A stretch of DNA of 64,000 bases from an uncultured Granulosicoccaceae bacterium (GTDB lineage Bacteria > Pseudomonadota > Gammaproteobacteria > Granulosicoccales > Granulosicoccaceae): positions 62,001 through 126,000 of the forward strand of contig CALJAA010000028.1 in the NCBI GenBank assembly GCA_938028465.1. Reading direction: 5' to 3'. Every line of letters begins with the position of its first letter. Positions within the stretch are counted from its first letter, which is position 1. A model generated the notes under the pieces. It was not told where the DNA came from and made no database searches. It saw only the letters and a list, made by a program, of their open reading frames with translations. Made by a program: the position numbers and the translations under genes. This document shows positions 1-64,000 of the stretch, piece after piece.

Positions 1-1
1 A

Positions 2-538
2 TTACCCATAGTTGCCAGTGTAAGCAATAAATCTTCACCGTTAGCGGCCTCAATCGCGTTACCATTGATCGAAGGTGGGGCGCAGCGACAGCGTAAGACT
101 TCCGAAACGCCCGCGCCAAGTAAATCTGCTGATGCTGCGGATAAAGATCCATCGAAAGCAGCAGCTAAACCGGACTTGGCGCTGACGCCAACCGAAGTTG
201 AATATGTCATCAAAACGCCGATGCTGGTTAACCGGCCGGTGCGTTCTGGTCAGCAATTGTACGCTCGAGATACTGATCTCATCGTGATGGGTTCAATTGG
301 AGCTGGCGCTGAGGTGATTGCAGACGGTAATATCCATGTGTACGGCCCGTTAAGAGGCAAAGCACTATGTGGCGTGTCAGGCAATGCTGAGACACGTATT
401 TTTTGTCAGTCTCTGGAAGCAGAGCTGGTCTCAGTTGCCGGTAACTATCGGTTGCTAGAGGAAATACCCGAAGATTTGCGCGGAAAACCAGCGCAAATCT
501 ATCTGGATAAAGACAGGCTCAATATAGAGCCGTTATAG
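2..538 (+). CDS. minC: Septum site-determining protein MinC, 5' truncated by the window edge
   Basis: The reading frame is open from base 2, so the N-terminal domain lies mostly outside the window; about 178 residues are present. The C-terminal domain is a clear MinC beta-helix: a segment beginning VRSGQQLYARD and continuing through DLIVMGSIGAGAEV and HVYGPLRGKA to AQIYLDKDRL. In the family, the N-terminal domain antagonises FtsZ polymers and the C-terminal domain dimerises and binds MinD, which recruits MinC to the membrane near the poles. An Ala/Lys/Pro-rich linker precedes the conserved domain. A TTG at 65 is an internal codon, not the likely start. minD and minE follow directly. A 16-bp tandem repeat covers the stop codon. 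Confidence 0.95.
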   Translation, partial: LPIVASVSNKSSPLAASIALPLIEGGAQRQRKTSETPAPSKSADAADKDPSKAAAKPDLALTPTEVEYVIKTPMLVNRPVRSGQQLYARDTDLIVMGSIGAGAEVIADGNIHVYGPLRGKALCGVSGNAETRIFCQSLEAELVSVAGNYRLLEEIPEDLRGKPAQIYLDKDRLNIEPL

Positions 539-562
539 CGCCATAACGTTATAGCGCCATAG
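531..562. repeat. 16-bp tandem duplication across the minC stop codon
   Basis: CGTTATAGCGCCATAA (531-546) is followed at once by CGTTATAGCGCCATAG (547-562), 15 of 16 identical. The first copy contains the TAG stop of minC (536-538). The second copy lies in the minC-minD spacer. It looks like a recent replication-slippage duplication. Confidence 0.85.
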
Positions 563-592
563 TAAGCAAAGAAGACTTTCGGGAGTGAGATC

Positions 593-1402
593 TTGACCAA
601 AACAATCGTTGTTACATCGGGCAAAGGTGGTGTAGGTAAAACAACCACCAGCGCGTCCATAGCGACAGGACTTGCACAAAAAGGCTACAAAACTGTAGTC
701 ATCGATTTCGATGTCGGTTTACGTAACCTTGATCTGATCATGGGCTGCGAGCGCCGTGTCGTCTATGATTTAGTTAATTTGGTGAACCAAGAGTCTAGCC
801 TCCACCAAACGCTAATCAAAGATAAACGTATTGATAACCTTTACATTCTGCCGGCTTCTCAAACCCGCGATAAAGATGCGTTGACTATCGAGGGTATTGC
901 TCGTGTTATGCACAAGCTCAAGAAGAGCGAATTCGATTACATTATTTGTGATTCGCCCGCTGGCATCGAGAAAGGCGCCAAGATGGCCCTGTATTTTGCG
1001 GATGAGGCAATCATTACCACTAACCCCGAAGTCAGCTCTGTGCGCGACTCAGACCGCATCTTGGGTATTCTGCAGAGTGAGTCCAAGCGTTCCAAGATGA
1101 ACGAAGACCCGGTAAAAGAACATCTGTTGATAACACGTTACAACCCCGGCCGAGTTAAAGACGGGCAAATGCTCAGTGTCGATGATATTGTCGAACTCTT
1201 GGCCATACCACTGTTAGGGATCATCCCCGAGTCGCCTACAGTGTTGGATTCGTCAAACGCCGGTAAACCGGTGATCTTAGACCCTGCCAGTGAGGCAGGC
1301 CAGGCTTACTCCGACGCCATAGATCGGCTGTTAGGCGACACTAAGCCACATCGTTTCTTGGAGGCCGAGAAAAAAGGCTTTCTTAAGCGTTTATTCGGGT
1401 AA
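593..1402 (+). CDS. minD: Septum site-determining ATPase MinD
   Basis: 269 residues, the usual length. The deviant Walker A motif of the ParA/MinD family, KGGVGKTT, is at residues 11-18, followed by VVIDFDVGLRNLDLIMG and the IICDSPAGIE switch/Walker B region. The C-terminus (EAEKKGFLKRLFG) is the amphipathic membrane-targeting helix. In the family, MinD-ATP binds the inner membrane, recruits MinC and is released by MinE, producing pole-to-pole oscillation. The start is TTG at 593, preceded by GGGAGTGAG, a good Shine-Dalgarno sequence; no ATG fits the conserved N-terminus (MTKTIVVTSGKGGVGKT). It lies 54 bp after minC and 6 bp before minE, so one operon is likely. Confidence 0.97.
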   Translation: MTKTIVVTSGKGGVGKTTTSASIATGLAQKGYKTVVIDFDVGLRNLDLIMGCERRVVYDLVNLVNQESSLHQTLIKDKRIDNLYILPASQTRDKDALTIEGIARVMHKLKKSEFDYIICDSPAGIEKGAKMALYFADEAIITTNPEVSSVRDSDRILGILQSESKRSKMNEDPVKEHLLITRYNPGRVKDGQMLSVDDIVELLAIPLLGIIPESPTVLDSSNAGKPVILDPASEAGQAYSDAIDRLLGDTKPHRFLEAEKKGFLKRLFG

Positions 1403-1408
1403 AGCATC

Positions 1409-1699
1409 ATGGGTATATTCAGTTTTTTCAGAAGTCGCGCAGAGGACGCATCGGCAAAAGTTGCAAAGGATCGTTTGCAGGTGTTGATTGCACATGAGCG
1501 TACTGGCCGTAATGGCCCAGATTATTTGCCCATGCTGAAAAAAGACATCCTCGCTGTCATCAAAAAATATGTCAGCGTAGGCGAAGAGCAAGTTTCAGTG
1601 CAACTCGATACACAAGACGATTGCGATGTACTCGAATTGAACATTACGTTGCCAGAAGCGGATGAAGCCAAGCCGGCTGCAAAGCCTGCGACTGCGTAA
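1409..1699 (+). CDS. minE: Cell division topological specificity factor MinE
   Basis: 96 residues. The N-terminus MGIFSFFRSR is the membrane-binding helix, followed by the anti-MinCD segment (AKDRLQVLIAHER) and the C-terminal topological-specificity domain (YLPMLKKDILAVIKKYV). MinE stimulates the MinD ATPase and keeps MinC away from midcell. The last residues, rich in Ala, Lys and Pro, extend slightly beyond the conserved domain. The ATG start is 6 bp after the minD stop, and the gene closes the minCDE operon. Confidence 0.97.
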   Translation: MGIFSFFRSRAEDASAKVAKDRLQVLIAHERTGRNGPDYLPMLKKDILAVIKKYVSVGEEQVSVQLDTQDDCDVLELNITLPEADEAKPAAKPATA

Positions 1700-2141
1700 C
1701 TTGCATTCCGCGTCAGCATAACGTCGTTTGTTGCGTAATTTTTAACCGCTTATTTAACCCCAGCGCTGTTCTGCGCTGGGTTCAAAAATAAACTTTCCGT
1801 ATAGCAAGATTTCCTCGCCAGCGCTAAATTTGCGTTCGCCCGAAAGTTTTTTCTGGACACTTTGGCGAATTTCCGTGGCTTGTCAGCACGCGGGATTGCC
1901 CTAAAAGCCTCAGTTTGTTGCATAAAAACCACTATTTCCGAAATTGTTTAAAAACCAGTCAAAATCGACTGGCCAAGTCTATATTCTCTTCTACACTTGT
2001 TCTCGTGCGGTGCCACACTGCTCAGCTGTCTTTCAGAAATTCGCAAAATTTGTTGCATTATTCTGACAAGCTGACTAGAGTTGCGTCACCTGAACACGTA
2101 TTTAGTTCCACACAGCAAATATTTTCTGATTGGAGAAAACT
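1700..2141. other. Intergenic region between minE and the porin gene
   Basis: No convincing gene is seen in this 440-bp stretch. A GC-rich hairpin (1759-1780) could end minCDE transcription. Upstream of the porin, TTGCAT at 2053-2058 and TAGAGT at 2076-2081 are 17 bp apart and could form a weak sigma-70 promoter. This is a guess from pattern only. The remainder is AT-rich, as expected for the leader of a highly expressed porin. Confidence 0.4.
1759..1780 (+). terminator. minE: Possible terminator hairpin after minE
   Basis: CCCAGCGC and GCGCTGGG form an 8-bp perfect stem around the loop TGTTCT. The hairpin sits 60 bp after the minE stop. No clear T-run follows, so it may be a weak or Rho-assisted terminator, or an RNA 3'-end stabiliser. 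Confidence 0.4.
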
Positions 2142-3050
2142 ATGAAATTAACTAAAACAGCAGTGGCTCTTGCAGTAGCAAGTTTAGTAGCGGTACCAAT
2201 GTCGGCATCTGCAACGACAACCTTATCTGGACTTGTTCAGATCAAAATCCAAGGTAATGATGCGGAGGATGACACTACAACACCAGAACGAGAAGGTGAT
2301 TTGAACTTCGCTGCAGGCGACGTACTATTCGGTATCACAAGTGAGCACACAATGAACAATGGCCTAACCGGTTACGGTAGCTTGCGTGCTGACATCGACA
2401 GCCTTTCAAATTCAGGTCAGGCAGACGCAGATAGCGTGTATGCAGGTATCAAAGGTGGTTTTGGTGACCTACGTTTCGGCGAAATTCCTCTAGCTGTTGA
2501 GTACGGCCAGCTATCTAACGACATTTATGACGTTGGTGCTGAGATCAACGGTGGTGTTAGCTACACTGGCACATTTGGCCCTGCTTCAATTATCGCAAAC
2601 TGGTCTCCAAGTGCTAACAATGGTGTTGCAGGCAACAACGACGACACAGTTGGTGTTGGTGCTAAGTTCAGCATTGGTGGTTTTTCTTTCGGTGTAGGTA
2701 CTGAAAACCGTCTAGATCTAGCCAATACAGCGTTCGGCGCATCATTCGGTTATGCGGGTGCTACTATCGGTATTCACGCTGCGACTAAAGAAAACGCAGG
2801 CGCAGGTGCTGACGATACTGAAATCTTTGGTATCAAAGTCGGCTACGGCATCGGCAACGTTTCTCTTGGCTTAACTCACATGACTCAAGAAACTGGTAAC
2901 GCTGAAGAAGACACTACTCGTCTAGATATCGTTTATGACATGGGTGGCGACACTGAGCTTAGCGCACGTTTCAACGCTTATGGCGACAACGACAATGACG
3001 ACGCAGAAGCTGAGTCTGATTACCGCGTACAGTTAACTAAATTCTTCTAA
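2142..3050 (+). CDS. Outer-membrane porin, general (gram-negative porin family)
   Basis: 302 residues. The ATG at 2142 has GGAGAA upstream and begins a classical signal peptide (MKLTKTAVALAVASLVAVP, cleavage near ASA|TTTLSG). The mature protein alternates Gly/aromatic-rich strands with acidic loops and ends in Phe (QLTKFF), the signature of outer-membrane beta-barrels recognised by the BAM complex. Segments such as YAGIKGGFGDLRFGEIP and GVSYTGTFGP are typical of the general diffusion porin superfamily. Loops are rich in Asp, Glu and Asn, as is common in marine bacteria. It is monocistronic: a long leader precedes it and a strong terminator follows. The solute preference cannot be deduced. Confidence 0.88.
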   Translation: MKLTKTAVALAVASLVAVPMSASATTTLSGLVQIKIQGNDAEDDTTTPEREGDLNFAAGDVLFGITSEHTMNNGLTGYGSLRADIDSLSNSGQADADSVYAGIKGGFGDLRFGEIPLAVEYGQLSNDIYDVGAEINGGVSYTGTFGPASIIANWSPSANNGVAGNNDDTVGVGAKFSIGGFSFGVGTENRLDLANTAFGASFGYAGATIGIHAATKENAGAGADDTEIFGIKVGYGIGNVSLGLTHMTQETGNAEEDTTRLDIVYDMGGDTELSARFNAYGDNDNDDAEAESDYRVQLTKFF

Positions 3051-3108
3051 GATTACTTAGCAGTATGAGTTAACAAGTAAGTTCAACATCTTGTTGAAAG
3101 AGTTGTAT

Positions 3109-3140
3109 AAAAAAGCCCCGATGATTCGGGGCTTTTTTTT
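3109..3140 (+). terminator. Rho-independent terminator of the porin gene
   Basis: AAAAGCCCCG (3111-3120), loop ATGATT, CGGGGCTTTT, continuing into a T-run to 3140. The A-run before and T-run after make it potentially bidirectional, which suits the convergent gene ending at 3191. Confidence 0.93.
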
Positions 3141-3190
3141 GTCCATTTGTTCCGTCCTGAAATACGTTGGCATAATCAGTAGCGTTGCGA

Positions 3191-5002
3191 CTACGTACTC
3201 TGGTCGCTAATGTGAATTGTTTCGCCCGGTTGCTCGGTAGATTCGAGGTTTTTCATTGAGCGTTTTAAGCCAGCGATAAATAAACTGAAAAATTCTACAT
3301 GTGTATTGCTAGGGTGTAGCTCTGGTCGCGTTATAGCGTCGGCCAGACAGCTATATAGTTTTAGATTCTCTGTGCTGATGTATGAACGTGCCATTGGCCC
3401 GGCCTGTCGCAAGCAATACCAATCCGCAATCAGCCTCATCATTGAACAGCTGCTAAAGTTGTCGTGCGTTAATTCGTATTGTGCAGCGATCACATCAAGT
3501 TCAGAGGCTAACTTTATTGATAGGGCAGCTGGCAACTTGCCAAATTTTAACGTTTGTGATGAATCCGCTTGCGCCAGAAATAGGTAGACAAGGTCTGCTG
3601 TGGTGGTGGTGTCAATTTGTTTCGAGATATCCGCAGGCCATTCTTTGATAAGAAAATGGTGCTTTACGCGAGTGCTCATTTTTCGATACAGAAATTCCCC
3701 GTAAGTCGTAGCGTTCAGTGCAGACTTATCTAAATCGCTTAATTCTCTATTTTGTGATCGGTAGTGATCAATCAGCATCGGATCAACGGTCATAGCGCTG
3801 ATGGGTATGGTGCTTACTTCGCAGCTCTTGTTCCGTGTTTGGATAAGTTTGTAGCCAGCCGGAAAAGACACCAGTGACGGTACTGCAATATCAGTTAACT
3901 GTTTGTCACCACTTGTATGCTTCGTTGTATTGTTAACATGCATATGGCCGCTGAAGTGTAAATTTAATCCTGCAGCGATTAACGCATCAGCAACCGTTGC
4001 CTCCGGTGCCCGTCGTACGACTAAATTGTCACCAAATAGTCGACTCTCGATCTGAGTGTGCTGATCGATGGAGTCGATCACGGGGTAGTGAGAAAAAGTG
4101 AGTAGTTGTTTGCCTAGCAACTCAGCTCGTGTGCAAACATCCTTTATCCAATCAATTAAAAATGGCTTAACACGTAATACCGCATTCCATCCTGCGTCAG
4201 AACTATTCAAAAACGTAGTTTTTTTACTTGGGTCGGTTGCGCCGTTGCGGGGTTCAAATACATTGGCATCTACCATCAATAGCCAAATGCCTTCGATCGG
4301 CTCTACAAGGTAGGATGCATCCATTATCGAGTGCGTCACTGATCCATCTTCCGATTTTGCGTTATACATCCGTGACTCTGTCGCATCGGATGTGCCGAAA
4401 GGTGTTTCCCAGTGAGTGTAGTCAGCATGCTTGAATAAACCGAAATCTGCCATGGCTAGTAGGTGTGCAGGTGATCCTTCGCAATACATATTTTTTGTTA
4501 ATACAGAAGTTTCGCTTTCGGATGCTGCGACCTTGGGGTCGCTAGTGACCAACACTGTGTTTCCAGTTGTATTCACAAAGCGGGTTGATTTATGTTTGCC
4601 TATAGGGCCATAGAAATCGTGATTGCCTGGAATAGCGTAAAACGCCATATCGTATTCACGCCGATAGTGGTGAAGCAGATCGACGATGCGCTTTGTCGAT
4701 TCTATTTGGCCATCATCTGTGTAATCGCCGAGTAAGACCACGTGGCGCACATTGCGTTGTTGGATATCAGTAAGCGCAGTTGTTAGTGCATCTTTACTTT
4801 CGTTGAACACACGTGTGGATCTGCGCGTGTCTTGCCAGCTTCTGAGGGTAAGTGTCTTGCCATTGATGGTGCAGCTGGCACTACCGTAGTCGCTGTCTAT
4901 ATCGTGCAAATGCGCGTCAGCTATAACAGCGATGCTCGGTAATTCAATCATTGAAATAATATGTTCACACGATGGTTGGTTTATGATACTCCAAGTATTC
5001 AT
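3191..5002 (-). CDS. Calcineurin-like metallophosphoesterase, large cytoplasmic form
   Basis: 603 residues. The five metallophosphoesterase motifs are visible in order: DAH (29-31), GD (92-93, in LLGDYTDDG), GNHD (126-129), then SHYP and GHMHVN around the middle of the protein. In this family they bind two metal ions and hydrolyse phosphomonoesters or phosphodiesters. No signal peptide or membrane segment is seen. The C-terminal 200 or so residues are helical and not recognised. The start at 5002 is uncertain; an internal Met at residue 18 lies just before the first motif. The gene is divergent from the glycosyltransferase starting at 5020, with only 17 bp between the start codons, so it may belong to the neighbouring glycan cluster. 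Substrate unknown. Confidence 0.8.
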   Translation of the reverse strand: MNTWSIINQPSCEHIISMIELPSIAVIADAHLHDIDSDYGSASCTINGKTLTLRSWQDTRRSTRVFNESKDALTTALTDIQQRNVRHVVLLGDYTDDGQIESTKRIVDLLHHYRREYDMAFYAIPGNHDFYGPIGKHKSTRFVNTTGNTVLVTSDPKVAASESETSVLTKNMYCEGSPAHLLAMADFGLFKHADYTHWETPFGTSDATESRMYNAKSEDGSVTHSIMDASYLVEPIEGIWLLMVDANVFEPRNGATDPSKKTTFLNSSDAGWNAVLRVKPFLIDWIKDVCTRAELLGKQLLTFSHYPVIDSIDQHTQIESRLFGDNLVVRRAPEATVADALIAAGLNLHFSGHMHVNNTTKHTSGDKQLTDIAVPSLVSFPAGYKLIQTRNKSCEVSTIPISAMTVDPMLIDHYRSQNRELSDLDKSALNATTYGEFLYRKMSTRVKHHFLIKEWPADISKQIDTTTTADLVYLFLAQADSSQTLKFGKLPAALSIKLASELDVIAAQYELTHDNFSSCSMMRLIADWYCLRQAGPMARSYISTENLKLYSCLADAITRPELHPSNTHVEFFSLFIAGLKRSMKNLESTEQPGETIHISDQST

Positions 5003-5019
5003 TTTAAATTTGAGCTGGC

Positions 5020-6117
5020 GTGACTAACCCAACTGTCGCCTTTTATTCTCCGCTTAAGCCACCTGATCATGAGATCCCATCGGGAGATCGTCTAATGGCT
5101 CGCTTATTGATTGATTGTATGGATAGGGCGGGCTATCAAGTAGCCGTAGCTTCCACGCTGCGAGCGTTCGTTAAAAAATCAGATGATGTCACTGCGGTTG
5201 AGCAACTCAAGCATAGTGCTCAATCAGAAATCCAGCGATTGACAAAACTCTGGACGCAGCAAGGTGCGCCTTCACTTTGGTTTTGTTATCACCCTTACTA
5301 TAAATCACCAGATTTAATTGGGCCAGTGTTGTGTAAAGAATTTAACATCCCGTACATCACTGCTGAGGCTAGTTTTTCTCAGCGCCGTACTCAAGGTGTT
5401 TGGGGGTATTTACAGAACCAGGTCGTCAAGTCAATTAAAGATGCGGCGGTCAATATTTGTTTCACTGAGCGAGACAAATTTGGTTTGCGCAACGGTGTTC
5501 CATCTGCCAATTTGCTTAAGTTGCCTCCCTTTATTGATACGACAATTTTTTTGCAACATCCAATCAGTACGCAAACATCTCATTTGGTCACTGTTGCCAT
5601 GATGCGCTCGGGTGACAAGATGAATAGTTATATTAGATTAGCGGCAGCGCTTGAGCATTTACAGCATTTACCGTGGACGCTATCCATTGTGGGTGATGGC
5701 TTATTAAACAGTGAAGTGCGGACACTGTTTGCTAAATTTCCTGCTGAGCGAATCATCTGGCACGGGCGACAAAGCCGTGCTGACATCGCGGCCCTATTTG
5801 CGCGTTCTACTTTGTATGTGTGGCCTGGGTGTGGTGAAGCTTATGGGCTTGCGTACCTTGAAGCGCAAGCGGCAGGTTTGCCTGTTATTGCCTACGATAC
5901 CGCGGGTGTGCCTGAGGTAGTAAAATCGGGATACAGCGGTATCCTCACACCTGTGGATGACGATAAGTTATTTGCAGCAGCTATTGAAAAATTGCTGGGC
6001 GATAAACAAAAGCGAGAACTCATGTCACAACAGGCAAGGTCGCATGTAGAGCGACTGCATGGGTTTGAGCAGGCTAGTTCTGCGCTTGGTTTGCTGCTGC
6101 GAAAACACATTAGATAA
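5020..6117 (+). CDS. Glycosyltransferase, GT4-like (GT-B fold)
   Basis: 365 residues, starting at GTG (5020) with GAGCTGG upstream. The C-terminal half carries the GT4 donor-binding signature: PGCGEAYGLAYLEAQAAGLPV, with the EX7E pair, and AGVPEVV. The N-terminus (FYSPLKPPDHEIPSGDRLMARLL) resembles the acceptor domain of a GT4 subgroup found near polysaccharide deacetylases. Retaining GT4 enzymes transfer a sugar from a nucleotide-sugar to a lipid or glycan acceptor in the cytoplasm. There is no membrane segment. It is 5 bp upstream of a CE4-like deacetylase, so the two probably act on the same glycan. Sugar and acceptor are unknown. Confidence 0.85.
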   Translation: MTNPTVAFYSPLKPPDHEIPSGDRLMARLLIDCMDRAGYQVAVASTLRAFVKKSDDVTAVEQLKHSAQSEIQRLTKLWTQQGAPSLWFCYHPYYKSPDLIGPVLCKEFNIPYITAEASFSQRRTQGVWGYLQNQVVKSIKDAAVNICFTERDKFGLRNGVPSANLLKLPPFIDTTIFLQHPISTQTSHLVTVAMMRSGDKMNSYIRLAAALEHLQHLPWTLSIVGDGLLNSEVRTLFAKFPAERIIWHGRQSRADIAALFARSTLYVWPGCGEAYGLAYLEAQAAGLPVIAYDTAGVPEVVKSGYSGILTPVDDDKLFAAAIEKLLGDKQKRELMSQQARSHVERLHGFEQASSALGLLLRKHIR

Positions 6118-6122
6118 AGTGC

Positions 6123-6875
6123 ATGAGCAATCTTGATACGATGAAACGTTTACAGCACGTATTAACCGAACGTGCCAACGCTGGTTTTCCTGTTCAGTTC
6201 TGGTTGCGTGATGATGATGCGATAGAGCCAACTAAGTCGCTTGATCGATTACTTGATTTGACGGAGCGTTTTGCTGTGCCGATTACCTTGGCGGTTATCC
6301 CTGCACGCGCAGGTGACGCTTTGGCGGAACGTTTAGCGTCACGTAGTGAGGTGGCAGTGGCAGTGCATGGGTGGTCGCACACAAACCATGCGCCAACGAA
6401 TGAAAAAAAACAAGAGCTTGGCATGCATCGTCCTATCGTTGAAGTAGTGGCAGAATTAGAGCGTGGGTATAACGAACTTGCTCAACGACATGCTGAACAA
6501 TTCGTGCCGCTATTGGTACCGCCGTGGAATCGAATTGATGCGGCTATCGTTGAAGCATTACCGAGTGTTGGCTATAAAGCCTTATCAACTTTTGGTGCCC
6601 AATCATCCGATGCTATTTCAATGATGAATACACACATCGATGTGATTGACTGGAAAGGGACGCGTGGTGGTCGATCTATCAATGATCTTTTCTCTGAGAT
6701 GGTCACCTTGGTAGAAAGTACTCGCACACCAATTGGCATACTCACTCATCATTTAGTGCACGATGATCCTGTTTGGCTTTTTTTGGAAAAGCTGTTTGCT
6801 TCAACAACAATGCATGCAGGAGCAAGCTGGGTATCTATTAACACGCTCGTGCCGGCCTTATCTCCACACCCATGA
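6123..6875 (+). CDS. Polysaccharide deacetylase-like protein (CE4/NodB fold), first copy
   Basis: 250 residues. Motifs compatible with the NodB-homology fold are RDDDA (29-33), HGWSHTNH with H82, H86 and H89, and PPWNR (133-137). In CE4 enzymes the aspartate and two histidines hold a metal ion used to remove N- or O-acetyl groups from sugars. The DDD motif differs from the usual TFDDG, so activity is an inference. No signal peptide, so action on a cytoplasmic or lipid-linked precursor is more likely than on surface polymer. It is a paralogue of 17682-18467. The 3' end overlaps the convergent gene 6858-7826 by 18 bp. Confidence 0.8.
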   Translation: MSNLDTMKRLQHVLTERANAGFPVQFWLRDDDAIEPTKSLDRLLDLTERFAVPITLAVIPARAGDALAERLASRSEVAVAVHGWSHTNHAPTNEKKQELGMHRPIVEVVAELERGYNELAQRHAEQFVPLLVPPWNRIDAAIVEALPSVGYKALSTFGAQSSDAISMMNTHIDVIDWKGTRGGRSINDLFSEMVTLVESTRTPIGILTHHLVHDDPVWLFLEKLFASTTMHAGASWVSINTLVPALSPHP

Positions 6876-7826
6876 CTTCCAGGCGAGTAATAAGCCTTTA
6901 TCTTGAGCTTGTGCTTGTTGGCACCAGCGCTCCACGCTAGGTAAGGGTGTTTCCTGAGGGAGCTTGCCTGCAACTAGATCAGCATCAGCAAGTGTTACCG
7001 AGCCCCCGCGAGCCATTAGCGTAAAAATTAACGGCCCAGTTGTCCACCAAGCAGGGGCGTTAGGTAGTGCGTTCATTACATTATGTAGTGTGGTAGTTAG
7101 GCGTTTGAATACCGGATGATTAGGCGGTGTTGCTAACATCGAGTTGGCTAACAGTAAGCCGCCTTTTCCGGTATTGCGCGGTACATCTTCGGCCATGGCT
7201 GTTAGCCCAATCATTGGAATAAAATCGTGAAAGCCTAAATCGTTACGGGTCGGGTACCAATCGCTATCGAGGTACAGGCCACCGAGTTTTTCGAGTATGA
7301 GATAGCGGGCCACATCGACAGCACCGGGGTAGTCACCTTTTTGCAGCATATCTGCGTACACAGGGTTTTCGTTTAGGCCCAGTTCATTCAGATTGTCATC
7401 GTTCCATAATTGATACTCATAGCCTTGCGTCTGGGCATGAGCTTGCCAGGCGTTAGTACCGATTGGCGCATCATCTGGGCCTATCCAGATTTGATGAATC
7501 TTACGCGGAATGGGCTCGCTGTTAGCTTTTGCTATTGCCCGGCGCTCTGCGCTTGTAAACTGCGTGTAGGGGCTTAGCAGCGCCGGTGGTGGGACCAAAT
7601 GAAATTGGTAGCCAATGCTCTGAACGGCGTCTTTTTCAGCCTTGGCAAGCTTTAGAAGGGCTGATTGCAAGCGTCTTGGCAAGCCAAGTGAGGTGTTGTG
7701 GCCCAATAGTTTGGCTTGAGGATCCCTTGAAAGCGCTGTCAGGACCTCCCTAGCCGCTTGAAATTGCCCTTGCATCCGTAGCGTTGCAGCCGCTCTTAGC
7801 TGGTCATTCAGTCTTTTTTTGTCCAC
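6858..7826 (-). CDS. Glycosyltransferase with DXD motif, GT32/OCH1-like
   Basis: 322 residues, GTG start at 7826. The conserved core reads IPRKIHQIWIG, followed by GYEYQLWND, VARYLILEKLGGLYLDSD (DSD as the DXD metal/nucleotide-sugar motif) and later PAWWTTGP. This is the sugar-binding DXD region of GT32-type transferases, which add hexoses to oligosaccharides. About 110 residues before the core are helical and might be a protein-interaction segment. It is the only gene of the glycan region read leftwards. It overlaps the deacetylase gene tail to tail and lies head to head with the ABC transporter operon (112 bp to 7939). Confidence 0.82.
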   Translation of the reverse strand: MDKKRLNDQLRAAATLRMQGQFQAAREVLTALSRDPQAKLLGHNTSLGLPRRLQSALLKLAKAEKDAVQSIGYQFHLVPPPALLSPYTQFTSAERRAIAKANSEPIPRKIHQIWIGPDDAPIGTNAWQAHAQTQGYEYQLWNDDNLNELGLNENPVYADMLQKGDYPGAVDVARYLILEKLGGLYLDSDWYPTRNDLGFHDFIPMIGLTAMAEDVPRNTGKGGLLLANSMLATPPNHPVFKRLTTTLHNVMNALPNAPAWWTTGPLIFTLMARGGSVTLADADLVAGKLPQETPLPSVERWCQQAQAQDKGLLLAWKSWVWR

Positions 7827-7938
7827 GCGTGATCCACAATTCAGGGCAATAACTTAGTTAAACGGCCCTATTACGATCATGTTATCTTGTGGTGTCCGTT
7901 TCGCAAAGCCTATCAACAGTTAAAATATCGTTTGGGTC

Positions 7939-9852
7939 ATGTCCGATCAGTTAAATCCAAAAACAGACCTACTACGAATTGAGAACCTTGCGGTTAGGTT
8001 TCCATTGCCTGGTGGTCACCTGGATGCAGTCAAAGGTGCCAGCCTGAGAGTGTTGCCGGGCAAAGTCACTGCGCTGGTAGGCGAGTCGGGCTCTGGTAAG
8101 TCTGTTATTAGCCAAGTCATTATGGGCCTGCAACCCGCGACGGCTGACGTCACAGGGCGGGTTCTATTTAGTGATCCAGCTGAGCCGGGGTCTGTGCAAG
8201 ATATGGTGACCTTGCCTCACGATGGAATCAAGATTCGATCCATTCGCGGTCGGCGCATCGGCATGATTTTTCAAGAACCCATGACCTCTTTCTCGCCGTT
8301 GCACACGGTGGGTAATCAGATATCAGAATTGCTAAACGAACATACACTGATGTCGCCTGCACAGCAGCGTAAGCGTTGCGAAGAAATGTTAGGGCTTGTC
8401 GGGTTTGAGCATCCGGCTAAGGTGTTTGATATGTATTCGTTTGAGTTGTCAGGAGGCATGCGGCAACGGGCGATGATTGCTATGGCTTTAATATGCGAGC
8501 CTGCTTTGCTTATTGCAGATGAACCTACGACTGCATTGGATGTAACGATACAAGCGCAAATTTTAAATCTGTTACGTGATCTTCAGTCTGAACTGAAGAT
8601 GGCGGTTCTGTTGATTACACATGATCTTGGCGTTGTGGCCAATATGGCTGATGAAGTCTCTGTTATTTATCATGGTGAGATTATGGAGTCAGGTTCGGTG
8701 GATAGTATCTTTCGATCTCCATCGCATCCGTATTTAAAGGGCTTGATGGGAGCTATTCCTCATTTCGGAATGGCTAGAGACACACGGCTAAAACCATTAC
8801 GTGATATTGAAACGAATGTTGATCATTTGCTCGACAAATTATCCGCGCCGCCAAAGCAACAAGATTCAAAGCCTGACATCATGTTGTCAGTTAAAAATTT
8901 AAGCAAAACTTTCGTCACACGAAAACAGGATTGGCAGGTGCGCGAAACCGTTAAGCCAAAGCCTGCCGTAGATAACGTTAGCTTCGATATTCGTCGCGGT
9001 GAATGCCTTGGTTTAGTGGGTGAAAGCGGCAGCGGCAAAACAACCTTAAGCAAAATTTTGATGCATGCGGTTACACCTGATAAGGGTAGTGTGAGTTTTG
9101 ATGATGGTAGTGGTTCGGTTGATGTTCTTGCCGCTAGAGGGGCTGAACTTAAAGCGCTTCGCACTAAAATACAGATGATATTTCAAGATCCCATCTCGTC
9201 ACTATCGCCTCGTATGTCGGTAGGCAATATTTTGCGAGAGCCTTTTGAAATTCATCAACGTGGCACCGTCGAGCAACGCAATATCGCTATTACGGCGCTG
9301 CTTAACGCAGTGGGTTTAGGCGATAGCGCATTGCAACGTTACCCGCATAGCTTTTCAGGTGGGCAACGTCAGCGTATAGGGATTGCTCGTTCATTAGCTA
9401 TTGCACCTAGCCTAATAATTTGTGATGAACCCGTATCGGCCTTGGATGTATCAGTACAGGCCCAGGTGCTCAACTTGCTTAAAGATTTGCAAAAAGATAT
9501 GGAGCTTACGTATCTGTTTGTATCGCATAATTTGTCGGTAATTGACTACATGGCAGATAGGGTCGCGGTTATGTGGGCGGGTAAGATTGTTGAACTCGCT
9601 TCGCGTGATGTCATCATGAATGACCCGGTTCACCCCTACACCAAATCATTGATGAATGCTGTTCCTTTTCCTGATCTTGATCGCCCTTTAGATTTTGCCG
9701 CAGCTGGAAAAGCCAGTTCAACCTCATCAAAAGAGTGGGCTGACGTTTTTCGTGGCGATGATGAGCCGGGTTCGCTTGCCAATCTGGATTTAGGAAATGA
9801 TCATTTTGTTCTAGCGCGGAGCACGGCCGACTTTAAGGAGTTACGAACTTGA
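7939..9852 (+). CDS. Oligopeptide-type ABC importer ATPase with two nucleotide-binding domains (YejF-like)
   Basis: 637 residues carrying two complete ATPase domains. The first has Walker A GESGSGKS (48-55), signature LSGGMRQR and Walker B LLIADEPTTALD. The second, from about residue 315, has GESGSGKTT, FSGGQRQR and LIICDEPVSALD. Each is followed by the Opp/Dpp C-terminal extension (HPYLKGLMGAIP; HPYTKSLMNAVP). Such fused proteins (YejF, DdpD/F types) energise uptake of peptides or small glycopeptides. The stop overlaps the start of the binding-protein gene (TTGA), indicating translational coupling. Substrate cannot be read from the ATPase. Confidence 0.93.
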   Translation: MSDQLNPKTDLLRIENLAVRFPLPGGHLDAVKGASLRVLPGKVTALVGESGSGKSVISQVIMGLQPATADVTGRVLFSDPAEPGSVQDMVTLPHDGIKIRSIRGRRIGMIFQEPMTSFSPLHTVGNQISELLNEHTLMSPAQQRKRCEEMLGLVGFEHPAKVFDMYSFELSGGMRQRAMIAMALICEPALLIADEPTTALDVTIQAQILNLLRDLQSELKMAVLLITHDLGVVANMADEVSVIYHGEIMESGSVDSIFRSPSHPYLKGLMGAIPHFGMARDTRLKPLRDIETNVDHLLDKLSAPPKQQDSKPDIMLSVKNLSKTFVTRKQDWQVRETVKPKPAVDNVSFDIRRGECLGLVGESGSGKTTLSKILMHAVTPDKGSVSFDDGSGSVDVLAARGAELKALRTKIQMIFQDPISSLSPRMSVGNILREPFEIHQRGTVEQRNIAITALLNAVGLGDSALQRYPHSFSGGQRQRIGIARSLAIAPSLIICDEPVSALDVSVQAQVLNLLKDLQKDMELTYLFVSHNLSVIDYMADRVAVMWAGKIVELASRDVIMNDPVHPYTKSLMNAVPFPDLDRPLDFAAAGKASSTSSKEWADVFRGDDEPGSLANLDLGNDHFVLARSTADFKELRT

Positions 9853-11759
9853 TTACACGGCGCAAAATGCTCGGGCTGTTGGCGTCGGCGACCATTCCCG
9901 GCACCTTGCATGCAACTGCCGATGCGACAGAAGACCACGCCTTATTTCGCGAACGTATTGATGCAGGTGAATTACCGGAGGCTGCGGCCCGTCTTCCCCT
10001 TAATCCTCGCGTGATTAACCTGCAATCGATGGGGCGCGAACCTGGAGTGCATGGCGGCAAAATAAGAATCCTGATTGGTCGCCAAAAAGATATCCGATAT
10101 GTGCCCATCAATAGTTACTCCAGGCTAGTTGGCTACACTGAACAGTTAGAGATGGTGCCCGATATTCTTGAATCGTATACCGTTAAGGAAGGCAGAATAT
10201 TTACATTACGTTTGCGGCCTGGTCATCGTTGGTCTGATGGCAGTGCGTTCACATCCGATGATTTTAAATACTTCTGGAACGATGTTGTTCTCAACAAAGA
10301 AATTCTCCGCGGTGGCGCGCCGGTTGGATTAAAAGTCAACGGCGAGGTTGCAAAGTTTGAAGTGCTCGATGAACTTACGGTTCGTTACACTTGGTCTCTA
10401 CCAAATCCTCGATTTTTGAGCAGGCTGGCTGGCCCGATTCCGCAAACCTTAATGTTGCCTGCGGCGTACATGAAGCAGTTTCACGCTAGCTATCAAACTG
10501 CCGAAAAGCTTGCAGAGTACATTAAACAATACCGAGTTGATGATTGGGTAGGATTGCATCGCAAACTGTCGCGGCAAAATCGGCCTGAAAACCCAGATCT
10601 TCCAACGCTTGAAGCTTGGCGTCCGCGCACGCGGCCACCGGCAGAGCAATTTGTATTTGAACGTAACCCGTACTTTCATCGTGTTGACGAGAATGGTAAG
10701 CAGCTGCCCTATATTGATCAAATTGTTATGAATGTGAGTTCGACAGAGATCATCGCCGCGAAAACGGCTACAGGGGATAGCGATTTACAAGGTGTTGGTT
10801 TAGGGCTTCCCGACTACACACTCATAAAAGAATCTGAAAAACGCTTTCCGATCAAGGTGTCGTTATGGCGACGAACCCAAGGCTCTAGTGTTGCGTTGTT
10901 TCCAAATTTAAATTGCGGTGATTCAGTCTGGCGCCCGCTATTTCAAGATGTGCGTGTGCGGCGAGCCATGTCGTTGGCTATCAATCGTCGAGAAGTTAAC
11001 CAAGTGCTCTATTATGGGCTTGCGCACGAAAGTGCGGATACGGTGCTGCCAGAGAGCCCATTATTTAAACCCGAATATGCAGCGGCCTGGTCAAGCCATG
11101 ATCCCGAACAAGCTAACCGATTACTAGATGAAGTCGGATTAGTTAAGCGCAATGGTGCGGGCATAAGATTGTTACCCGACGGTCGGCCTGCCAATATAAC
11201 CATCGAGTCAGCGGGCGATCGCACGTTAGAGACTGATGTTTTGGAGCTTATTACCGACTACTTTCGGCAAATAGGCATTGCCTTGTTTATACGCAGTTCC
11301 CAAAGAGATATCTTTCGCAGCCGGATCATGGGTGGGAGTGTGATGATGTCGGTTTGGAGGGGGCTAGATAATGGTTTGCCGTCCGCCGATATGGCGCCCA
11401 CTCTATTAGCGCCTACCAGTAATGATCAATTGCAGTGGCCTGTATGGGGGCTGCATTATATGTCGGCTCAAACGCAAGGCAAAGCGTCTGATATGCCTTA
11501 TGTAAAGGAACTCAGCGAGCTTCTCGATAGCTGGATGCTTTCCACTAGCACTGACGAGCGCAGCGATATATGGGCCCGCATGCTGGCCATACATGCCGAT
11601 CAGGTGTTTTCCATCGGCACGGTTAATGGTGGCTTGCAGCCGCTCGCGCGCTCATCAAGCCTGAGGAACATACCCGATCAAGGTTTGTATGGGTTTTCTC
11701 CAACCAGTTATCTTGGTGTTTATATGCCTGATACTTTCTGGTTAGAAAAAGAGAGTTAG
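9849..11759 (+). CDS. Periplasmic solute-binding protein, family 5 (YejA/Opp-like), Tat-exported
   Basis: 636 residues, TTG start overlapping the preceding stop by 4 bp. The N-terminus MITRRKMLGLLASA has a twin-arginine motif (TRRKMLG), so export by the Tat system is likely. The body is a type-5 binding protein: LRPGHRWSDGSAFTSDDF, the segment FERNPYFHRVDENGKQLPYID, and RVRRAMSLAINRREV. Family 5 proteins bind oligopeptides but also oligosaccharides, opines and other compounds. The position inside a glycosyltransferase operon suggests, but does not prove, a sugar-containing ligand. Permease genes follow after 2 bp. Confidence 0.92.
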   Translation: MITRRKMLGLLASATIPGTLHATADATEDHALFRERIDAGELPEAAARLPLNPRVINLQSMGREPGVHGGKIRILIGRQKDIRYVPINSYSRLVGYTEQLEMVPDILESYTVKEGRIFTLRLRPGHRWSDGSAFTSDDFKYFWNDVVLNKEILRGGAPVGLKVNGEVAKFEVLDELTVRYTWSLPNPRFLSRLAGPIPQTLMLPAAYMKQFHASYQTAEKLAEYIKQYRVDDWVGLHRKLSRQNRPENPDLPTLEAWRPRTRPPAEQFVFERNPYFHRVDENGKQLPYIDQIVMNVSSTEIIAAKTATGDSDLQGVGLGLPDYTLIKESEKRFPIKVSLWRRTQGSSVALFPNLNCGDSVWRPLFQDVRVRRAMSLAINRREVNQVLYYGLAHESADTVLPESPLFKPEYAAAWSSHDPEQANRLLDEVGLVKRNGAGIRLLPDGRPANITIESAGDRTLETDVLELITDYFRQIGIALFIRSSQRDIFRSRIMGGSVMMSVWRGLDNGLPSADMAPTLLAPTSNDQLQWPVWGLHYMSAQTQGKASDMPYVKELSELLDSWMLSTSTDERSDIWARMLAIHADQVFSIGTVNGGLQPLARSSSLRNIPDQGLYGFSPTSYLGVYMPDTFWLEKES

Positions 11760-11761
11760 CC

Positions 11762-12760
11762 ATGTTTCGATACATTATTTGGCGCATTCTTACCATGATA
11801 CCCACACTGCTGATTATCTCGGCATTGGTGTTTGTCATCATCGAATTACCACCGGGTGATTATTTTGAAAGCCATGTGGCAGAGCTTCGTGCCCAGGGCG
11901 AATCCGCTGATCTTGCCGAAATAGAAATGCTCAAAGAACGCTACGGTTTTGATAAGCCGATGGTGGTGCGTTACGCCCATTGGCTCGGTGGCATGCTTGT
12001 GGGTGATTTTGGCTATTCGTTTGAATACCGCTTGCCAGTTAATGAAGTAGTAGGTGATCGGCTTTGGTTAACTATTTTAGTCTCGGTAGTGACCATCACA
12101 TTCACTTGGTTGATCGCGTTTCCAATTGGCATCTACTCTGCGACGCACCAGTACAGTTGGGGCGATTACGGCCTCACCTTCATTGGCATGATAGGTATAG
12201 CCATACCTAATTTTATATTGGCTTTGGTGATGATGTACTTGGCTAATATTTGGTTCGGTACCTCGATTGGTCATTTGATGGACCGTGAGTATTTTAATCA
12301 ACCGATGTCCTGGGATAAATTTGTTTCTATTCTCGAGCATTTGTGGATTCCTGTTCTGATTATCGGTACAGCAGGCACGGCGAGCATGATCAGACGCTTA
12401 CGAGCCAATTTGCTGGACGAACTGAAAAAACAATATGTCATCACTGCGCGCTCCAAGGGATTAAAACCGAGGAAGGTACTGTTGAAGTATCCACTGCGTA
12501 TGGCGCTCAATTTTTTCATCTCCGATATTGGCTCAATTTTACCGGCGGTAATCTCTGGTGCTGAAGTTACGGCTATTGTGTTGTCTCTGGAGACGACAGG
12601 GCCAATGTTAATCAAAGCGCTGCAAAGCCAAGATATGTATCTGGCTGGATCATTCCTGATGTTCTTAGCGTTTCTTACGGTGGTTGGTGTGCTGGTGTCG
12701 GATATCGCATTAGCGATATTGGATCCTCGCATACGATTTGGTGCGGGGCGTCATAGATGA
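11762..12760 (+). CDS. ABC importer permease, first subunit (YejB/OppB-like)
   Basis: 332 residues with about six membrane segments, starting MFRYIIWRILTMIPTLLIISALVF. A large periplasmic loop follows helix 1, as in OppB/DppB. The EAA loop is visible around LRANLLDELKKQYVITARSKGLKPRKVL and would contact the ATPase. It pairs with the next gene to form the transmembrane channel. The stop and the next ATG overlap by 4 bp. Confidence 0.93.
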   Translation: MFRYIIWRILTMIPTLLIISALVFVIIELPPGDYFESHVAELRAQGESADLAEIEMLKERYGFDKPMVVRYAHWLGGMLVGDFGYSFEYRLPVNEVVGDRLWLTILVSVVTITFTWLIAFPIGIYSATHQYSWGDYGLTFIGMIGIAIPNFILALVMMYLANIWFGTSIGHLMDREYFNQPMSWDKFVSILEHLWIPVLIIGTAGTASMIRRLRANLLDELKKQYVITARSKGLKPRKVLLKYPLRMALNFFISDIGSILPAVISGAEVTAIVLSLETTGPMLIKALQSQDMYLAGSFLMFLAFLTVVGVLVSDIALAILDPRIRFGAGRHR

Positions 12761-13932
12761 AGTCGCCATTGCCTGAGCCGGGTGCACCGCTTGAGCACTA
12801 TGTGTCACAAGCCGCCTATGATCCAACCAGTATTGAAAGCAATGCAGGGGTGGGCGGGCCACTAGCGCACGCATCGCAAATGAGGCTGATGTGGTGGTAT
12901 TTTCGGCAGCATAAACTGGCCTTGGCATCGGGCATATTTTTGCTATTGGTGTATTTCTCTATTCTATTCAGTGAATTTTTAGCGCCTTATAATCTGCATA
13001 CTCGTAACACCGAATATATCTACGCGCCGCCCATCTCAGTTCACTTTACTCGTGACGGTAGTTTGGTACGCCCCTATGTTTATGGGCAAACGATGTCGCT
13101 GGATATGACCACGCTTCGTCGCGACTACACAGATAACCTAAATGACATTCAGCCAATACGATTTTTCTGCCGCGGCGATGCTTATAAATTTTGGGGTCTA
13201 GTTGAATCTGATTTACATCTCATTTGTCCTGCTGAAAATGGACAGTTGTTTTTACTAGGCACGGATCGACTGGGGCGGGACGTATTATCACGAACCATTT
13301 ATGGCGCTAGAATCTCCCTAACCATTGGCATCTTTGGCGTCATGTTAAGTTTTTTCCTTGGCATTGTTATTGGTGGTTTGGCCGGGTACCGCGGTGGCTT
13401 TTTCGACATGATGGTTCAACGCATAACCGAGGTGCTGCAATCCATTCCAAGTATTCCATTGTGGATGGCACTTGCCACGATAATCCCACTAACCTGGAGT
13501 CCATTGCTAGTTTATGTGGGAATAACGGTCATTCTGAGCTTGTTGGACTGGACAGGCTTGGCAAGAGCGGTACGATCCAAGTTGTTATCATTGCGCGAAG
13601 AGGATTACGTTGTTGCAGCCGAACTACTTGGCGCTAATAGCAAGCGAGTGATTGGTAAGCATTTAGTCCCAGGCTTTATGTCTCATCTTATCGCTAGTGC
13701 CACCTTAACGGTGCCTGGCATGATTCTCGGCGAAACAGCATTGAGTTTTTTGGGTATCGGGTTACGTCCACCCATCACCAGCTGGGGCATTCTTTTAACT
13801 GAGGCAAGAAGTATCAACATCATTGCACTTTACCCTTGGCTTCTGTTCCCTGTGGTTCCTGTTATTCTGGTGATACTGGCGTTTAACTTCCTTGGGGATG
13901 GTTTACGCGATGCTGCGGACCCCTATAAATAG
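12757..13932 (+). CDS. ABC importer permease, second subunit (YejE/OppC-like)
   Basis: 391 residues, longer than OppC because of an N-terminal cytoplasmic tail (about 45 residues) and a roughly 100-residue periplasmic insert between helix 1 and GTDRLGRDVLSRTIYGARISLTIG. Both are typical of the YejE branch. The EAA loop is RSKLLSLREEDYVVAAELLGANSKRVIGKH. GGGGCG precedes the ATG. It completes the four-component importer: ATPase, binding protein and two permeases. The COG4671-type glycosyltransferase starts on the very next base after the stop. Confidence 0.93.
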   Translation: MKSPLPEPGAPLEHYVSQAAYDPTSIESNAGVGGPLAHASQMRLMWWYFRQHKLALASGIFLLLVYFSILFSEFLAPYNLHTRNTEYIYAPPISVHFTRDGSLVRPYVYGQTMSLDMTTLRRDYTDNLNDIQPIRFFCRGDAYKFWGLVESDLHLICPAENGQLFLLGTDRLGRDVLSRTIYGARISLTIGIFGVMLSFFLGIVIGGLAGYRGGFFDMMVQRITEVLQSIPSIPLWMALATIIPLTWSPLLVYVGITVILSLLDWTGLARAVRSKLLSLREEDYVVAAELLGANSKRVIGKHLVPGFMSHLIASATLTVPGMILGETALSFLGIGLRPPITSWGILLTEARSINIIALYPWLLFPVVPVILVILAFNFLGDGLRDAADPYK

Positions 13933-15222
13933 ATGGAAGTAAATGGAAGCGATAGGGGAGTGAGTGAACGTGATAGTGATAGTGACAAAGCGGTCTCGAT
14001 GAATCAGCTAAATGACAAGCGGATACTCATGTACAGCCATGACACCTTTGGCTTGGGTCATCTACGTCGTTGTCGTACCATAGCTCACTCATTGGTTGAA
14101 AATTTTAGTGGCCTGAGCATATTAATTATCTCAGGTGCTGCGATAGCGGGCGCATTTGATTTTAGAGCTCGCGTTGACTTCGTCAAAATACCCAGCGTGA
14201 TAAAGCTTCGCAGTGGCGAATACACATCGCTAGATAAACATATTGATTTGAGTGAAACGATCAGAATGCGCGAATCGATCATACGTCACACAGCTGAATC
14301 GTTTAAACCCGATATCTTTATTGTTGATAAAGAGCCAATGGGGCTTCAAGGTGAGATAAGCGACACCATTAGCTATCTAAAATCACAAAATACAACACTG
14401 ATATTAGGTTTGCGTGATGTGATGGATTCGCCTGATTTATTAGCAGCTGAGTGGAAGCGCAAGGCGCTAATACCAAAAATTGATAATAACTATGATCACA
14501 TATGGGTTTATGGGCCAGAGAATTTTTACAACCCTATGATCGGTTTAGATATTCCACAGTCGATGACTAAGCGAATTACTTTTGTTGGCTTTTTAAAAAG
14601 AGAGGCACAGGCTTCACAAGATGGATTGTCTACTCATAAGCAAGTTGGCGACTACATTCTTATTACACCTGGTGGTGGCGGTGACGGAGTTGCGTTGGTT
14701 AGAGGTGTTATAGCAGCTTATGAGCACGATGCTACGCTTGCGCATAAAACGCTAGTTGTGCTTGGGCCTTACATGCCTGGTAAGCAGCGTAGTGAGTTTC
14801 TCGCTAGGAGTGAGGCTTTAGAGAATGTTGAGGTTATTGATTTCGATTCTCGAATGGAGGAGCTTATTGCTGGTGCTAAGGCTGTTGTCTCGATGGGTGG
14901 GTACAATACGTTTTGCGAAATTTTGTCTTTCGATAAGCCTGCGCTAATTGTGCCACGAACCGTTCCACGGGAAGAACAATTAATTCGCACCAAAAGAGCA
15001 ATGGAGCTCGGTATGGTCGAGATGCTATTGCCGGAGGATGCAGAAGATCCCATCAAGATGAGCGCGGCACTAAAAGCATTGGTTGATACGCCAAAACCTT
15101 CAGAGCGAGCAGGCATTGTGGAGTTAAATGGGCTTACTAATATATCGCAGATTCTTGGCGATGTTTTCAATCGCGGAGCAGTTGGCGAAGTTGATCCGAA
15201 GGTGAATGTGTTATCCACCTGA
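13933..15222 (+). CDS. Predicted glycosyltransferase, COG4671/GT28-like, first copy
   Basis: 429 residues. A MurG/GT28-like GT-B layout is visible: RILMYSHDTFGLGHLRRCRTIAHSL at the N-terminus (acceptor-side glycine/histidine loop), ITPGGGGDG near the interdomain hinge, and VSMGGYNTFCEILSFDKPALIVPR in the donor site. COG4671 members are uncharacterised. The first 22 residues are poorly conserved and Ser/Asp-rich, so translation may start at the Met codon at 13999. The gene directly abuts the permease stop. A paralogue lies at 16475-17653. Confidence 0.8.
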   Translation: MEVNGSDRGVSERDSDSDKAVSMNQLNDKRILMYSHDTFGLGHLRRCRTIAHSLVENFSGLSILIISGAAIAGAFDFRARVDFVKIPSVIKLRSGEYTSLDKHIDLSETIRMRESIIRHTAESFKPDIFIVDKEPMGLQGEISDTISYLKSQNTTLILGLRDVMDSPDLLAAEWKRKALIPKIDNNYDHIWVYGPENFYNPMIGLDIPQSMTKRITFVGFLKREAQASQDGLSTHKQVGDYILITPGGGGDGVALVRGVIAAYEHDATLAHKTLVVLGPYMPGKQRSEFLARSEALENVEVIDFDSRMEELIAGAKAVVSMGGYNTFCEILSFDKPALIVPRTVPREEQLIRTKRAMELGMVEMLLPEDAEDPIKMSAALKALVDTPKPSERAGIVELNGLTNISQILGDVFNRGAVGEVDPKVNVLST

Positions 15223-15251
15223 CCGATAAAAAGCCCAAGCTTCGTCGCAAG

Positions 15252-16475
15252 TTGCTTGTTGTTTTAAAAGGTTATCCGCGGCTCTCAGAAACCTTTATTG
15301 CACAAGAGATACTGGGCTTAGAACATGCTGGGATAGAGCTTGTCATCATTTCTCTGCGACACCCCACTGATACTACTCGGCATGCCGTGCATGATGAGAT
15401 AAAAGCGCAGGTTGTTTACTTGCCAGAATACATACATCGCTCGCCAACACGCGTGTTGCGAGGGCTAGTCGCCGCCCTGAGAATGCCAGGCTTTACCCAA
15501 GCCTTTAAACAATTTGTGGCCGACTTTTCACGTGACCGCACGCGCAACCGTATCAGGCGGTTTGCGCAAGCTGCTGTGCTTGCGTCGGAGTGGCCGGATG
15601 GTGCGCAGTGGTTGCACGCTCACTTTATTCATACGCCGGCGTCGGTTACCTCTTATGCCAGTGCTATAACAGGTATTCCATGGACGGTATCGGCGCATGC
15701 TAAAGATATCTGGACATCACCTGACTGGGAGCTTAAGCAAAAATTAGCTGATGCAAAATGGGCCGTGACTTGTACTCGCTTTGGTCACCAGCATTTGCAG
15801 TCGCTAGCTGCAAATCCACCCACCATTCATTTGAGTTATCACGGGCTTAACTTAACGCGATTTCCACCTTTTGATAGAGCCCAATCCGATCAAGCAGGTT
15901 TGGTTGCTGAGAGCCCTATTGTTATTCTTAGTGTTGGGCGTGCAGTTGAAAAAAAGGGCTTTGATATTCTATTGCAAGCGCTCGCAAAGATTCCTCAATC
16001 ATTGCATTGGCAGTTTGTACATATTGGTGGAGGCACGGAACTACTAGCTTTAAAAGCGCTTGCCGAACAATTGAATATTGAAAGTCGTATTACTTGGCTA
16101 GGTGCAATTGATCAAGCAGAAGTGCTGGCAAACTATCAACGTGCCGATGTATTTGCACTGGCGTGCAGAGTAACCGCTGATGGCGATAGAGACGGGTTGC
16201 CTAATGTGCTACTTGAAGCTGCAAGTCAAGGGCTGAGCTGCATCTCCACTCGAATTTCTGGGATACCAGAATTTTTTGATGAAGAGAATGGGATATTGGT
16301 TGAACCAGAAGATCCCACTATGTTAGCGGCGGCATTAACGAAGGCGATTGAATCGCCAGCACTTCGAGATAGGCTTGGGCGGGCCGCGCAACAAAAAGTG
16401 AGAAGTACTTTTGACTACCACACCAGCATTGAGCAATTGGTGGGTTTGTTTGAGCAAGAATGGAGCTCGAAATAA
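15252..16475 (+). CDS. Glycosyltransferase, GT4 family
   Basis: About 407 residues from TTG 15252. The core is GT4: KGYPRLSETFIAQEILGLE at the N-terminus, ILSVGRAVEKKGFDILLQAL at the domain hinge, and RDGLPNVLLEAASQGL with the EX7E-like motif in the donor site. Coding sequence continues in frame upstream of TTG as TDKKPKLRRK to a CTG codon at 15219 that overlaps the previous stop (CTGA); this rare start would fit the tight operon spacing better. It is cytoplasmic, with no membrane helix. Neighbours on both sides are COG4671 transferases, so three enzymes may build one oligosaccharide in sequence. Confidence 0.87.
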   Translation: MLVVLKGYPRLSETFIAQEILGLEHAGIELVIISLRHPTDTTRHAVHDEIKAQVVYLPEYIHRSPTRVLRGLVAALRMPGFTQAFKQFVADFSRDRTRNRIRRFAQAAVLASEWPDGAQWLHAHFIHTPASVTSYASAITGIPWTVSAHAKDIWTSPDWELKQKLADAKWAVTCTRFGHQHLQSLAANPPTIHLSYHGLNLTRFPPFDRAQSDQAGLVAESPIVILSVGRAVEKKGFDILLQALAKIPQSLHWQFVHIGGGTELLALKALAEQLNIESRITWLGAIDQAEVLANYQRADVFALACRVTADGDRDGLPNVLLEAASQGLSCISTRISGIPEFFDEENGILVEPEDPTMLAAALTKAIESPALRDRLGRAAQQKVRSTFDYHTSIEQLVGLFEQEWSSK

Positions 16476-17653
16476 TGACGGATGGCCCAGTATTGCGAGT
16501 GATGTTTTATGTGCAGCATCTTCTTGGTATTGGGCACCTGATGCGAGCTCGCCGAATTGCACTAGCGCTTCATGCAAATGGAATTCACGTAACGCTTGTA
16601 ACCGGTGGGTTGCCTGTCGCAGGTTTTGAATCATCGGGTGTGGATCAAATTGCGTTACCACCACTGGCCGTAAGCGATGGCAACTTTAGTGCCTTAGTCG
16701 ATGGTGAAGGCGTGCCAGTCGATGAGGCTTATAAAGATAACCGTCGCGCGCGCTTGCTGGAAGTGTTTGGTCGTATACGTCCGGACATTGTAATGCTAGA
16801 GGCGTTTCCCTTTGGTAGGCGTCAGCTCCGCTTTGAACTGTTACCCTTAATTGAAGCCATACAAGCTAGCGAACCTAAGCCATTGCTTGTTACATCAATT
16901 CGAGACGTATTGCAAAGGCGCAGTAAAGCCGGTAGAGATGAAGAAACGGCTGATACCGTCAATTCATATTTTGATAAAGTATTGGTTCATGGTGATCCGA
17001 ATTTCACACCGCTTGAAGAAACGTTTCCATTAGCGGATGCCATTGCTGATAAAATTGCATATACCGGGCTCGTGTGCGGGCCGGTGCCTAAGCTTTCTAG
17101 CGAATCGTATTCTGTTGTCGTGTCAGCAGGTGGTGGGGCGGTTGGGTCAGATTTATTAAACGCATCGATAGAAGCAGCTGCGCTGCTACCACAAATTGAA
17201 TCATGGTGTGTTATTGCGGGGCCATACTTGCCGCGACATGAGTATGAAGCGCTAGCGAATCACGCTCCAGCTAATGTCACCGTTGAACGATTCAGAGCCG
17301 ATTTTACTAGTTTGCTTGCTACAACCGAGTTGTCAATATCTCAAGCTGGGTACAACACGGTTAGTGATGTGCTGCAGGCGCAGTGCCGTGCACTGTTGGT
17401 GCCCTTTAGTTCGCATGGTGAAACTGAACAGGCAGATAGGGCGGTAAGGTTGCAGCAACTTGGGCTAGCCACGGTGGTGCCCGATGACCTACTAATGGAT
17501 AAACGGTCGTCTGGCCAAAAACTAGCGTCGATCATTAGTACAAGCATGGCTACAGAATCAGCAAAACAATCAATCACTATTGATTGCGACGGTGCAAATG
17601 GCACAGCAAGCGTTTTACAAAGCCTAATCAGGCCGAAAGGGATGAATACTTAG
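16475..17653 (+). CDS. Predicted glycosyltransferase, COG4671/GT28-like, second copy
   Basis: 392 residues from the ATG at 16475, which overlaps the previous stop (TAATG) and has GGAG nine bases upstream; an in-frame ATG at 16460 lacks such a site. Motifs match the copy at 13933: VMFYVQHLLGIGHLMRARRIALAL, VVSAGGGAVGSDLL, ISQAGYNTVSDVLQAQCRALLVP. The two copies are clearly paralogous but diverged, so different sugar or acceptor preferences are likely. Function is inferred from fold only. Confidence 0.8.
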   Translation: MTDGPVLRVMFYVQHLLGIGHLMRARRIALALHANGIHVTLVTGGLPVAGFESSGVDQIALPPLAVSDGNFSALVDGEGVPVDEAYKDNRRARLLEVFGRIRPDIVMLEAFPFGRRQLRFELLPLIEAIQASEPKPLLVTSIRDVLQRRSKAGRDEETADTVNSYFDKVLVHGDPNFTPLEETFPLADAIADKIAYTGLVCGPVPKLSSESYSVVVSAGGGAVGSDLLNASIEAAALLPQIESWCVIAGPYLPRHEYEALANHAPANVTVERFRADFTSLLATTELSISQAGYNTVSDVLQAQCRALLVPFSSHGETEQADRAVRLQQLGLATVVPDDLLMDKRSSGQKLASIISTSMATESAKQSITIDCDGANGTASVLQSLIRPKGMNT

Positions 17654-17681
17654 TTCATCAACTGATGAGATAATAGAATGG

Positions 17682-18467
17682 ATGGGTACGCGTATCACTG
17701 CTGACGAAAATAATTGGGCGCAACTGGAGTCTGAGCTGGATGTCTGGGCTGCAAGCGGGCGTGTAGCCAATTTTTGGTGGCGAGATGATGATGCAGCCGC
17801 GCCTGGGCCAAAGCTTGACCAGCTGATTGATATCACCCAATCGACGGGGCTTCTACTGGCTGTAATCCCTAGTCGATTAGAACCTACTTTGAAATCCACT
17901 CTTGCGCAAACCCCTCATGTTCAAGTGGCGCAACATGGGTATGCACACATCAATCATGCGCCTAGAGGGCAAGGCTTAGGTGCTTGGGAGCTTGGGCTGC
18001 ATCGTGGCATCGATAAGGTCATGGCAGATCTTGACGCAGGACGCAGGCGCTTGGAGGATCAATTCGAGTCACAGTTTTTGCCCGTTGTCGTCCCACCGTG
18101 GAATCGTATTGCGCCCGAACTGCTCCAGCCGATTGCATCTCGAGGTTACCGAGGTGTATCTGCGTTTGGGCCTCGCTTAGCCGCTCAGCCTGAGCCGGGC
18201 TTGAGGGTTATCAATGCGCATTGTGACCCAATAAGGTGGAAGTCAGAAACTCGTTTCAGAGGTGTCGATAAAGTTATCGCACAACTCGTGGAGCATTTAC
18301 AGGCACGACGTAATGGTACAGTTGATTCGGAAGAAGCCACTGGTTTTTTAACCCACCATATTGATCTTGATGCGGCTGGCTGGGAATTTAGCGCTCGTTT
18401 GGCTGAGTTGATTGACCATCACGCTGCAGCGCAATGGTGTGCGCCTAAAGAATTATTTTTGTCATGA
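17682..18467 (+). CDS. Polysaccharide deacetylase-like protein (CE4/NodB fold), second copy
   Basis: 261 residues. It shares with 6123-6875 the motifs RDDDA (34-38), HGYAHINHAP (H85, H89, H92), the segment ELGLHRGIDKV, and PPWNR (138-142). No signal peptide. The same fold-based inference of sugar deacetylation applies. Spacing of 28 bp to the upstream gene and 22 bp to the GNAT gene keeps it in the operon. Two diverged copies within 12 kb suggest two deacetylation steps or two acceptors. Confidence 0.8.
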   Translation: MGTRITADENNWAQLESELDVWAASGRVANFWWRDDDAAAPGPKLDQLIDITQSTGLLLAVIPSRLEPTLKSTLAQTPHVQVAQHGYAHINHAPRGQGLGAWELGLHRGIDKVMADLDAGRRRLEDQFESQFLPVVVPPWNRIAPELLQPIASRGYRGVSAFGPRLAAQPEPGLRVINAHCDPIRWKSETRFRGVDKVIAQLVEHLQARRNGTVDSEEATGFLTHHIDLDAAGWEFSARLAELIDHHAAAQWCAPKELFLS

Positions 18468-18489
18468 GTCAACTAACTGAGTAAAGGGT

Positions 18490-19365
18490 TTGAGTAAAGG
18501 ATTTGTCAGAAACGCAGAATATAGCGATGCAGAGGCTATCTGTTCGCTCCTGCATAACAAAATGAACAGCCGTATTCCGGTTGAGTATTGGCGTAGGCTT
18601 TTTGACTATCAATGGCTTGAAGCCAAACCCGACTTTGGCCGTGTTGTTGAAGCGGATGGGCAAGTACTGGGCTATTGTGGAATGGTTTACGCCGATCGTA
18701 TGGTCGGTGAGGGTAATCAACTGCGTCAGGAGCGCATTGTTAGTATGAGCTCTTGGTACCTAGATAAATCGTTGCGTGGACAAGGGCTTGGCCGAGATAT
18801 GCTGATATCGTGTATCGCTGATCCAACGCTCACCTATGCCACGCTAACGAACTCGAAAAAACCCTTGGGTATTGTGGAGTCGCTCGGTTTTAAAGTGCTG
18901 GAAGATCATCGCTATATCTGGCGTAAGACCAACCAATCACACGATGGAGTGTTTATCACTACCGACAAACAAGCCATTTGTCATCGTATTAATACGCACC
19001 AGCAGACGCTCATGAATGATATGCAGCCGTATTCACTCACACCACTGCTGGTGGAGCTTGATGGTGCGCAATCGTTAGTGTTTTTTTCGATTAAGCGAAA
19101 AGCGGCCGATGTGTTGTGGTATGACTTAATGTACGCCAGCAATCAAGCACTCTTCGTTAGCTGTGCATCCGCCCTGGCTGATCAGCTGCTGCCTGATTCA
19201 CCCGCCGTGCTAGCCGCGGATGGCCGGTTCGTTAAACAAGCGCCGACAGGTGTAACAACAGAGCGCTTACCCGTAGCGCGTTATTATGTCAGTCAGCGCG
19301 TTGTGCCGCACGAAATAGATCACTTGTACAGTGAATTACAATTACTCGATCTGAAGTTGGATTAA
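18490..19365 (+). CDS. GNAT-family N-acyltransferase
   Basis: 291 residues, TTG start at 18490 after AAAGGG. The N-terminal 150 residues have a GNAT fold: FVRNAEYSDAEAICSLL (beta1-alpha1), SSWYLDKSLRGQGLGRDML with the acetyl-CoA pyrophosphate motif RGQGLG, then SLGFKVLEDHRYIW. The C-terminal 140 residues are unassigned. GNAT enzymes move an acyl group from acyl-CoA to an amine. Next to two deacetylase-like genes, it could re-acylate an amino sugar, though that is inference only. Confidence 0.78.
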   Translation: MSKGFVRNAEYSDAEAICSLLHNKMNSRIPVEYWRRLFDYQWLEAKPDFGRVVEADGQVLGYCGMVYADRMVGEGNQLRQERIVSMSSWYLDKSLRGQGLGRDMLISCIADPTLTYATLTNSKKPLGIVESLGFKVLEDHRYIWRKTNQSHDGVFITTDKQAICHRINTHQQTLMNDMQPYSLTPLLVELDGAQSLVFFSIKRKAADVLWYDLMYASNQALFVSCASALADQLLPDSPAVLAADGRFVKQAPTGVTTERLPVARYYVSQRVVPHEIDHLYSELQLLDLKLD

Positions 19366-19372
19366 GCAACAA

Positions 19373-21661
19373 ATGAAAAACTACAGTGGATACAAAACTA
19401 TGAAAGGTATTCGAACCGCAGCAATGCTGATTGGCATAGTCATGTTGTTGAGTGCCAATATCAATGTCCACGCACAAGAGCTTTCCTTGTCCTCAAACAC
19501 GGCGGAGTCAGCAGTTGAATTGTCCGATATTGACAATCCGGAAGCAGTAAGAGCACTGGTGTCTCGATTGTCTGACAGCGAGGTTAGAGACCTGTTGTTG
19601 CAACAGCTGGATGTGGTTGCTGAAAAACAGAATACCGAAGCTGAACCTGATCAAATCAGTTTGTTTAGTCTCATCACCACGTATATCCCGATTTCAGTTG
19701 GGGCATCGATCGAAAATTTCCCTAATATGATTTCCGATCAGACGAAGGTGTTTCGTTTGTTTATCAAAAGTCTTGAGCCGGATGGCTGGTTGAAATGGTT
19801 AGGTATGTTTCTCACGGCAATTGCGGCCGGTGCTCTGGTTGAATATCTGGTCAGGCAACTCACACATCGGTGGCGATTAACCGTAGATGATTTCTCCTCA
19901 AATCATTCGCTGTTAGAAACATTAAGAATTCTCTTTAGGCGGTTGATTCTTGATTTGTCAGGTTTGATTGCATTTATTGTTGTGTCGCAGTTTGTGTTAA
20001 AGCAATTGGTTGATCCCAGCTCGCACTACATTACTCATCACATGCTATGGAATATCATACTTATCCCAAGATTATTTTCTGTGATATTGAAATTTGCATT
20101 TGCACCGCAACGCGCGGATTTACGGCTGATTCACACCAGTGATGCTTCGGCAAAGTTCTTACATAGGCATCTAGTTGGTGTTGCATTGTTTGTGGGCGTT
20201 TTCTTATCCGTGTTAGACCTCCAAAGAGTACCCGGTGCGGAAAATATCCAATCCAGAATTGGTTTTGTCGTGAACTTGGCGATTCACCTTTACTTTGCTT
20301 TTATCGCCTGGCATTCACGTTACGCTTTAATCGATATTATCAACGGTAAGAACGATGATGCCACGCCAATGGAAAAAACCGTAGCAAAGCTATACCCATA
20401 TTATGCTCTGCTGGTTATTGTAAGCAGTTGGATATTGGTTCAGTTGCTGGTAGCGCAGCATAAGTTTGAACTGGTCCAAAAGGGTGTTCAGTATTCCACG
20501 ATGTTTATTTTATTACTTGCGCCCATCATGGATACCGTCGTCCGAGGGCTGGTGAAGCATTTGACTCCAGAAATAAGCGGCGAGGGTGTCATGGCTGAAC
20601 AGGCCTACGAATCCACCAAACGTAGCTATATACGCATTGGCAGGCTACTCGTTGTACTGATTGTTTTGGCGTGGCTCACTTGGATCTGGGAAGTCGATCT
20701 TGCGAATATGAACACGGCTGATATCGGTGCGATAAAGACTCAACGGTTTATTGGTTTTATCGGGATTATCGCCGTGGGTTACTTATGTTGGGAAATAGTG
20801 ACACTTTGGCTAAATCGAAAACTAGCGGCAGAAAACACCTCGCCAGATGGTGCGGTTGAGTCAGCGGTTCCCGGTGGCGACGGCGGTGGCCCGGGAGGTT
20901 CACGGTTATCCACTGTGTTGCCATTAATAACCTGGTTTGTGCAAGCTGGCATTATCATCATGACCGTGCTCATGGCACTGAGTGATCTCGGCATCGATAC
21001 CACGCCACTGTTGGCCGGTGCTGGTATCGTAGGTCTTGCGATTGGCTTTGGCGCGCAAAAGTTAGTTGGCGATATCGTATCGGGTTTGTTTTTTCTGATA
21101 GATGACGCGTTCAGACAGGGCGAATACGTGAATGTGGAAGGGACCATGGGCACGGTGGAGAAAATTTCCCTGCGTGCCATGCAATTGCGTCACCATCGTG
21201 GGCCGATTCATACCATCCCCTATGGGGAAATCCCAAAGATCACCAACTACTCAAGGGATTGGACGATCATGAAGTTGCAATTCACGGTGCCATTTGAGAC
21301 CGATTTAATTAAGGTCAAAAAGATCTTTAAAAAGATAGGTCAGGATTTACTCGAACATCCCGAGTTTGGCGATGATTTTTTCAGCCCGTTTAAATCTCAA
21401 GGTGTTGTGCAGGTGGATGATGTGGGTATCGTGTTGCGCGGTAAGTTCATGGTTAAGCCTGGAAAGCAATTCATGATTCGTAAAGAAATATTTGCGCGAG
21501 TGCAGAAAGATTTCGATGCAAACGGTATACAGTTCGCTCGAAAAGAGGTGCGTGTTAAATTGGATGGTGGAAACCAGAATGGTGCAGAGCTGTCCGAGGC
21601 TGATAAAACCACAATCGGTGCGGCTGCATCTGAAGCAAGTGAAGAAAAGCCGATTACCTAA
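19373..21661 (+). CDS. Large MscS-family mechanosensitive channel (YbiO/MscK-like)
   Basis: 762 residues. A signal peptide (or first helix) ends near NVHAQ at residue 35, followed by a periplasmic helical region and about ten membrane segments. The MscS pore helix and beta domain are LLAGAGIVGLAIGFGAQKLVGDI (from residue 546) and GEYVNVEGTMGTVEKI, then HTIPYGEIPKITNYSRDW. MscS channels open under membrane tension to release solutes during hypo-osmotic shock. Start may be 19373 or the Met codon at 19400; neither has a strong ribosome site. It is 8 bp after the GNAT gene and 46 bp before the ABC-like gene, so it is part of the operon. This could link the glycan to osmoadaptation. Confidence 0.88.
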   Translation: MKNYSGYKTMKGIRTAAMLIGIVMLLSANINVHAQELSLSSNTAESAVELSDIDNPEAVRALVSRLSDSEVRDLLLQQLDVVAEKQNTEAEPDQISLFSLITTYIPISVGASIENFPNMISDQTKVFRLFIKSLEPDGWLKWLGMFLTAIAAGALVEYLVRQLTHRWRLTVDDFSSNHSLLETLRILFRRLILDLSGLIAFIVVSQFVLKQLVDPSSHYITHHMLWNIILIPRLFSVILKFAFAPQRADLRLIHTSDASAKFLHRHLVGVALFVGVFLSVLDLQRVPGAENIQSRIGFVVNLAIHLYFAFIAWHSRYALIDIINGKNDDATPMEKTVAKLYPYYALLVIVSSWILVQLLVAQHKFELVQKGVQYSTMFILLLAPIMDTVVRGLVKHLTPEISGEGVMAEQAYESTKRSYIRIGRLLVVLIVLAWLTWIWEVDLANMNTADIGAIKTQRFIGFIGIIAVGYLCWEIVTLWLNRKLAAENTSPDGAVESAVPGGDGGGPGGSRLSTVLPLITWFVQAGIIIMTVLMALSDLGIDTTPLLAGAGIVGLAIGFGAQKLVGDIVSGLFFLIDDAFRQGEYVNVEGTMGTVEKISLRAMQLRHHRGPIHTIPYGEIPKITNYSRDWTIMKLQFTVPFETDLIKVKKIFKKIGQDLLEHPEFGDDFFSPFKSQGVVQVDDVGIVLRGKFMVKPGKQFMIRKEIFARVQKDFDANGIQFARKEVRVKLDGGNQNGAELSEADKTTIGAAASEASEEKPIT

Positions 21662-21706
21662 TGTCAATTTTTTAAGTCACGTATTAAACCTCAAAGAGAG
21701 TAGGTA

Positions 21707-24700
21707 ATGGAAAAGAGCATTTTTGGATTCATTTGGAAATACTCAAAAAAGAATCAGCTCACTTTGCTGTTTGTTACGCTACTGACCTTTCCGATTCTGT
21801 ACGTAACGCTTGAACTGCCTAAACGCATCATCAATGATGCGATAGGTGGCTCAAATGAGGGCGTTGTCATTCTTGGGGTTGCACTGACTCAGATTCAGTT
21901 TTTATTGGTTTTATGCGCTGCATTTTTGTTGGCTGTTCTGGTAAACGGGCTACTAAAGATGCGGCTGAACACCATGAAAGGGGTGCTCGCAGAACGCTTA
22001 CTTCGCCGATTTCGCTATCAACTCTTAACGCGTGTCTTACGATTTCCACAGCCTTATTTTCGAAACACTAGCCAAGGTGAATTGGTTTCTATGGTTACAT
22101 CGGAAGCTGAGCCTTTAGGCGGAATGATGGGCGATATGTTATCCCAGCCGATCCTTCAGGCAGGCCAGATGTTAACCATATTGGTTTTTCTTTTTGCACA
22201 GAGCGTCTGGTTTGGATTAGCAGCGATTGCACTTATACCATTGCAAGCTTGGATCATCCCGATATTGCAGCGTCAAATCAATTTGCTGAACAAGGGCCGA
22301 ATTCAGGAGGTACGTAAACTCGCCTCTGATATCGGTGAGACAGCGGCAGCGGTAGGAGATATTCGAACTAACGGTGGGTCGCGATACCGCATGTCGTTAT
22401 TCTCTGATCGCTTGGGTAAGTTATACGACATTCGATTTGAAATTTATCAGAAGAAGTTCTTTATGAAATTTCTGAATAATTTCATCAATCAATTGACACC
22501 CTTCTTTTTTTATTCTGTTGGTGGTTATCTTGCGATCAAAGGGCATATTACGGTTGGTGCTCTGGTAGCGGCGTTAGCAGCATTTAAAGATATGTCTTCG
22601 CCATGGAAGGAACTATTATCTTTTTACAATGCTACGCAGGACGTTGCTGTGAGATGGGAGACGGTCACTGAACGTTTCGCATCGAGCCCGCTAGTAGATG
22701 ACAGCCTGTATGAAGGTACGCCAGAAGGTGCTCCCGATCTAAAAGGGGACATCGACATTCGTAACGTGACGATTCGAGATGAAGAAGGTAAAACAGTTTT
22801 AGAGGATATTAATCTGTTGATACCGCAAGGTGCTCGTGTTGCGGTTAAAACCGAGAATGAAACGTCAGCCTTAGCGTTTGCCAACTTGCTTGTGCGTGAA
22901 CTGATTCCGCAACACGGAACCGTTACTATAGCGGGGCAGGATCTAAACACCATACATCAAGTGACGCTGGCTAACAGCATTGGCTATGCGCATTCTAACC
23001 CTCAAATTTTAGAGGGCACGCTAGGCGAAAATCTTCTATTGCCTTTTAAAAACAAGCCCATTGGGGAAATCGATCGAGATGATCAGGGCTACAACGAATT
23101 TCAAGAAAAAGCTGAACAATCTGGAAATAGCATCGATCCCTTTGATTCTAATTGGGTTGATCCTACTGTTGCTGGTTTAACTTCCTCAGATGAAATAAGG
23201 GAGTGGTGGTTCAAGTTGGTGCAGGCTATGGGCATCGATGATTTTATGGTACGCCGCGCTTTGCGCTCTCTTATCGTCGTATCAGAACATCAAGCATTGG
23301 CTGATGCTATCGTTAAATTAAGACCTGAGATCGCCGAGCGATTAGCTGAAGCCGGGTTAGATGATGTTATACATGGTTTTCATCCTGATAAATTTAATGT
23401 TGTATCACCGTTAGGTAGTAACCTTCTCTACGCTTTGCCCACTCGTGCAATAACGCAATTGTCCTTATCGCAAGACGACAATTTTATTCGTATTATTCAT
23501 GAGCAAGGTATTGGTGACGAACTGATGGAAATGTCGGTCACATTGATAGAAAATCTAACTGCGACGTTTGGTACTGATGGTACAGATCATCCACTGTTTC
23601 GTCGGTTGAATCTTGATGAGGGGTTGTACTATCGCTTGGGTGCGATCATAAAAAAGCGGCGTGAGATAGGTGATTCGGGGCTCCCAGCTGAGGATTATGG
23701 CCTAATGCTCACCGTGCCCTTTGCTTTTTCAGCCGAACAAATGGGCCCAGCGTTTAGTGATGAGTTTAAGGAGCGTGTGCTGGAGATCCGTAAAACAAGC
23801 GCGGAACAAATGGTTCAAGAATTAGATGGGTTGTTCGAAACTATTGACCCACAAAAGTACATTCCAGTAATGACGTTGCTTGGCAATGCAATTTTTGGGC
23901 GGGTGTCGAGGGTGGCTGGTTCACGCGAAGCCAAGATCGAAGACATCGTTGTTGAAGTCTTGAGTAAGCATAACTTGCGTCGACTGGCTGCGGAGTCTAT
24001 TCATGATCTTGTCACTTCAAGTGGTGGTAGTAACTTACCTGCCGTCTTTAAAGAACGTATTGCCTTTAGCCGAGCAGGAATTAAGAAGCCGGATATTCTA
24101 ATCCTGGCAAACTCACTTGCCAGTCATGATAGTGATGAGCGCGCAAAAATGCGAGAGCGCGTTACTAAGTTGATGCCCGACACAACCATCATTTTCATTG
24201 AGAAACAGATTCGAAACCCAGAAAGATACGACATGTATGTTGAGATAGTTGATGGGCGAATCGATGGTGGCGTTAAGCAAGAAGTACGGCAAGACTCAGA
24301 TGCGCGCCAGGATCTCGATCGAAAAATCTCGGCACTTGCAAAGACAGAATTATTTGGCGAGCTGGATCGTAAACAACAACGCCTACTTGCTTTTGGTGCG
24401 CAGTGGTATAAAGCTGAAGCCAATCAAAAAATCTTTGTAGTGGGGGAGGAGGCAGATGCCGCATTTTTGTGCATCAAAGGTTCTGCGGGTTTGTATTGGA
24501 CACCTGATGAGGAGAATGGTGAAGCCCGTATGGTATCGGAAGTTACGCCTGGGCGATTAATAGGCGACTTATCCATTTTTCTAAAAGAACAACGTGCACT
24601 CGACCTTATCGCCTTGGAGCAAAGTGTGTTTCTACGTATTGATGCAGGCGACTTGATGGATGTTATTGAACACGATGCGAATCTGGCGACCAGTTTAATG

Positions 24701-24805
24701 CGATCAGTATCTCGAAACTTACTGGGGGCGGTAGACACCATCACCAAGCTACGATCGTTTTCCATTGAACGAGGGGTCGATTTCTCAGAGTTTGATAACA
24801 GTTAA
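21707..24805 (+). CDS. ABC-exporter-like protein with decayed ATPase motifs, a large insertion and a C-terminal cyclic-nucleotide-binding domain
   Basis: 1032 residues. Residues 1-330 form a type-IV ABC exporter membrane domain, including the coupling region LRRFRYQLLTRVLRFPQPYF. The ATPase domain begins near 350 (IDIRNVTIRDEEGKTVLEDINLL), but the P-loop position reads KTENETSA (381-388) with no GxxGxGK. The Q-loop reads YAHSNP, the signature is SSGGSNLPAVFKERI (771-785), Walker B DILIL is followed by ANS instead of DEA (801-803), and the H-loop His is replaced (EK at 832-833). About 310 residues are inserted between the Q-loop and signature. Residues about 870-1000 form a CNB domain with a phosphate-cassette-like PGRLIGDLSIF and an Arg six residues later. 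ATP hydrolysis is therefore unlikely. A scaffold, sensor or flippase-regulator role is possible. It is the last gene of the operon. Confidence 0.85.
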   Translation: MEKSIFGFIWKYSKKNQLTLLFVTLLTFPILYVTLELPKRIINDAIGGSNEGVVILGVALTQIQFLLVLCAAFLLAVLVNGLLKMRLNTMKGVLAERLLRRFRYQLLTRVLRFPQPYFRNTSQGELVSMVTSEAEPLGGMMGDMLSQPILQAGQMLTILVFLFAQSVWFGLAAIALIPLQAWIIPILQRQINLLNKGRIQEVRKLASDIGETAAAVGDIRTNGGSRYRMSLFSDRLGKLYDIRFEIYQKKFFMKFLNNFINQLTPFFFYSVGGYLAIKGHITVGALVAALAAFKDMSSPWKELLSFYNATQDVAVRWETVTERFASSPLVDDSLYEGTPEGAPDLKGDIDIRNVTIRDEEGKTVLEDINLLIPQGARVAVKTENETSALAFANLLVRELIPQHGTVTIAGQDLNTIHQVTLANSIGYAHSNPQILEGTLGENLLLPFKNKPIGEIDRDDQGYNEFQEKAEQSGNSIDPFDSNWVDPTVAGLTSSDEIREWWFKLVQAMGIDDFMVRRALRSLIVVSEHQALADAIVKLRPEIAERLAEAGLDDVIHGFHPDKFNVVSPLGSNLLYALPTRAITQLSLSQDDNFIRIIHEQGIGDELMEMSVTLIENLTATFGTDGTDHPLFRRLNLDEGLYYRLGAIIKKRREIGDSGLPAEDYGLMLTVPFAFSAEQMGPAFSDEFKERVLEIRKTSAEQMVQELDGLFETIDPQKYIPVMTLLGNAIFGRVSRVAGSREAKIEDIVVEVLSKHNLRRLAAESIHDLVTSSGGSNLPAVFKERIAFSRAGIKKPDILILANSLASHDSDERAKMRERVTKLMPDTTIIFIEKQIRNPERYDMYVEIVDGRIDGGVKQEVRQDSDARQDLDRKISALAKTELFGELDRKQQRLLAFGAQWYKAEANQKIFVVGEEADAAFLCIKGSAGLYWTPDEENGEARMVSEVTPGRLIGDLSIFLKEQRALDLIALEQSVFLRIDAGDLMDVIEHDANLATSLMRSVSRNLLGAVDTITKLRSFSIERGVDFSEFDNS

Positions 24806-24809
24806 ACCA

Positions 24810-25121
24810 TTATTTCGAGCCACCCCTGCATGGCGGTGATGTTGGTACTGAGCCACCACGTTGTTCCCATTCTTCAGGTGTATGGGTGTGCAGGCTTAAG
24901 GCGTGTATCGATCCAGCCAATTGATCAGCTAGTAACTTATTAATACTGCGATGACGCTGTATTAATGAAGCATCTTTAAACGCCTCACTCACGACTACAA
25001 GCTTGAAATGCGATTCAGAACCCGCGGGAACATTGTGATTGTCGCTCTCGTTGATGACATCAAGATAGATGGGTTGGAATTCATCAACGATTTTGTCGTT
25101 TATTAACTGGGCTGTGGTCAC
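24810..25121 (-). CDS. bolA: BolA family transcriptional/iron-sulfur regulator
   Basis: 103 residues. The class II KH-like BolA core is visible: LDVINESDNHNVPAGSESHFKLVVVSEAFKDASLIQRHRSINKLLADQL, including the SESHFK and RHR elements. BolA proteins act with monothiol glutaredoxins in iron-sulfur handling and can bind DNA. The conserved C-terminus (HALSLHTHTPEEW) is that of BolA rather than IbaG. A short Ser/Pro/Cys tail follows. It converges with the ABC-like gene, with only 4 bp between the stop codons. It stands alone and is not at the mla-murA locus where E. coli has ibaG. Confidence 0.93.
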   Translation of the reverse strand: MTTAQLINDKIVDEFQPIYLDVINESDNHNVPAGSESHFKLVVVSEAFKDASLIQRHRSINKLLADQLAGSIHALSLHTHTPEEWEQRGGSVPTSPPCRGGSK

Positions 25122-25210
25122 TGGGGTTTCCGGTCGATTGCTATGAAACCTATAGTAGTGATGTAGAGTAGGGTTGTCATCTGTTTAGCACGGATCGTCA
25201 TCCATTAAAT

Positions 25211-25353
25211 GGCTGTCATACCCAGTGGGGCACTCACGTCCCGCGAAGGCTGGGATCCATGCACACGATTAGCTTCTCCGTATGCTAGATTCCCGCCTAC
25301 GCGGGAATGACAAATCTACTCGGGACATGAGTGCCCCACCAGGTATGACAGCT
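25211..25353. repeat. Composite inverted-repeat element (33-bp arms, MITE/REP-like)
   Basis: The left arm 25211-25243 and right arm 25321-25353 are reverse complements at 29 of 33 positions; each contains GTGGGGCACTCA. The 77-bp centre holds a further palindrome of ATTCCC-N8-GGGAAT type (25289-25308) and a degraded copy at 25239-25259. Such elements are dispersed non-coding repeats in many proteobacteria. There is no coding potential. The element fills most of the bolA-ppiC spacer (25122-25420). Confidence 0.8.
25289..25308. repeat. ATTCCC-N8-GGGAAT palindromic repeat (dRS3-like), copy 1
   Basis: ATTCCCGCCTACGCGGGAAT, a 20-bp palindrome nested in the larger inverted repeat. The same format recurs at 29744-29763. 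It resembles dispersed intergenic repeats known from Neisseria (dRS3) and other proteobacteria. Confidence 0.75.
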
Positions 25354-25366
25354 CAAAAAGTAGACG

Positions 25367-25405
25367 AAAAAAAAGACGATAAGGCTAAACCTCATCGCCT
25401 TTTTA
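25367..25405 (-). terminator. Rho-independent terminator after ppiC
   Basis: Read on the minus strand, AGGCGATGAGG pairs with CCTTATCGTCT (11 bp, two G-U pairs) around loop TTTAG, followed by eight T. It lies 16 bp past the ppiC stop and ends the small operon of three genes. A short T-run on the plus side (25401-25405) could give partial bidirectionality. Confidence 0.88.
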
Positions 25406-25420
25406 AGCAGTAGCGGCGAC

Positions 25421-25699
25421 TTAAGTACGAGCTGTCACTTCAACAACGTGATAGCCAAATTGTGTTTTGATTGGGCCTTGTACTTCGCCCACTTCGCCGT
25501 CAAAGCAGGCTGTATCGAATTCAGGGACCATCTGGCCGCGACCAAATGTTCCTAGCATGCCACCTTCTGCACCAGACGGGCAGCTAGAGTTGGCTTTGGC
25601 TAGATCAGCGAAGTCGGCTCCGCCTTTGATTTGATCAATTAGACCTTGGCACTTATCTTCGGTATCGACAAGGATGTGGCGGGCTGTGGCTTGACTCAT
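25421..25699 (-). CDS. ppiC: Parvulin-type peptidyl-prolyl cis-trans isomerase, small cytoplasmic (PpiC-like)
   Basis: 92 residues, a single rotamase domain: [57 protein letters not shown] and a C-terminus ending [10 protein letters not shown]. It is nearly the same size as E. coli PpiC and has no signal peptide. Parvulins speed proline isomerisation during folding. The start at 25699 overlaps the upstream stop (ATGA), which favours it over the Met five codons earlier. It is the last gene of a three-gene operon. Confidence 0.95.
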
Positions 25700-25986
25700 G
25701 ATTTTGGTTTCCAAATGCCAAAGGCATCAATTGGTGGTGGCGCAGGAGCGGGTTTTGGCTGCTGTTGCTGCGAGACATCATCGACAACGTGCTTCATGAA
25801 TGCGTTTAGATCGTCGAGGACTTCGGATTTTTGGGCGGCTGGCATGTCTTGCTGGCCCAACATGTAACCAACTACAGCGCACAAATATTGTGAACACACG
25901 CCTGGGTCTTTAGCGCTCGCGTCGTGCTGTTCTAATACGGCTTTGATGTCGCCTATCAGTTTTCCCGAAAGCTGCAATTCACTCAT
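25696..25986 (-). CDS. Small conserved-looking protein of unknown function
   Basis: 96 residues, not recognised. The first 70 are predicted mostly helical ([49 protein letters not shown]) with two Cys. The tail is Gln/Pro-rich ([13 protein letters not shown]), like a flexible linker, and ends [11 protein letters not shown]. It overlaps the upstream zinc-ribbon gene and the downstream ppiC by 4 bp each (ATGA), so all three are translationally coupled. A role with the parvulin or with the upstream reductase genes is possible from context only. Confidence 0.75.
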
Positions 25987-26201
25987 GCTGGTACGCGCCT
26001 AGCCGGTTTGGTATTGGATTCTGCCGTTGTAGATAGCATCGCCGGTGATCGTTGCTGTGCATAAACCTGTGTAGGTGTAACGAGCTCGCTGGTTAGGCGA
26101 ACTTGCTTACAGCAAGGGCAGCGGTGCCATGTGGTGGTTGCACGATCACCAGTTTCTGAACGATCTTGTAACATCAAGGTATTGCAGCTATTGCATTTCA
26201 T
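25983..26201 (-). CDS. Small zinc-ribbon protein
   Basis: 72 residues. Two CxxC pairs, CNSC (3-6) and CPCC (about 28-31), should form a single zinc ribbon. The rest is a Thr/Ser/Ala-rich tail without clear fold. It is the first gene of the operon with the unknown protein and ppiC, downstream of nrdJb (110-bp gap with a hairpin). The function is not known; small ribbons of this type often bind RNA, DNA or a protein partner. Confidence 0.7.
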   Translation of the reverse strand: MKCNSCNTLMLQDRSETGDRATTTWHRCPCCKQVRLTSELVTPTQVYAQQRSPAMLSTTAESNTKPARRVPA

Positions 26202-26220
26202 GTTGTTTTCAATCAGGTCG

Positions 26221-26256
26221 ACAATAAGTGGCCAGGGGGCAACCTGGCCTTATTGT
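26221..26256 (-). terminator. Hairpin between nrdJb and the zinc-ribbon gene
   Basis: ACAATAAGTGGCCAGG (26221-26236) pairs with CCTGGCCTTATTGT (26243-26256) as 7 + 7 bp with a 2-base bulge. No long T-run follows on the minus strand. It could be an attenuator or a processing site between the reductase genes and the small operon. Confidence 0.45.
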
Positions 26257-26311
26257 ATTGCAATCAAGAGGTGTATGGGCGTTCTATTAACGTCGGCAGC
26301 TTATTCGGCCG

Positions 26312-27025
26312 CTATCCACATTTAGAGTCGCCACAGTTGAGACAGGTCTGGCATCCATCTCTAAGAACCAGCGCTTTGTGGTTGCATTTTGAACACAGTG
26401 AGGCATTCGCCTGCCAAGCTTCTTCGCCAGCGGCCTGATTTTCTGGCCCTGTCTCAGTTGCGGCTTCTGCTTCTGCGTTTAGCTCCGCCTTCTTTGCATC
26501 AATCATCTTTTGCTGTTCAGGATCAACTTCGTCCCGCTTCAACATGCCGATATCAATTAGATGGGTTTCGATAACCTCACCGATTTCGGCAATGATTGAA
26601 GGCATGTATTTGCCCTTGTTCCAGTAACCACCACGTGGATCAAATACTGAGCGAAGTTCGTCAACGATAAACGTAACGTCTCCACCTTTACGAAACACTG
26701 CTGACATGATCAGAGTGAGCGCAACGATCCACTGGAAGTGATCCAGATTTTTCGTGTTGATAAAAACTTCAAATGGGCGGCGTAGCTCGTGCTCTGTGCC
26801 TTCATTTAAAACAATATCGTTAATAGTGATATACATGGCGTGACCGGACACATGAGTCGGCACCTTCAATTTGTAGGTGGAGCCGATCAGTTTTTCTGGC
26901 CGCTTTAACGTTTCGTGCATTTGAATAACATCGGCTAGCTCTGGTTGAGCTTGAGCCGCTTCAATGCTTGCTGCGTCATCTGCTTTGTTGACACTAAAGC
27001 CAACGATTTTTTTGGTTATTTTCAT
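26312..27025 (-). CDS. nrdJb: Class II ribonucleotide reductase, small C-terminal part (NrdJb, TSCPD domain)
   Basis: 237 residues. The ATG at 27025 has GGGGATGAG upstream and begins MKITKKIVGFSV; codons before it are not needed. The TSCPD-like domain includes HVSGHAMYITINDI and FEVFINTKN. An Ala/Glu linker leads to a C-terminal Cys-rich tail (CSKCNHKALVLRDGCQTCLNCG) that probably binds zinc and may carry the reducing thiols. In Pseudomonas aeruginosa the B12-dependent reductase is likewise split into NrdJa and NrdJb, which work as one enzyme. It lies 60 bp downstream of nrdJa. Confidence 0.9.
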   Translation of the reverse strand: MKITKKIVGFSVNKADDAASIEAAQAQPELADVIQMHETLKRPEKLIGSTYKLKVPTHVSGHAMYITINDIVLNEGTEHELRRPFEVFINTKNLDHFQWIVALTLIMSAVFRKGGDVTFIVDELRSVFDPRGGYWNKGKYMPSIIAEIGEVIETHLIDIGMLKRDEVDPEQQKMIDAKKAELNAEAEAATETGPENQAAGEEAWQANASLCSKCNHKALVLRDGCQTCLNCGDSKCG

Positions 27026-27085
27026 AGTCTCATCCCCGATCTGGTTCACATCTTTGTGCAAATGCTTAGCGCAAATGCAAAAAGC

Positions 27086-29254
27086 TTAGAACTTGCCGTA
27101 ATAGCCTTCTTTTAGTGCGTCGTACAAGTTTGCAGCGCTGTGCATCTCGCCGTCGTATTCAATTTCTTCGTTACCTTTAACGCTGACCACTGAACCATCA
27201 TCTAGCGTGAATTGGTATTCAGTGTTTTCCAAATCTTCTTCCTTTACCAATACACCTTGGAAGTTCTCTGGGTTAAAGCGGAACGTTGTGCAACCCTTTA
27301 GGCCTTGGTCGTAAGCCGTCATGTAAATGTCTTTAAACTTCTCGAATGGAAACTCTGTTGGTATGTTGGCCGTTTTTGATATTGATGAGTCAATCCACTT
27401 TTGCGCAGCAGCCTGTACCGCTACGTGCTCCTCTGGAGAAATATCATCAGCAGAAATAAAGTAGTCAGGTAATTGCGTAGTGACATCAGTGCTGCCAGGT
27501 TGAGCATCTGCATTAACCAGCTCTCGGTAAGCGAGCAACTCAAATGAGCACACATCTACTTTTTGTTTAGTGTTTTTGCCTTCACGAATCACGTTGCGCG
27601 AATACATGTGCGCAAAGCTTGGCTCGATGCCGTTACTGGCATTGTTAGCAAGCGATAGCGCAATGGTGCCAGTAGGTGCAATTGAGCTGTGGTGCGAGAA
27701 CCGCGCGCCCGTTTCTGCTAGCTCATCAACTAGCTGTGGATCAACCGAAGCAATACGTTGCATGTAGCGGCTATAGCGCGCATGCAATACACGGCCTGCC
27801 ACCTGATCACCAATTTTGTAACCGTCTTCTTTCATTTCTGGGCGCTTGCGTAGCATCTCACCCGTTACTTGAAACATCTCGTTCATGATCGGTGCTGGGC
27901 CTTTCTCTTTAGCCAAGCTTAGTGATTCACGCCAGCCTGTTACTGCAAGTTCTTGTGTTACTTTTTCAGTGAATTCAAGCGACTGAGCGCTACCGTATTT
28001 GTGACCAAGCAATGTGAGCGTGCTGCCCAAACCAAGATAACCCATGCCGTGACGACGTTTGCGTAAAATTTCTGCACGTTGCTCTGGTAGTGGTAAACCA
28101 TTTACTTCTACTACGTTGTCAAGCATACGTGTGAAGATTGATACAGTTCGAGTAAATCGTGGCCAGTCAAAACGCGCTTTGTTTGTAAACGGATCAATAA
28201 CAAAACGAGTTAGGTTGATTGAGCCTAGCAAGCAAGCACCATAAGCTGGTAATGGTTGCTCACCACAAGGGTTGGTTGCACGAATGTTTTCGTCAAACCA
28301 GTTGTTGTTCATCTCGTTAACTTTGTCGATCAGGATGAATCCTGGCTCAGCAAAGTCATAGGTAGAAGACATGATTAGATCCCACAAGCGACGTGCAGGA
28401 AGTATTTTGTAAATCCGGCATGCCACTAAGCCTTCTTCGTTTACAACTGCATTCAAGTGGCTTGGCCAATCGCGCCAGATAATTTGATCTGGGTTGTCTA
28501 ACTCTATGTTGTTTTCTAGTAGCTCTTTTTCACGGATTGGGAAAGCTAACTGCCAAGGCTCATCGGCTTTAACGGCTTGAATAAAATCTTCTGTGATCAA
28601 CAAAGATAAGTTGAACTGACGCAGACGGCCATCTTCGTTTTTGGCTTTAATGAACTCAAGCACATCAGGATGACGAACATCGAAGGTACCCATTTGAGCG
28701 CCACGACGACCACCTGCAGATGAAACGGTAAAGCACATCTTGTCGAAGATATCCATAAACGACAATGGGCCCGAGGTGTAGGCGCCCGCGCCTGATACGT
28801 AAGCACCACGAGGGCGTAGTGTTGAGAAATCGTAACCGATACCGCAACCTGCCTTTAGTGTTAGCCCTGCCTCATGAACCTTATGCAGAATGTCGTCCAT
28901 TGAATCCTGAACTGTGCCGGATACGGTGCAGTTAATCGTTGATGTTGCCGGCTTGTGTTTAGTTGCACCGGCATTTGATGTAATACGACCCGCAGGAGTT
29001 GCGCCTTGCTCTAGGGCCCAAAGAAATTCTTGATACCATTTTTTCTGGCTAGCTTCGTCTTTTTCGGTTTCCGCTAAAGCGCGAGCAACGCGATGAAACG
29101 TATCGCTAACTGATTGATCAACATTTTCTCCGTCCTTGGTTTTAAGACGATACTTTTTATCCCAAATATCTAACGAGGTTTCCTGAAGGGGAATCCTGTT
29201 TAACGGGCTTGTTTTCTCTGCGTCGGGAACGGCTACTAGGTCCACAGTACTCAT
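27086..29254 (-). CDS. nrdJa: Class II (adenosylcobalamin-dependent) ribonucleotide reductase, catalytic part NrdJa
   Basis: 722 residues. Active-site motif NPCGEQPL has C330 (thiyl radical) and E332. C109 in STINCTVSG is a candidate for one of the redox pair. Conserved blocks include GCGIGYDFSTLRPRGA, SSAGGRRGAQMGT and HHSSIAPTGTIAL. The enzyme makes deoxyribonucleotides from ribonucleoside di- or triphosphates without needing oxygen, using adenosylcobalamin to create the radical. No ATP-cone is evident at the N-terminus. The C-terminal functions are supplied by nrdJb downstream. Two palindromes matching the NrdR box lie 130-180 bp upstream. No cobalamin riboswitch was recognised. Confidence 0.95.
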   Translation of the reverse strand: MSTVDLVAVPDAEKTSPLNRIPLQETSLDIWDKKYRLKTKDGENVDQSVSDTFHRVARALAETEKDEASQKKWYQEFLWALEQGATPAGRITSNAGATKHKPATSTINCTVSGTVQDSMDDILHKVHEAGLTLKAGCGIGYDFSTLRPRGAYVSGAGAYTSGPLSFMDIFDKMCFTVSSAGGRRGAQMGTFDVRHPDVLEFIKAKNEDGRLRQFNLSLLITEDFIQAVKADEPWQLAFPIREKELLENNIELDNPDQIIWRDWPSHLNAVVNEEGLVACRIYKILPARRLWDLIMSSTYDFAEPGFILIDKVNEMNNNWFDENIRATNPCGEQPLPAYGACLLGSINLTRFVIDPFTNKARFDWPRFTRTVSIFTRMLDNVVEVNGLPLPEQRAEILRKRRHGMGYLGLGSTLTLLGHKYGSAQSLEFTEKVTQELAVTGWRESLSLAKEKGPAPIMNEMFQVTGEMLRKRPEMKEDGYKIGDQVAGRVLHARYSRYMQRIASVDPQLVDELAETGARFSHHSSIAPTGTIALSLANNASNGIEPSFAHMYSRNVIREGKNTKQKVDVCSFELLAYRELVNADAQPGSTDVTTQLPDYFISADDISPEEHVAVQAAAQKWIDSSISKTANIPTEFPFEKFKDIYMTAYDQGLKGCTTFRFNPENFQGVLVKEEDLENTEYQFTLDDGSVVSVKGNEEIEYDGEMHSAANLYDALKEGYYGKF

Positions 29255-29384
29255 CAGTGTCTTACTTCTCCGGTCGATGCGGTGCAGGGCGGTGCACTCG
29301 CTATGCTTTGCAACATTTCAGTGATAGTGCTCAGTGATATTGCTAAGTCATGTTGCAAAAATTCAGCCCAGAACCGATCGAATC

Positions 29385-29431
29385 ACACATCATGTAGTGA
29401 TTATATAAGATCTGGGCACTACATATAGTGT
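29385..29431. promoter_or_regulatory. Pair of NrdR boxes upstream of nrdJa
   Basis: ACACATCATGTAGTGA (29385-29400) and GCACTACATATAGTGT (29416-29431) match the NrdR-box consensus acaCwAtATaTwGtgt at about 12 and 14 of 16 positions. Their start-to-start distance is 31 bp, three helical turns, as known for NrdR pairs. A minus-strand TATAAT lies between them (29400-29405). NrdR, a zinc-ribbon/ATP-cone repressor, would bind here and shut nrdJ off when dATP is high. Confidence 0.75.
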
Positions 29432-29605
29432 TATAGACCACGAGCGCAGCTTTTGCGAAAATCTTGTGTGCTAGATGGCTAGAAACCAGCTTTTTGCCTA
29501 GCTACAAAGGCTGTAAAAAATGTGAACAGCCACACAAAAAATGTCAATAGTGCGATACGGGCTGCGCAGTCTACTGCTGGAAATGGCTACTCGTCAACAA
29601 AAATT

Positions 29606-29652
29606 CCACAAGATGTAGGCTTCAATTTACAATTAACCACAAGATGTGGTGT
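29606..29652. promoter_or_regulatory. Possible second NrdR-box-like pair
   Basis: CCACAAGATGT occurs at 29606 and again at 29637, also 31 bp apart. The 16-mers starting there agree with the NrdR consensus at about 11 and 12 positions. The match is weaker than for the pair at 29385. The identical spacing is the main reason to list it. Confidence 0.4.
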
Positions 29653-29678
29653 TTCTCCGGTATATAACCTTGAAAACC

Positions 29679-29708
29679 TGTGGATAGCTTGTGGGTATCT
29701 GTGGATAA
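29679..29708. promoter_or_regulatory. Cluster of three DnaA-box-like 9-mers
   Basis: TGTGGATAG (29679), TGTGGGTAT (29690) and TGTGGATAA (29700) lie in the same orientation at 11- and 10-bp steps. The last is a perfect reverse-complement DnaA box (TTATCCACA); the others match 8 and 7 of 9. In E. coli, DnaA regulates nrdAB, so a role for nrdJ control or DnaA titration is possible. Confidence 0.5.
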
Positions 29709-29743
29709 GTCCGTTTTACGACGTTTTATTGACCATCCGCGTC

Positions 29744-29763
29744 ATTCCCGCGAAGGCGGGAAT
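29744..29763. repeat. ATTCCC-N8-GGGAAT palindromic repeat (dRS3-like), copy 2
   Basis: ATTCCCGCGAAGGCGGGAAT, 20 bp, same format as the copy at 25289. It lies in the non-coding region upstream of nrdJa. The core GCGAAGGC is typical of REP-type dispersed repeats. Confidence 0.75.
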
Positions 29764-29795
29764 CCACAGCCTAAACGGTGAAAAAGGTGCTCTAA

Positions 29796-30317
29796 TTAAG
29801 CGCACTTTGATGCGCAATTAACACTCAAAAATCGAGGTCCGGCATGCCTCACGCAGACTGTTGCGCCCAACGAGGCCGCCACCTGTTCCCAATACAGTTC
29901 TGCGGTCGAAGTAAGCCATGGTAAGCACAACGAAGCGATTACCCCCTGTATATCGATCCCATTAAAAGGGAAGCCTGCGCAAACAATCGAAAGAGACATC
30001 CTTCACGGGATCGGGCGTTCTCCGCGGTAGGGTCCGATTACTGCGTCTGGGAGGCATGGATGCCGCTGCCAAGCCCCCATGATGGGTCTATGGCGTCCCA
30101 AGTAGTGGGGCCGACCGCAGTGGGCGCAGAGCTCCCGCGAAGAATGCCGGCAACCGGAGCAAATGCGAATTACTTCACGTTGGGGCGAAGGGTGGCCCTT
30201 TAGAGCTTGTTGTTGATCACATTGTTTGGAAAAACGGTTTACGAATCGAGTGGCAGCTCTAAAAATCATCCCAATTCGCTGGCAAGGATTAGAGCTGCCT
30301 AGTATTGTGGGTTCCAA
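29796..30317 (-). other. Unassigned GC-richer stretch with two short open frames, possible gene remnant
   Basis: No gene is recognised with confidence. A minus-strand frame 30317-30003 (TTG start) encodes 104 residues with paired cysteines (CSGC, CAHC) ending GPYRGERPIP. A second short frame (29999-29796) follows directly in another phase. Together they could be a frameshifted remnant; the cysteine spacing recalls ComF-type zinc proteins, but this is weak. A structured RNA is another option. The region is richer in G and C than its flanks and contains an 11-bp inverted repeat (30252-30262 with 30289-30299). Confidence 0.3.
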
Positions 30318-30318
30318 G

Positions 30319-30354
30319 GCCTATATAGGCAATAACGAGATCGGGTTAACCCGA
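30319..30354. promoter_or_regulatory. Two perfect palindromes upstream of the DUF3391 gene
   Basis: GCCTATATAGGC (30319-30330) and TCGGGTTAACCCGA (30341-30354) are perfect palindromes of 12 and 14 bp within 52 bp of the start at 30371. They could be operators for a dimeric regulator. Confidence 0.45.
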
Positions 30355-30370
30355 CTGGAGAGAACCAACA

Positions 30371-30661
30371 ATGTTATTTAGCTTTAAAAGAAAAAAGAAT
30401 TTTTCATCAGTGCGAACTATAGAGCGCGTTGTTAAAAGCAAGCGTTGGGTACACCGTAATCAACTTAAGCTTGGTATGTACGTTAGTGAGCTTGATAAGC
30501 CTTGGGAAGAAACACACTTTATGTTTCAAGGTTTCGTAATTGACTCGCAAAAATTGCTTGACGAAGTCCAGCATGTTGCTGAGTACGTGCAAGTTGACGC
30601 TGAGAAATTGGCAATGGTTTCTTCAGATAGCCGAAATCGACTTTGCGCAGCGACTAAATAG
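30371..30661 (+). CDS. Stand-alone DUF3391 domain protein
   Basis: 96 residues with GGAGAGAAC just upstream. Residues about 27-80 (WVHRNQLKLGMYVSELDKPWEETHFMFQGFVIDSQKLLDEV) match the DUF3391 domain that normally precedes an HD-GYP cyclic-di-GMP phosphodiesterase domain. Here no HD-GYP domain follows; the frame stops after a short tail. It may act as a free regulatory module or be a relic of a longer gene. It is isolated between non-coding DNA and the convergent mgtE gene. Confidence 0.75.
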   Translation: MLFSFKRKKNFSSVRTIERVVKSKRWVHRNQLKLGMYVSELDKPWEETHFMFQGFVIDSQKLLDEVQHVAEYVQVDAEKLAMVSSDSRNRLCAATK

Positions 30662-30739
30662 TTACAACTATTTTTAGCAATTTTATTTAGCTATAGATAC
30701 TGTCAGCAAGACATTATCCGTAAGTGCCAGCAAGTCTGG

Positions 30740-32020
30740 CTAAAGCCAAATCGTCGCCAGCCCCAGAAAAGCGATTAGACCGATTACATCAGTGATCGTT
30801 GTTAGTGCAACACCACCAGCTAGTGCTGGATCAATTCCAACTTTACGCATCACCACTGGTATGATCAGGCCTGCTGCAGCGGCGCAAATCATGTTGATCA
30901 ATAATGCCGCCCCTAGTATCAAACCTATTTCCCAATCACCAAACCATAGATAAGTAAACACGCTCACCACGGCGGCCCACATTAAGCCGTTTAGTAAACC
31001 GACTGCGAGTTCCTTTGCCAGCAAGGCGCGCGTGTTACTGCGGTTTATCTGCCCCAGCGCTTGCCCGCGTATCACCAACGTCAGTGTTTGGTTGCCGGCT
31101 ATGCCACCCATGCTAGGCACGACCGTCATGAGTACGGCCAGTGTGACTACACGCTCTAGAGTGCCTTCAAATTGCGCTATTACCCAGGATGCCAAGAGAG
31201 CGGTGAGTAGGTTGACGCCAAGCCACAGCGTGCGTTTGCGCATACTTCGAAATACAGGTGAGAAAAAATCATCTTCTTGGCTTAGGCCCGCCATACTCAT
31301 AACGGATTGCTCAGCTTCTTCACGGATGACGTCCACAACGTCATCGATGGTTACTCGGCCTATTAATCGATTGTTATCGTCAACAACGGGTGCAGAGACA
31401 AGATCATAATCTTCGAAGTGCTTGGAGACTTCGCTGGCAGGCGTGAGCTCGTGCAGTGGCTCTACATCTTTACGGCATACATCTGATACTAATACATCCG
31501 TTTTAGCCGTTAGCAATCGTCGTATGGGTAATTCACCACGATAACGACCGTACAAATCAACTACCCATAATCGATCAGTGTGGCGTGGCAGATCGCTACG
31601 TCTGCGTAAGTAGCGTAGTACTACGTCGAGTGTTACATCACCGCGCACGGTAATCGTGTCAAGGTTCATCAAACCACCGGCACTATCTTCGGGGTAGGAG
31701 AGTACTTGTTCAAGGCGCTCACGATCCTGGCGGTCCATGCCCGACAACAAATTACTTGTTAGTTTTTCGGGTAGCGATTGGATGAAGTCAGCTCGATCAT
31801 CTAAGTCGAGCCGTTCCGATGCGGCGCGTAATTCCTCGAGCTCCATGTCGTTGACGAGTGTGGCGCGAACCTCGTCGTGAACTTCCATCAGGACTTCGCC
31901 ATCATACTGTGGGTCAACGAGCTCCCATAGGATAAGGCGTTTGGCTATGGGCAACGACTCGAGTGCATCGGCAATTTCTGCCGGATGCATAGCTTGCATA
32001 ACCGAGCGCGCAGCAGTCAA
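30740..32020 (-). CDS. mgtE: Magnesium transporter MgtE
   Basis: 426 residues from TTG 32020. Order: MgtE N domain (HPAEIADALESLP onward), two CBS domains (about 110-235, e.g. APVVDDNNRLIGRVTIDDVVDVI), the plug helix, and five membrane helices with the channel motif MTVVPSMGGIAGNQTLT and the C-terminal GGVALTTITDVIGLIAFL. It forms a Mg-gated Mg2+ channel in the inner membrane. Coding-like sequence (ENEKQLTELADNINEGS) continues upstream of the TTG, with no ATG, GTG or TTG before the next stop, so an unusual start codon is possible. Lies 115 bp after ptsI. Confidence 0.93.
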   Translation of the reverse strand: MTAARSVMQAMHPAEIADALESLPIAKRLILWELVDPQYDGEVLMEVHDEVRATLVNDMELEELRAASERLDLDDRADFIQSLPEKLTSNLLSGMDRQDRERLEQVLSYPEDSAGGLMNLDTITVRGDVTLDVVLRYLRRRSDLPRHTDRLWVVDLYGRYRGELPIRRLLTAKTDVLVSDVCRKDVEPLHELTPASEVSKHFEDYDLVSAPVVDDNNRLIGRVTIDDVVDVIREEAEQSVMSMAGLSQEDDFFSPVFRSMRKRTLWLGVNLLTALLASWVIAQFEGTLERVVTLAVLMTVVPSMGGIAGNQTLTLVIRGQALGQINRSNTRALLAKELAVGLLNGLMWAAVVSVFTYLWFGDWEIGLILGAALLINMICAAAAGLIIPVVMRKVGIDPALAGGVALTTITDVIGLIAFLGLATIWL

Positions 32021-32135
32021 TGAGCCTTCATTGATGTTATCCGCTAGTTCGGTTAGCTGCTTTTCGTTTTCGCTGTCGATGATGTGGCTCCGACGCCTTT
32101 GGCTGAGACGGTTGGGTACGGCTTAGTCTTGGTGA

Positions 32136-33872
32136 CTAGTTACTATTGATCTTAGCCAGCAAAGATTGTTGTTCGTCGGTGCTGGTGGCTCGCAACATTG
32201 CTTGCGCCAGTTTACGCAATCGAACCCGTCGACTGTCGATTAAACATCGTTTAACTTCCAACAAAGAATTGGGTGGCATACTGAAGTCGGTTAGGCCTAA
32301 TCCCAATAGCAGGCGCACGTAACGTGGGTCGCCCGCCATTTCACCGCACATTGCGACAGGGATATTGGCTGTGCGTCCCGCCGCGATAACATGGTTGATC
32401 AGCTGTAAAACGGCAGGGTGCAGTGGGTCGTAAAGATAATCGACTTGGTCGTCGATACGATCAATTGCCAATGTGTATTGAATAAGATCGTTGGTGCCAA
32501 TCGAAAGGAAATCGAGGTGTGTAGCGAATTGATCAGCGGCAATGGCCGCCGCTGGCACTTCGATCATGCCACCAACTGGGATGTCTTCATCAAACTCTAT
32601 CCCTTCCGAGCGTAAATCATCTTTAACTGATTCGATCAGTGCTATAGCTTGAATAACCTCTGCGGTTGAAGTCAGCATTGGCAACAAGATGCGTACGGGC
32701 CCGCGGCTAGATGCGCGCAGAATAGCGCGCAACTGCGGAATAAACATAGAGGTATCGTGTAAGCACAGGCGTATGCCGCGCATACCTAGTGCTGGGTTGC
32801 TGTATTTTTTACGCCGGCTGCTGCTAAACACACTAGAGAAATCTTTGTCTGCGCCTAGATCGGCTGTACGTAACGTTAAAGGCGCGCCTTTGAGTGCGCG
32901 TAATACTTTGGTATAGGCCTTGAAGTGTTGTTGCTCTGTGGGCACTGCAGATTGATCGAGATATAGAAATTCTGTTCGATATAAGCCCACACCGTCTACG
33001 CGTATTCGTTTCATGGCTTTGATGTCGTCATCAATCTCAATATTGACGTTGAGTTGCAAGCGGACGCCGTCACGAGTGACTGCTTGCATGTCGTTAATCT
33101 TGCTGAGCTCACGCAGTTGTTGCTTATGGACTTTTTGCTGTTGACGAAAACCATCCAGCATGTCGTCAGTGGCGTCAGCCAATATCAAGCCTGATTCGCC
33201 ATTGAGGGTGATGGTTTCGCCTGACTTGATGTATTCACGTATGTTGTGCACGCCAACAATGGCCGGTATGCCTAAGCTACGAGCCAAAATCGCCGTGTGT
33301 GAAAGTTGGCCGCCGGTTTCTGTTATGAATCCCGCTACGCCATGATTGCGCATCACAACCGTATCAGCCGGAGTGAGATCATCAGCAATAACAATTTGGC
33401 CTTTCCAATGTTCACCACCAAATGTTTCTTCGTTGTTATTTAGAGCGCGTAATACAGCATCGATCACGTGGTTGACGTCATCAATGCGGGTAGAGATGTA
33501 ATTATCGTCCATCGATGCGAAGACTTTGCTTAGGTCTTCGCGCTGCTGTTGTAATGCCGCCTCGGCATTACACTGTTCAGTCTTGATCGTTTCAATAGGT
33601 TTCTTGGTAAGCAGGCTATCATCCAGCATTAGGATGTGCGTCTCGATAAACGCGGCGATTTCGCTACCAGTATCTTTGGGGATGGCACCCAGTGTGGCGA
33701 GTAATTCTTTACGCGCTGATTTAATTGCTTGGCGTAAGCGTTTTATCTCGCCGGGTATGGCGCGCTTAGTGAGTTTTCGTGCTGAAACGTCTACCTGATT
33801 TCGGCGTACAAGATGCGCATCGCCAATGGCCACTCCACGAGATACACCAATGCCGCTGAACATTAGGCTCAT
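32136..33872 (-). CDS. ptsI: Phosphoenolpyruvate-protein phosphotransferase, PTS enzyme I
   Basis: 578 residues, the length of EI without a GAF domain, so it is PtsI-like rather than PtsP. Phospho-accepting His192 lies in TGGQLSHTAILARSLGIPAIVG; the PEP-binding barrel includes LYRTEFLYLD, NPALGMRGIRL and FLSIGTNDLIQYTLAIDR with the Cys motif VAMCGEMAGDP. EI takes phosphate from PEP and gives it to HPr. It is the next gene after ptsH (14-bp gap). No sugar permease (EIIB/C) is nearby, so the chain is likely regulatory. Confidence 0.95.
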   Translation of the reverse strand: MSLMFSGIGVSRGVAIGDAHLVRRNQVDVSARKLTKRAIPGEIKRLRQAIKSARKELLATLGAIPKDTGSEIAAFIETHILMLDDSLLTKKPIETIKTEQCNAEAALQQQREDLSKVFASMDDNYISTRIDDVNHVIDAVLRALNNNEETFGGEHWKGQIVIADDLTPADTVVMRNHGVAGFITETGGQLSHTAILARSLGIPAIVGVHNIREYIKSGETITLNGESGLILADATDDMLDGFRQQQKVHKQQLRELSKINDMQAVTRDGVRLQLNVNIEIDDDIKAMKRIRVDGVGLYRTEFLYLDQSAVPTEQQHFKAYTKVLRALKGAPLTLRTADLGADKDFSSVFSSSRRKKYSNPALGMRGIRLCLHDTSMFIPQLRAILRASSRGPVRILLPMLTSTAEVIQAIALIESVKDDLRSEGIEFDEDIPVGGMIEVPAAAIAADQFATHLDFLSIGTNDLIQYTLAIDRIDDQVDYLYDPLHPAVLQLINHVIAAGRTANIPVAMCGEMAGDPRYVRLLLGLGLTDFSMPPNSLLEVKRCLIDSRRVRLRKLAQAMLRATSTDEQQSLLAKINSN

Positions 33873-33886
33873 AGTTCACTCATCGC

Positions 33887-34156
33887 TTATTCATCTTCAT
33901 CAAATCGACGGTTGAATAAATCCGTAATAGCTAAAACAGCTTTGTCAGCATCTTCGCCCGAAGCCGTCAGGGTGACGTTGCTGCCGCAACTAGCAGCAAG
34001 CATCATGACGCCCATGATGCTTTTACAGTTTACGCGCTGGCCTTCTTTTTCGATGTCGATATCAGCATCGAAGGTGGCGCAAAGCTTAACTAACTTGGCT
34101 GCAGCTCGTGCATGCAAACCCAGTTTGTTGATAATGGTGATGTTTTTCGTTACCAC
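33887..34156 (-). CDS. ptsH: Phosphocarrier protein HPr (NPr-like)
   Basis: 89 residues, GTG start. His15 (GLHARAAAKLV) receives phosphate from enzyme I; Ser46 (CKSIMGVMMLAAS) is the site used by HPr kinase. Both are at the canonical positions, so both phosphorylation routes are open. It carries phosphate to EIIA-Ntr (PtsN), encoded upstream in the same run of genes. The start lies one base past the rapZ stop. Confidence 0.95.
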   Translation of the reverse strand: MVTKNITIINKLGLHARAAAKLVKLCATFDADIDIEKEGQRVNCKSIMGVMMLAASCGSNVTLTASGEDADKAVLAITDLFNRRFDEDE

Positions 34157-34157
34157 G

Positions 34158-35021
34158 TTAACGAAGGTCTCTGTGTCTGATACTAATATTATCGCCTACC
34201 GAACCAAAATGCGCGGCAAGTTTTTCAGTTAGATAAACTGATCGGTGTCGCCCGCCAGTACAACCGATGGATACGGTTAGATACGCTCGGTTTTCATTCT
34301 GAAATTCAGGCAGCCATTGTTCAAGAAAGGCGCAAATGTGTTCGTACATCTTAGCAACTTGTGGTTGCTGGTCTAAAAAATCGATGATGGGTTGCTCGCG
34401 ACCATTAAACGGGCGTAAATCGTGTTCCCAATGCGGGTTTGGTAGGCAGCGAACATCAAACATAAAATCGGTACTAGCTGGTGTGCCTTGCTTGAATCCG
34501 AACGATTGAAAAATGAGCGACAAGCCCTGAGATTCCGAATTACTAATAGCGGTTCGGATGATATCGCGTAGCTCGTGCAGGGTTAGTACCGATGTATCAA
34601 TGACTACATTGGATTCTGATTTGAGTTCTTCAAGTAGCCGTGCTTCGTTATCGATTGCGGTGATAAGTGGAACGTCGGGCGTACTTAACGGGTGTCGACG
34701 CCGGGTTTCGCTAAAGCGTGTTACCAATGTGCTGCGATCAGTATCCAAAAAGACTACGCGTGTATCGAGATCTTTGCGGCTGCGCAGTTGCGAAAGAATG
34801 CTGAGTAGGCCATCTGCGTTGTGCTCTTCGCTGCGCATGTCTATGCCGATGGCGAGTTTGTTGTACTGCTCGCTAGCATTTGCAAACAGCTTATCCAAGA
34901 CGTCCGGCATGACTTCGCCGGGTAGATTGTCGATGCAGTAGTAACCGGAATCTTCGAGGGTGTGCAAGGCGACACTTTTGCCAGAGCCGGATAGACCCGT
35001 GATTATGATCAGACTATTCAT
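34158..35021 (-). CDS. rapZ: RNase adapter protein RapZ (YvcJ family nucleotide-binding protein)
   Basis: 287 residues. Walker A GLSGSGKS (9-16), FLDTDRSTLVTRFSETRRRHPL, and the C-terminal block FDVRCLPNPHWEHDLRPFNG and VSIGCTGGRHRSV. In E. coli RapZ guides RNase E to the small RNA GlmZ and binds GlcN6P, so it governs amino-sugar synthesis for the envelope. The ATG overlaps the hprK stop by 4 bp. Confidence 0.95.
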   Translation of the reverse strand: MNSLIIITGLSGSGKSVALHTLEDSGYYCIDNLPGEVMPDVLDKLFANASEQYNKLAIGIDMRSEEHNADGLLSILSQLRSRKDLDTRVVFLDTDRSTLVTRFSETRRRHPLSTPDVPLITAIDNEARLLEELKSESNVVIDTSVLTLHELRDIIRTAISNSESQGLSLIFQSFGFKQGTPASTDFMFDVRCLPNPHWEHDLRPFNGREQPIIDFLDQQPQVAKMYEHICAFLEQWLPEFQNENRAYLTVSIGCTGGRHRSVYLTEKLAAHFGSVGDNISIRHRDLR

Positions 35022-35983
35022 TGCTGTGCAATTGCCTTCGATTGTTTCTGAATAAACACATCGGTTGCGTTGTAGCCACCTGCTGATCGCAGTATATATT
35101 CACGCACTGCGGCTTCTATTAGTACCGCAAGGTTACGGCCTGGCGCCACTGGAATAATACGTTGCGGGATCGACACACCTAAAATATCTTGTTCCTGCTC
35201 TGGCGCACCAATTCGATCATTGCTCGTTTGATCCAGAGACAATTCGAGGTCTACGCCACTGGTGGCCTGAAGGTGAACAATAAATCGCAGTATTTTGCGA
35301 TGACGCGTCGCGGCATCTCCATACATGCGGGCAATATTTAAAATTCCAAGGCCACGCACTTCCAAAAAATCCTGCAGCAGTGCAGGGCATCTGCATTCCA
35401 AAGTACCCGGCGCAATGCGTCTAAATTCAGGTGCGTCATCCGCTACCAAAATATGGCCACGGCTTATTAGTTCGAGAGCTAGTTCGCTCTTACCGACGCT
35501 GGCATCCCCCGTTATCAGTACGCCATTGCCATGTACGTCCATCATTACACCATGAATAATTTCGCGTTCGGCGAGTTGTTGGGTTAAACGGTAACGTAGC
35601 GTTTTGTGCAGCTCTGCGTAGCGTAATCGGCTAACAAACAAGGGGATGTTGGCTTTGTTGGCTAATGCGATTAAGCCTTCGGGTGGCTCGATATCATCAG
35701 TGACCACAAATAGATCACAGCTGTCAGTTAATGGGTATTCAAAACGATTTGCTTCGAGCTCTGCAGGCAAGTGGTAGACCCGAGTTTCAGCGGGCCCCAG
35801 TAGTTGAATACGGTTTGAGCTATTGAAATTAAGTGGGCCCAGTAATCTAGGGCGCTGCCTCACTGACAGTTCGCGTGTGAGCACGCGGCTTCCACCATCT
35901 TCACCAGCCACCCATCGCAGTTTCAAGTCATCTTTGAATTCATCGAATACCTCAGATACCGTTAAGCGAACAGGTGATGACAT
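35018..35983 (-). CDS. hprK: HPr kinase/phosphorylase
   Basis: 321 residues. The C-terminal kinase domain has the P-loop GDASVGKS (159-166) and the signature LEVRGLGILNIARMYGD, the family motif near the active site. The N-terminal domain (to about 130) is the HPr kinase N-domain. The enzyme phosphorylates or dephosphorylates Ser46 of HPr. It occurs in Firmicutes and only some proteobacteria, where it adjusts the regulatory PTS. It is between ptsN (9-bp gap) and rapZ. Confidence 0.94.
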   Translation of the reverse strand: MSSPVRLTVSEVFDEFKDDLKLRWVAGEDGGSRVLTRELSVRQRPRLLGPLNFNSSNRIQLLGPAETRVYHLPAELEANRFEYPLTDSCDLFVVTDDIEPPEGLIALANKANIPLFVSRLRYAELHKTLRYRLTQQLAEREIIHGVMMDVHGNGVLITGDASVGKSELALELISRGHILVADDAPEFRRIAPGTLECRCPALLQDFLEVRGLGILNIARMYGDAATRHRKILRFIVHLQATSGVDLELSLDQTSNDRIGAPEQEQDILGVSIPQRIIPVAPGRNLAVLIEAAVREYILRSAGGYNATDVFIQKQSKAIAQQ

Positions 35984-35992
35984 AAGGATGCG

Positions 35993-36502
35993 CTACTCTT
36001 GTGAGGCTTCCGATGTTTGGTCTGCCGGTGTGTCGTCCGTCAATTCCAAGCTTTGGATATAGCCGAATAAGTCTGTTGCGTGTTCGAAGTTGCGTACCGT
36101 ATTGCGAAATTCTTCTTGGCTAAACCGTTTGGCAATACCTGCGAGTATCTCGAGATGTTCTGTATCGCATTCCTGCGGCACCAATAGACCGACGATGAGA
36201 TCAACGTCTTGTTCGTCAGCGGCTTCAAAATCAACGCCTTTATCCAGCGTGATGAGTGTAGCCATTGCATAGTCGAGATCTTGGATTCGGGCATGAGGTA
36301 AGGCAACGCCGTGGCCGATGGCGGTACTGCCGATTTTTTCCCGGCCCACCAGGGCATCCATAATTTCCATCTCTGAGAGCTCTTCGTCATTGATGGACGA
36401 AGCCAGTAACTCAGCGATCGTTTGGATGGCGCGTTTCTTACTTTTCACTTCGCAGCGGCATACTACCCGCTCTGGTGCGATTAGTTCTGGTAAATCAATC
36501 AT
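35993..36502 (-). CDS. ptsN: Nitrogen-regulatory PTS protein EIIA-Ntr
   Basis: 169 residues. The phosphoryl-accepting His70 is in GHGVALPHARI. The fold blocks ALVGREKIGSTAIG and VDLIVGLLVPQECDTEHLEILAGIAK are typical. EIIA-Ntr reports nitrogen/carbon state through its phosphorylation and controls potassium transport and sigma-54 activities in relatives. Here it starts the ptsN-hprK-rapZ-ptsH-ptsI-mgtE run. About 20 acidic/Gln-Thr residues form an extra C-tail. Confidence 0.94.
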   Translation of the reverse strand: MIDLPELIAPERVVCRCEVKSKKRAIQTIAELLASSINDEELSEMEIMDALVGREKIGSTAIGHGVALPHARIQDLDYAMATLITLDKGVDFEAADEQDVDLIVGLLVPQECDTEHLEILAGIAKRFSQEEFRNTVRNFEHATDLFGYIQSLELTDDTPADQTSEASQE

Positions 36503-36533
36503 TTAAAATTGCCAATGGTACCTGTGCTAACGA

Positions 36534-36558
36534 AGAAGCCCGGTACTCCCGGGCTTCT
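36534..36558 (-). terminator. GC-rich hairpin between hpf and ptsN
   Basis: AGAAGCCCGG (36534-36543) and CCGGGCTTCT (36549-36558) form a perfect 10-bp stem around a 5-base loop. On the minus strand it sits 75 bp after the hpf stop and 32 bp before the ptsN start. No T-run follows, so it may be a partial terminator or RNA processing site separating hpf from ptsN. Confidence 0.5.
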
Positions 36559-36632
36559 CGTCTGTCAGGACATATTGTGCACTTTTGTAACATTTTTGGA
36601 TAGCACAGGCACTTATTCTTGTTCAGCCAGAG

Positions 36633-36968
36633 TTACAGCTCAGGTTCGTGCTCGGGGATAGGAGGCGCTTTGTCGCCTTTATGGTGGTCCTTAGTCTTTT
36701 CTTTGTGCTTAACGAGTTGCCTGTCTAATTTGTCCATCATGAGATCGATGGCGGCATACATATCTGAATCTGTGGTGTCGGCGTATATTTTGTTGCCGGT
36801 GACTTGAATGGTCGCTTCAGCTTTTTGTCTTTGCTTTTCTACGCTGAGTATTACGTGTACATCAAACAAGTTTTGAGAATGCCGTTTTAGGCGTTTAAGT
36901 TTTCCGTCCACGTAGTTTCGCATGGACTCTGTTACATCTACATGATGACCTGTAACTGTTAGATTCAT
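36633..36968 (-). CDS. hpf: Ribosome hibernation promoting factor, short form
   Basis: 111 residues. It begins MNLTVTGHHVDVTESMRNYVDGKLKRLKRH, the YfiA/HPF fold, with the basic helix KLKRLKRH and DMYAAIDLMMDKLDRQL. A His/Glu-rich tail of about 20 residues extends it. HPF helps ribosomes form inactive 100S dimers in stationary phase. It lies between rpoN and ptsN, as in many gammaproteobacteria. Confidence 0.94.
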   Translation of the reverse strand: MNLTVTGHHVDVTESMRNYVDGKLKRLKRHSQNLFDVHVILSVEKQRQKAEATIQVTGNKIYADTTDSDMYAAIDLMMDKLDRQLVKHKEKTKDHHKGDKAPPIPEHEPEL

Positions 36969-37281
36969 AGACAGCTCCTGTGTTAAGGGAATGGTTGGCC
37001 GATGATGGCCATGTGATGATGTTATTAATGTTAGCGGCTTGATTAGCGATGTCGTTAATGACGTAGTTAACGCTGCAGCTAATTGGGTAAATAAACAATT
37101 TGTTAAGTGCGTCGTGGTTAGGAGTACAAATTGTGCGCACTGGTGCGTTGCGGTGTGTGTTCGGGCTGTATGTATTTGTGCCGAAGTTCATGTCTTTACA
37201 ATGCAGGTTTTGCACTCTAATTGCAACTGATCTATCGGCACAAATATGGACAAAAAGTTTGAGTATTGTGAATGAATTAAC
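36969..37281. other. Intergenic region between rpoN and hpf
   Basis: No gene or firm regulatory site is seen in this 313-bp stretch. The sequence is AT-rich with repeated GTTAAT/GTTAAC motifs (37022-37090) and presumably carries an hpf promoter and leader on the minus strand. It separates hpf from rpoN, which are closer together in many relatives. Confidence 0.4.
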
Positions 37282-38808
37282 TTAATTCAATCGTTTGCGC
37301 TCATTCGATGGCGGTATTGCCATTGATTCACGGTACTTTGCAACTGTTCTTCTTGCAACCTGTATGCCTTCGGCAACCAAGGTGCTGGCAATTTTGCTGT
37401 CGCTTAATGGTTTCGTTGCATCTTCTGCTGCAATATACTTTCGAATCATTGCGCGTATCGCTGTGGCAGAGCATTCTCCACCGTTTGCTGTTGAAACGTG
37501 GCTAGAGAAGAAAAACTTAAACTCAAAAATACCGCGTGGCGTATGAATATATTTTTGCGTGGTTACGCGAGAGATCGTTGACTCGTGCAAACTAAGTTGC
37601 TCAGCGATATCGCGCAAAACAAGCGGTTTCATGGCTTCTTCCCCGTATTCCAAAAAGCTTCTTTGACGCTCGACGATGGCAGTTGCTACACGTAATAACG
37701 TTTCGTTGCGGCTTTGTAAACTCTTGATAAACCAACGTGCTTCTTGCAAGTGATTACGTAAGAAATTGTTGTCATCACTTTTATCAGCACGTTTAACCAT
37801 GCCTGCATACAAGGCATTAATACCCAGCTTTGGAGCGATGTCGGGGTTCAGTTCAACGCGCCAAACACCCTTGTGCTTTTTAACAAACACATCGGGCACG
37901 ATGTATTGATCATGATCCTGCACAATTTGCCGGCCTGGGCGCGGGTTCAAGCTACGAATTAACGCAATAGCTTCTTGCAGCTGATCGTCGTTGATTTTAA
38001 GCAACCTACGCAAACGCGGAAAGTCATGTGATGCAAGTAGTTCAAGATGGTTGTTAACGATGGCCATCGCACGATCAGTAACATCAGTTTGTTTCAGCTG
38101 GCCAATTTGGATGCTCATGCAATCACTAGCATCACGCGCAGCACAGCCGGGTGGGTCGAGGTGTTGTACCAAATGCAATACCGATTCAAGTTCGCTGAGT
38201 TCAACCAAGTCATCTGGGTTGTTTATATCTCGATTAAGCGCTTCTAGCAGCACGTCTATATCGTCAAGCAAATATCCGTTGTCATCAACTGCATCAATAA
38301 TGGTAGTGGCAATGATTTGATCACGGTCAGACAATGGCGCAAATCGGATTTGATCGTTTAGGTGATCTTGAATACTGCTAATGCCAGAGTTATGAAATTC
38401 GGTGAAGTCGCGGTTCTCGCCTTCGCCACCGCTTTGCATTGATGAAGGAGACGACGCTTCGTAAACATCCTCCCAAGCACTATCAACAGGTAGATCATCA
38501 GGCAAGACATCGGAGTTTTCGTTTGCTTGTGCAAATTCGTCCGGGTTGGCTTCTGTGCTGGCTGCGGTAGCGGTTTCTTCGCTGCGTGCCTGATCTTGTG
38601 CATCGTCGCCGGCAGCGCGTGATGAATCGTTTTCTTTGGGTTCGGCGCCGTCCTCTTCCTGAGTTTCCAGCATTGGATTGTTTTCAAGCGCGTCTTGAAT
38701 TTCAGATTGCAATTCCAAGGTAGATAATTGCAATAATTTGATGGCTTGTTGCAGCTGCGGCGTCATTGCCAGCGTCTGCCCCATCTTGACCTGCAAGGAC
38801 TGTTTCAT
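37282..38808 (-). CDS. rpoN: RNA polymerase sigma-54 factor
   Basis: 508 residues. Region I is Gln/Leu-rich (LAMTPQLQQAIKLLQLSTLEL), region II is acidic and long (about 50-140), the core-binding domain follows, and the C-terminus has the HTH and RpoN box ARRTVAKYRE. Sigma-54 directs transcription from -24/-12 promoters with activator ATPases. The position downstream of lptB is the classical rpoN locus. Confidence 0.97.
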   Translation of the reverse strand: MKQSLQVKMGQTLAMTPQLQQAIKLLQLSTLELQSEIQDALENNPMLETQEEDGAEPKENDSSRAAGDDAQDQARSEETATAASTEANPDEFAQANENSDVLPDDLPVDSAWEDVYEASSPSSMQSGGEGENRDFTEFHNSGISSIQDHLNDQIRFAPLSDRDQIIATTIIDAVDDNGYLLDDIDVLLEALNRDINNPDDLVELSELESVLHLVQHLDPPGCAARDASDCMSIQIGQLKQTDVTDRAMAIVNNHLELLASHDFPRLRRLLKINDDQLQEAIALIRSLNPRPGRQIVQDHDQYIVPDVFVKKHKGVWRVELNPDIAPKLGINALYAGMVKRADKSDDNNFLRNHLQEARWFIKSLQSRNETLLRVATAIVERQRSFLEYGEEAMKPLVLRDIAEQLSLHESTISRVTTQKYIHTPRGIFEFKFFFSSHVSTANGGECSATAIRAMIRKYIAAEDATKPLSDSKIASTLVAEGIQVARRTVAKYRESMAIPPSNERKRLN

Positions 38809-38925
38809 TGAAAATTCCAGGAAAAAAGGCGAACCGTGTTAGCTCCAATGTATAGGCTAACTCACTCTTTTTAGTATGGCCTATGGGGCTTGGATTACAA
38901 CCCCCTGTGCTGAGGTAAACACACG

Positions 38926-39732
38926 TTAAATCTGGAAGTTTTCGCCAAGGTATACGGCTTTAACATCTTCATTGGCCAGTACGTCGTCGGGGCTGCCTTC
39001 GGCGATCAGAGTGCCTTGGCTCAGAATGTACGCTCTATCACAGATTCCGAGGGTTTCGCGCACATTGTGATCGGTGATTAAAACGCCGATATTGCGCTCT
39101 TTTAGATGGGTGATTATGCGCTGTATATCGAGTATAGATATAGGGTCAACGCCTGCAAAAGGCTCATCTAACAGGATGAAACCGGGGTCTGCGGCAAGGG
39201 CGCGAGCGATTTCGACTCGGCGTCGTTCACCACCAGATAAGCTGATGCCCAAACTGTCGCGGATATGCCCGATTTGAAGCTCTTCGAGCAAAGCCTCTAA
39301 TTTGTCGCGCCGCTGGCCTGCATCAACACCTTTTCGTGTCTCGAGTATGGCGGTGATATTTTGCGCAACAGTAAGCTGCCTGAAGACTGACGCCTCCTGT
39401 GGCAAATAGCCCACGCCCAAGCGAGCTCGCGCATGCATTGGGTGGTGAGTGATATCGGTACCATCGATTGTGATCGTACCTTGATCGGGTTTGACCAAGC
39501 CAACCACCATATAGAAGCAAGTTGTTTTGCCCGCTCCGTTAGGGCCAAGTAAGCCCACGACATCACCGGTACTCACTTCTAGCGATACGCCTTCAAGAAT
39601 TCGGCGCTTTTTATAGGCCTTGTGCAGATTAGTAGCCTGCAAGGTGCGATGCGTTGAGTGTGCGTTTACTGCGTCTTGCATGGCTTTGACCGGTGTTGTT
39701 ATCTGATTGTTAGCAAGTCTAGTTGCCATCAC
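38926..39732 (-). CDS. lptB: LPS export ABC transporter ATPase LptB
   Basis: 268 residues, about 27 more than usual. The extension (before residue 30) is not conserved, so translation may begin later, e.g. ATG at 39729 or 39681. Core motifs: Walker [11 protein letters not shown]-loop [10 protein letters not shown], signature LSGGERRR, Walker [15 protein letters not shown]-loop [12 protein letters not shown]. It powers extraction of LPS from the inner membrane with LptF/G (not in the window) and LptC. It overlaps the lptA 3' end by 14 bp. Confidence 0.95.
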
Positions 39733-40273
39733 TGTTAGTAGGCGGCGCTTCTATACGAATTTTTACCCGGCCGTTGTCACCACCTTCGGCGCTGACTTTT
39801 TGTTTAGTCGAATCAAACACGATCCGCTGACTTTTAAGCTGTTGTCTTGGTTGGTTAAGCGTTGCATTGCCTTTTAAAATCAAGATGCCATTGCTGGCGT
39901 CGTAGCTAATACTATCGGCACGCCCTTGTACGAGTTCGTCGGCTTCGTTTTTTTGTTCAAAAATGATTGGGTTGCCTACGCCTTCAATTTTGTTCAGGCG
40001 ATTGTTTTTAAGGTAGATTTCGATTTTAGATGCCTTGATAACCATCGTACCTTGTGTGATCTCAACATTGCCGATTAACGACTGAATGCCTTTTTGTTCA
40101 TCAAATTCGGAACGATCCGCACTGACATCAATGGGCTGAGAGATATCGCCCTTTTTGGCGTTAGCGCTGAAGCTTAGTGAGCTTGCGGCGAGAAAAAAGG
40201 ATAGAACGATAAACGCCTTGTTTACGTTCTTGCCTGTGTTGGTGCTTACGTTCAAGCTAGTTAGCCACTTCAT
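39719..40273 (-). CDS. lptA: LPS export periplasmic bridge protein LptA
   Basis: 184 residues. A signal peptide ([21 protein letters not shown]) ends near residue 39 and is preceded by an unusual hydrophilic stretch; start choice is therefore not certain. The OstA-like jelly-roll includes [40 protein letters not shown]. LptA oligomers bridge LptC and LptD across the periplasm. Its 5' end overlaps lptC by 17 bp. Confidence 0.93.
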
Positions 40274-40841
40274 AATGTCCCTTCACATTGGAGAGCAAAT
40301 TAAGTTTGCCGCTGTCGAGACTAGATTGCAGCCCGTCAGCTTCTAATTGCCATGTTTCTGCATCTATTGTCACCTTGCTGGCGGTGCTGAGCAAGTTGCT
40401 TTGGGTATCTATTGACAGGTCTTTGGTCAGTATCTGTACTGCCGCTTGATTCTGTGCCGTCCGTTCCACTCTAACATCTCCCTGTAAAGTGAAGATTTCA
40501 GGGTTTTTTACGAGTAAACCTTTGTCTGAAACGACTTTCCAAGTGACGGATGATCGGTGCAGAGTCAAATCCGGATTGTTTATTTCTGATCGGTTGTCTT
40601 CAGGGTAATGCAATAGAGTGTCGCCACTCACTTCGTATTCAAGCGCACCACTAAGGCTAAATTTCTGTGTGACAAAATCTTCAAGATAGTAATCAGATTG
40701 TGTTGCTTGCATATCAATGGTTGATTCGGCAGCAACGCTAGTGGGTGCGTCTTCAACGTAGTTGCGTGCCACGAGAACCAATAGCAATAATGGCACTAGC
40801 GGCCAATAACGCGATAGCAGTCGAGTGAGCTTGCCTTGCAT
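40257..40841 (-). CDS. lptC: LPS export inner-membrane protein LptC
   Basis: 194 residues. One N-terminal membrane helix (YWPLVPLLLLVLVARNYV) and a periplasmic jelly-roll domain (DYYLEDFVTQKFSLSGALEYEVSGDTLLHYP). LptC receives LPS from LptB2FG and passes it to LptA. The ATG overlaps the kdsD stop (TAATG). In E. coli a kdsC gene lies between kdsD and lptC; here there is no room for one. Confidence 0.92.
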   Translation of the reverse strand: MQGKLTRLLSRYWPLVPLLLLVLVARNYVEDAPTSVAAESTIDMQATQSDYYLEDFVTQKFSLSGALEYEVSGDTLLHYPEDNRSEINNPDLTLHRSSVTWKVVSDKGLLVKNPEIFTLQGDVRVERTAQNQAAVQILTKDLSIDTQSNLLSTASKVTIDAETWQLEADGLQSSLDSGKLNLLSNVKGHYEVAN

Positions 40842-41830
40842 TATACGACTCCAGCGCCAAGCAGCGCATGCATGCTAATAACGCCTATTATTCGGTTGGC
40901 GTCGTCGACTACAGGTAATGCGGTAATGCGATGTTGCTGCATGAGCGCAACGGCGTTGATTGCTAAGGTATCAGCGGTGGTCGTGCGGCCGCCAGTTGTC
41001 ATCACCTCCTCAATAGCTTGGCTGCGTAAATCGTTTTGTTCATCAATTGTGCGTCGTAAATCGCCGTCGGTGAACACGCCCAATAATGTTTGCGTGTCAT
41101 CGATGATGGTCACCATGCCTAAACCTTTGCTCGTCATCTCTAGCAAGGCTTGTGGCAATAAGGCTTTTTTATCAATCATCGGCGTGTCTTTCTCTGCGGA
41201 CATTAAGTCGGCCACACGTAGCAGCAATCGACGCCCGAGCCGTCCGCCAGGGTGTGACATTGCGAAGTCATCTTCGCTGAAGCCTCTCGCATGGAGTAAC
41301 GATACAGCGAGGGCGTCACCTAGTGCGAGAGTGCAGGTGGTACTGGCCGTGGGCGCAAGACCCAAGGGGCAGGCTTCTTTTTTAACACTAATATCGAGAT
41401 TGATATCGGCTGCTTTGGCAAGTGGTGAGCTTGACCCGCTGCATAAGGTGATGAGCGGTATACCGAGCCGTTTGATACCAGGTAATAAAGTGAGTATTTC
41501 ATCGGATGAGCCAGAGTAAGAAATGGCTAACACCACATCGCTTTGCTTGAGCATGCCTAGATCACCATGGCTGGCTTCGGCGGCATGAACGAAAAAAGCT
41601 GGGCTACCGGTACTGGCGAATGTCGCGGCCATCTTATTACCAATGTGCCCAGATTTGCCGATTCCAGTGACAACTATCCTGCCTTCACAAGCCATTAGGA
41701 CTTTACAGGCATCAACAAATTGCTGATCCAGGCGTGGCTTTAACGCTAGAAGTGCTTCGGCCTCAATATCGATAACGTCTCTAGCGGATTGCAGAAATAC
41801 ATCGTTGGACGTGTCGTTTGCATTGTTCAT
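40841..41830 (-). CDS. kdsD: Arabinose-5-phosphate isomerase KdsD
   Basis: 329 residues. An N-terminal SIS sugar-isomerase domain (VVTGIGKSGHIGNKMAATFASTGSPAFFVHAAEASHGDLG, then AISYSGSSDEILTLLPGIKR) is followed by two CBS domains (from about 205). It makes arabinose-5-phosphate from ribulose-5-phosphate, the first step of Kdo synthesis for LPS. It is the first gene of the kdsD-lptCAB-rpoN run, 14 bp after mlaA. Confidence 0.95.
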   Translation of the reverse strand: MNNANDTSNDVFLQSARDVIDIEAEALLALKPRLDQQFVDACKVLMACEGRIVVTGIGKSGHIGNKMAATFASTGSPAFFVHAAEASHGDLGMLKQSDVVLAISYSGSSDEILTLLPGIKRLGIPLITLCSGSSSPLAKAADINLDISVKKEACPLGLAPTASTTCTLALGDALAVSLLHARGFSEDDFAMSHPGGRLGRRLLLRVADLMSAEKDTPMIDKKALLPQALLEMTSKGLGMVTIIDDTQTLLGVFTDGDLRRTIDEQNDLRSQAIEEVMTTGGRTTTADTLAINAVALMQQHRITALPVVDDANRIIGVISMHALLGAGVV

Positions 41831-41844
41831 GTAGCCTTTATAGC

Positions 41845-42669
41845 TTATTCGCTGGTAGAACTGCTATCAGTTGTTGATTCTTCATCCTCATCTTCGTCAT
41901 CGAGCTCTTCATCGTCTAGCTCGTCATCTTCATCGTCAAAGTCTTCAAATTCATCGAAGTCCTCGCCTAAGCTGACCTCTCGCTTACCTTCAAACGTTGC
42001 TTCTCGATGACTCTTAACCCAGATATCTCTTAGTAGTAGGTAGGGATCAAGCGCGTCGTCTAGTAATCTGCCGGCAGACAAAAATCGCGCTCGGGTGTCG
42101 ATGATGCCAATGCCTCTAGTGGTATTAAGCACTCGCGGCTCATCCGTTAAATAAGGGGGGAGGTAGCTGGTTGCGCCATCTACTACACGGCCGACAGCCG
42201 CTCGGCCATTAGCTGGCCCCAGAAAAGGCAGCATGATAAACGGCCCTTCGCCCACACCCCAAACGCCGAGTGTTTGCCCAAAGCTATCATTGTGTTTAGG
42301 CAGTCCGATGCGGGTGCCGATGTCAAATATGCCTGCAATTCCGATGGTGCTATTAACAAGGAATCGCCCAGCGTCGCTTGCGGCTTGCTTGAACTTGCCT
42401 TGTAAAACTGCATTGACGAATACGGTCACGTCATCGATGTTGTTAAACACATTGCTGACTCCGTCTTCGATTGGATCTGCAACGAAGAACCGATAGGTGC
42501 GAGCAGCGGGTTCGAGTAACCCTCTATCAAGCTCGGTGTTAAAGGCGTAGATTTTGCGATTGGTTGACTCGTAAGGATCGTAAACTGGACTTGTGCTGGA
42601 ATTTGTTGCGCAACCACTGGTAGAGACTATGCTAATTACAAGGGATAGAAGAAGCAAAATACGGGTCAT
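41845..42669 (-). CDS. mlaA: Phospholipid-transport lipoprotein MlaA (VacJ) with a polyacidic tail
   Basis: 274 residues from ATG 42669 (TGGAAA upstream), giving a lipoprotein signal MTRILLLLSLVISIVSTSGC with Cys20. The MlaA core is PYESTNRKIYAFNTELDRGLL, FLVNSTIGIAGIFDIGTRIGL, FGQTLGVWGVGEGPF and LPFLGP. In the family this outer-membrane ring removes mislocalised phospholipids from the outer leaflet. The last 40 or so residues are almost entirely Asp and Glu plus a Ser/Thr end, unlike E. coli MlaA. The gene is divergent from mlaFEDCB, placing the whole Mla system at one locus. It occupies roughly the place of yrbG in E. coli. Confidence 0.93.
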   Translation of the reverse strand: MTRILLLLSLVISIVSTSGCATNSSTSPVYDPYESTNRKIYAFNTELDRGLLEPAARTYRFFVADPIEDGVSNVFNNIDDVTVFVNAVLQGKFKQAASDAGRFLVNSTIGIAGIFDIGTRIGLPKHNDSFGQTLGVWGVGEGPFIMLPFLGPANGRAAVGRVVDGATSYLPPYLTDEPRVLNTTRGIGIIDTRARFLSAGRLLDDALDPYLLLRDIWVKSHREATFEGKREVSLGEDFDEFEDFDDEDDELDDEELDDEDEDEESTTDSSSTSE

Positions 42670-42862
42670 AATTATTTTCCAGTAGCCTATCTTGGCTGTC
42701 CAAAGTTTATAGCGCTGTAAGTCGCTGATTGTTGTGCTTAGTGTAGCTGATGGCTTGCTCAGCTGGGAGTCAGCTTTGTCTGGCAATATGGTCATTATTA
42801 AGCGTTCCGGTTACAAGCTGTTACACTCACCAGAGCATCATTAAGCTAACATTTCTGACATC

Positions 42863-43690
42863 TTGAATACTCAACAATCACAATCTGAAACCTTGGTCCA
42901 AATACGGGATCTAAGGTTCAAACGCGGCAGCAAGGTCATATTTGACGGCATCACAATGGATATCCCGCGTGGCAAAATCACCACGATCATGGGGCCAAGT
43001 GGCACAGGTAAAACTACGCTACTCAAAGTTATTGGCGGTCAATTAAAACCATCTGGTGGTTCAGTCCAGGTGGATGGGTTAGAAGTTCCGAAGCTACGCC
43101 GTCGCGATCTTTACACGCTTCGCAAGCGTATGGGTATGTTGTTCCAATCTGGCGCGTTGCTTACCGATATAACCGTGTTTGATAACGTTGCGTTTCCGCT
43201 ACGTGAGCACACTGATTTACCCGAGCGTTTGGTTCGCCATTTAGTATTGATGCGTTTGCAGGCAGTTGGCCTACGGGGTTCACGCGATCTCTATCCAGCA
43301 GAGTTATCGGGTGGTATGGCGCGACGAGTTGCTTTGGCTCGTGCGTTAATGCTCGATCCAATGATGATTCTCTATGATGAGCCGTTCACCGGCCAGGACC
43401 CAATATCAATGGGTGTGCTGCTAGAGCTAATTAAAACCGTTAATGAGGCACTTAACCTTACCTCTGTGATTGTTTCGCATGATTTGGCTGAAGCTATGTC
43501 AATTTCAGATTATGTCGTGATCATTTCTAATGGCAAAGTCGTCGCTGCAGACTCTCCAGAGGGTTTACGTCAGTCCGATTCCGAATGGGTTCAACAGTTT
43601 CTTAATGGTTTGCCTGATGGGCCGGTTCCATTTCAAGCCGCTGCACCCGACTACGCTACTGATCTTTTTGATATCGAGCAGCGCTCATGA
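42863..43690 (+). CDS. mlaF: Phospholipid ABC transporter ATPase MlaF
   Basis: 275 residues, TTG start. Walker A GPSGTGKTT, Q-loop GMLFQSGALLTDITVFDNVAFPL, signature LSGGMARRVALARAL, Walker B MILYDEPFTGQDP and H-loop VIVSHDL. In the Mla system it energises lipid movement with MlaE and MlaD. The C-terminal extension is similar to E. coli MlaF, which contacts MlaB. It overlaps mlaE by 4 bp. Confidence 0.95.
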   Translation: MNTQQSQSETLVQIRDLRFKRGSKVIFDGITMDIPRGKITTIMGPSGTGKTTLLKVIGGQLKPSGGSVQVDGLEVPKLRRRDLYTLRKRMGMLFQSGALLTDITVFDNVAFPLREHTDLPERLVRHLVLMRLQAVGLRGSRDLYPAELSGGMARRVALARALMLDPMMILYDEPFTGQDPISMGVLLELIKTVNEALNLTSVIVSHDLAEAMSISDYVVIISNGKVVAADSPEGLRQSDSEWVQQFLNGLPDGPVPFQAAAPDYATDLFDIEQRS

Positions 43691-44466
43691 TGGACTTTCT
43701 TGCAAACTCGGGTCGTCGTTATCTGAATACGCTGGGAAGCCTGGGGCGCGCCAGTGTGTTTCTTGCGCAATTACTCAGCGCTTTACCTTCGCTGTTGCTG
43801 CGTTTCTCACTCGTTATCAAGCAGTTGTTTTCATCGGGCGTCATGACGCTGTCGATTATTTTGATATCAGGTTTGTTTGTAGGTATGGTTTTGGCGCTGC
43901 AGGGTTACAACGCGCTAGTACGCTTTGGTGCTGAAGATACTCTCGGTAGCTTCGTTGCGGTAGTGCTGGTGCGTGAGCTTGGTCCGGTAGTTACTGCGTT
44001 GCTGTTCGCTGGTCGTGCAGGGTCTGCGATGACGGCTGAAATCGGTTTGATGAAAGCAACTGAGCAGTTATCTGGTCTTGAGATGATGGCGGTTGATCCT
44101 TTTAAACGAGTGTTTGCTCCGCGTTTTCTTGCAGGTTTTTTTGCTCTGCCTGCATTGGCGGCGATGTTTAGTGCCATTGCCATATTAGGTGGCCACCTAG
44201 TTGGTGTTGAAGTGCTGGGTGTTGATGCCGGAGCCTATTGGTCACAAATGCAAGCATCGGTCGATTTTTGGGAAGATGTTGTTAGCGGCTTGATCAAAGC
44301 CGTGGTATTTGGTTTTGTAGTTTGCTGGATTGCAATTTTTCAGGGGGCAGACTGCGTGCCTACATCTGAGGGTGTCAGTAGCGCGACAACTCGCACGGTG
44401 GTTTACTCTAGTTTAATGGTGCTGGGCTTGGATTTTCTGCTCACAGCTATTATGTTTAACGTATAG
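43687..44466 (+). CDS. mlaE: Phospholipid ABC transporter permease MlaE
   Basis: 259 residues with about five membrane helices. The MlaE signature LGPVVTALLFAGRAGSAMTAEIGLMKATEQLSGLEMMAVDP is intact. It forms the membrane dimer on which the MlaD hexamer and MlaF/MlaB sit. Start is the first of two ATG codons (43687), the overlapping one. Confidence 0.96.
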   Translation: MMDFLANSGRRYLNTLGSLGRASVFLAQLLSALPSLLLRFSLVIKQLFSSGVMTLSIILISGLFVGMVLALQGYNALVRFGAEDTLGSFVAVVLVRELGPVVTALLFAGRAGSAMTAEIGLMKATEQLSGLEMMAVDPFKRVFAPRFLAGFFALPALAAMFSAIAILGGHLVGVEVLGVDAGAYWSQMQASVDFWEDVVSGLIKAVVFGFVVCWIAIFQGADCVPTSEGVSSATTRTVVYSSLMVLGLDFLLTAIMFNV

Positions 44467-44475
44467 GTCAAGACT

Positions 44476-44925
44476 ATGAACTCACGCACAACAGAAATTT
44501 TGGTTGGACTTTTCATGTTGTTGTTTTTAGGAGCGATGACAATATTGGCCTTAAAGGTGAGTAATCTTACTAGCCTATCCGGTGTCCAGGGTTATCAAGT
44601 TCGTGCCAACTTCGATAACGTCGGCGGTTTGCGTGTTCGTGCACCTGTCTCGGCAGGTGGCGTTAAAGTGGGGCAGGTGTCTCATATCGAGTACGACAGC
44701 GAAACCTTTGAAGCTAAAGTAACTCTGACTATTGACGAAAAGTTTAATCAATTCCCAACCGATACTTCGGCCAGTATTTATACGGCGGGTTTACTCGGGG
44801 AGCAATACATCGGCCTAGAACCTGGCGCTGATGATGAAGTTCTCGAACAGGACAGTGAAATCGGCTTAACGCAATCTGCGTTAGTGCTTGAGCGATTGAT
44901 TGGCCAAGTACTGCTGAACAAGTAA
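44476..44925 (+). CDS. mlaD: Phospholipid-binding MCE protein MlaD
   Basis: 149 residues. One N-terminal helix (EILVGLFMLLFLGAMTILALKV) anchors a single MCE domain (VRANFDNVGGLRVRAPVSAGGVKVGQV ... SIYTAGLLGEQYIGLEPG). In E. coli MlaD forms a hexameric ring through which phospholipid passes to MlaC. It is 9 bp after mlaE. Confidence 0.96.
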   Translation: MNSRTTEILVGLFMLLFLGAMTILALKVSNLTSLSGVQGYQVRANFDNVGGLRVRAPVSAGGVKVGQVSHIEYDSETFEAKVTLTIDEKFNQFPTDTSASIYTAGLLGEQYIGLEPGADDEVLEQDSEIGLTQSALVLERLIGQVLLNK

Positions 44926-44941
44926 TGAAAAGGACATTATA

Positions 44942-45574
44942 ATGAATCAACTTTTTAACTTATCAATGAGTCAAACAATTAAACATGGCGTAGCGTGTCT
45001 TGCTCTGTTAGGTGCCTCTTTTGTAGCAAGCGCTGAAGAGCATCCAGCGCAAGTCATGGTGGTAGAGTCTACTACCCAAATGATGGATTTTTTAAAGACA
45101 GATGCCGATAAAATTAAAAATGATCCAGAGTACTTAGCCGCTAAGGTTGATGAGTTGGTTGTGCCTCATCTCGACTTCAAAAGAATGACTCGTCTTGCCG
45201 TGGGCAAAAACTGGAAAAAAGCATCTAAAGATCAACAACAAGAATTAGTTTCTGAATTCAAAAATTTGCTTTTGAATACCTATACAAATGCACTGACTGA
45301 ATACAGTGGTGAAACCATTGAGTTCGAACCTTACCGGCCTATTGAAAAAGAAGGCTTCGCAGTAGTGCGGTCCACTTTTAATCAAGCTGGTGGTGGTGCC
45401 GTGCCAGTAATCTATAAGCTGCGCGGAAAAGGTGGCTGGAAGATCTATGACATCGAAGTCAATAGCGTAAGCTTAGTTACCAGCTACCGTACAGCTTTTG
45501 GTACCGAAGTCAGCAATGGCGGTATCGATGGCTTGTTAGGTACCTTAAAAAAGAAAAATAGCGAAACCGAGTAA
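44942..45574 (+). CDS. mlaC: Periplasmic phospholipid shuttle MlaC
   Basis: 210 residues with a signal peptide (GVACLALLGASFVASAEE). The MlaC/Ttg2D fold is visible: VDELVVPHLDFKRMTRLAVGKNWKKASKDQQQELVSEFKNLLLNTYTNAL and GGWKIYDIEVNSVSLVTSYR. It carries lipid between MlaA and MlaD. It ends overlapping the mlaB start (TAATG). Confidence 0.95.
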   Translation: MNQLFNLSMSQTIKHGVACLALLGASFVASAEEHPAQVMVVESTTQMMDFLKTDADKIKNDPEYLAAKVDELVVPHLDFKRMTRLAVGKNWKKASKDQQQELVSEFKNLLLNTYTNALTEYSGETIEFEPYRPIEKEGFAVVRSTFNQAGGGAVPVIYKLRGKGGWKIYDIEVNSVSLVTSYRTAFGTEVSNGGIDGLLGTLKKKNSETE

Positions 45575-45876
45575 TGAATTCTGAATCCATCTCAAGGGTC
45601 AACGTTGACGTTACTGAAGGCCGTTGCGCGCTTAACGGGGTGCTCGATTTCAATACAACCCGTGCTGCACTTGAGAGCCTAAGCCCGGTTATTAAGAAAC
45701 AGGCTAAGGTCGAAATAGACCTTGGCTCAATCAGCAGTGCCAATAGCGCCGGCTTAGCTTTGCTCATCGAATGCCAAGCTTTGGCTCATATGCATCAGCA
45801 TCAGGTGCAATTTTCCAACATCCCCGACGGCTTGTTGCAGTTAGCGGACGTTTGTGAGGTGAAGGGCCTGATATAA
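45574..45876 (+). CDS. mlaB: STAS-domain protein MlaB
   Basis: 100 residues, one STAS domain: RCALNGVLDFNTTRAALESL, VEIDLGSISSANSAGLALLIECQ. In E. coli MlaB binds and stabilises MlaF. It is the last mla gene; murA starts 47 bp later. No ibaG gene lies between them, unlike in E. coli. Confidence 0.93.
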   Translation: MNSESISRVNVDVTEGRCALNGVLDFNTTRAALESLSPVIKKQAKVEIDLGSISSANSAGLALLIECQALAHMHQHQVQFSNIPDGLLQLADVCEVKGLI

Positions 45877-45917
45877 TCTCAGGCTGGCGGTCACCGCCTT
45901 TCTTCAATTTGCTTTGA

Positions 45918-47812
<1,895 letters not shown>

Positions 47813-47816
47813 ACTA

Positions 47817-48869
47817 ATGAAAACGACCGATGATGTAAGAATAACGGGCACGACCGAGATTACCGCACCTCAAGATCTTATAAACACCATACCCATATCC
47901 GATGCAGCTAAAAGCACGGTGCTGAAAACCCGAAGTGACGTCAGTAACATATTGAATGGCTCTGATGATCGCCTAGTTGTGGTGGTAGGCCCTTGCTCGA
48001 TTCATGATCCCAAAGCGGCACTCGAGTACGCGGCACTTTTAGCTGAACAGCAGCAAGTTCACAAAGATGAGTTGTGCGTCATCATGCGCGTGTATTTCGA
48101 AAAGCCGCGCACGACTGTTGGTTGGAAGGGTTTGATCAATGATCCTGATATGGATAACAGTTTTAACATCAACAAAGGTGTTGAAATGGCGCGCTCCTTG
48201 TTGCTTGAGATCAATAACCTTGGCTTGCCCGCAGGCGTTGAGTACCTAGATTTAATTAGCCCGCAATTTATCGCAGACCTCGTCGGCTGGGGTGCCATCG
48301 GGGCGCGTACAACCGAAAGCCAAGGGCATCGAGAGTTAGCATCAGGCTTGTCATGTCCGGTTGGATTTAAAAATGGCACAGCCGGTAGTGTGCAGATTGC
48401 TGTTGATGCAATTGGTGCTGCCAAAGGTTCGCATATGTTTTTGGCGGCCTCCAAAGAAGGCAAGCTTGCCATTATGCAAACCGCGGGTAATGATGATTGT
48501 CATATCATTTTGCGTGGCGGCAAAGCCAACACTAACTACGATGCTGCCAGTGTTGATGATGCGTGTGCCTTGTTAGCAAAGGCGGGATTAAGCGAGCGTG
48601 TAATGATCGATTGTAGTCATGCAAATTCTCGCAAGAAGCATAAACGTCAGTCGTATGTATGTCGTGACGTTTGCGCTCAAGTGGCTGATGGTGACAAACG
48701 AATTATGGGCGTGATGATCGAAAGTAATTTGGTTGAAGGTAACCAGAGCACATCAAATTCACCTTTAGTGCATGGGCAAAGCGTTACGGATGCCTGTATT
48801 GCTTGGGATGATACCCTGCCCATGCTTGCCGATTTGGCAAATGCCGTTAAAGCTCGACGAGCGCAATAA
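47817..48869 (+). CDS. aroG: DAHP synthase, AroG/F/H type I, first copy
   Basis: 350 residues. Active-site blocks: VVVVGPCSIHDP (55-65), RVYFEKPRTTVGWKGLINDP (91-110), GARTTESQGHRE (162-173), CPVGFKNGT. The enzyme joins PEP and erythrose-4-phosphate at the entry to aromatic amino acid synthesis. In the loop that carries the allosteric pocket in E. coli AroG, this copy reads FLAASKEGKLAIM (208-220), which differs from its neighbour. It begins 4 bp after hisG. Subtype (Phe-, Tyr- or Trp-sensitive) is not certain. Confidence 0.93.
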   Translation: MKTTDDVRITGTTEITAPQDLINTIPISDAAKSTVLKTRSDVSNILNGSDDRLVVVVGPCSIHDPKAALEYAALLAEQQQVHKDELCVIMRVYFEKPRTTVGWKGLINDPDMDNSFNINKGVEMARSLLLEINNLGLPAGVEYLDLISPQFIADLVGWGAIGARTTESQGHRELASGLSCPVGFKNGTAGSVQIAVDAIGAAKGSHMFLAASKEGKLAIMQTAGNDDCHIILRGGKANTNYDAASVDDACALLAKAGLSERVMIDCSHANSRKKHKRQSYVCRDVCAQVADGDKRIMGVMIESNLVEGNQSTSNSPLVHGQSVTDACIAWDDTLPMLADLANAVKARRAQ

Positions 48870-48929
48870 TCGCTTAATTTCATGGGCTAATCTGTACAAG
48901 CCCGTCTCAAAATACCGCAAACACTATTC

Positions 48930-49985
48930 ATGAACACAACCGACGACGTAAGAATTACTGGCACCACTGAGTTAATCGCTCCACATGATCTGATCGCTAA
49001 GTTACCCGTATCTGATGCGGCTCAAGCCACGGTATTGAATGCTCGACAATCAGTGAGTAACATTCTCAAGGGTGAGGATGATCGCTTAGTTGTTGTCGTT
49101 GGCCCTTGTTCGATCCATGATCCTGATGCTGCGCTTGAATACGCGACAAAGCTTCAAGCCCAGCAGGAAGCTCATAAGGGTGAGCTATGCATCATCATGC
49201 GAGTCTATTTTGAAAAACCTCGTACCACCGTTGGCTGGAAAGGGTTGATCAACGATCCCGATATGGATGACAGCTTTGATATCAACAAGGGTGTCGAATT
49301 AGCGCGTTCATTGTTGCTCGATATTAACAATCTTGGCTTGCCTGCAGGCGTTGAGTATCTTGATTTAATCAGCCCGCAATTTATTGCGGACCTCGTCGGT
49401 TGGGGTGCTATTGGCGCTCGTACAACTGAAAGCCAAGGGCATCGAGAGTTGTCATCCGGTTTGTCATGCCCGGTAGGTTTTAAAAATGGCACAGCTGGCA
49501 GTATTCAAATTGCTGTTGATGCTATCGGTGCTGCGAAGCATCCGCATAATTTTTTATCGGTGACTAAAGAGGGTAAATCAGCTATTTTTCAAACTGCCGG
49601 CAACTCAGATTGCCATTTAATTTTACGTGGCGGCAAGGCTTCCACTAACTATGATGCGGCGAGTGTTGATGATTCATGCGCAATGTTGGCAAAAGCAGGT
49701 TTAGCAGAGCAGGTGATGATTGATTGCAGTCACGCTAACTCTCGCAAAAAGCATAAGCGCCAGTTGTATGTCTGCCGTGATATTTGCGCACAAGTTAGCG
49801 ATGGCGATAAGCGCATCATTGGCTTGATGATCGAAAGTAATCTGATTGAAGGTAATCAAAGCCCTTCTGCTAAGCCGTTGGTGCGTGGTCAGAGTGTGAC
49901 TGATGCCTGTGTGTCATGGGACGACACGTTACCAATGCTCGATATGCTGTCAGCGGCGGTGAGAGCACGTCGCGCGCTTGGCTAG
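48930..49985 (+). CDS. DAHP synthase, AroG/F/H type I, second (tandem) copy
   Basis: 351 residues, collinear with the first copy and very similar in the catalytic blocks (VVVVGPCSIHDP; FEKPRTTVGWKGLINDP; CPVGFKNGTAGS). The allosteric-loop equivalent reads FLSVTKEGKSAIF (208-220), close to the E. coli AroG loop FLSVTKWGHSAIV. The pair therefore arose by tandem duplication and probably divided feedback control. The 60-bp gap holds no obvious terminator, so both may be co-transcribed. Confidence 0.93.
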   Translation: MNTTDDVRITGTTELIAPHDLIAKLPVSDAAQATVLNARQSVSNILKGEDDRLVVVVGPCSIHDPDAALEYATKLQAQQEAHKGELCIIMRVYFEKPRTTVGWKGLINDPDMDDSFDINKGVELARSLLLDINNLGLPAGVEYLDLISPQFIADLVGWGAIGARTTESQGHRELSSGLSCPVGFKNGTAGSIQIAVDAIGAAKHPHNFLSVTKEGKSAIFQTAGNSDCHLILRGGKASTNYDAASVDDSCAMLAKAGLAEQVMIDCSHANSRKKHKRQLYVCRDICAQVSDGDKRIIGLMIESNLIEGNQSPSAKPLVRGQSVTDACVSWDDTLPMLDMLSAAVRARRALG

Positions 49986-50001
49986 CCTCACGGTTCAAAC
50001 A

Positions 50002-50017
50002 TGTGATCTGCATCACA
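50002..50017. promoter_or_regulatory. CRP-type binding site
   Basis: TGTGATCTGCATCACA is a perfect TGTGA-N6-TCACA palindrome, and 18 of the 22 bases of the extended E. coli CRP consensus agree. It lies 134 bp before the HAMP-protein start codon and 17 bp after the DAHP synthase stop. It may control the downstream gene pair, if the genome has a CRP/Vfr homologue. Confidence 0.6.
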
Positions 50018-50024
50018 TATGCAA

Positions 50025-50045
50025 CGCTGGGTAATCAATCCAGCG
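50025..50045 (+). terminator. Small hairpin after the second DAHP synthase gene
   Basis: CGCTGG (50025-50030) and CCAGCG (50040-50045) pair around a 9-base loop. There is no T-run, so termination here would be weak. It follows the CRP-like site by 7 bp. Confidence 0.35.
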
Positions 50046-50135
50046 TAATCACCTTGGTTCGCTGATTAAGTAAACCCCCCACGCGCCGATTTTCCTTGTA
50101 TCTACCCATTTTGCGGGTGCTTACAGGGGCTTGCC

Positions 50136-50771
50136 ATGGCGCGCTCATCAGACGCTATTTTTCCACTATCGCTGTTTAAGGATAAAACCTTTCAGTTACG
50201 GCAGATTCGCCGAGTGTCGTGGGTGTGCTTATTCTTTGTTGTGCAATCAACTTTGTTGCTGGGTATTTTTTATCACAACATTCTGGGCGGTATTGTTGAA
50301 GGTACTGCTCCGTTGATGTTTGCTTCAGAAGAAATGCAGTCATTAAGCGAACGAGTACCTTCGGCTGGCGCTGTGATGGGTAAATGGATGCTTTGGATGT
50401 TGGCCGTTAATGCCGTGATCACCCTGGCTATCGCTGTTTACATATTGCGCAAGTTGGGTAATCCTATGTTGGCTATGCGTCGCGCGTTAACGGATATTGG
50501 AAACGGCAATCTTGATGTTCGTTTGCGTACTGGCGATGCCAGCGAGTTTTCTGAATTATCGACAGCACTTAACAGTGCGCTAGAGCAAATTCAACGGCAG
50601 ATCAAACAAGCTCGAGAAGAAATAAGCGTGTTTGATAAATTGGAACAACAACCTGTGCCTGATTCGGAAGAGCTTCAAAACGCTTTAAAAAACTGCCGAG
50701 CTGCATTGGATTATTTTGAGGGCGATGTAGTTGACGACGCTGATCGTCCAGCCGCCAATCGAAACCACTAA
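50136..50771 (+). CDS. Membrane protein with HAMP domain and no output domain
   Basis: 211 residues. Two membrane helices (about 27-49 and 84-105) enclose a short periplasmic segment. A HAMP-like linker (KLGNPMLAMRRALTDIGNGNLDVRLRTGDASEFSELSTALNSAL) and a coiled-coil-like stretch follow, then an acidic tail. No kinase, methyl-accepting or cyclase domain is present. It could be a partner of a separate signalling protein, or a membrane scaffold. The metalloprotease gene starts 21 bp downstream, so the two are likely co-transcribed. Function unknown. Confidence 0.75.
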   Translation: MARSSDAIFPLSLFKDKTFQLRQIRRVSWVCLFFVVQSTLLLGIFYHNILGGIVEGTAPLMFASEEMQSLSERVPSAGAVMGKWMLWMLAVNAVITLAIAVYILRKLGNPMLAMRRALTDIGNGNLDVRLRTGDASEFSELSTALNSALEQIQRQIKQAREEISVFDKLEQQPVPDSEELQNALKNCRAALDYFEGDVVDDADRPAANRNH

Positions 50772-50792
50772 GCAGCTGCCGGGCTAATAGGG

Positions 50793-52988
50793 ATGTTAAA
50801 CAAGCCATTAGCATGGATTGTTGTGATGTATATCTTGTGCGGGTATGTCGGTGCTAATGCAACTGACGGTATGACTGATGGTGGCGTCACTGAAAACAAT
50901 GCTGCTAGACAATACCTAGAGGCGCAGTCGCAAATTGCTGACGCGCGTTATGCAGATGCATTAGCCACACTGCGCAGTTTGCAGCGTGAGTATCCATCGT
51001 TTTCTAATATCACGACAGTGCAAACTCGCATTGCTGTGCTGACCGAGTATCGGGATGCAGCGGGTTTTATGCCGGTGTTTATGCTGGCTCTGGATCAGCG
51101 AGACGAGCAGCGTTATGCGCAAGCGATTGATACGCTAGGTAGCTTGGCTGGCCTACCTGATGATCATCCCCTAGCCGACGATGCCTTATATCTAAAGGCC
51201 TATCTGGAGATAATGGATCTCTATCGTTTCGATGATGCCAGAGAAACCATTGAGCAACTTCTACACCGTATCCCTGATACAGCTTATGCTGACTCTGCTA
51301 TTTATCTTGATGCGATCGCGCTGGAGCAATCGGGTGAAACCGTTCAGGCGCGTTTGGCTTTACGCTTATTGCGTGAGCGACATACAGCGTTAAGCCTGCC
51401 GTTTGGTTTTCGCTGGCCAGCCAGTGGTGTGATGTCCCGCTATTGGTTTGAACGAGCAGATCGACGATTAGCGATCATGAGTGAGCATAGTGATGTAGCC
51501 ACACGATTACGCAGCGAACGACGTGCAAGTAATGGATCACTGGTGATTGATGTTGAAGCGGATGGTCAGCGGTATTCATTAACCCTGCAACCAAGCCCGG
51601 TTGTTAAAACAGTGCAGTGGACTGATGAGAAGCTTGATGATCGTGCGCCCCCTGCATTGGCAGTTTATTCAGGTGTGGTAACCGATGAGCCTAATTCGTG
51701 GGCTCGTGTGGTGATTGATGATGGTGCAGTAAACGGCATGATTTCAATTAATGGGCAGCGCTCTCAGCTGCGTGCTGATCAAATGATCGGCACGATGGAT
51801 TACTACAAGGCAGGCGTGCGTGGCCAAAGTGCTATCGATACAGAACAACCTGATTATCTTGTTGCGCCTTTAGAAGTTCGGGCTATTCAATCACGCATGG
51901 CTGGATTACAAAGCGCTACCCGCTTAGTAACGATGTCGATTGTCGTAGATGCTGCTTTTGATGATTATTACGGCGGCCAAGGAGTGGCTAAGGCACTTAA
52001 TAACATTAATATGGCTGATGGTATTTATCGCGAGCAGGGTATCGCGCTATCAATCGATAAGGTTCAGTCTTTAACTGGTGAAAACTCGCCTGTTGTGGTT
52101 GATGAAAGAGGAACCTTGGAGAGTTTGTTGGATTCGTTTCGCGAGTACCGTATGCAGCAGCGCACCTTGTATAGCAAAAGCGCTTTGGTGTATTTATTCA
52201 CAGGTGCAAAAACGGTTGATCGTACATTGGGCTTGGCGTGGATAGATACGCTTTGTCGATTAGATGGTTATGATGTAGGCCTGACTACGCCGAGTAGCTA
52301 CGCCGACGTATTAACAGCGCACGAGATTGGTCATTCATTTGGGGCCCTCCACGATACTGTAACGGCCTGCCAAGCTGACAATGACAAAATAATGTGGCCA
52401 CGAATTTCCGCGAACACGCGAACAGCGTTTAGTGATTGCAGTGTAGATCAAGTCGCGGTTGCGCGAGCCAGTCAATGTTTGGGCAATGCCGTTGATGTGC
52501 GGATCAGTGCAAGCGTTGCAGAAAACACTGTATCGTTACGTATCCTTAATAGTGATTCCTTACTACCAGTTTCTACGCGCGTTAATATTGATGCGGCTGG
52601 CGTGGAAGTTCAGTGGCCGACGATCTGCGCGGTGCAATCGCCTGGTAGCGCAGAATGCGTTCTTTCCGGCTTGGCTGCTGCATCTTCCTATGATATCGAG
52701 TTGGTGCCAATCGGCGATGACATTGGCGGAATTGTAAATGCACAGGTGGTGTCGGATATCCACGACCCGGATCCCATCAATAATGCAGTGAGCATTGATC
52801 TTGCCACAGGTGTGGTTACTCAATCACAGGTAACGTTCGATCCAATCTCCCCAGGTGCACCAACGCCACAGCGTTCAAGCGGCTCAGGTGGTGTTCATGG
52901 GTTGACCTTACTAATGCTATTGCTTGCAGGAGTGCAGCAACGACTCGCTAGACGTTCACGACACGCATTTGGAAATGCGTTTAGATAG
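50793..52988 (+). CDS. Secreted metzincin metalloprotease (reprolysin-like) with TPR-like N-region and GlyGly-CTERM-like tail
   Basis: 731 residues. A signal peptide (about 1-23) is followed by helical repeats like TPRs (to about 230). The zinc site HEIGHSFGALHD (510-521) fits HExxHxxGxxHD, with Met-turn Met534 (IMWP), so the catalytic domain (about 370-560) is an M12-type metzincin. A beta-sandwich-like region follows. The C-terminus is SSGSGG, a hydrophobic helix (LTLLMLLLAGV) and an Arg cluster (RLARRSRH), the layout of GlyGly-CTERM sorting signals cut by rhombosortase. Surface-anchored or secreted protease is the likely state. The 3' end overlaps the convergent gene by 8 bp. Confidence 0.8.
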   Translation: MLNKPLAWIVVMYILCGYVGANATDGMTDGGVTENNAARQYLEAQSQIADARYADALATLRSLQREYPSFSNITTVQTRIAVLTEYRDAAGFMPVFMLALDQRDEQRYAQAIDTLGSLAGLPDDHPLADDALYLKAYLEIMDLYRFDDARETIEQLLHRIPDTAYADSAIYLDAIALEQSGETVQARLALRLLRERHTALSLPFGFRWPASGVMSRYWFERADRRLAIMSEHSDVATRLRSERRASNGSLVIDVEADGQRYSLTLQPSPVVKTVQWTDEKLDDRAPPALAVYSGVVTDEPNSWARVVIDDGAVNGMISINGQRSQLRADQMIGTMDYYKAGVRGQSAIDTEQPDYLVAPLEVRAIQSRMAGLQSATRLVTMSIVVDAAFDDYYGGQGVAKALNNINMADGIYREQGIALSIDKVQSLTGENSPVVVDERGTLESLLDSFREYRMQQRTLYSKSALVYLFTGAKTVDRTLGLAWIDTLCRLDGYDVGLTTPSSYADVLTAHEIGHSFGALHDTVTACQADNDKIMWPRISANTRTAFSDCSVDQVAVARASQCLGNAVDVRISASVAENTVSLRILNSDSLLPVSTRVNIDAAGVEVQWPTICAVQSPGSAECVLSGLAAASSYDIELVPIGDDIGGIVNAQVVSDIHDPDPINNAVSIDLATGVVTQSQVTFDPISPGAPTPQRSSGSGGVHGLTLLMLLLAGVQQRLARRSRHAFGNAFR

Positions 52989-53700
52989 GCGTCGAGAGTT
53001 GCTCGGCTTCGTCTATTTCAAATGATTGCGTTACTGCTGGGCCATCTACTAAGCGCCGGTAGTTAACATGGCTCAAGTGGTTGTAGTCGGTGTAAGCATT
53101 GCCAATTTCGGATTGGCCGCGGTAAGCGGGTACGGTAATCGCTGAAGAAAGCCATGGGCAAGGTTGAGCGGTGAGTAGAATTTTACGGCCGGGCAATTGA
53201 TCGAATTGCTGCATTAAATCAAGCGTACATAGATCACGGTCAGTGAATGCAAAAATCAATTTTTGTTTGTTTATACGCTGCGAGCGACGGATCCATTTAT
53301 CTTGAGCATCGTAGGCTGTTTCGTAGTGCATAAAATGTATTTCTACATCGTCTAGATGCGCTATCGGATATTGGCCAAATTGCTGATGAACAATACGCCC
53401 GGGTACATACTTTGATGAGCCAACAAATTTAAGCTCTTGGTTGAGGTAGTAATCCAATCGTGATGCAAATTTTAGATAGCAGGGAGCGTAGAAAAACAAA
53501 TTGGCGGTGGGGGAGAGGTATGTCATGTCGAGGAACCGGTACGGCAGTGTGCCAGTACAGTTGCTCGCGATAATAGAGAAGTCACGACTCTTAATGCCAC
53601 GAATATGCTGCTGCACCTGCGCTTTACGCGCCAGTTTGGTCGCCTTTGTGGTCGTTTTTGTTAAGAGTTTGCTAAGCATATGAACATCTCTTGTTAACAT
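52981..53700 (-). CDS. DUF1919 family protein, possible exopolysaccharide-related
   Basis: 239 residues, no signal peptide. The block FSIIASNCTGTLPYRFLDMTYLSPTANLFFYAPCYLKFASRLDYYL matches DUF1919, found near capsule or exopolysaccharide genes and in some glycosyltransferase operons. The family has no established activity. Start may be the Met at 53700 or 53679. Its neighbours here are a protease on one side and degS on the other, so context does not narrow the role. Confidence 0.72.
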   Translation of the reverse strand: MLTRDVHMLSKLLTKTTTKATKLARKAQVQQHIRGIKSRDFSIIASNCTGTLPYRFLDMTYLSPTANLFFYAPCYLKFASRLDYYLNQELKFVGSSKYVPGRIVHQQFGQYPIAHLDDVEIHFMHYETAYDAQDKWIRRSQRINKQKLIFAFTDRDLCTLDLMQQFDQLPGRKILLTAQPCPWLSSAITVPAYRGQSEIGNAYTDYNHLSHVNYRRLVDGPAVTQSFEIDEAEQLSTPI

Positions 53701-53851
53701 CTCTCGGCGCTTGCAGCACGTCGTTTTTTTCGCTTTTTTTTCATCCGAGTTTTACATCCGTGTTTTAGTGTCGTTCAATCCTTGTCGTTGAATGATTATG
53801 CACTAAATGTCGAAAGGAAATGGCGAAAGGTTGACAGTCATTGCAGCTTTA

Positions 53852-54958
53852 TCATTTGTTCGATCTTGGACGCTCCACCAGAGTGGCAGAAACCCTGATC
53901 AGCTCGCCATTACGCCAGACATTCATATCTACTGTATCAGCTGGGTGTAGGGAAGAAATCAACAACAACATCTCGGTGGTGTTATTTATTGCGCGATCAC
54001 CTACGTGAGTGACCACATCATAGGCTTGCAAGCCAGCTTGAGCCCCGGGGCCATTGGGCAGTACTCCCGTGATCACGGCTCCGCGCATAATTCGTTGATT
54101 TAATGCAGGAAACATCGGTAGATCATCAGCGCCTATGCCCAACCAGCCACGTACCACGCGGCCTTTATCAACTAACTGAGGCACCACTTGGCGTAGCAAT
54201 TCTGCCGGAATGGCGAATCCGATGCCTTGAGCGCCTTTATCTCGACTAAAAGCGCCCGTGTTAACGCCTACAAGTTGGCCCGACGGGTTGATCAGGGCTC
54301 CACCTGAGTTACCCGGATTGATCGCAGCGTCGATTTGTACAAAATTCTGCCAGGCGCTACCGCCAGCTACTCGTCTAGCAATGGCGCTGACAATGCCTTG
54401 GGTTACGGTTTGGCCCACGCCAAACGGATTGCCGATAGCGAGTACGATATCCCCTACGCGCAGCTGAGGCGAATTTTCGAAGGTTGCGTAAGGTAGGGGT
54501 TTGTCTGAATTGATCTTCACTACAGCTAAATCGGTTTCTTTATCGCTGCCCAGCACATCCGCTTCGAGCAGTTCGCCATTATTGAGCACGACATTGATCG
54601 TGTCGGCGCCATCAATTAGGTGATAATTGGTCAGTACCAAGCCATTCTCATCGATTATGACCCCTGAGCCTTGGCTAGTGCTGAGGCGTTCTAGCGGGGC
54701 GATACCGGCTAAAGTGGTGGCCGGCACGGAGGAATAGATGGTCTCACTGGAGTAAAGACTCACCACTGATGGCGCAACCTGAGCTATACCTTTGTTGTAC
54801 GAGTCAACTTGATTACCTGGGAGCCGGCCAAGCCAGTTACTTGGCGCCAATGACGCAAGGCTCAACTGCCCAGAGTTTGTGGTTAGCCCAAATATCAACA
54901 ATCCCGCTGCAAGGCCAATGAGCGAGTAGCTTATCCAATGCCGGGTTTTGATCTGCAT
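53852..54958 (-). CDS. degS: DegS-like envelope stress serine protease
   Basis: 368 residues. An N-terminal membrane anchor (WISYSLIGLAAGLLIFGLTT) replaces a cleaved signal. Trypsin-like triad: H113 (TNYHLIDG), D143 (ETDLAVVK), S218 (GNSGGALI). A single PDZ domain follows (about 265-350, including MRGAVITGVLPNGPGAQAGLQAYDVVTHVGD). One PDZ and a membrane anchor fit DegS/AlgW, which cuts RseA to release sigma-E when outer-membrane proteins misfold. Confidence 0.92.
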   Translation of the reverse strand: MQIKTRHWISYSLIGLAAGLLIFGLTTNSGQLSLASLAPSNWLGRLPGNQVDSYNKGIAQVAPSVVSLYSSETIYSSVPATTLAGIAPLERLSTSQGSGVIIDENGLVLTNYHLIDGADTINVVLNNGELLEADVLGSDKETDLAVVKINSDKPLPYATFENSPQLRVGDIVLAIGNPFGVGQTVTQGIVSAIARRVAGGSAWQNFVQIDAAINPGNSGGALINPSGQLVGVNTGAFSRDKGAQGIGFAIPAELLRQVVPQLVDKGRVVRGWLGIGADDLPMFPALNQRIMRGAVITGVLPNGPGAQAGLQAYDVVTHVGDRAINNTTEMLLLISSLHPADTVDMNVWRNGELIRVSATLVERPRSNK

Positions 54959-55081
54959 GCTCCGTAAGAAGGTGCTTGCTATGGTAACCGAAGTACCCTG
55001 TTAGCGCGGTTTTGCTGCCGTTGTTGTGCTAATCTAGGGGGCTGCATCAAGTGTAAGAATTCAAGATATTGGAGCCTCCAA

Positions 55082-55732
55082 ATGAGCGCTAAAAAACAGA
55101 CGGAAAACAGCAACGCTGCACCCGTCGAAAGTTCAATTAATCAGGACAATGTTGATCCTGCTCGTCGTCGTCTTTTAATAGGTGGCGCATCGGTCGTGGG
55201 GGGAGCAGGAGCCGTCGCTATGGGCGTATCCATGCTAGCTTCCATGTCTCCCAGTGCACGGGCGAAAGCCGCGGGCGCACCTGTAGAAGCCGACATCAGC
55301 AAACTGGCAGAAGGCCAGATGATGACTATCGAATGGCGTGGTAAGCCGGTGTGGGTGGTACGCCGCACTGCAGCTGCTATCGAACTTCTTAAAAACACCT
55401 CGATGGCATTAAGTGACCCTGACTCACTCGAAGAACAGCAACCGGCCTATGCACAAAATGCGGTTCGTTCAATCAAAGAAGAATACCTCGTGCTGATTGG
55501 CCTCTGTACTCACCTAGGTTGCTCACCGGGTTATCGCCCTGATGTTGCTGCGGCCGATTTGGGTGCAGATTGGGAGGGTGGTTTTTTCTGCGCCTGTCAC
55601 GGGTCTAAGTTTGATCTTGCCGGACGAGTATTAGCAGGTGTGCCAGCGCCAACGAATCTCGAAGTACCGCCGCATTCATATGTCGATGATTCCAACCTCA
55701 TTATTGGTGTTGAAGAAGGGGCTGCAGCATGA
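55082..55732 (+). CDS. petA: Cytochrome bc1 Rieske iron-sulfur subunit
   Basis: 216 residues. A Tat signal/anchor (RRRLLIGGASVVGGAGAVAMGVSML) precedes the [2Fe-2S] domain. Ligand boxes are CTHLGC (142-147) and CACHGS (170-175): C142, H144, C170 and H173 hold the cluster, C147 and C172 the disulfide. The subunit accepts electrons from ubiquinol and passes them to cytochrome c1. GGAGCC precedes the ATG, and the stop overlaps petB by 4 bp. Confidence 0.97.
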   Translation: MSAKKQTENSNAAPVESSINQDNVDPARRRLLIGGASVVGGAGAVAMGVSMLASMSPSARAKAAGAPVEADISKLAEGQMMTIEWRGKPVWVVRRTAAAIELLKNTSMALSDPDSLEEQQPAYAQNAVRSIKEEYLVLIGLCTHLGCSPGYRPDVAAADLGADWEGGFFCACHGSKFDLAGRVLAGVPAPTNLEVPPHSYVDDSNLIIGVEEGAAA

Positions 55733-56949
55733 GCAAGACAACAGGCTTAATCGGTTGGATCGATGAGCGATTTCCGCTCACCAAAATGATGGAAGAGCAC
55801 GTAACTAAGTATTACGCGCCAAAAAACTTTAACTTTTGGTACTACTTCGGCTCCTTGGCCATGGTGGTGCTAGCGCTTCAATTTATCACCGGTATTTTCC
55901 TAACTATGAACTACAAGCCCGATGGCGAGCTTGCGTTCAAATCGGTTGAATACATCATGCGTGATGTCAATTTCGGTTGGTTAATTCGCTACATGCACTC
56001 AACCGGTGCATCAATGTTTTTTGTTGTTGTCTACTTACATATGTTTCGCGGCATTATGTATGGCTCGTACAAAAAGCCACGTGAGTTGTTGTGGGTTTTC
56101 GGTATGCTTATTTACGTAGCGCTAATGGCTGAAGCCTTTATGGGTTATTTGTTGCCTTGGGGCCAGATGAGCTACTGGGGTGCGCAGGTCATCATCTCCT
56201 TGTTTGGCGCTATCCCATTTGGTATTGGTGATGCAGTAACGCTTTGGTTAAAAGGTGATTACATTGTTTCTGATGCCACGCTTAACCGATTCTTTGCTTT
56301 GCACGTTATTGCTGTGCCTCTTGTACTGATTTTCTTGGTAGCAGCGCATATCTTGGCGCTTCACGAAGTGGGTTCAAACAACCCTGATGGTATCGATATC
56401 AAGAAAGATAAAAACGCGGCTGGCATCCCTAAAGACGGCATCCCGTTCCACCCTTACTACACCGTTAAAGATCTATTCGGTTTAGTCGTGTTCTTGATCG
56501 TGTTTTTTGCGATAGTGTTTTTTGCCCCTGAAATGGGTGGCTACTTTTTGGAGCACGCCAACTTCGTACCGGCTGATCCACTAAAAACACCAGAGCATAT
56601 TGCACCGGTTTGGTACTTCACACCGTTTTATGCAATCTTGCGCGCCGTGCCAGATAAATTGATGGGTGTTATGGCAATGGGTGCTGCGATTGTTGTGTTG
56701 TTCTTCTTGCCATGGATAGATCGTGGTCCGGTTAGATCAATACGCTATCGCTCGACTGCTTATAAGGTATTGCTGTTCTCTTTTGTTATTGCATTTATCG
56801 TGTTGGGTTACTACGGTATGCAGTCTCCAACACCTGTGGGCACAGCGATTTCTCGAATATGTGCACTGATTTATTTTGGTTTCTTCGTCGGCCTATTTTT
56901 TGTGAGCCGAAATGAGAAAACGAAGCCATTACCTGAGAGGGTCACATAA
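55729..56949 (+). CDS. petB: Cytochrome b of the bc1 complex
   Basis: 406 residues, with eight membrane helices expected. Haem ligand regions (RYMHSTGASMFFVVVYLHMFRGIMYG and FALHVIAVPLVLIFLVAAHILALHEVG) and the Qo-site PEWW-equivalent region (HIAPVWYFTPFYAILRAVP, reading PVWY) are visible. It carries haems bL and bH and both quinone sites. Its stop overlaps petC by one base. Confidence 0.97.
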   Translation: MSKTTGLIGWIDERFPLTKMMEEHVTKYYAPKNFNFWYYFGSLAMVVLALQFITGIFLTMNYKPDGELAFKSVEYIMRDVNFGWLIRYMHSTGASMFFVVVYLHMFRGIMYGSYKKPRELLWVFGMLIYVALMAEAFMGYLLPWGQMSYWGAQVIISLFGAIPFGIGDAVTLWLKGDYIVSDATLNRFFALHVIAVPLVLIFLVAAHILALHEVGSNNPDGIDIKKDKNAAGIPKDGIPFHPYYTVKDLFGLVVFLIVFFAIVFFAPEMGGYFLEHANFVPADPLKTPEHIAPVWYFTPFYAILRAVPDKLMGVMAMGAAIVVLFFLPWIDRGPVRSIRYRSTAYKVLLFSFVIAFIVLGYYGMQSPTPVGTAISRICALIYFGFFVGLFFVSRNEKTKPLPERVT

Positions 56950-57740
56950 TGCAGACCGTAATTAACACACGTATTGTCAAGACAAGTAGTCTTGCTCTAA
57001 AAGGTCTCGTGTTAGCTGCAACCGTATTATTGCCTCTGCACGTAAGTGCGGCAGGTGGTGGTGCTAAGCTGGAATCCCCTATCATTGATACTGGCAACCA
57101 TAAGTCGTTGCAGCGAGGGGCTCAAACCTTCGTCAACTACTGCATGGGGTGCCACACTGCCGACTATGCTCGTTATAGTCGTGTCGCTGCCGACCTTAAA
57201 CTGTCTGAAGAAGACGTGCTCAATAATCTTATTTTCACTACAGATGATGCTGGCGAGCGAAGTAAGGTGGGCTCGTTGATGGAAAGCAGTATGTCCGAAG
57301 ATTACGGTAAGCAAGCATTCGGTGTTGCTCCGCCAAATCTTGCATTAACGGCGCGTTCGCGTGGCGTTGATTGGATTTACAGTTACCTTAAAGGCTTTTA
57401 TCTCGACCCAAGCCGCCCAGGTTTAGGCGTGAACAACACAGTTTATCCCGGCGCTGCGATGCCTCACGTTTTGTGGGAACAGCAGGGGCTGATGGAAGCC
57501 AATTACGTAACCGATGATGCAGGTCACAAAGAGCTCAAGCTCACGCGAATAAGCGAGGGCACCATGAGTGAAGATGAGTACGACGATATGGTTGCTGATC
57601 TGGTCAATTTTATGTCTTATATGGCTGACCCAATCAAGCAAACGCGCCACCGCATCGGCATGATGGTGATGTTGTTCTTATTGTTGCTACTTGCGTTGGT
57701 ATATTCTCTTAAAAAGGAATACTGGAAAGACGTCGTCTGA
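56949..57740 (+). CDS. petC: Cytochrome c1 of the bc1 complex
   Basis: 263 residues. A signal peptide (LVLAATVLLPLHVSA) precedes the haem c motif CMGCH (65-69). The C-terminal helix (IGMMVMLFLLLLLALVYSL) anchors the protein. It accepts electrons from the Rieske protein and gives them to cytochrome c. It ends the petABC operon; sspA, which often follows, is absent. Confidence 0.96.
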   Translation: MQTVINTRIVKTSSLALKGLVLAATVLLPLHVSAAGGGAKLESPIIDTGNHKSLQRGAQTFVNYCMGCHTADYARYSRVAADLKLSEEDVLNNLIFTTDDAGERSKVGSLMESSMSEDYGKQAFGVAPPNLALTARSRGVDWIYSYLKGFYLDPSRPGLGVNNTVYPGAAMPHVLWEQQGLMEANYVTDDAGHKELKLTRISEGTMSEDEYDDMVADLVNFMSYMADPIKQTRHRIGMMVMLFLLLLLALVYSLKKEYWKDVV

Positions 57741-57761
57741 TTTTGATTTGTGACAGTTATG

Positions 57762-57781
57762 CCCGGTTCGGTTGAGCCGGG
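57762..57781 (+). terminator. Possible terminator hairpin after petC
   Basis: CCCGGTTC and GAGCCGGG form an 8-bp stem (one G-U) around GGTT, 22 bp after the petC stop. Little T-run follows, so strength is uncertain. Confidence 0.45.
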
Positions 57782-57963
57782 TATTGTCGCTAAGCACCTG
57801 AATTAGTATTGGCAGTTGAAGCCACCGCGCCAATATGGCATGGTGGCGTTGTTCCTGACTGGATAAAGGCGTAGTTTACGAATCCATTTGCGATACGGTA
57901 CGATACGATTCAATCAACATGAGTTGACTGAATTGACGATTAGAGTTTTTTGGCGACACCGAA

Positions 57964-58362
57964 ATGACCCCGAGCAGGCCCTACCTTATACGTGCACTTT
58001 ACGAGTGGATAGTTGATAACCAACTAACCCCGTATTTGCTGGTGGACGCCACTCAAGAAAACGTCATCATTCCGCAAGCCTTCGTCGATGACGGCAAAAT
58101 CATCCTCAATGTTAGCCCAGAAGCGACGCACAGCTTAGTGCTCGGCAACGACGCCATTGTATTTAATGCACGCTTTAGCGGCAACGCTATGGATGTCAGC
58201 GTACCGGTAGCCAGCGTCAACGCAATCTACGCTCGCGAAAATGGGCAAGGTATGGTGTTCGGCAAGCACGACGATATCCCACCAGAGCCAGGCACCGACA
58301 AGAAAAAGAAAAAGCCGAGCGCCAACGAAATCAAGCGACCCAATCTAAAGATCGTTAAGTAG
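57964..58362 (+). CDS. sspB: ClpXP protease adaptor SspB
   Basis: 132 residues. The substrate-binding domain (PYLIRALYEWIVDNQLTPYLLVDA ... ATHSLVLGNDAIVFNARFSG) is followed by a flexible tail ending in the ClpX-binding motif RPNLKIVK. SspB delivers ssrA-tagged proteins and RseA fragments to ClpXP. It therefore joins DegS in sigma-E activation. In many relatives sspA lies just upstream; here the 223-bp gap after petC is non-coding. Confidence 0.94.
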   Translation: MTPSRPYLIRALYEWIVDNQLTPYLLVDATQENVIIPQAFVDDGKIILNVSPEATHSLVLGNDAIVFNARFSGNAMDVSVPVASVNAIYARENGQGMVFGKHDDIPPEPGTDKKKKKPSANEIKRPNLKIVK

Positions 58363-58662
58363 TCTTTTTCATTAAGCCTTATAGCTGCATAGGGCCTAAT
58401 ACTATGCATGAAATCTGGTTATTGGATGTTGGCTTAGCCTTATCCCGCGACTTAGAAATATATACGTTATCTGCTGTAGGCTGGATGCGGCTTTGATCAG
58501 TAATATTTGTCAAATAATACCGAATCACAAAGCAAGCGCGAGAGACTTGAGTCGGATTTATCAGCTTAGCTTTGATAAATAATTGGGGTGGATAATACCT
58601 CAGAGGGTATGGTTGAGCAAGTATGGCTATCGCTACGCGAAAAGTGGTGTTGGCAAAGATAG
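58363..58662. other. Intergenic region between sspB and yraN
   Basis: No gene, terminator or known motif was recognised in this 300-bp AT-rich stretch between the convergent sspB and yraN ends. Short frames in it have no recognisable content. Confidence 0.4.
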
Positions 58663-59088
58663 TTATCCGTCAATCGCATTGATAAACCAATCGAGAGCGT
58701 TATTCTCAAACTCAGTTGATACCCGGCCGTATAGGCTCATGCCTCGTTCAACTTCTTCATCGGCGCTAGGGTCCAGTGGTGATAAGGCAATAACATCAAT
58801 TCGGGCAGCTTGTTGTGGCTGAGCGTGTTGCTGCAAAAATGCTCGCGCTGCCACTTTGAGTTTGTTCTGTTTGGAACGATCAACGCTTATAACCGCGTTG
58901 CCGTAGCGGCCTTTTTTTCGGTAGCGCACTTCTACAAATACCCAGCTATTGGCTTTGTCGTCGAACATGATGAGGTCGATTTCACCCATGCGTCGATTAA
59001 AATTTTGGCTGATGTACCGCAAGCCCTGAGTTTGTAAATACCGGCAAGCGAGTTGTTCGGCCGCGTGGCCAATGGCTTGTGTGTTCAT
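58663..59088 (-). CDS. yraN: YraN family (UPF0102) predicted endonuclease-like protein
   Basis: 141 residues. The restriction-endonuclease-like fold signature is present: GHAAEQLACRYLQTQGLRYISQNFNRRMGEIDLIMFD and FVEVRYRKKGRYGNAVISVDRSKQNKL. Family members have the PD-(D/E)XK core, but the cellular role is not established. It follows lpoA (53-bp gap), as in E. coli. Confidence 0.92.
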   Translation of the reverse strand: MNTQAIGHAAEQLACRYLQTQGLRYISQNFNRRMGEIDLIMFDDKANSWVFVEVRYRKKGRYGNAVISVDRSKQNKLKVAARAFLQQHAQPQQAARIDVIALSPLDPSADEEVERGMSLYGRVSTEFENNALDWFINAIDG

Positions 59089-59141
59089 AAGGACCTCCTT
59101 GTCCTGTGAGTTAAGTTGATCGAGTGATGTGTACGGTGATG

Positions 59142-61082
59142 CTAGTTTTGCGTGCCGGTGCGGATCGACAGTAATGGTTCGGCTTCTACGCGTTTAACCG
59201 GAACAGCCAATCCTTCCTGGTATTGCGCCCAATCTAGGTGTCGCTCAATGCGCCCATCACTAGTGAGTTCTAGCTCTCCCGTAAAGCCTGGTAGCCGTTG
59301 CCCTTGTGCAAGCGCATCGATATTTAATAATACTCGGTAAGCGTCGGCACCTAGAGCGTAAAGTTTGCCGTACACGCCTTTAGATTGTGGAAAGTTTTGT
59401 TCAATTGTTTGCTTTAGTGGGTCCTTACGTAGTTTCTTATTTAAAGCCCATGGCGTGTCTGCATAAAAAATACTATTGAGATCTTTATTTTTACGGGCAT
59501 CATCTTCAAGTGCAGCAACTCGGCTTGTCGCTAGACGCGGTAAGTGTCGCGCTCGAAAAAAATCTAATTGTGGACGAACCGAACGAGCTTGATCGGAGGT
59601 AATAGCTAGAAACACAACGTCGATATCGTTACGAATACTGGGTTCAAAAAACAATTTTTTGCCGATGTTGCGGGATAAGGTGCGAAAACGTTGATCGCTT
59701 TGTGTTATTTGTAGTGCATCGCGTATTTGTTCAGAATAATCGTATTGGTCTTTAGGTAATACAGCGATATGCGCAACGTCACCCCCATAGGCAAACATGG
59801 TTTCTTGAAAGGCCCGCGCTTCTCGATCACCACGTGAATCATCAGCTTGTAAAATAATGGCTTTATTTAAAGACAACGCTATTGCGCGAGACGCAGCTGA
59901 CCTAGCTTCATCTTCTGGAGCTAAGCCAAATTGCAGCAAATTTGAAGTGGCTTCCGATTGTTGATAAAGCTCAACAGTATTGAGTGTCAGCGTTGGTACT
60001 GATATGGAACGTTGGGTTGCAATCGCTGATACTGCTTGCTTACGCAGCGGCCCAATTATGGCATCAGCACCGTCGTTTATCGCATTTTGATAAGCGCTTC
60101 TGGCATAAGCTGGATTTTCACCCACGTCGTAAAAGCGCAAGGTAGGCACGACCTGGCTAGCATTAGCTTGTTGGTAAGCGCTGACTAAGCCATCCCGAAT
60201 AGCGGCTGCTGCATTGCCCGTGCCCCGTGCCGAAAGTGGTAGCAGTACTGCTATCTGATTGATCGGTCCGCCGTTGAGTACAAACTCTGTGTCACCACCA
60301 GATTCAAACAATGCTGACGCGAATCGTGCGTTGGCTGGGTGTGAGGAGAAACGTGTTTGCCACTGCCGGATTTGCTGTTCACGCGGCCCCTTGTTTTGAG
60401 CGCTGCCGGTATTGGCTAATGCCAGTTCTATCCAACCTTGATAGGTGTCGCCACGTACATTGGTGGTAAGCCCGCCGAGTGTGGAGACTGGCTGAGTGCT
60501 GAGCATCTGCCAAATTTGTTGATGATTTTTATCAATCGTTTCTTGATTGGTCAGCTGTGACTCGAGATCGATACGTGCGATGAGCTCGTTATCTGGATCG
60601 TTTAAAATATTAAAACTATGTGCGCGAGTTTCATACAAGCGTGCACGATGTAGTGGCGATGTAACAGCTTCAGGGTCAGGTAGGGCATCTAGGGCGGCCT
60701 CACCATTGCCACTGAGCATTAACTGTTTGGCTTGTAGGATTGCATAGCGATGCTGAAACTCAGGTGTGGCGAGTTCGGACGGTACAGCGACTAGTTTTTC
60801 GCTACCGGGTTCGAGCATGCCTCGGTCGAGCAAAATCTCAGCGGCAATGAGTAAGTAATCTTGTCGCTGATTAATATCGGAGCTGCGAGTGGCGCGGCTA
60901 CTGTATGTGTTCGCTGCGGCCTGGGGTTTACCCTGAAGTAGCTGCCGTCGAGCCTTGGGGTCTGTTATTCTCGAGATGCTTGGGTCATCAGGTAGTTGAG
61001 GCCCGGCAGTTTGGCAGCCCTGCAGAGCTACAGCCAAAAACAAAACAGAACAAACCAGTGATAGTCGAGTATTTGCGATCAT
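59142..61082 (-). CDS. lpoA: Penicillin-binding protein activator LpoA
   Basis: 646 residues. Lipoprotein signal with lipobox LQGC (C23). The N-terminal half has TPR-like helices; the C-terminal half is a periplasmic-binding-protein-like domain (INQIAVLLPLSARGTGNAAAAIRDGLVSAYQQANAS; DGADAIIGPLRKQAV). LpoA reaches through the peptidoglycan from the outer membrane to activate PBP1a. It is divergent from rsmI, the conserved arrangement. Confidence 0.94.
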   Translation of the reverse strand: MIANTRLSLVCSVLFLAVALQGCQTAGPQLPDDPSISRITDPKARRQLLQGKPQAAANTYSSRATRSSDINQRQDYLLIAAEILLDRGMLEPGSEKLVAVPSELATPEFQHRYAILQAKQLMLSGNGEAALDALPDPEAVTSPLHRARLYETRAHSFNILNDPDNELIARIDLESQLTNQETIDKNHQQIWQMLSTQPVSTLGGLTTNVRGDTYQGWIELALANTGSAQNKGPREQQIRQWQTRFSSHPANARFASALFESGGDTEFVLNGGPINQIAVLLPLSARGTGNAAAAIRDGLVSAYQQANASQVVPTLRFYDVGENPAYARSAYQNAINDGADAIIGPLRKQAVSAIATQRSISVPTLTLNTVELYQQSEATSNLLQFGLAPEDEARSAASRAIALSLNKAIILQADDSRGDREARAFQETMFAYGGDVAHIAVLPKDQYDYSEQIRDALQITQSDQRFRTLSRNIGKKLFFEPSIRNDIDVVFLAITSDQARSVRPQLDFFRARHLPRLATSRVAALEDDARKNKDLNSIFYADTPWALNKKLRKDPLKQTIEQNFPQSKGVYGKLYALGADAYRVLLNIDALAQGQRLPGFTGELELTSDGRIERHLDWAQYQEGLAVPVKRVEAEPLLSIRTGTQN

Positions 61083-61233
61083 GTGTTCAGAACAACGTAA
61101 TAAGTTAATGTAAAAAGTTAATTTTTAATTAGCTACACATATAACCTTACATATAGCCTTCACAGCCTTACCTTCACAGCGTGATTTGAGCTAGCTAAAA
61201 ATCAATAATAAGAATGATGAGATTCAGCAGCAA

Positions 61234-62124
61234 ATGACCGAAGCAAATAATTCGGTGTACGAGAATTCTTTAAACAAGAACACTCTATACATCGTGGCTA
61301 CGCCAATCGGTAACAAAGACGATATCTCTTTGCGAGCGATTGAAACGTTGCGTAGCGTTGATCGAATCTATGCCGAGGACACGCGCCATAGTAGCGTATT
61401 GCTGCGTCATCATGGTATTGCCACACCCACCGTGTCATTGCATGAACACAATGAAGAGCAGCGAACGGCCTCTGTTGTGGCGTTTTTGCAAGAAGGTGGC
61501 AGTGCGGCTTTGATCAGTGATGCCGGCACGCCGCTCATATCTGACCCGGGATACAGGCTGGTTAGAGGCTGTATTGATGCCGATTTAGCCGTGTGCCCGA
61601 TACCTGGAGCCAGTGCTTTGACGGCCGCTTTATGTGTAAGCGGTTTGCCAACCGATCGGTTTCAGTACGTCGGTTTTCCGCCAGCTCGCGAAACCGCTCG
61701 TGCTCAATGGTTAAGCACGCTGGCTGCTTTGCCTCACACCCTCATTATGTATGAAGCTCGGCATCGTATTTTGGCTACTTTGCAGGCCATCGAGGAGGTT
61801 TGCGGTGGCGAGCGACGTGCCTGTGTTGCGCGAGAATTAACCAAGCGTTTCGAAACGTTGCATCACGGTAGCATTGCGCAAATACGTCAATCCATGAGTG
61901 ATGACGACATGCAGCTAAAGGGTGAATTTGTCATCGTGTTGTCAGGGCATCAAGCGCTTGAAGATGAGGCGAATATGGATAAAGCCAAGCAGGCATTGCA
62001 AATATTATTGCCGCACATGCCCATTAAAGTGGCGGTTAAATGTGTTGTTGAATTACTCGATGTGCCGCGTAAGCCGACTTACAATTTAGCTGTCGCCATG
62101 CGCAATGCGGATTCCGCCGATTAG
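61234..62124 (+). CDS. rsmI: 16S rRNA (cytidine-1402-2'-O)-methyltransferase RsmI
   Basis: 296 residues. The tetrapyrrole-methylase fold motifs are LYIVATPIGNKDDISLRAIETL, YAEDTRHSSVLLRHHGI, LISDAGTPLISDPGYRLV and IPGASALTAALCVSGLPTDRFQYVGFPP. It methylates the ribose of C1402 in 16S rRNA using SAM. Reads outward from the rsmI-lpoA spacer (61083-61233), which has a CCTTCACAGC direct repeat. Confidence 0.95.
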   Translation: MTEANNSVYENSLNKNTLYIVATPIGNKDDISLRAIETLRSVDRIYAEDTRHSSVLLRHHGIATPTVSLHEHNEEQRTASVVAFLQEGGSAALISDAGTPLISDPGYRLVRGCIDADLAVCPIPGASALTAALCVSGLPTDRFQYVGFPPARETARAQWLSTLAALPHTLIMYEARHRILATLQAIEEVCGGERRACVARELTKRFETLHHGSIAQIRQSMSDDDMQLKGEFVIVLSGHQALEDEANMDKAKQALQILLPHMPIKVAVKCVVELLDVPRKPTYNLAVAMRNADSAD

Positions 62125-62175
62125 TTCTTGGAATTTGTCTGTGATCATTTGCGTCAAACGGGTAAACTTGTCGAC

Positions 62176-62521
62176 GGAGTTGGCCAGATCATCGCGGCAG
62201 CACGTGTGCTGGCGAGGAAAGTCCGGGCTCCTTGGACAGGGTGCCAGGTAATTCCTGGGGGGCGTGAGCCTACGGAAAGTGCAGCAGAAAATAAACCGCC
62301 TAAGCAGTTCGCTGCCGGTAAGGTTGAAATGGTGCGGTAAGAGCGCACCGCGTTCGTGGTAACACGCAACGGCATGGTAAACCCCACCTGGAGCAAGACC
62401 AAATAGAGGGACATTAGGCGTGGTCCGCGCCGTCCCCGGGTAGGTCGCTTGAGCCTTGTGGTGACACAAGGCCTAGATGAATGATGATCCACGACAGAAC
62501 CCGGCTTAACGGCTGACTCCA
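62176..62521 (+). ncRNA. rnpB: RNase P catalytic RNA, bacterial type A
   Basis: About 346 nt. Universal elements are clear: GAGGAAAGTCCGGGCTCC (62214-62231), GGTGCCAGGTAA, GTGCGGTAAGAGCGCACCG, a GGTAAAC segment, GAGCAAGACCAAATAG, GGTAGG, TAGATGAATGA and ACAGAACCCGGCTTA near the 3' end. The 5' GGAGTTGGCC pairs with GGCTGACTCC at the 3' end (P1). The RNA removes 5' leaders from tRNA precursors. It lies 51 bp after rsmI, the usual place. Ends are estimated to a few bases. Confidence 0.97.
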
Positions 62522-62566
62522 TCTAATTTCATGCATGCTTGGTACAAGCTTAGTATGCCGATATAC

Positions 62567-62611
62567 ACTGCAATAGCAGCCTAAAGGCTACTATTGCAGT
62601 ATGATTTTTTT
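62567..62611 (+). terminator. Rho-independent terminator downstream of rnpB
   Basis: ACTGCAATAGCAGCC (62567-62581) pairs with GGCTACTATTGCAGT (62586-62600), 15 bp with one mismatch, loop TAAA, followed by a run of seven to eight T (62604-62611). Confidence 0.9.
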
Positions 62612-62645
62612 GCAAAAGAACCTAAGCGCCTGTTAGCTGCTTGGA

Positions 62646-63227
62646 TTAGTAGTTAGCGCCAAGGTAAATGCCAACGCTATTGCCATCCACTGAAACCCCA
62701 TCGAGTTCGTAGTCAATAAACGTGGCGCGAAGCCCAACCACTGCTCGATCGCTGGCAAGATATTCGGCCATCATATTAAAGCCTAGTGTTTTGTCGAATT
62801 CGACAGAGCCGCCATTAAAAAACTGGCCACTGGTTTTAAGCTTGTTATCAAAGTGGTAAGTCAGTCCAGCACCTATACGAAACCGATCTAGCTTGACCAG
62901 CTGGTTCAAATTAATCGATAGGCGTCTAAATTCAACGTCGCCGTTAGAAGCTGTTTCGCTATCATTCTTATAGCCAAAGCTGACATCGGTCTGCAGCGCA
63001 GGGTTATCTAAAAAGGGCGTGGTTGTGCCATAGCCGAATTCAGCGAACACACCACCGCCAGCTTTGATTGAGCTGGTGTCTCCGTCTGCAAACCGAAGAG
63101 AGAGAAGTTTGTCGCCGCCGCCATCTATGCCGAGTCTGCCGGCAAAGCTGCCAGCATGGCTGTGTGCTGCGACTGCCATCAGTGTAGCGAAAACAGGGAT
63201 CTGTGCTAGGGCTTTTATAGATTTCAT
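62646..63227 (-). CDS. Small outer-membrane beta-barrel protein, unknown function
   Basis: 193 residues from ATG 63227, which has TGGAAG upstream; codons before it are not supported. Signal peptide MKSIKALAQIPVFATLMAVAAHSHA is cut before GSFAGRLG. The mature part alternates strands with aromatic ends (VFAEFGYG, TDVSFGYKN, FRIGAGLTYHF, GFNMMAEYLASDRAVVGLRATFIDYEL) and ends GIYLGANY, like an eight-stranded barrel of the OmpW/OmpA-like type. It reads leftwards, convergent with rnpB. No family name can be given. Confidence 0.78.
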   Translation of the reverse strand: MKSIKALAQIPVFATLMAVAAHSHAGSFAGRLGIDGGGDKLLSLRFADGDTSSIKAGGGVFAEFGYGTTTPFLDNPALQTDVSFGYKNDSETASNGDVEFRRLSINLNQLVKLDRFRIGAGLTYHFDNKLKTSGQFFNGGSVEFDKTLGFNMMAEYLASDRAVVGLRATFIDYELDGVSVDGNSVGIYLGANY

Positions 63228-63677
63228 GTGCTTCCATTCATGTTGGTTGGTCAATTAATACTCGCCGGATAGTCCATTTAACCAAACGGTGTAAGCGTGG
63301 ATTATTAACAGATGATGCTAATTACCACTCACCCTTACTCACGGTGGTTGTCCCGAATGTGGATCACACCCGCGATGATAGTAGTTCGCCGTTGTCTTTG
63401 TCAGCTAGATGTTGTTCGTCTTAAGTCATCTTGCGAGTGGGTCTGTAGTCCGCTTAGCGATGCCCGGTAGTACGTGTAGGAAGCTAAAGTGGGGCTGATG
63501 AATGCAAAATTTCAGCAACGTAAATTACTACTCTGAACAAAATCCCATCAAATAAGCTCCATTACTTCATGTAGTTTCTATCAAAGAAGGTTAAGTGCTT
63601 GATTACAGTAGGCTCACGTTTCATTCGTAAGTCGTTGTGTTTGAACGAAAAATTCCGCGACGCAGGCCGCATTTTCA
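63228..63677. other. Intergenic region between the outer-membrane protein gene and the dcw promoter
   Basis: No gene was found in these 450 bases. The right end carries the mraZ promoter. Otherwise no motif was recognised. The minus-strand promoter of the outer-membrane protein should lie in 63230-63350. Confidence 0.4.
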
Positions 63678-63706
63678 TTGACCCAAACCGGTAGTGTCCG
63701 TATAGT
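63678..63706 (+). promoter_or_regulatory. Sigma-70 promoter of mraZ and the dcw cluster
   Basis: TTGACC (63678-63683), a 17-bp spacer, and TATAGT (63701-63706) form a near-consensus sigma-70 promoter 60 bp before the mraZ ATG. GTGGG and GAGGC (from 63735) spaced 10 bp apart resemble degenerate MraZ-binding repeats between promoter and gene, which would permit autorepression. Confidence 0.7.
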
Positions 63707-63766
63707 GGCGCTTGGTGATGATTCGTGTCGAATTGTGGGTAATTGAGGCGTCAAGCGCTAAAAACG

Positions 63767-64000
63767 ATGTTCAGGGGTATTTCCAAACTCAGCGTTGATG
63801 CTAAAGGCAGGCTTGCCGTGCCCAAGCATCACCGAGATCGGCTGATGGCCGATGGGATCACCGAGTTGATGGTGACGGCTGACCCTTCGCGTTGTTTGTT
63901 GATTTATCCCATGCCGGATTGGCGAGAAATCGAAATTAAGTTAATGAGTTTGCCGAATACGAATCCTCACAGCCGAGCGATGCAGCGATTGTACGTCGGT
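63767..64000 (+). CDS. mraZ: Transcriptional regulator MraZ, 3' truncated by the window edge
   Basis: 78 codons are present. MFRGISKLSVDAKGRLAVPKHHRDRL is the first AbrB-like MraZ repeat (the DAKGR motif), continuing through LLIYPMPDWREIE. MraZ binds TGGGN repeats in its own promoter and represses the division and cell-wall (dcw) cluster, which should continue to the right with rsmH and ftsL. The ATG is at 63767. Confidence 0.96.
   Translation, partial: MFRGISKLSVDAKGRLAVPKHHRDRLMADGITELMVTADPSRCLLIYPMPDWREIEIKLMSLPNTNPHSRAMQRLYVG

Follow-up and report, generated by a model that had tools for sequence, protein, structure and literature searches.

Genes and layout of the locus

The window in this study was a 64,000-nucleotide stretch of DNA from an uncultured Granulosicoccaceae bacterium, within which an original prediction had listed 14 genes between positions 5020 and 24805. 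ORF positions and Pfam searches confirmed all 14 genes, their identities, and their exact coordinates. At the left end, forward-strand genes encode a GT4 glycosyltransferase (GT4a; 5020..6117; PF00534) and a CE4-like deacetylase (CE4a; 6123..6875; PF01522), and a GT32-like glycosyltransferase (6858..7826; PF04488 with DXD) is encoded on the reverse strand. The remaining 11 genes (7939-24805) were found, as predicted, to lie tightly spaced on the forward strand, with successive gaps of -4, 2, -4, 0, 29, -16, 28, 22, 7, and 45 bp (that is, -16 to +45 bp). They encode a fused OppDF-type double ABC ATPase of an importer (7939..9852; two PF00005 domains and oligo_HPY), a family 5 solute-binding protein (SBP5; 9849..11759; PF00496, SBP_bac_5), OppB-type (11762..12760; PF00528) and OppC-type (12757..13932; PF00528, OppC_N) permeases, a COG4671/GT28-type GT-B glycosyltransferase (GT28a; 13933..15222; PF04101), a second GT4 glycosyltransferase (GT4b; 15252..16475; PF00534), a second GT28-type GT-B glycosyltransferase (GT28b; 16460..17653; PF04101), a CE4-like paralog of CE4a (CE4b; 17682..18467), a GNAT acyltransferase (18490..19365; PF00583), a large MscS-type channel (19373..21661; PF00924, PF21088, PF21082), and an NTPase-dead type IV ABC "exporter" with a C-terminal cNMP-binding domain (pseudo-ABC; 21707..24805; PF00664, PF00027).

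Profile searches of the block revealed no Wzx/Wzy, processive synthase, KpsMT-type exporter, or chain-length gene, and Pfam detected no nucleotide-sugar dehydrogenase or cyclase in 2130-24805; the earlier statement that Wzx/Wzy, a synthase, and nucleotide-sugar enzymes are missing is true within the block. The claim that there is no export porin held inside 5020-24805, but Pfam identified a Porin_4 outer-membrane protein just upstream (2130-3050). Also upstream, beyond the span originally considered, a metallophosphoesterase of 603 aa (MPE; 3191..5002, reverse strand; PF00149) belongs to the system: MPE was found in the cluster-positive Granulosicoccus genomes, and in one other only as a 74-residue fragment, and homologs (35-42%) adjoin the cluster in Rhizobiaceae. 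Promoter and terminator scans yielded signals no better than chance level.

Many of these enzymes have recognizable counterparts elsewhere. GT4a is the positional ortholog of Sinorhizobium meliloti SMb21252, and its pairing with CE4a also occurs in Agrobacterium, Sinorhizobium, Pseudooceanicola, and others. The metal-binding Asp-His-His and catalytic residues of CE4 enzymes are present in the CE4-like proteins. In CE4a, D30-D32, H82/H86, PPWN, D173, and H209/H210 were invariant or nearly so across 45 sequences; CE4b, a 36% identical paralog, has the full CE4 residue set, and these residues were invariant across 44 sequences. GT28a is 60-67% identical to its Rhizobiaceae counterparts, and GT4b directly follows it in every sampled locus of the main layout; in R. 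etli CIAT 652 the two are annotated "redA" and "redB". Literature searches on COG4671 and on redA/redB returned no paper, and PDB sequence searches with GT28a, CE4b, and the polysaccharide lyase of related loci gave no useful match. The GNAT gene follows CE4b throughout Granulosicoccus, and a GNAT and CE4 pair is also found in a Sulfitobacter locus. MscS genes are likewise present at the Sulfitobacter, Ruegeria TM1040, S. meliloti, and two Rhodobacterales-type loci. The convergent GT32-like gene is an optional member of the system; Agrobacterium loci keep it in the same place and orientation, and in S. meliloti its slot is occupied by an MBL-fold gene.

Synteny, co-occurrence, and relation to the PPP locus

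Of the 71 alphaproteobacterial loci sampled, 66 kept the order OppDF-SBP5-OppB-OppC-GT28a-GT4b-GT28b. In the stretches covered, pseudo-ABC was present in 57 of the 71 loci, and a UDP-glucose/GDP-mannose-type dehydrogenase lay beside the cluster in 51. The absence of a nucleotide-sugar enzyme, originally taken as a clue to function, is for this reason a doubtful one; the dehydrogenase and the cyclase are accessory rather than core, and 20 of the 71 loci lack this feature as well. When 27 Granulosicoccus genomes were profiled, OppC was found in 14, CE4b in 15, pseudo-ABC in 16, MPE in 16, and a DUF3095 gene in 10 (the last was not found in the window's own assembly, which is 88.8% complete). These presence sets overlapped almost completely, ten genomes lacked all of them, and OppC was all-or-none within the genus. 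Across Pseudomonadota, GT28a (COG4671) was present in 21 of 22 genomes with pseudo-ABC (p ~5e-28), and in three genomes that have pseudo-ABC elsewhere, OppC lies ~5 kb from GT28a.

One could suppose that these are unrelated neighbours, separately transcribed and joined by chance or in a recent island. The GT32-like gene is inverted inside the block, and both pseudo-ABC and the GT4a-CE4a pair change position between genomes. However, gene order is kept across bacterial orders and the genes come and go as a set, which excludes chance clustering and makes this explanation highly improbable. Examination of neighbourhoods for independent occurrence in relatives gave the opposite result, namely co-occurrence. 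These combined data (collinearity, joint presence and absence in Granulosicoccus, and co-occurrence across the phylum) strongly support the proposal that the genes form one conserved system. In addition, Granulosicoccus was nested inside Alphaproteobacteria in the tree, which shows that the cluster was horizontally acquired, having moved from alphaproteobacteria into this marine gammaproteobacterium.

The S. meliloti counterpart is smb21252-smb21271, which Travin et al. (2023; PMC10128002) described under the name "phazolicin-protecting polysaccharide" (PPP) locus. SMb numbers were assigned from gene order together with the published labels (SMb21247, deacetylase; 21248, aminotransferase; 21249, sulfotransferase; 21250, GT; 21257, cyclase). 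An alternative assignment to SMb20804-20813 was discarded, given that those are KPS/msbA genes and that gene order points elsewhere; the Clr regulon paper concerns the neighbouring nodP2-smb21248 cluster and not the PPP locus. The window carries orthologous genes in the same order, sharing with the PPP cluster the transferases, a deacetylase, Opp/SBP, and pseudo-ABC. The rhizobial cluster additionally contains a nucleotide-sugar dehydrogenase, a cyclase, the DUF3095 gene, a polysaccharide lyase, and a separate cNMP protein, whereas the Granulosicoccus cluster has CE4b, GNAT, GT32, and a fused cNMP domain. With the S. meliloti locus published, the term "undescribed" in the original prediction is right only in part.

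In S. meliloti, smb21252 and smb21265 mutants showed an 8-fold lower phazolicin MIC, a phenotype read as loss of a polysaccharide barrier against external antibiotics (PMC10128002). The Sinorhizobium relative is thus needed for peptide-antibiotic resistance, apparently via a surface sugar polymer, and the small cytoplasmic glycan proposed originally is doubtful. A link to pyocyanin in Agrobacterium (Perry & Newman 2019) is quoted in the same paper. Because the text of PMC10128002 does not name the nine genes that matter, a requirement for Opp and pseudo-ABC is not established.

A sister COG4671-GT4 cluster was found on the Escherichia plasmid pla1, in one Granulosicoccus (L069), and in L068. 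Homologs of GT28a and GT4b follow each other there as in the window, and it has, on the Escherichia plasmid, an ABC exporter protein and a nucleotide-sugar dehydrogenase. In contrast to the cluster in the window, it has no Opp importer orthologs where tested, and it has intact Walker A and signature motifs, an AlgE-like outer-membrane protein, and two APH-like kinases.

The pseudo-ABC protein and the Opp importer

In pseudo-ABC, the Walker A Lys, the Walker B Asp/Glu, and LSGGQ are all absent. The Walker A Lys was missing in all but four of ~75 homologs, nearly all of which had also lost the Walker B acids and the signature motif. Compared with its closest relative, the gene had a pN/pS of 0.15, a level like that of neighbouring genes, and a dN/dS of about 0.05 with dS near saturation. 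Purifying selection and family-wide motif losses rule out decay of the gene, and the earlier description "decayed ABC exporter" was right only as to the degenerate motifs; judged by its sequences, pseudo-ABC is a conserved, selected family, motif-degenerate rather than decayed. The predicted model (pLDDT 80) has a type IV exporter fold. Pseudo-ABC shares its fold and six transmembrane helices with MsbA, PCAT1, and TmrAB, but differs from them in lacking the catalytic motifs and in carrying a ~280-residue insertion in the NBD and a cNMP domain. A literature search for ABC proteins of this kind found none.

Among the homologs, a cNMP-binding domain is either fused or adjacent, and a cyclase is often nearby. 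The Arg of the phosphate-binding cassette is kept in both fused and adjacent domains; separate rhizobial cNMP proteins keep both Glu and Arg, and in the fused domain of the window protein the Arg is kept and Asp replaces the usual Glu. Adenylate/guanylate cyclase and cNMP-binding proteins occur within orthologous loci, and the original reading of synthesis, transport, and sensing fits these observations.

The Opp-type importer set is complete (SBP, two permeases, and two ATPase domains by Pfam), and OppB, at a pN/pS of 0.035, was the most conserved gene. The N-terminus of SBP5, TRRKMLG, resembles a Tat signal. The nearest characterised proteins are one pectin-binding and one alpha-galactoside-binding protein, the best functionally characterised relative being pectin-binding SPH1118 (E 1.8e-61); the best PDB match is an unassigned "oligopeptide" SBP. 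SPH1118 is, like SBP5, a family 5 SBP that acts with Opp permeases and ATPase, but SBP5 retains only part of its uronate-binding residues (2 of 4 key Arg residues, with Trp594 replaced by Phe), and the window's Opp genes sit with genes for synthesis, not for degradation.

The kinship with SPH1118 and the fact that the Opp genes are the most conserved part could mean that SBP5/OppBCDF import acidic oligosaccharides from the environment, derived from pectin, alginate, or kelp, which the transferases and deacetylases then remodel. However, the core is not accompanied by enzymes of catabolism, neither glycoside hydrolases nor a uronate pathway, and transferase mutants show an envelope/antibiotic phenotype; we consider this reading unlikely.

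Proposed role of the locus

The locus is best read as a system that makes an acidic surface glycan, takes back its fragments, and is under control linked to cyclic nucleotides. It is an ortholog, gained by horizontal transfer, of the PPP-type surface-glycan locus of alphaproteobacteria, and probably works as follows. From UDP-sugars, GT28a, GT4b, GT28b, and GT4a, with GT32 as an optional member, would assemble a glycan, either short or built of repeats, at the inner membrane; a uronic acid is probably among these sugars. Amino-sugar acylation would be tuned by the CE4 deacetylases and the GNAT enzyme, and the glycan would finally act as a barrier at the cell surface. OppDFBC and SBP5 may re-import saccharide fragments of the glycan, or a precursor. 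The normal mechanism of ATP hydrolysis would be closed to pseudo-ABC, which may serve as a conformational or regulatory partner, its state being set by a cyclic nucleotide so that glycan production is tied to signalling. An acidic glycan is suggested by the dehydrogenase and polysaccharide lyase in orthologous loci and by the saccharide-binding proteins nearest to SBP5; the signalling role is suggested by the fused or adjacent cNMP domains with their conserved Arg, and by cyclase genes in the loci. In this model we infer the glycan chemistry, the direction of transport, cyclic-nucleotide binding, and the role of the dead ABC protein. To be set against it, the dehydrogenase, lyase, and cyclase of rhizobial loci are missing from the window, its assembly yielded no DUF3095 gene, SBP5 has only part of the SPH1118 binding residues, the window's cNMP domain has Asp for the usual Glu, pseudo-ABC is unlinked to the remaining genes in some Rhodobacterales, and the glycan itself has not been isolated.

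GT28-type enzymes classically use membrane lipid acceptors, and the product might instead be a glycolipid of the membrane, in which three or four sugars extend an MGDG- or lipid II-like acceptor, and not a polymer, with the dead ABC protein as a scrambling or scaffolding partner for lipid-linked sugars. MurG is the best NCBIfam match of GT28b, the third gene of the GT28a-GT4b-GT28b triad, and the block has neither a polymerase nor a synthase, nor Wzx/Wzy or a chain-length gene, as would suit such a product. In contrast, the published phenotype was interpreted as a polysaccharide barrier, and some orthologous loci (S. meliloti and Phyllobacterium) hold a polysaccharide lyase gene; a glycolipid is a possible but less likely product. 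Returning to the surface-glycan model, a bolder version may be offered tentatively: a conserved type IV ABC protein, ATPase-dead and with a large NBD insertion, gated by cyclic nucleotide and not ATP-driven, might be a regulatory transporter of a new kind. It would work together with a saccharide-specific Opp importer that brings glycan fragments back, closing a single loop of surface-glycan synthesis, recycling, and second-messenger sensing.

These findings connect a locus first picked up in an antibiotic screen of Sinorhizobium with a system that is widespread, moves horizontally, and ranges over Alphaproteobacteria (Rhizobium, Sinorhizobium, Agrobacterium, the Brucella group, roseobacters, and Azospirillum) and a marine gammaproteobacterium. 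In the literature searched, pseudo-ABC with its cNMP partner, MPE, MscS, and CE4/GNAT had not previously been tied to this locus. With a defined gene list, the structure and control of a protective glycan become directly testable, and it would, if true, be unusual for an ABC exporter to be conserved, ATPase-dead, and, as is likely here, controlled by a cyclic nucleotide.

Gene order and co-occurrence of the cluster

All genes of the original prediction were recovered at the predicted positions in the window (source assembly of 4.1 Mb, 88.8% complete), and the block of 11 co-directional genes at 7939-24805 was confirmed, with intergenic gaps of -16 to +45 bp. The named genomes closest to this assembly are Granulosicoccus/Granulosicoccaceae. 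This block is preceded by the glycosyltransferase gene GT4a (5020-6117) and the CE4-like deacetylase gene CE4a (6123-6875); between CE4a and the block is sited an inverted GT32-like gene (6858-7826). GT4a also scored weakly above the cut-off of PF20706 (GT4 of conflict systems). Immediately upstream of the cluster, a gene at 2130-3050 encodes a Porin_4 outer-membrane protein. Because homologs (39-52%) were found at either cluster end in several Granulosicoccus genomes, this protein may be the outer-membrane component of the system. The chromosomal flank of the cluster is formed by MinC C-terminal and MinD/ParA-like genes (65-1402). What looks like a small repetitive element, 115 bp long with imperfect inverted ends of 18 bp (GTGGGGCACTCACGTCCC), was observed at 25225-25339; its 18-bp end had nine genome copies at three or fewer mismatches, versus two for a control pattern.

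When the COG4671 glycosyltransferase GT28a (13933-15222) was used as the query against genome contigs, 80 loci were obtained, onto which all window proteins were then mapped. The window's gene order recurred in Agrobacterium, Rhizobium, Sinorhizobium/Ensifer, Brucella grignonensis, Phyllobacterium, Pseudooceanicola, and Paracoccus, among others. Outside Granulosicoccus, 71 loci spanned 15 kb or more; in 66 of these, the importer genes OppDF-SBP5-OppB-OppC (7939-13932) and the glycosyltransferase genes GT28a-GT4b-GT28b (GT4b, 15252-16475; GT28b, 16460-17653) were collinear on a single strand. Of the 71 loci, 57 held the exporter-like pseudo-ABC gene (21707-24805) in the fetched stretch and 51 a nucleotide-sugar dehydrogenase gene; these counts do not represent independent events, since the loci were selected on GT28a similarity and many come from close kin within Rhizobiaceae. 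An alternative layout, with a second GT4, a histidine phosphatase in most cases, and usually MscS, was found in Sulfitobacter, Ruegeria TM1040, Azospirillum, and two Rhodobacterales-type genomes.

Co-occurrence within the genus and the phylum was assessed by Fisher tests. Of 27 Granulosicoccus genomes, 14 contained OppC, 15 the second CE4-like deacetylase CE4b (17682-18467), 16 pseudo-ABC, 16 the metallophosphoesterase MPE (3191-5002), and 10 DUF3095, the last of these all cluster-positive. Each of the 14 OppC-positive genomes carried OppC, CE4b, pseudo-ABC, and MPE (counting G314, whose CE4 match is the paralog CE4a). Partial sets were found in G299 (lacking OppC only), G335 (pseudo-ABC alone), and G311 (a 74-residue MPE fragment alone), and none of the four genes was found in the remaining 10 of the 27. 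MPE, which lies beyond the span originally predicted, thus belongs to the system, as it shares the profile of the cluster genes. Among 299 Pseudomonadota genomes, GT28a was present in 21 of the 22 bearing pseudo-ABC (p about 5e-28). In three genomes with pseudo-ABC away from the cluster, OppC was still about 5 kb from GT28a; OppC was absent from three genomes whose only GT28a is distant (30-36%). With gene order conserved across genomes and genes present or absent together, these combined data strongly support the prediction that the cluster forms a single system.

The pseudo-ABC protein and cyclic nucleotides

In an alignment of about 75 pseudo-ABC homologs, the Walker A lysine was retained in only four, the Walker B Asp/Glu was replaced (e.g., FNRPLSALD; ILANSLAS in the window form), and the LSGGQ motif was absent. 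Purifying selection acts on the gene as it does on its neighbours (pN/pS 0.15, with dS near saturation). An AlphaFold2 model (pLDDT 80, pTM 0.63) showed six long helices and a cNMP domain, along with a nucleotide-binding domain interrupted by a helical insertion. Foldseek matched the model to type IV exporters; global TM-scores were low, which probably reflects domain placement and the insertion.

The cNMP domain also occurs as a separate adjacent gene in rhizobia and beside both pseudo-ABC paralogs in the window's genome. The phosphate-binding-cassette Arg was kept in all these cNMP domains, with Glu changed to Asp in the window form. Cyclase genes lie within rhizobial loci, and weaker cyclase matches adjoin a pseudo-ABC paralog in several Granulosicoccus genomes. 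From the fused or adjacent cNMP domains, the conserved Arg, and the nearby cyclase genes, we infer that pseudo-ABC is under cyclic-nucleotide control. In three loci of other Granulosicoccus (L193, L194, and L199), cyclase-like genes stand alongside a pseudo-ABC of the type on contig C7 of the window's genome; DUF3095 is beside pseudo-ABC in two.

Probable horizontal origin

In a midpoint-rooted tree of concatenated OppB-OppC-GT28a-GT4b, the 11 Granulosicoccus sequences formed one clade (support 100), nested in Alphaproteobacteria beside Pseudooceanicola, Paracoccus, and a metagenome bin (99). This nesting is most simply read as transfer from an alphaproteobacterium into the gammaproteobacterial Granulosicoccus. 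The window's pseudo-ABC shares 65% identity with copies from Sulfitobacter. Relatives carry a shorter, Rhizobium-like version within the operon; the window's own genome has this shorter version on another contig, as well as a third paralog. Both extra paralogs (on contigs C7 and C79) adjoin separate cNMP-binding genes, and one of the two also has an integrase gene nearby.

Predicted glycan chemistry and the S. meliloti counterpart

CE4 residues were invariant in alignments of both deacetylases, so both look active as judged from sequence. A polysaccharide-lyase gene was found in two rhizobial loci (PF14099 in the S. meliloti copy); together with the dehydrogenase, this points to a uronic-acid sugar in the glycan. 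The nearest characterised relatives of the binding protein SBP5 are the pectin binder SPH1118, of whose four key arginines two are kept (Trp594 is replaced by Phe), and an alpha-galactoside binder. A sister cluster carried by an Escherichia plasmid encodes GT28a and GT4b homologs together with an AlgE-like protein, a dehydrogenase, and an intact ABC exporter; elsewhere, including in one Granulosicoccus, a related version combines such homologs with an ABC exporter. These exporters and the plasmid-borne AlgE-like protein and dehydrogenase support export of the sister cluster's product. The sister loci L069 (G316), L068 (G329), and L158 (Escherichia plasmid pla1) contain COG4671, two GT4, ABC exporter, and APH-like kinase genes; the exporter is intact on pla1, and an AlgE-like gene is present in two of the three.

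On S. meliloti pSymB, the order is MscS, GT4a, CE4a, MBL-fold, DUF3095, nucleotide-sugar dehydrogenase, cyclase, polysaccharide lyase, OppDF, SBP, OppB, OppC, GT28a, GT4b, GT28b, methyltransferase, pseudo-ABC, and cNMP protein. By gene order, GT4a is SMb21252, because the upstream aminotransferase, PIG-L deacetylase, and sulfotransferase genes match the published SMb21247-21250 and the cyclase matches SMb21257. An uncharacterised surface polysaccharide, the phazolicin-protecting polysaccharide (PPP), was reported to require nine genes within smb21252-smb21271; insertions caused strong fitness loss in the presence of phazolicin, and the MIC was 0.18 µg/mL for mutants in smb21252 and smb21265, against 1.47 µg/mL (Travin et al., PMC10128002). 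Agrobacterium orthologs were reported in a pyocyanin screen, as cited by Travin et al. (PMC10128002), and seven of the nine PPP genes were up during Myxococcus predation (PMC10315480). It is plausible that the nine PPP genes are the core genes listed here. The cluster had been proposed to be undescribed; this holds for its chemistry and most of its gene list, but not for the locus itself, which has been described as PPP. Orthology to PPP supports a surface glycan as the class of product.
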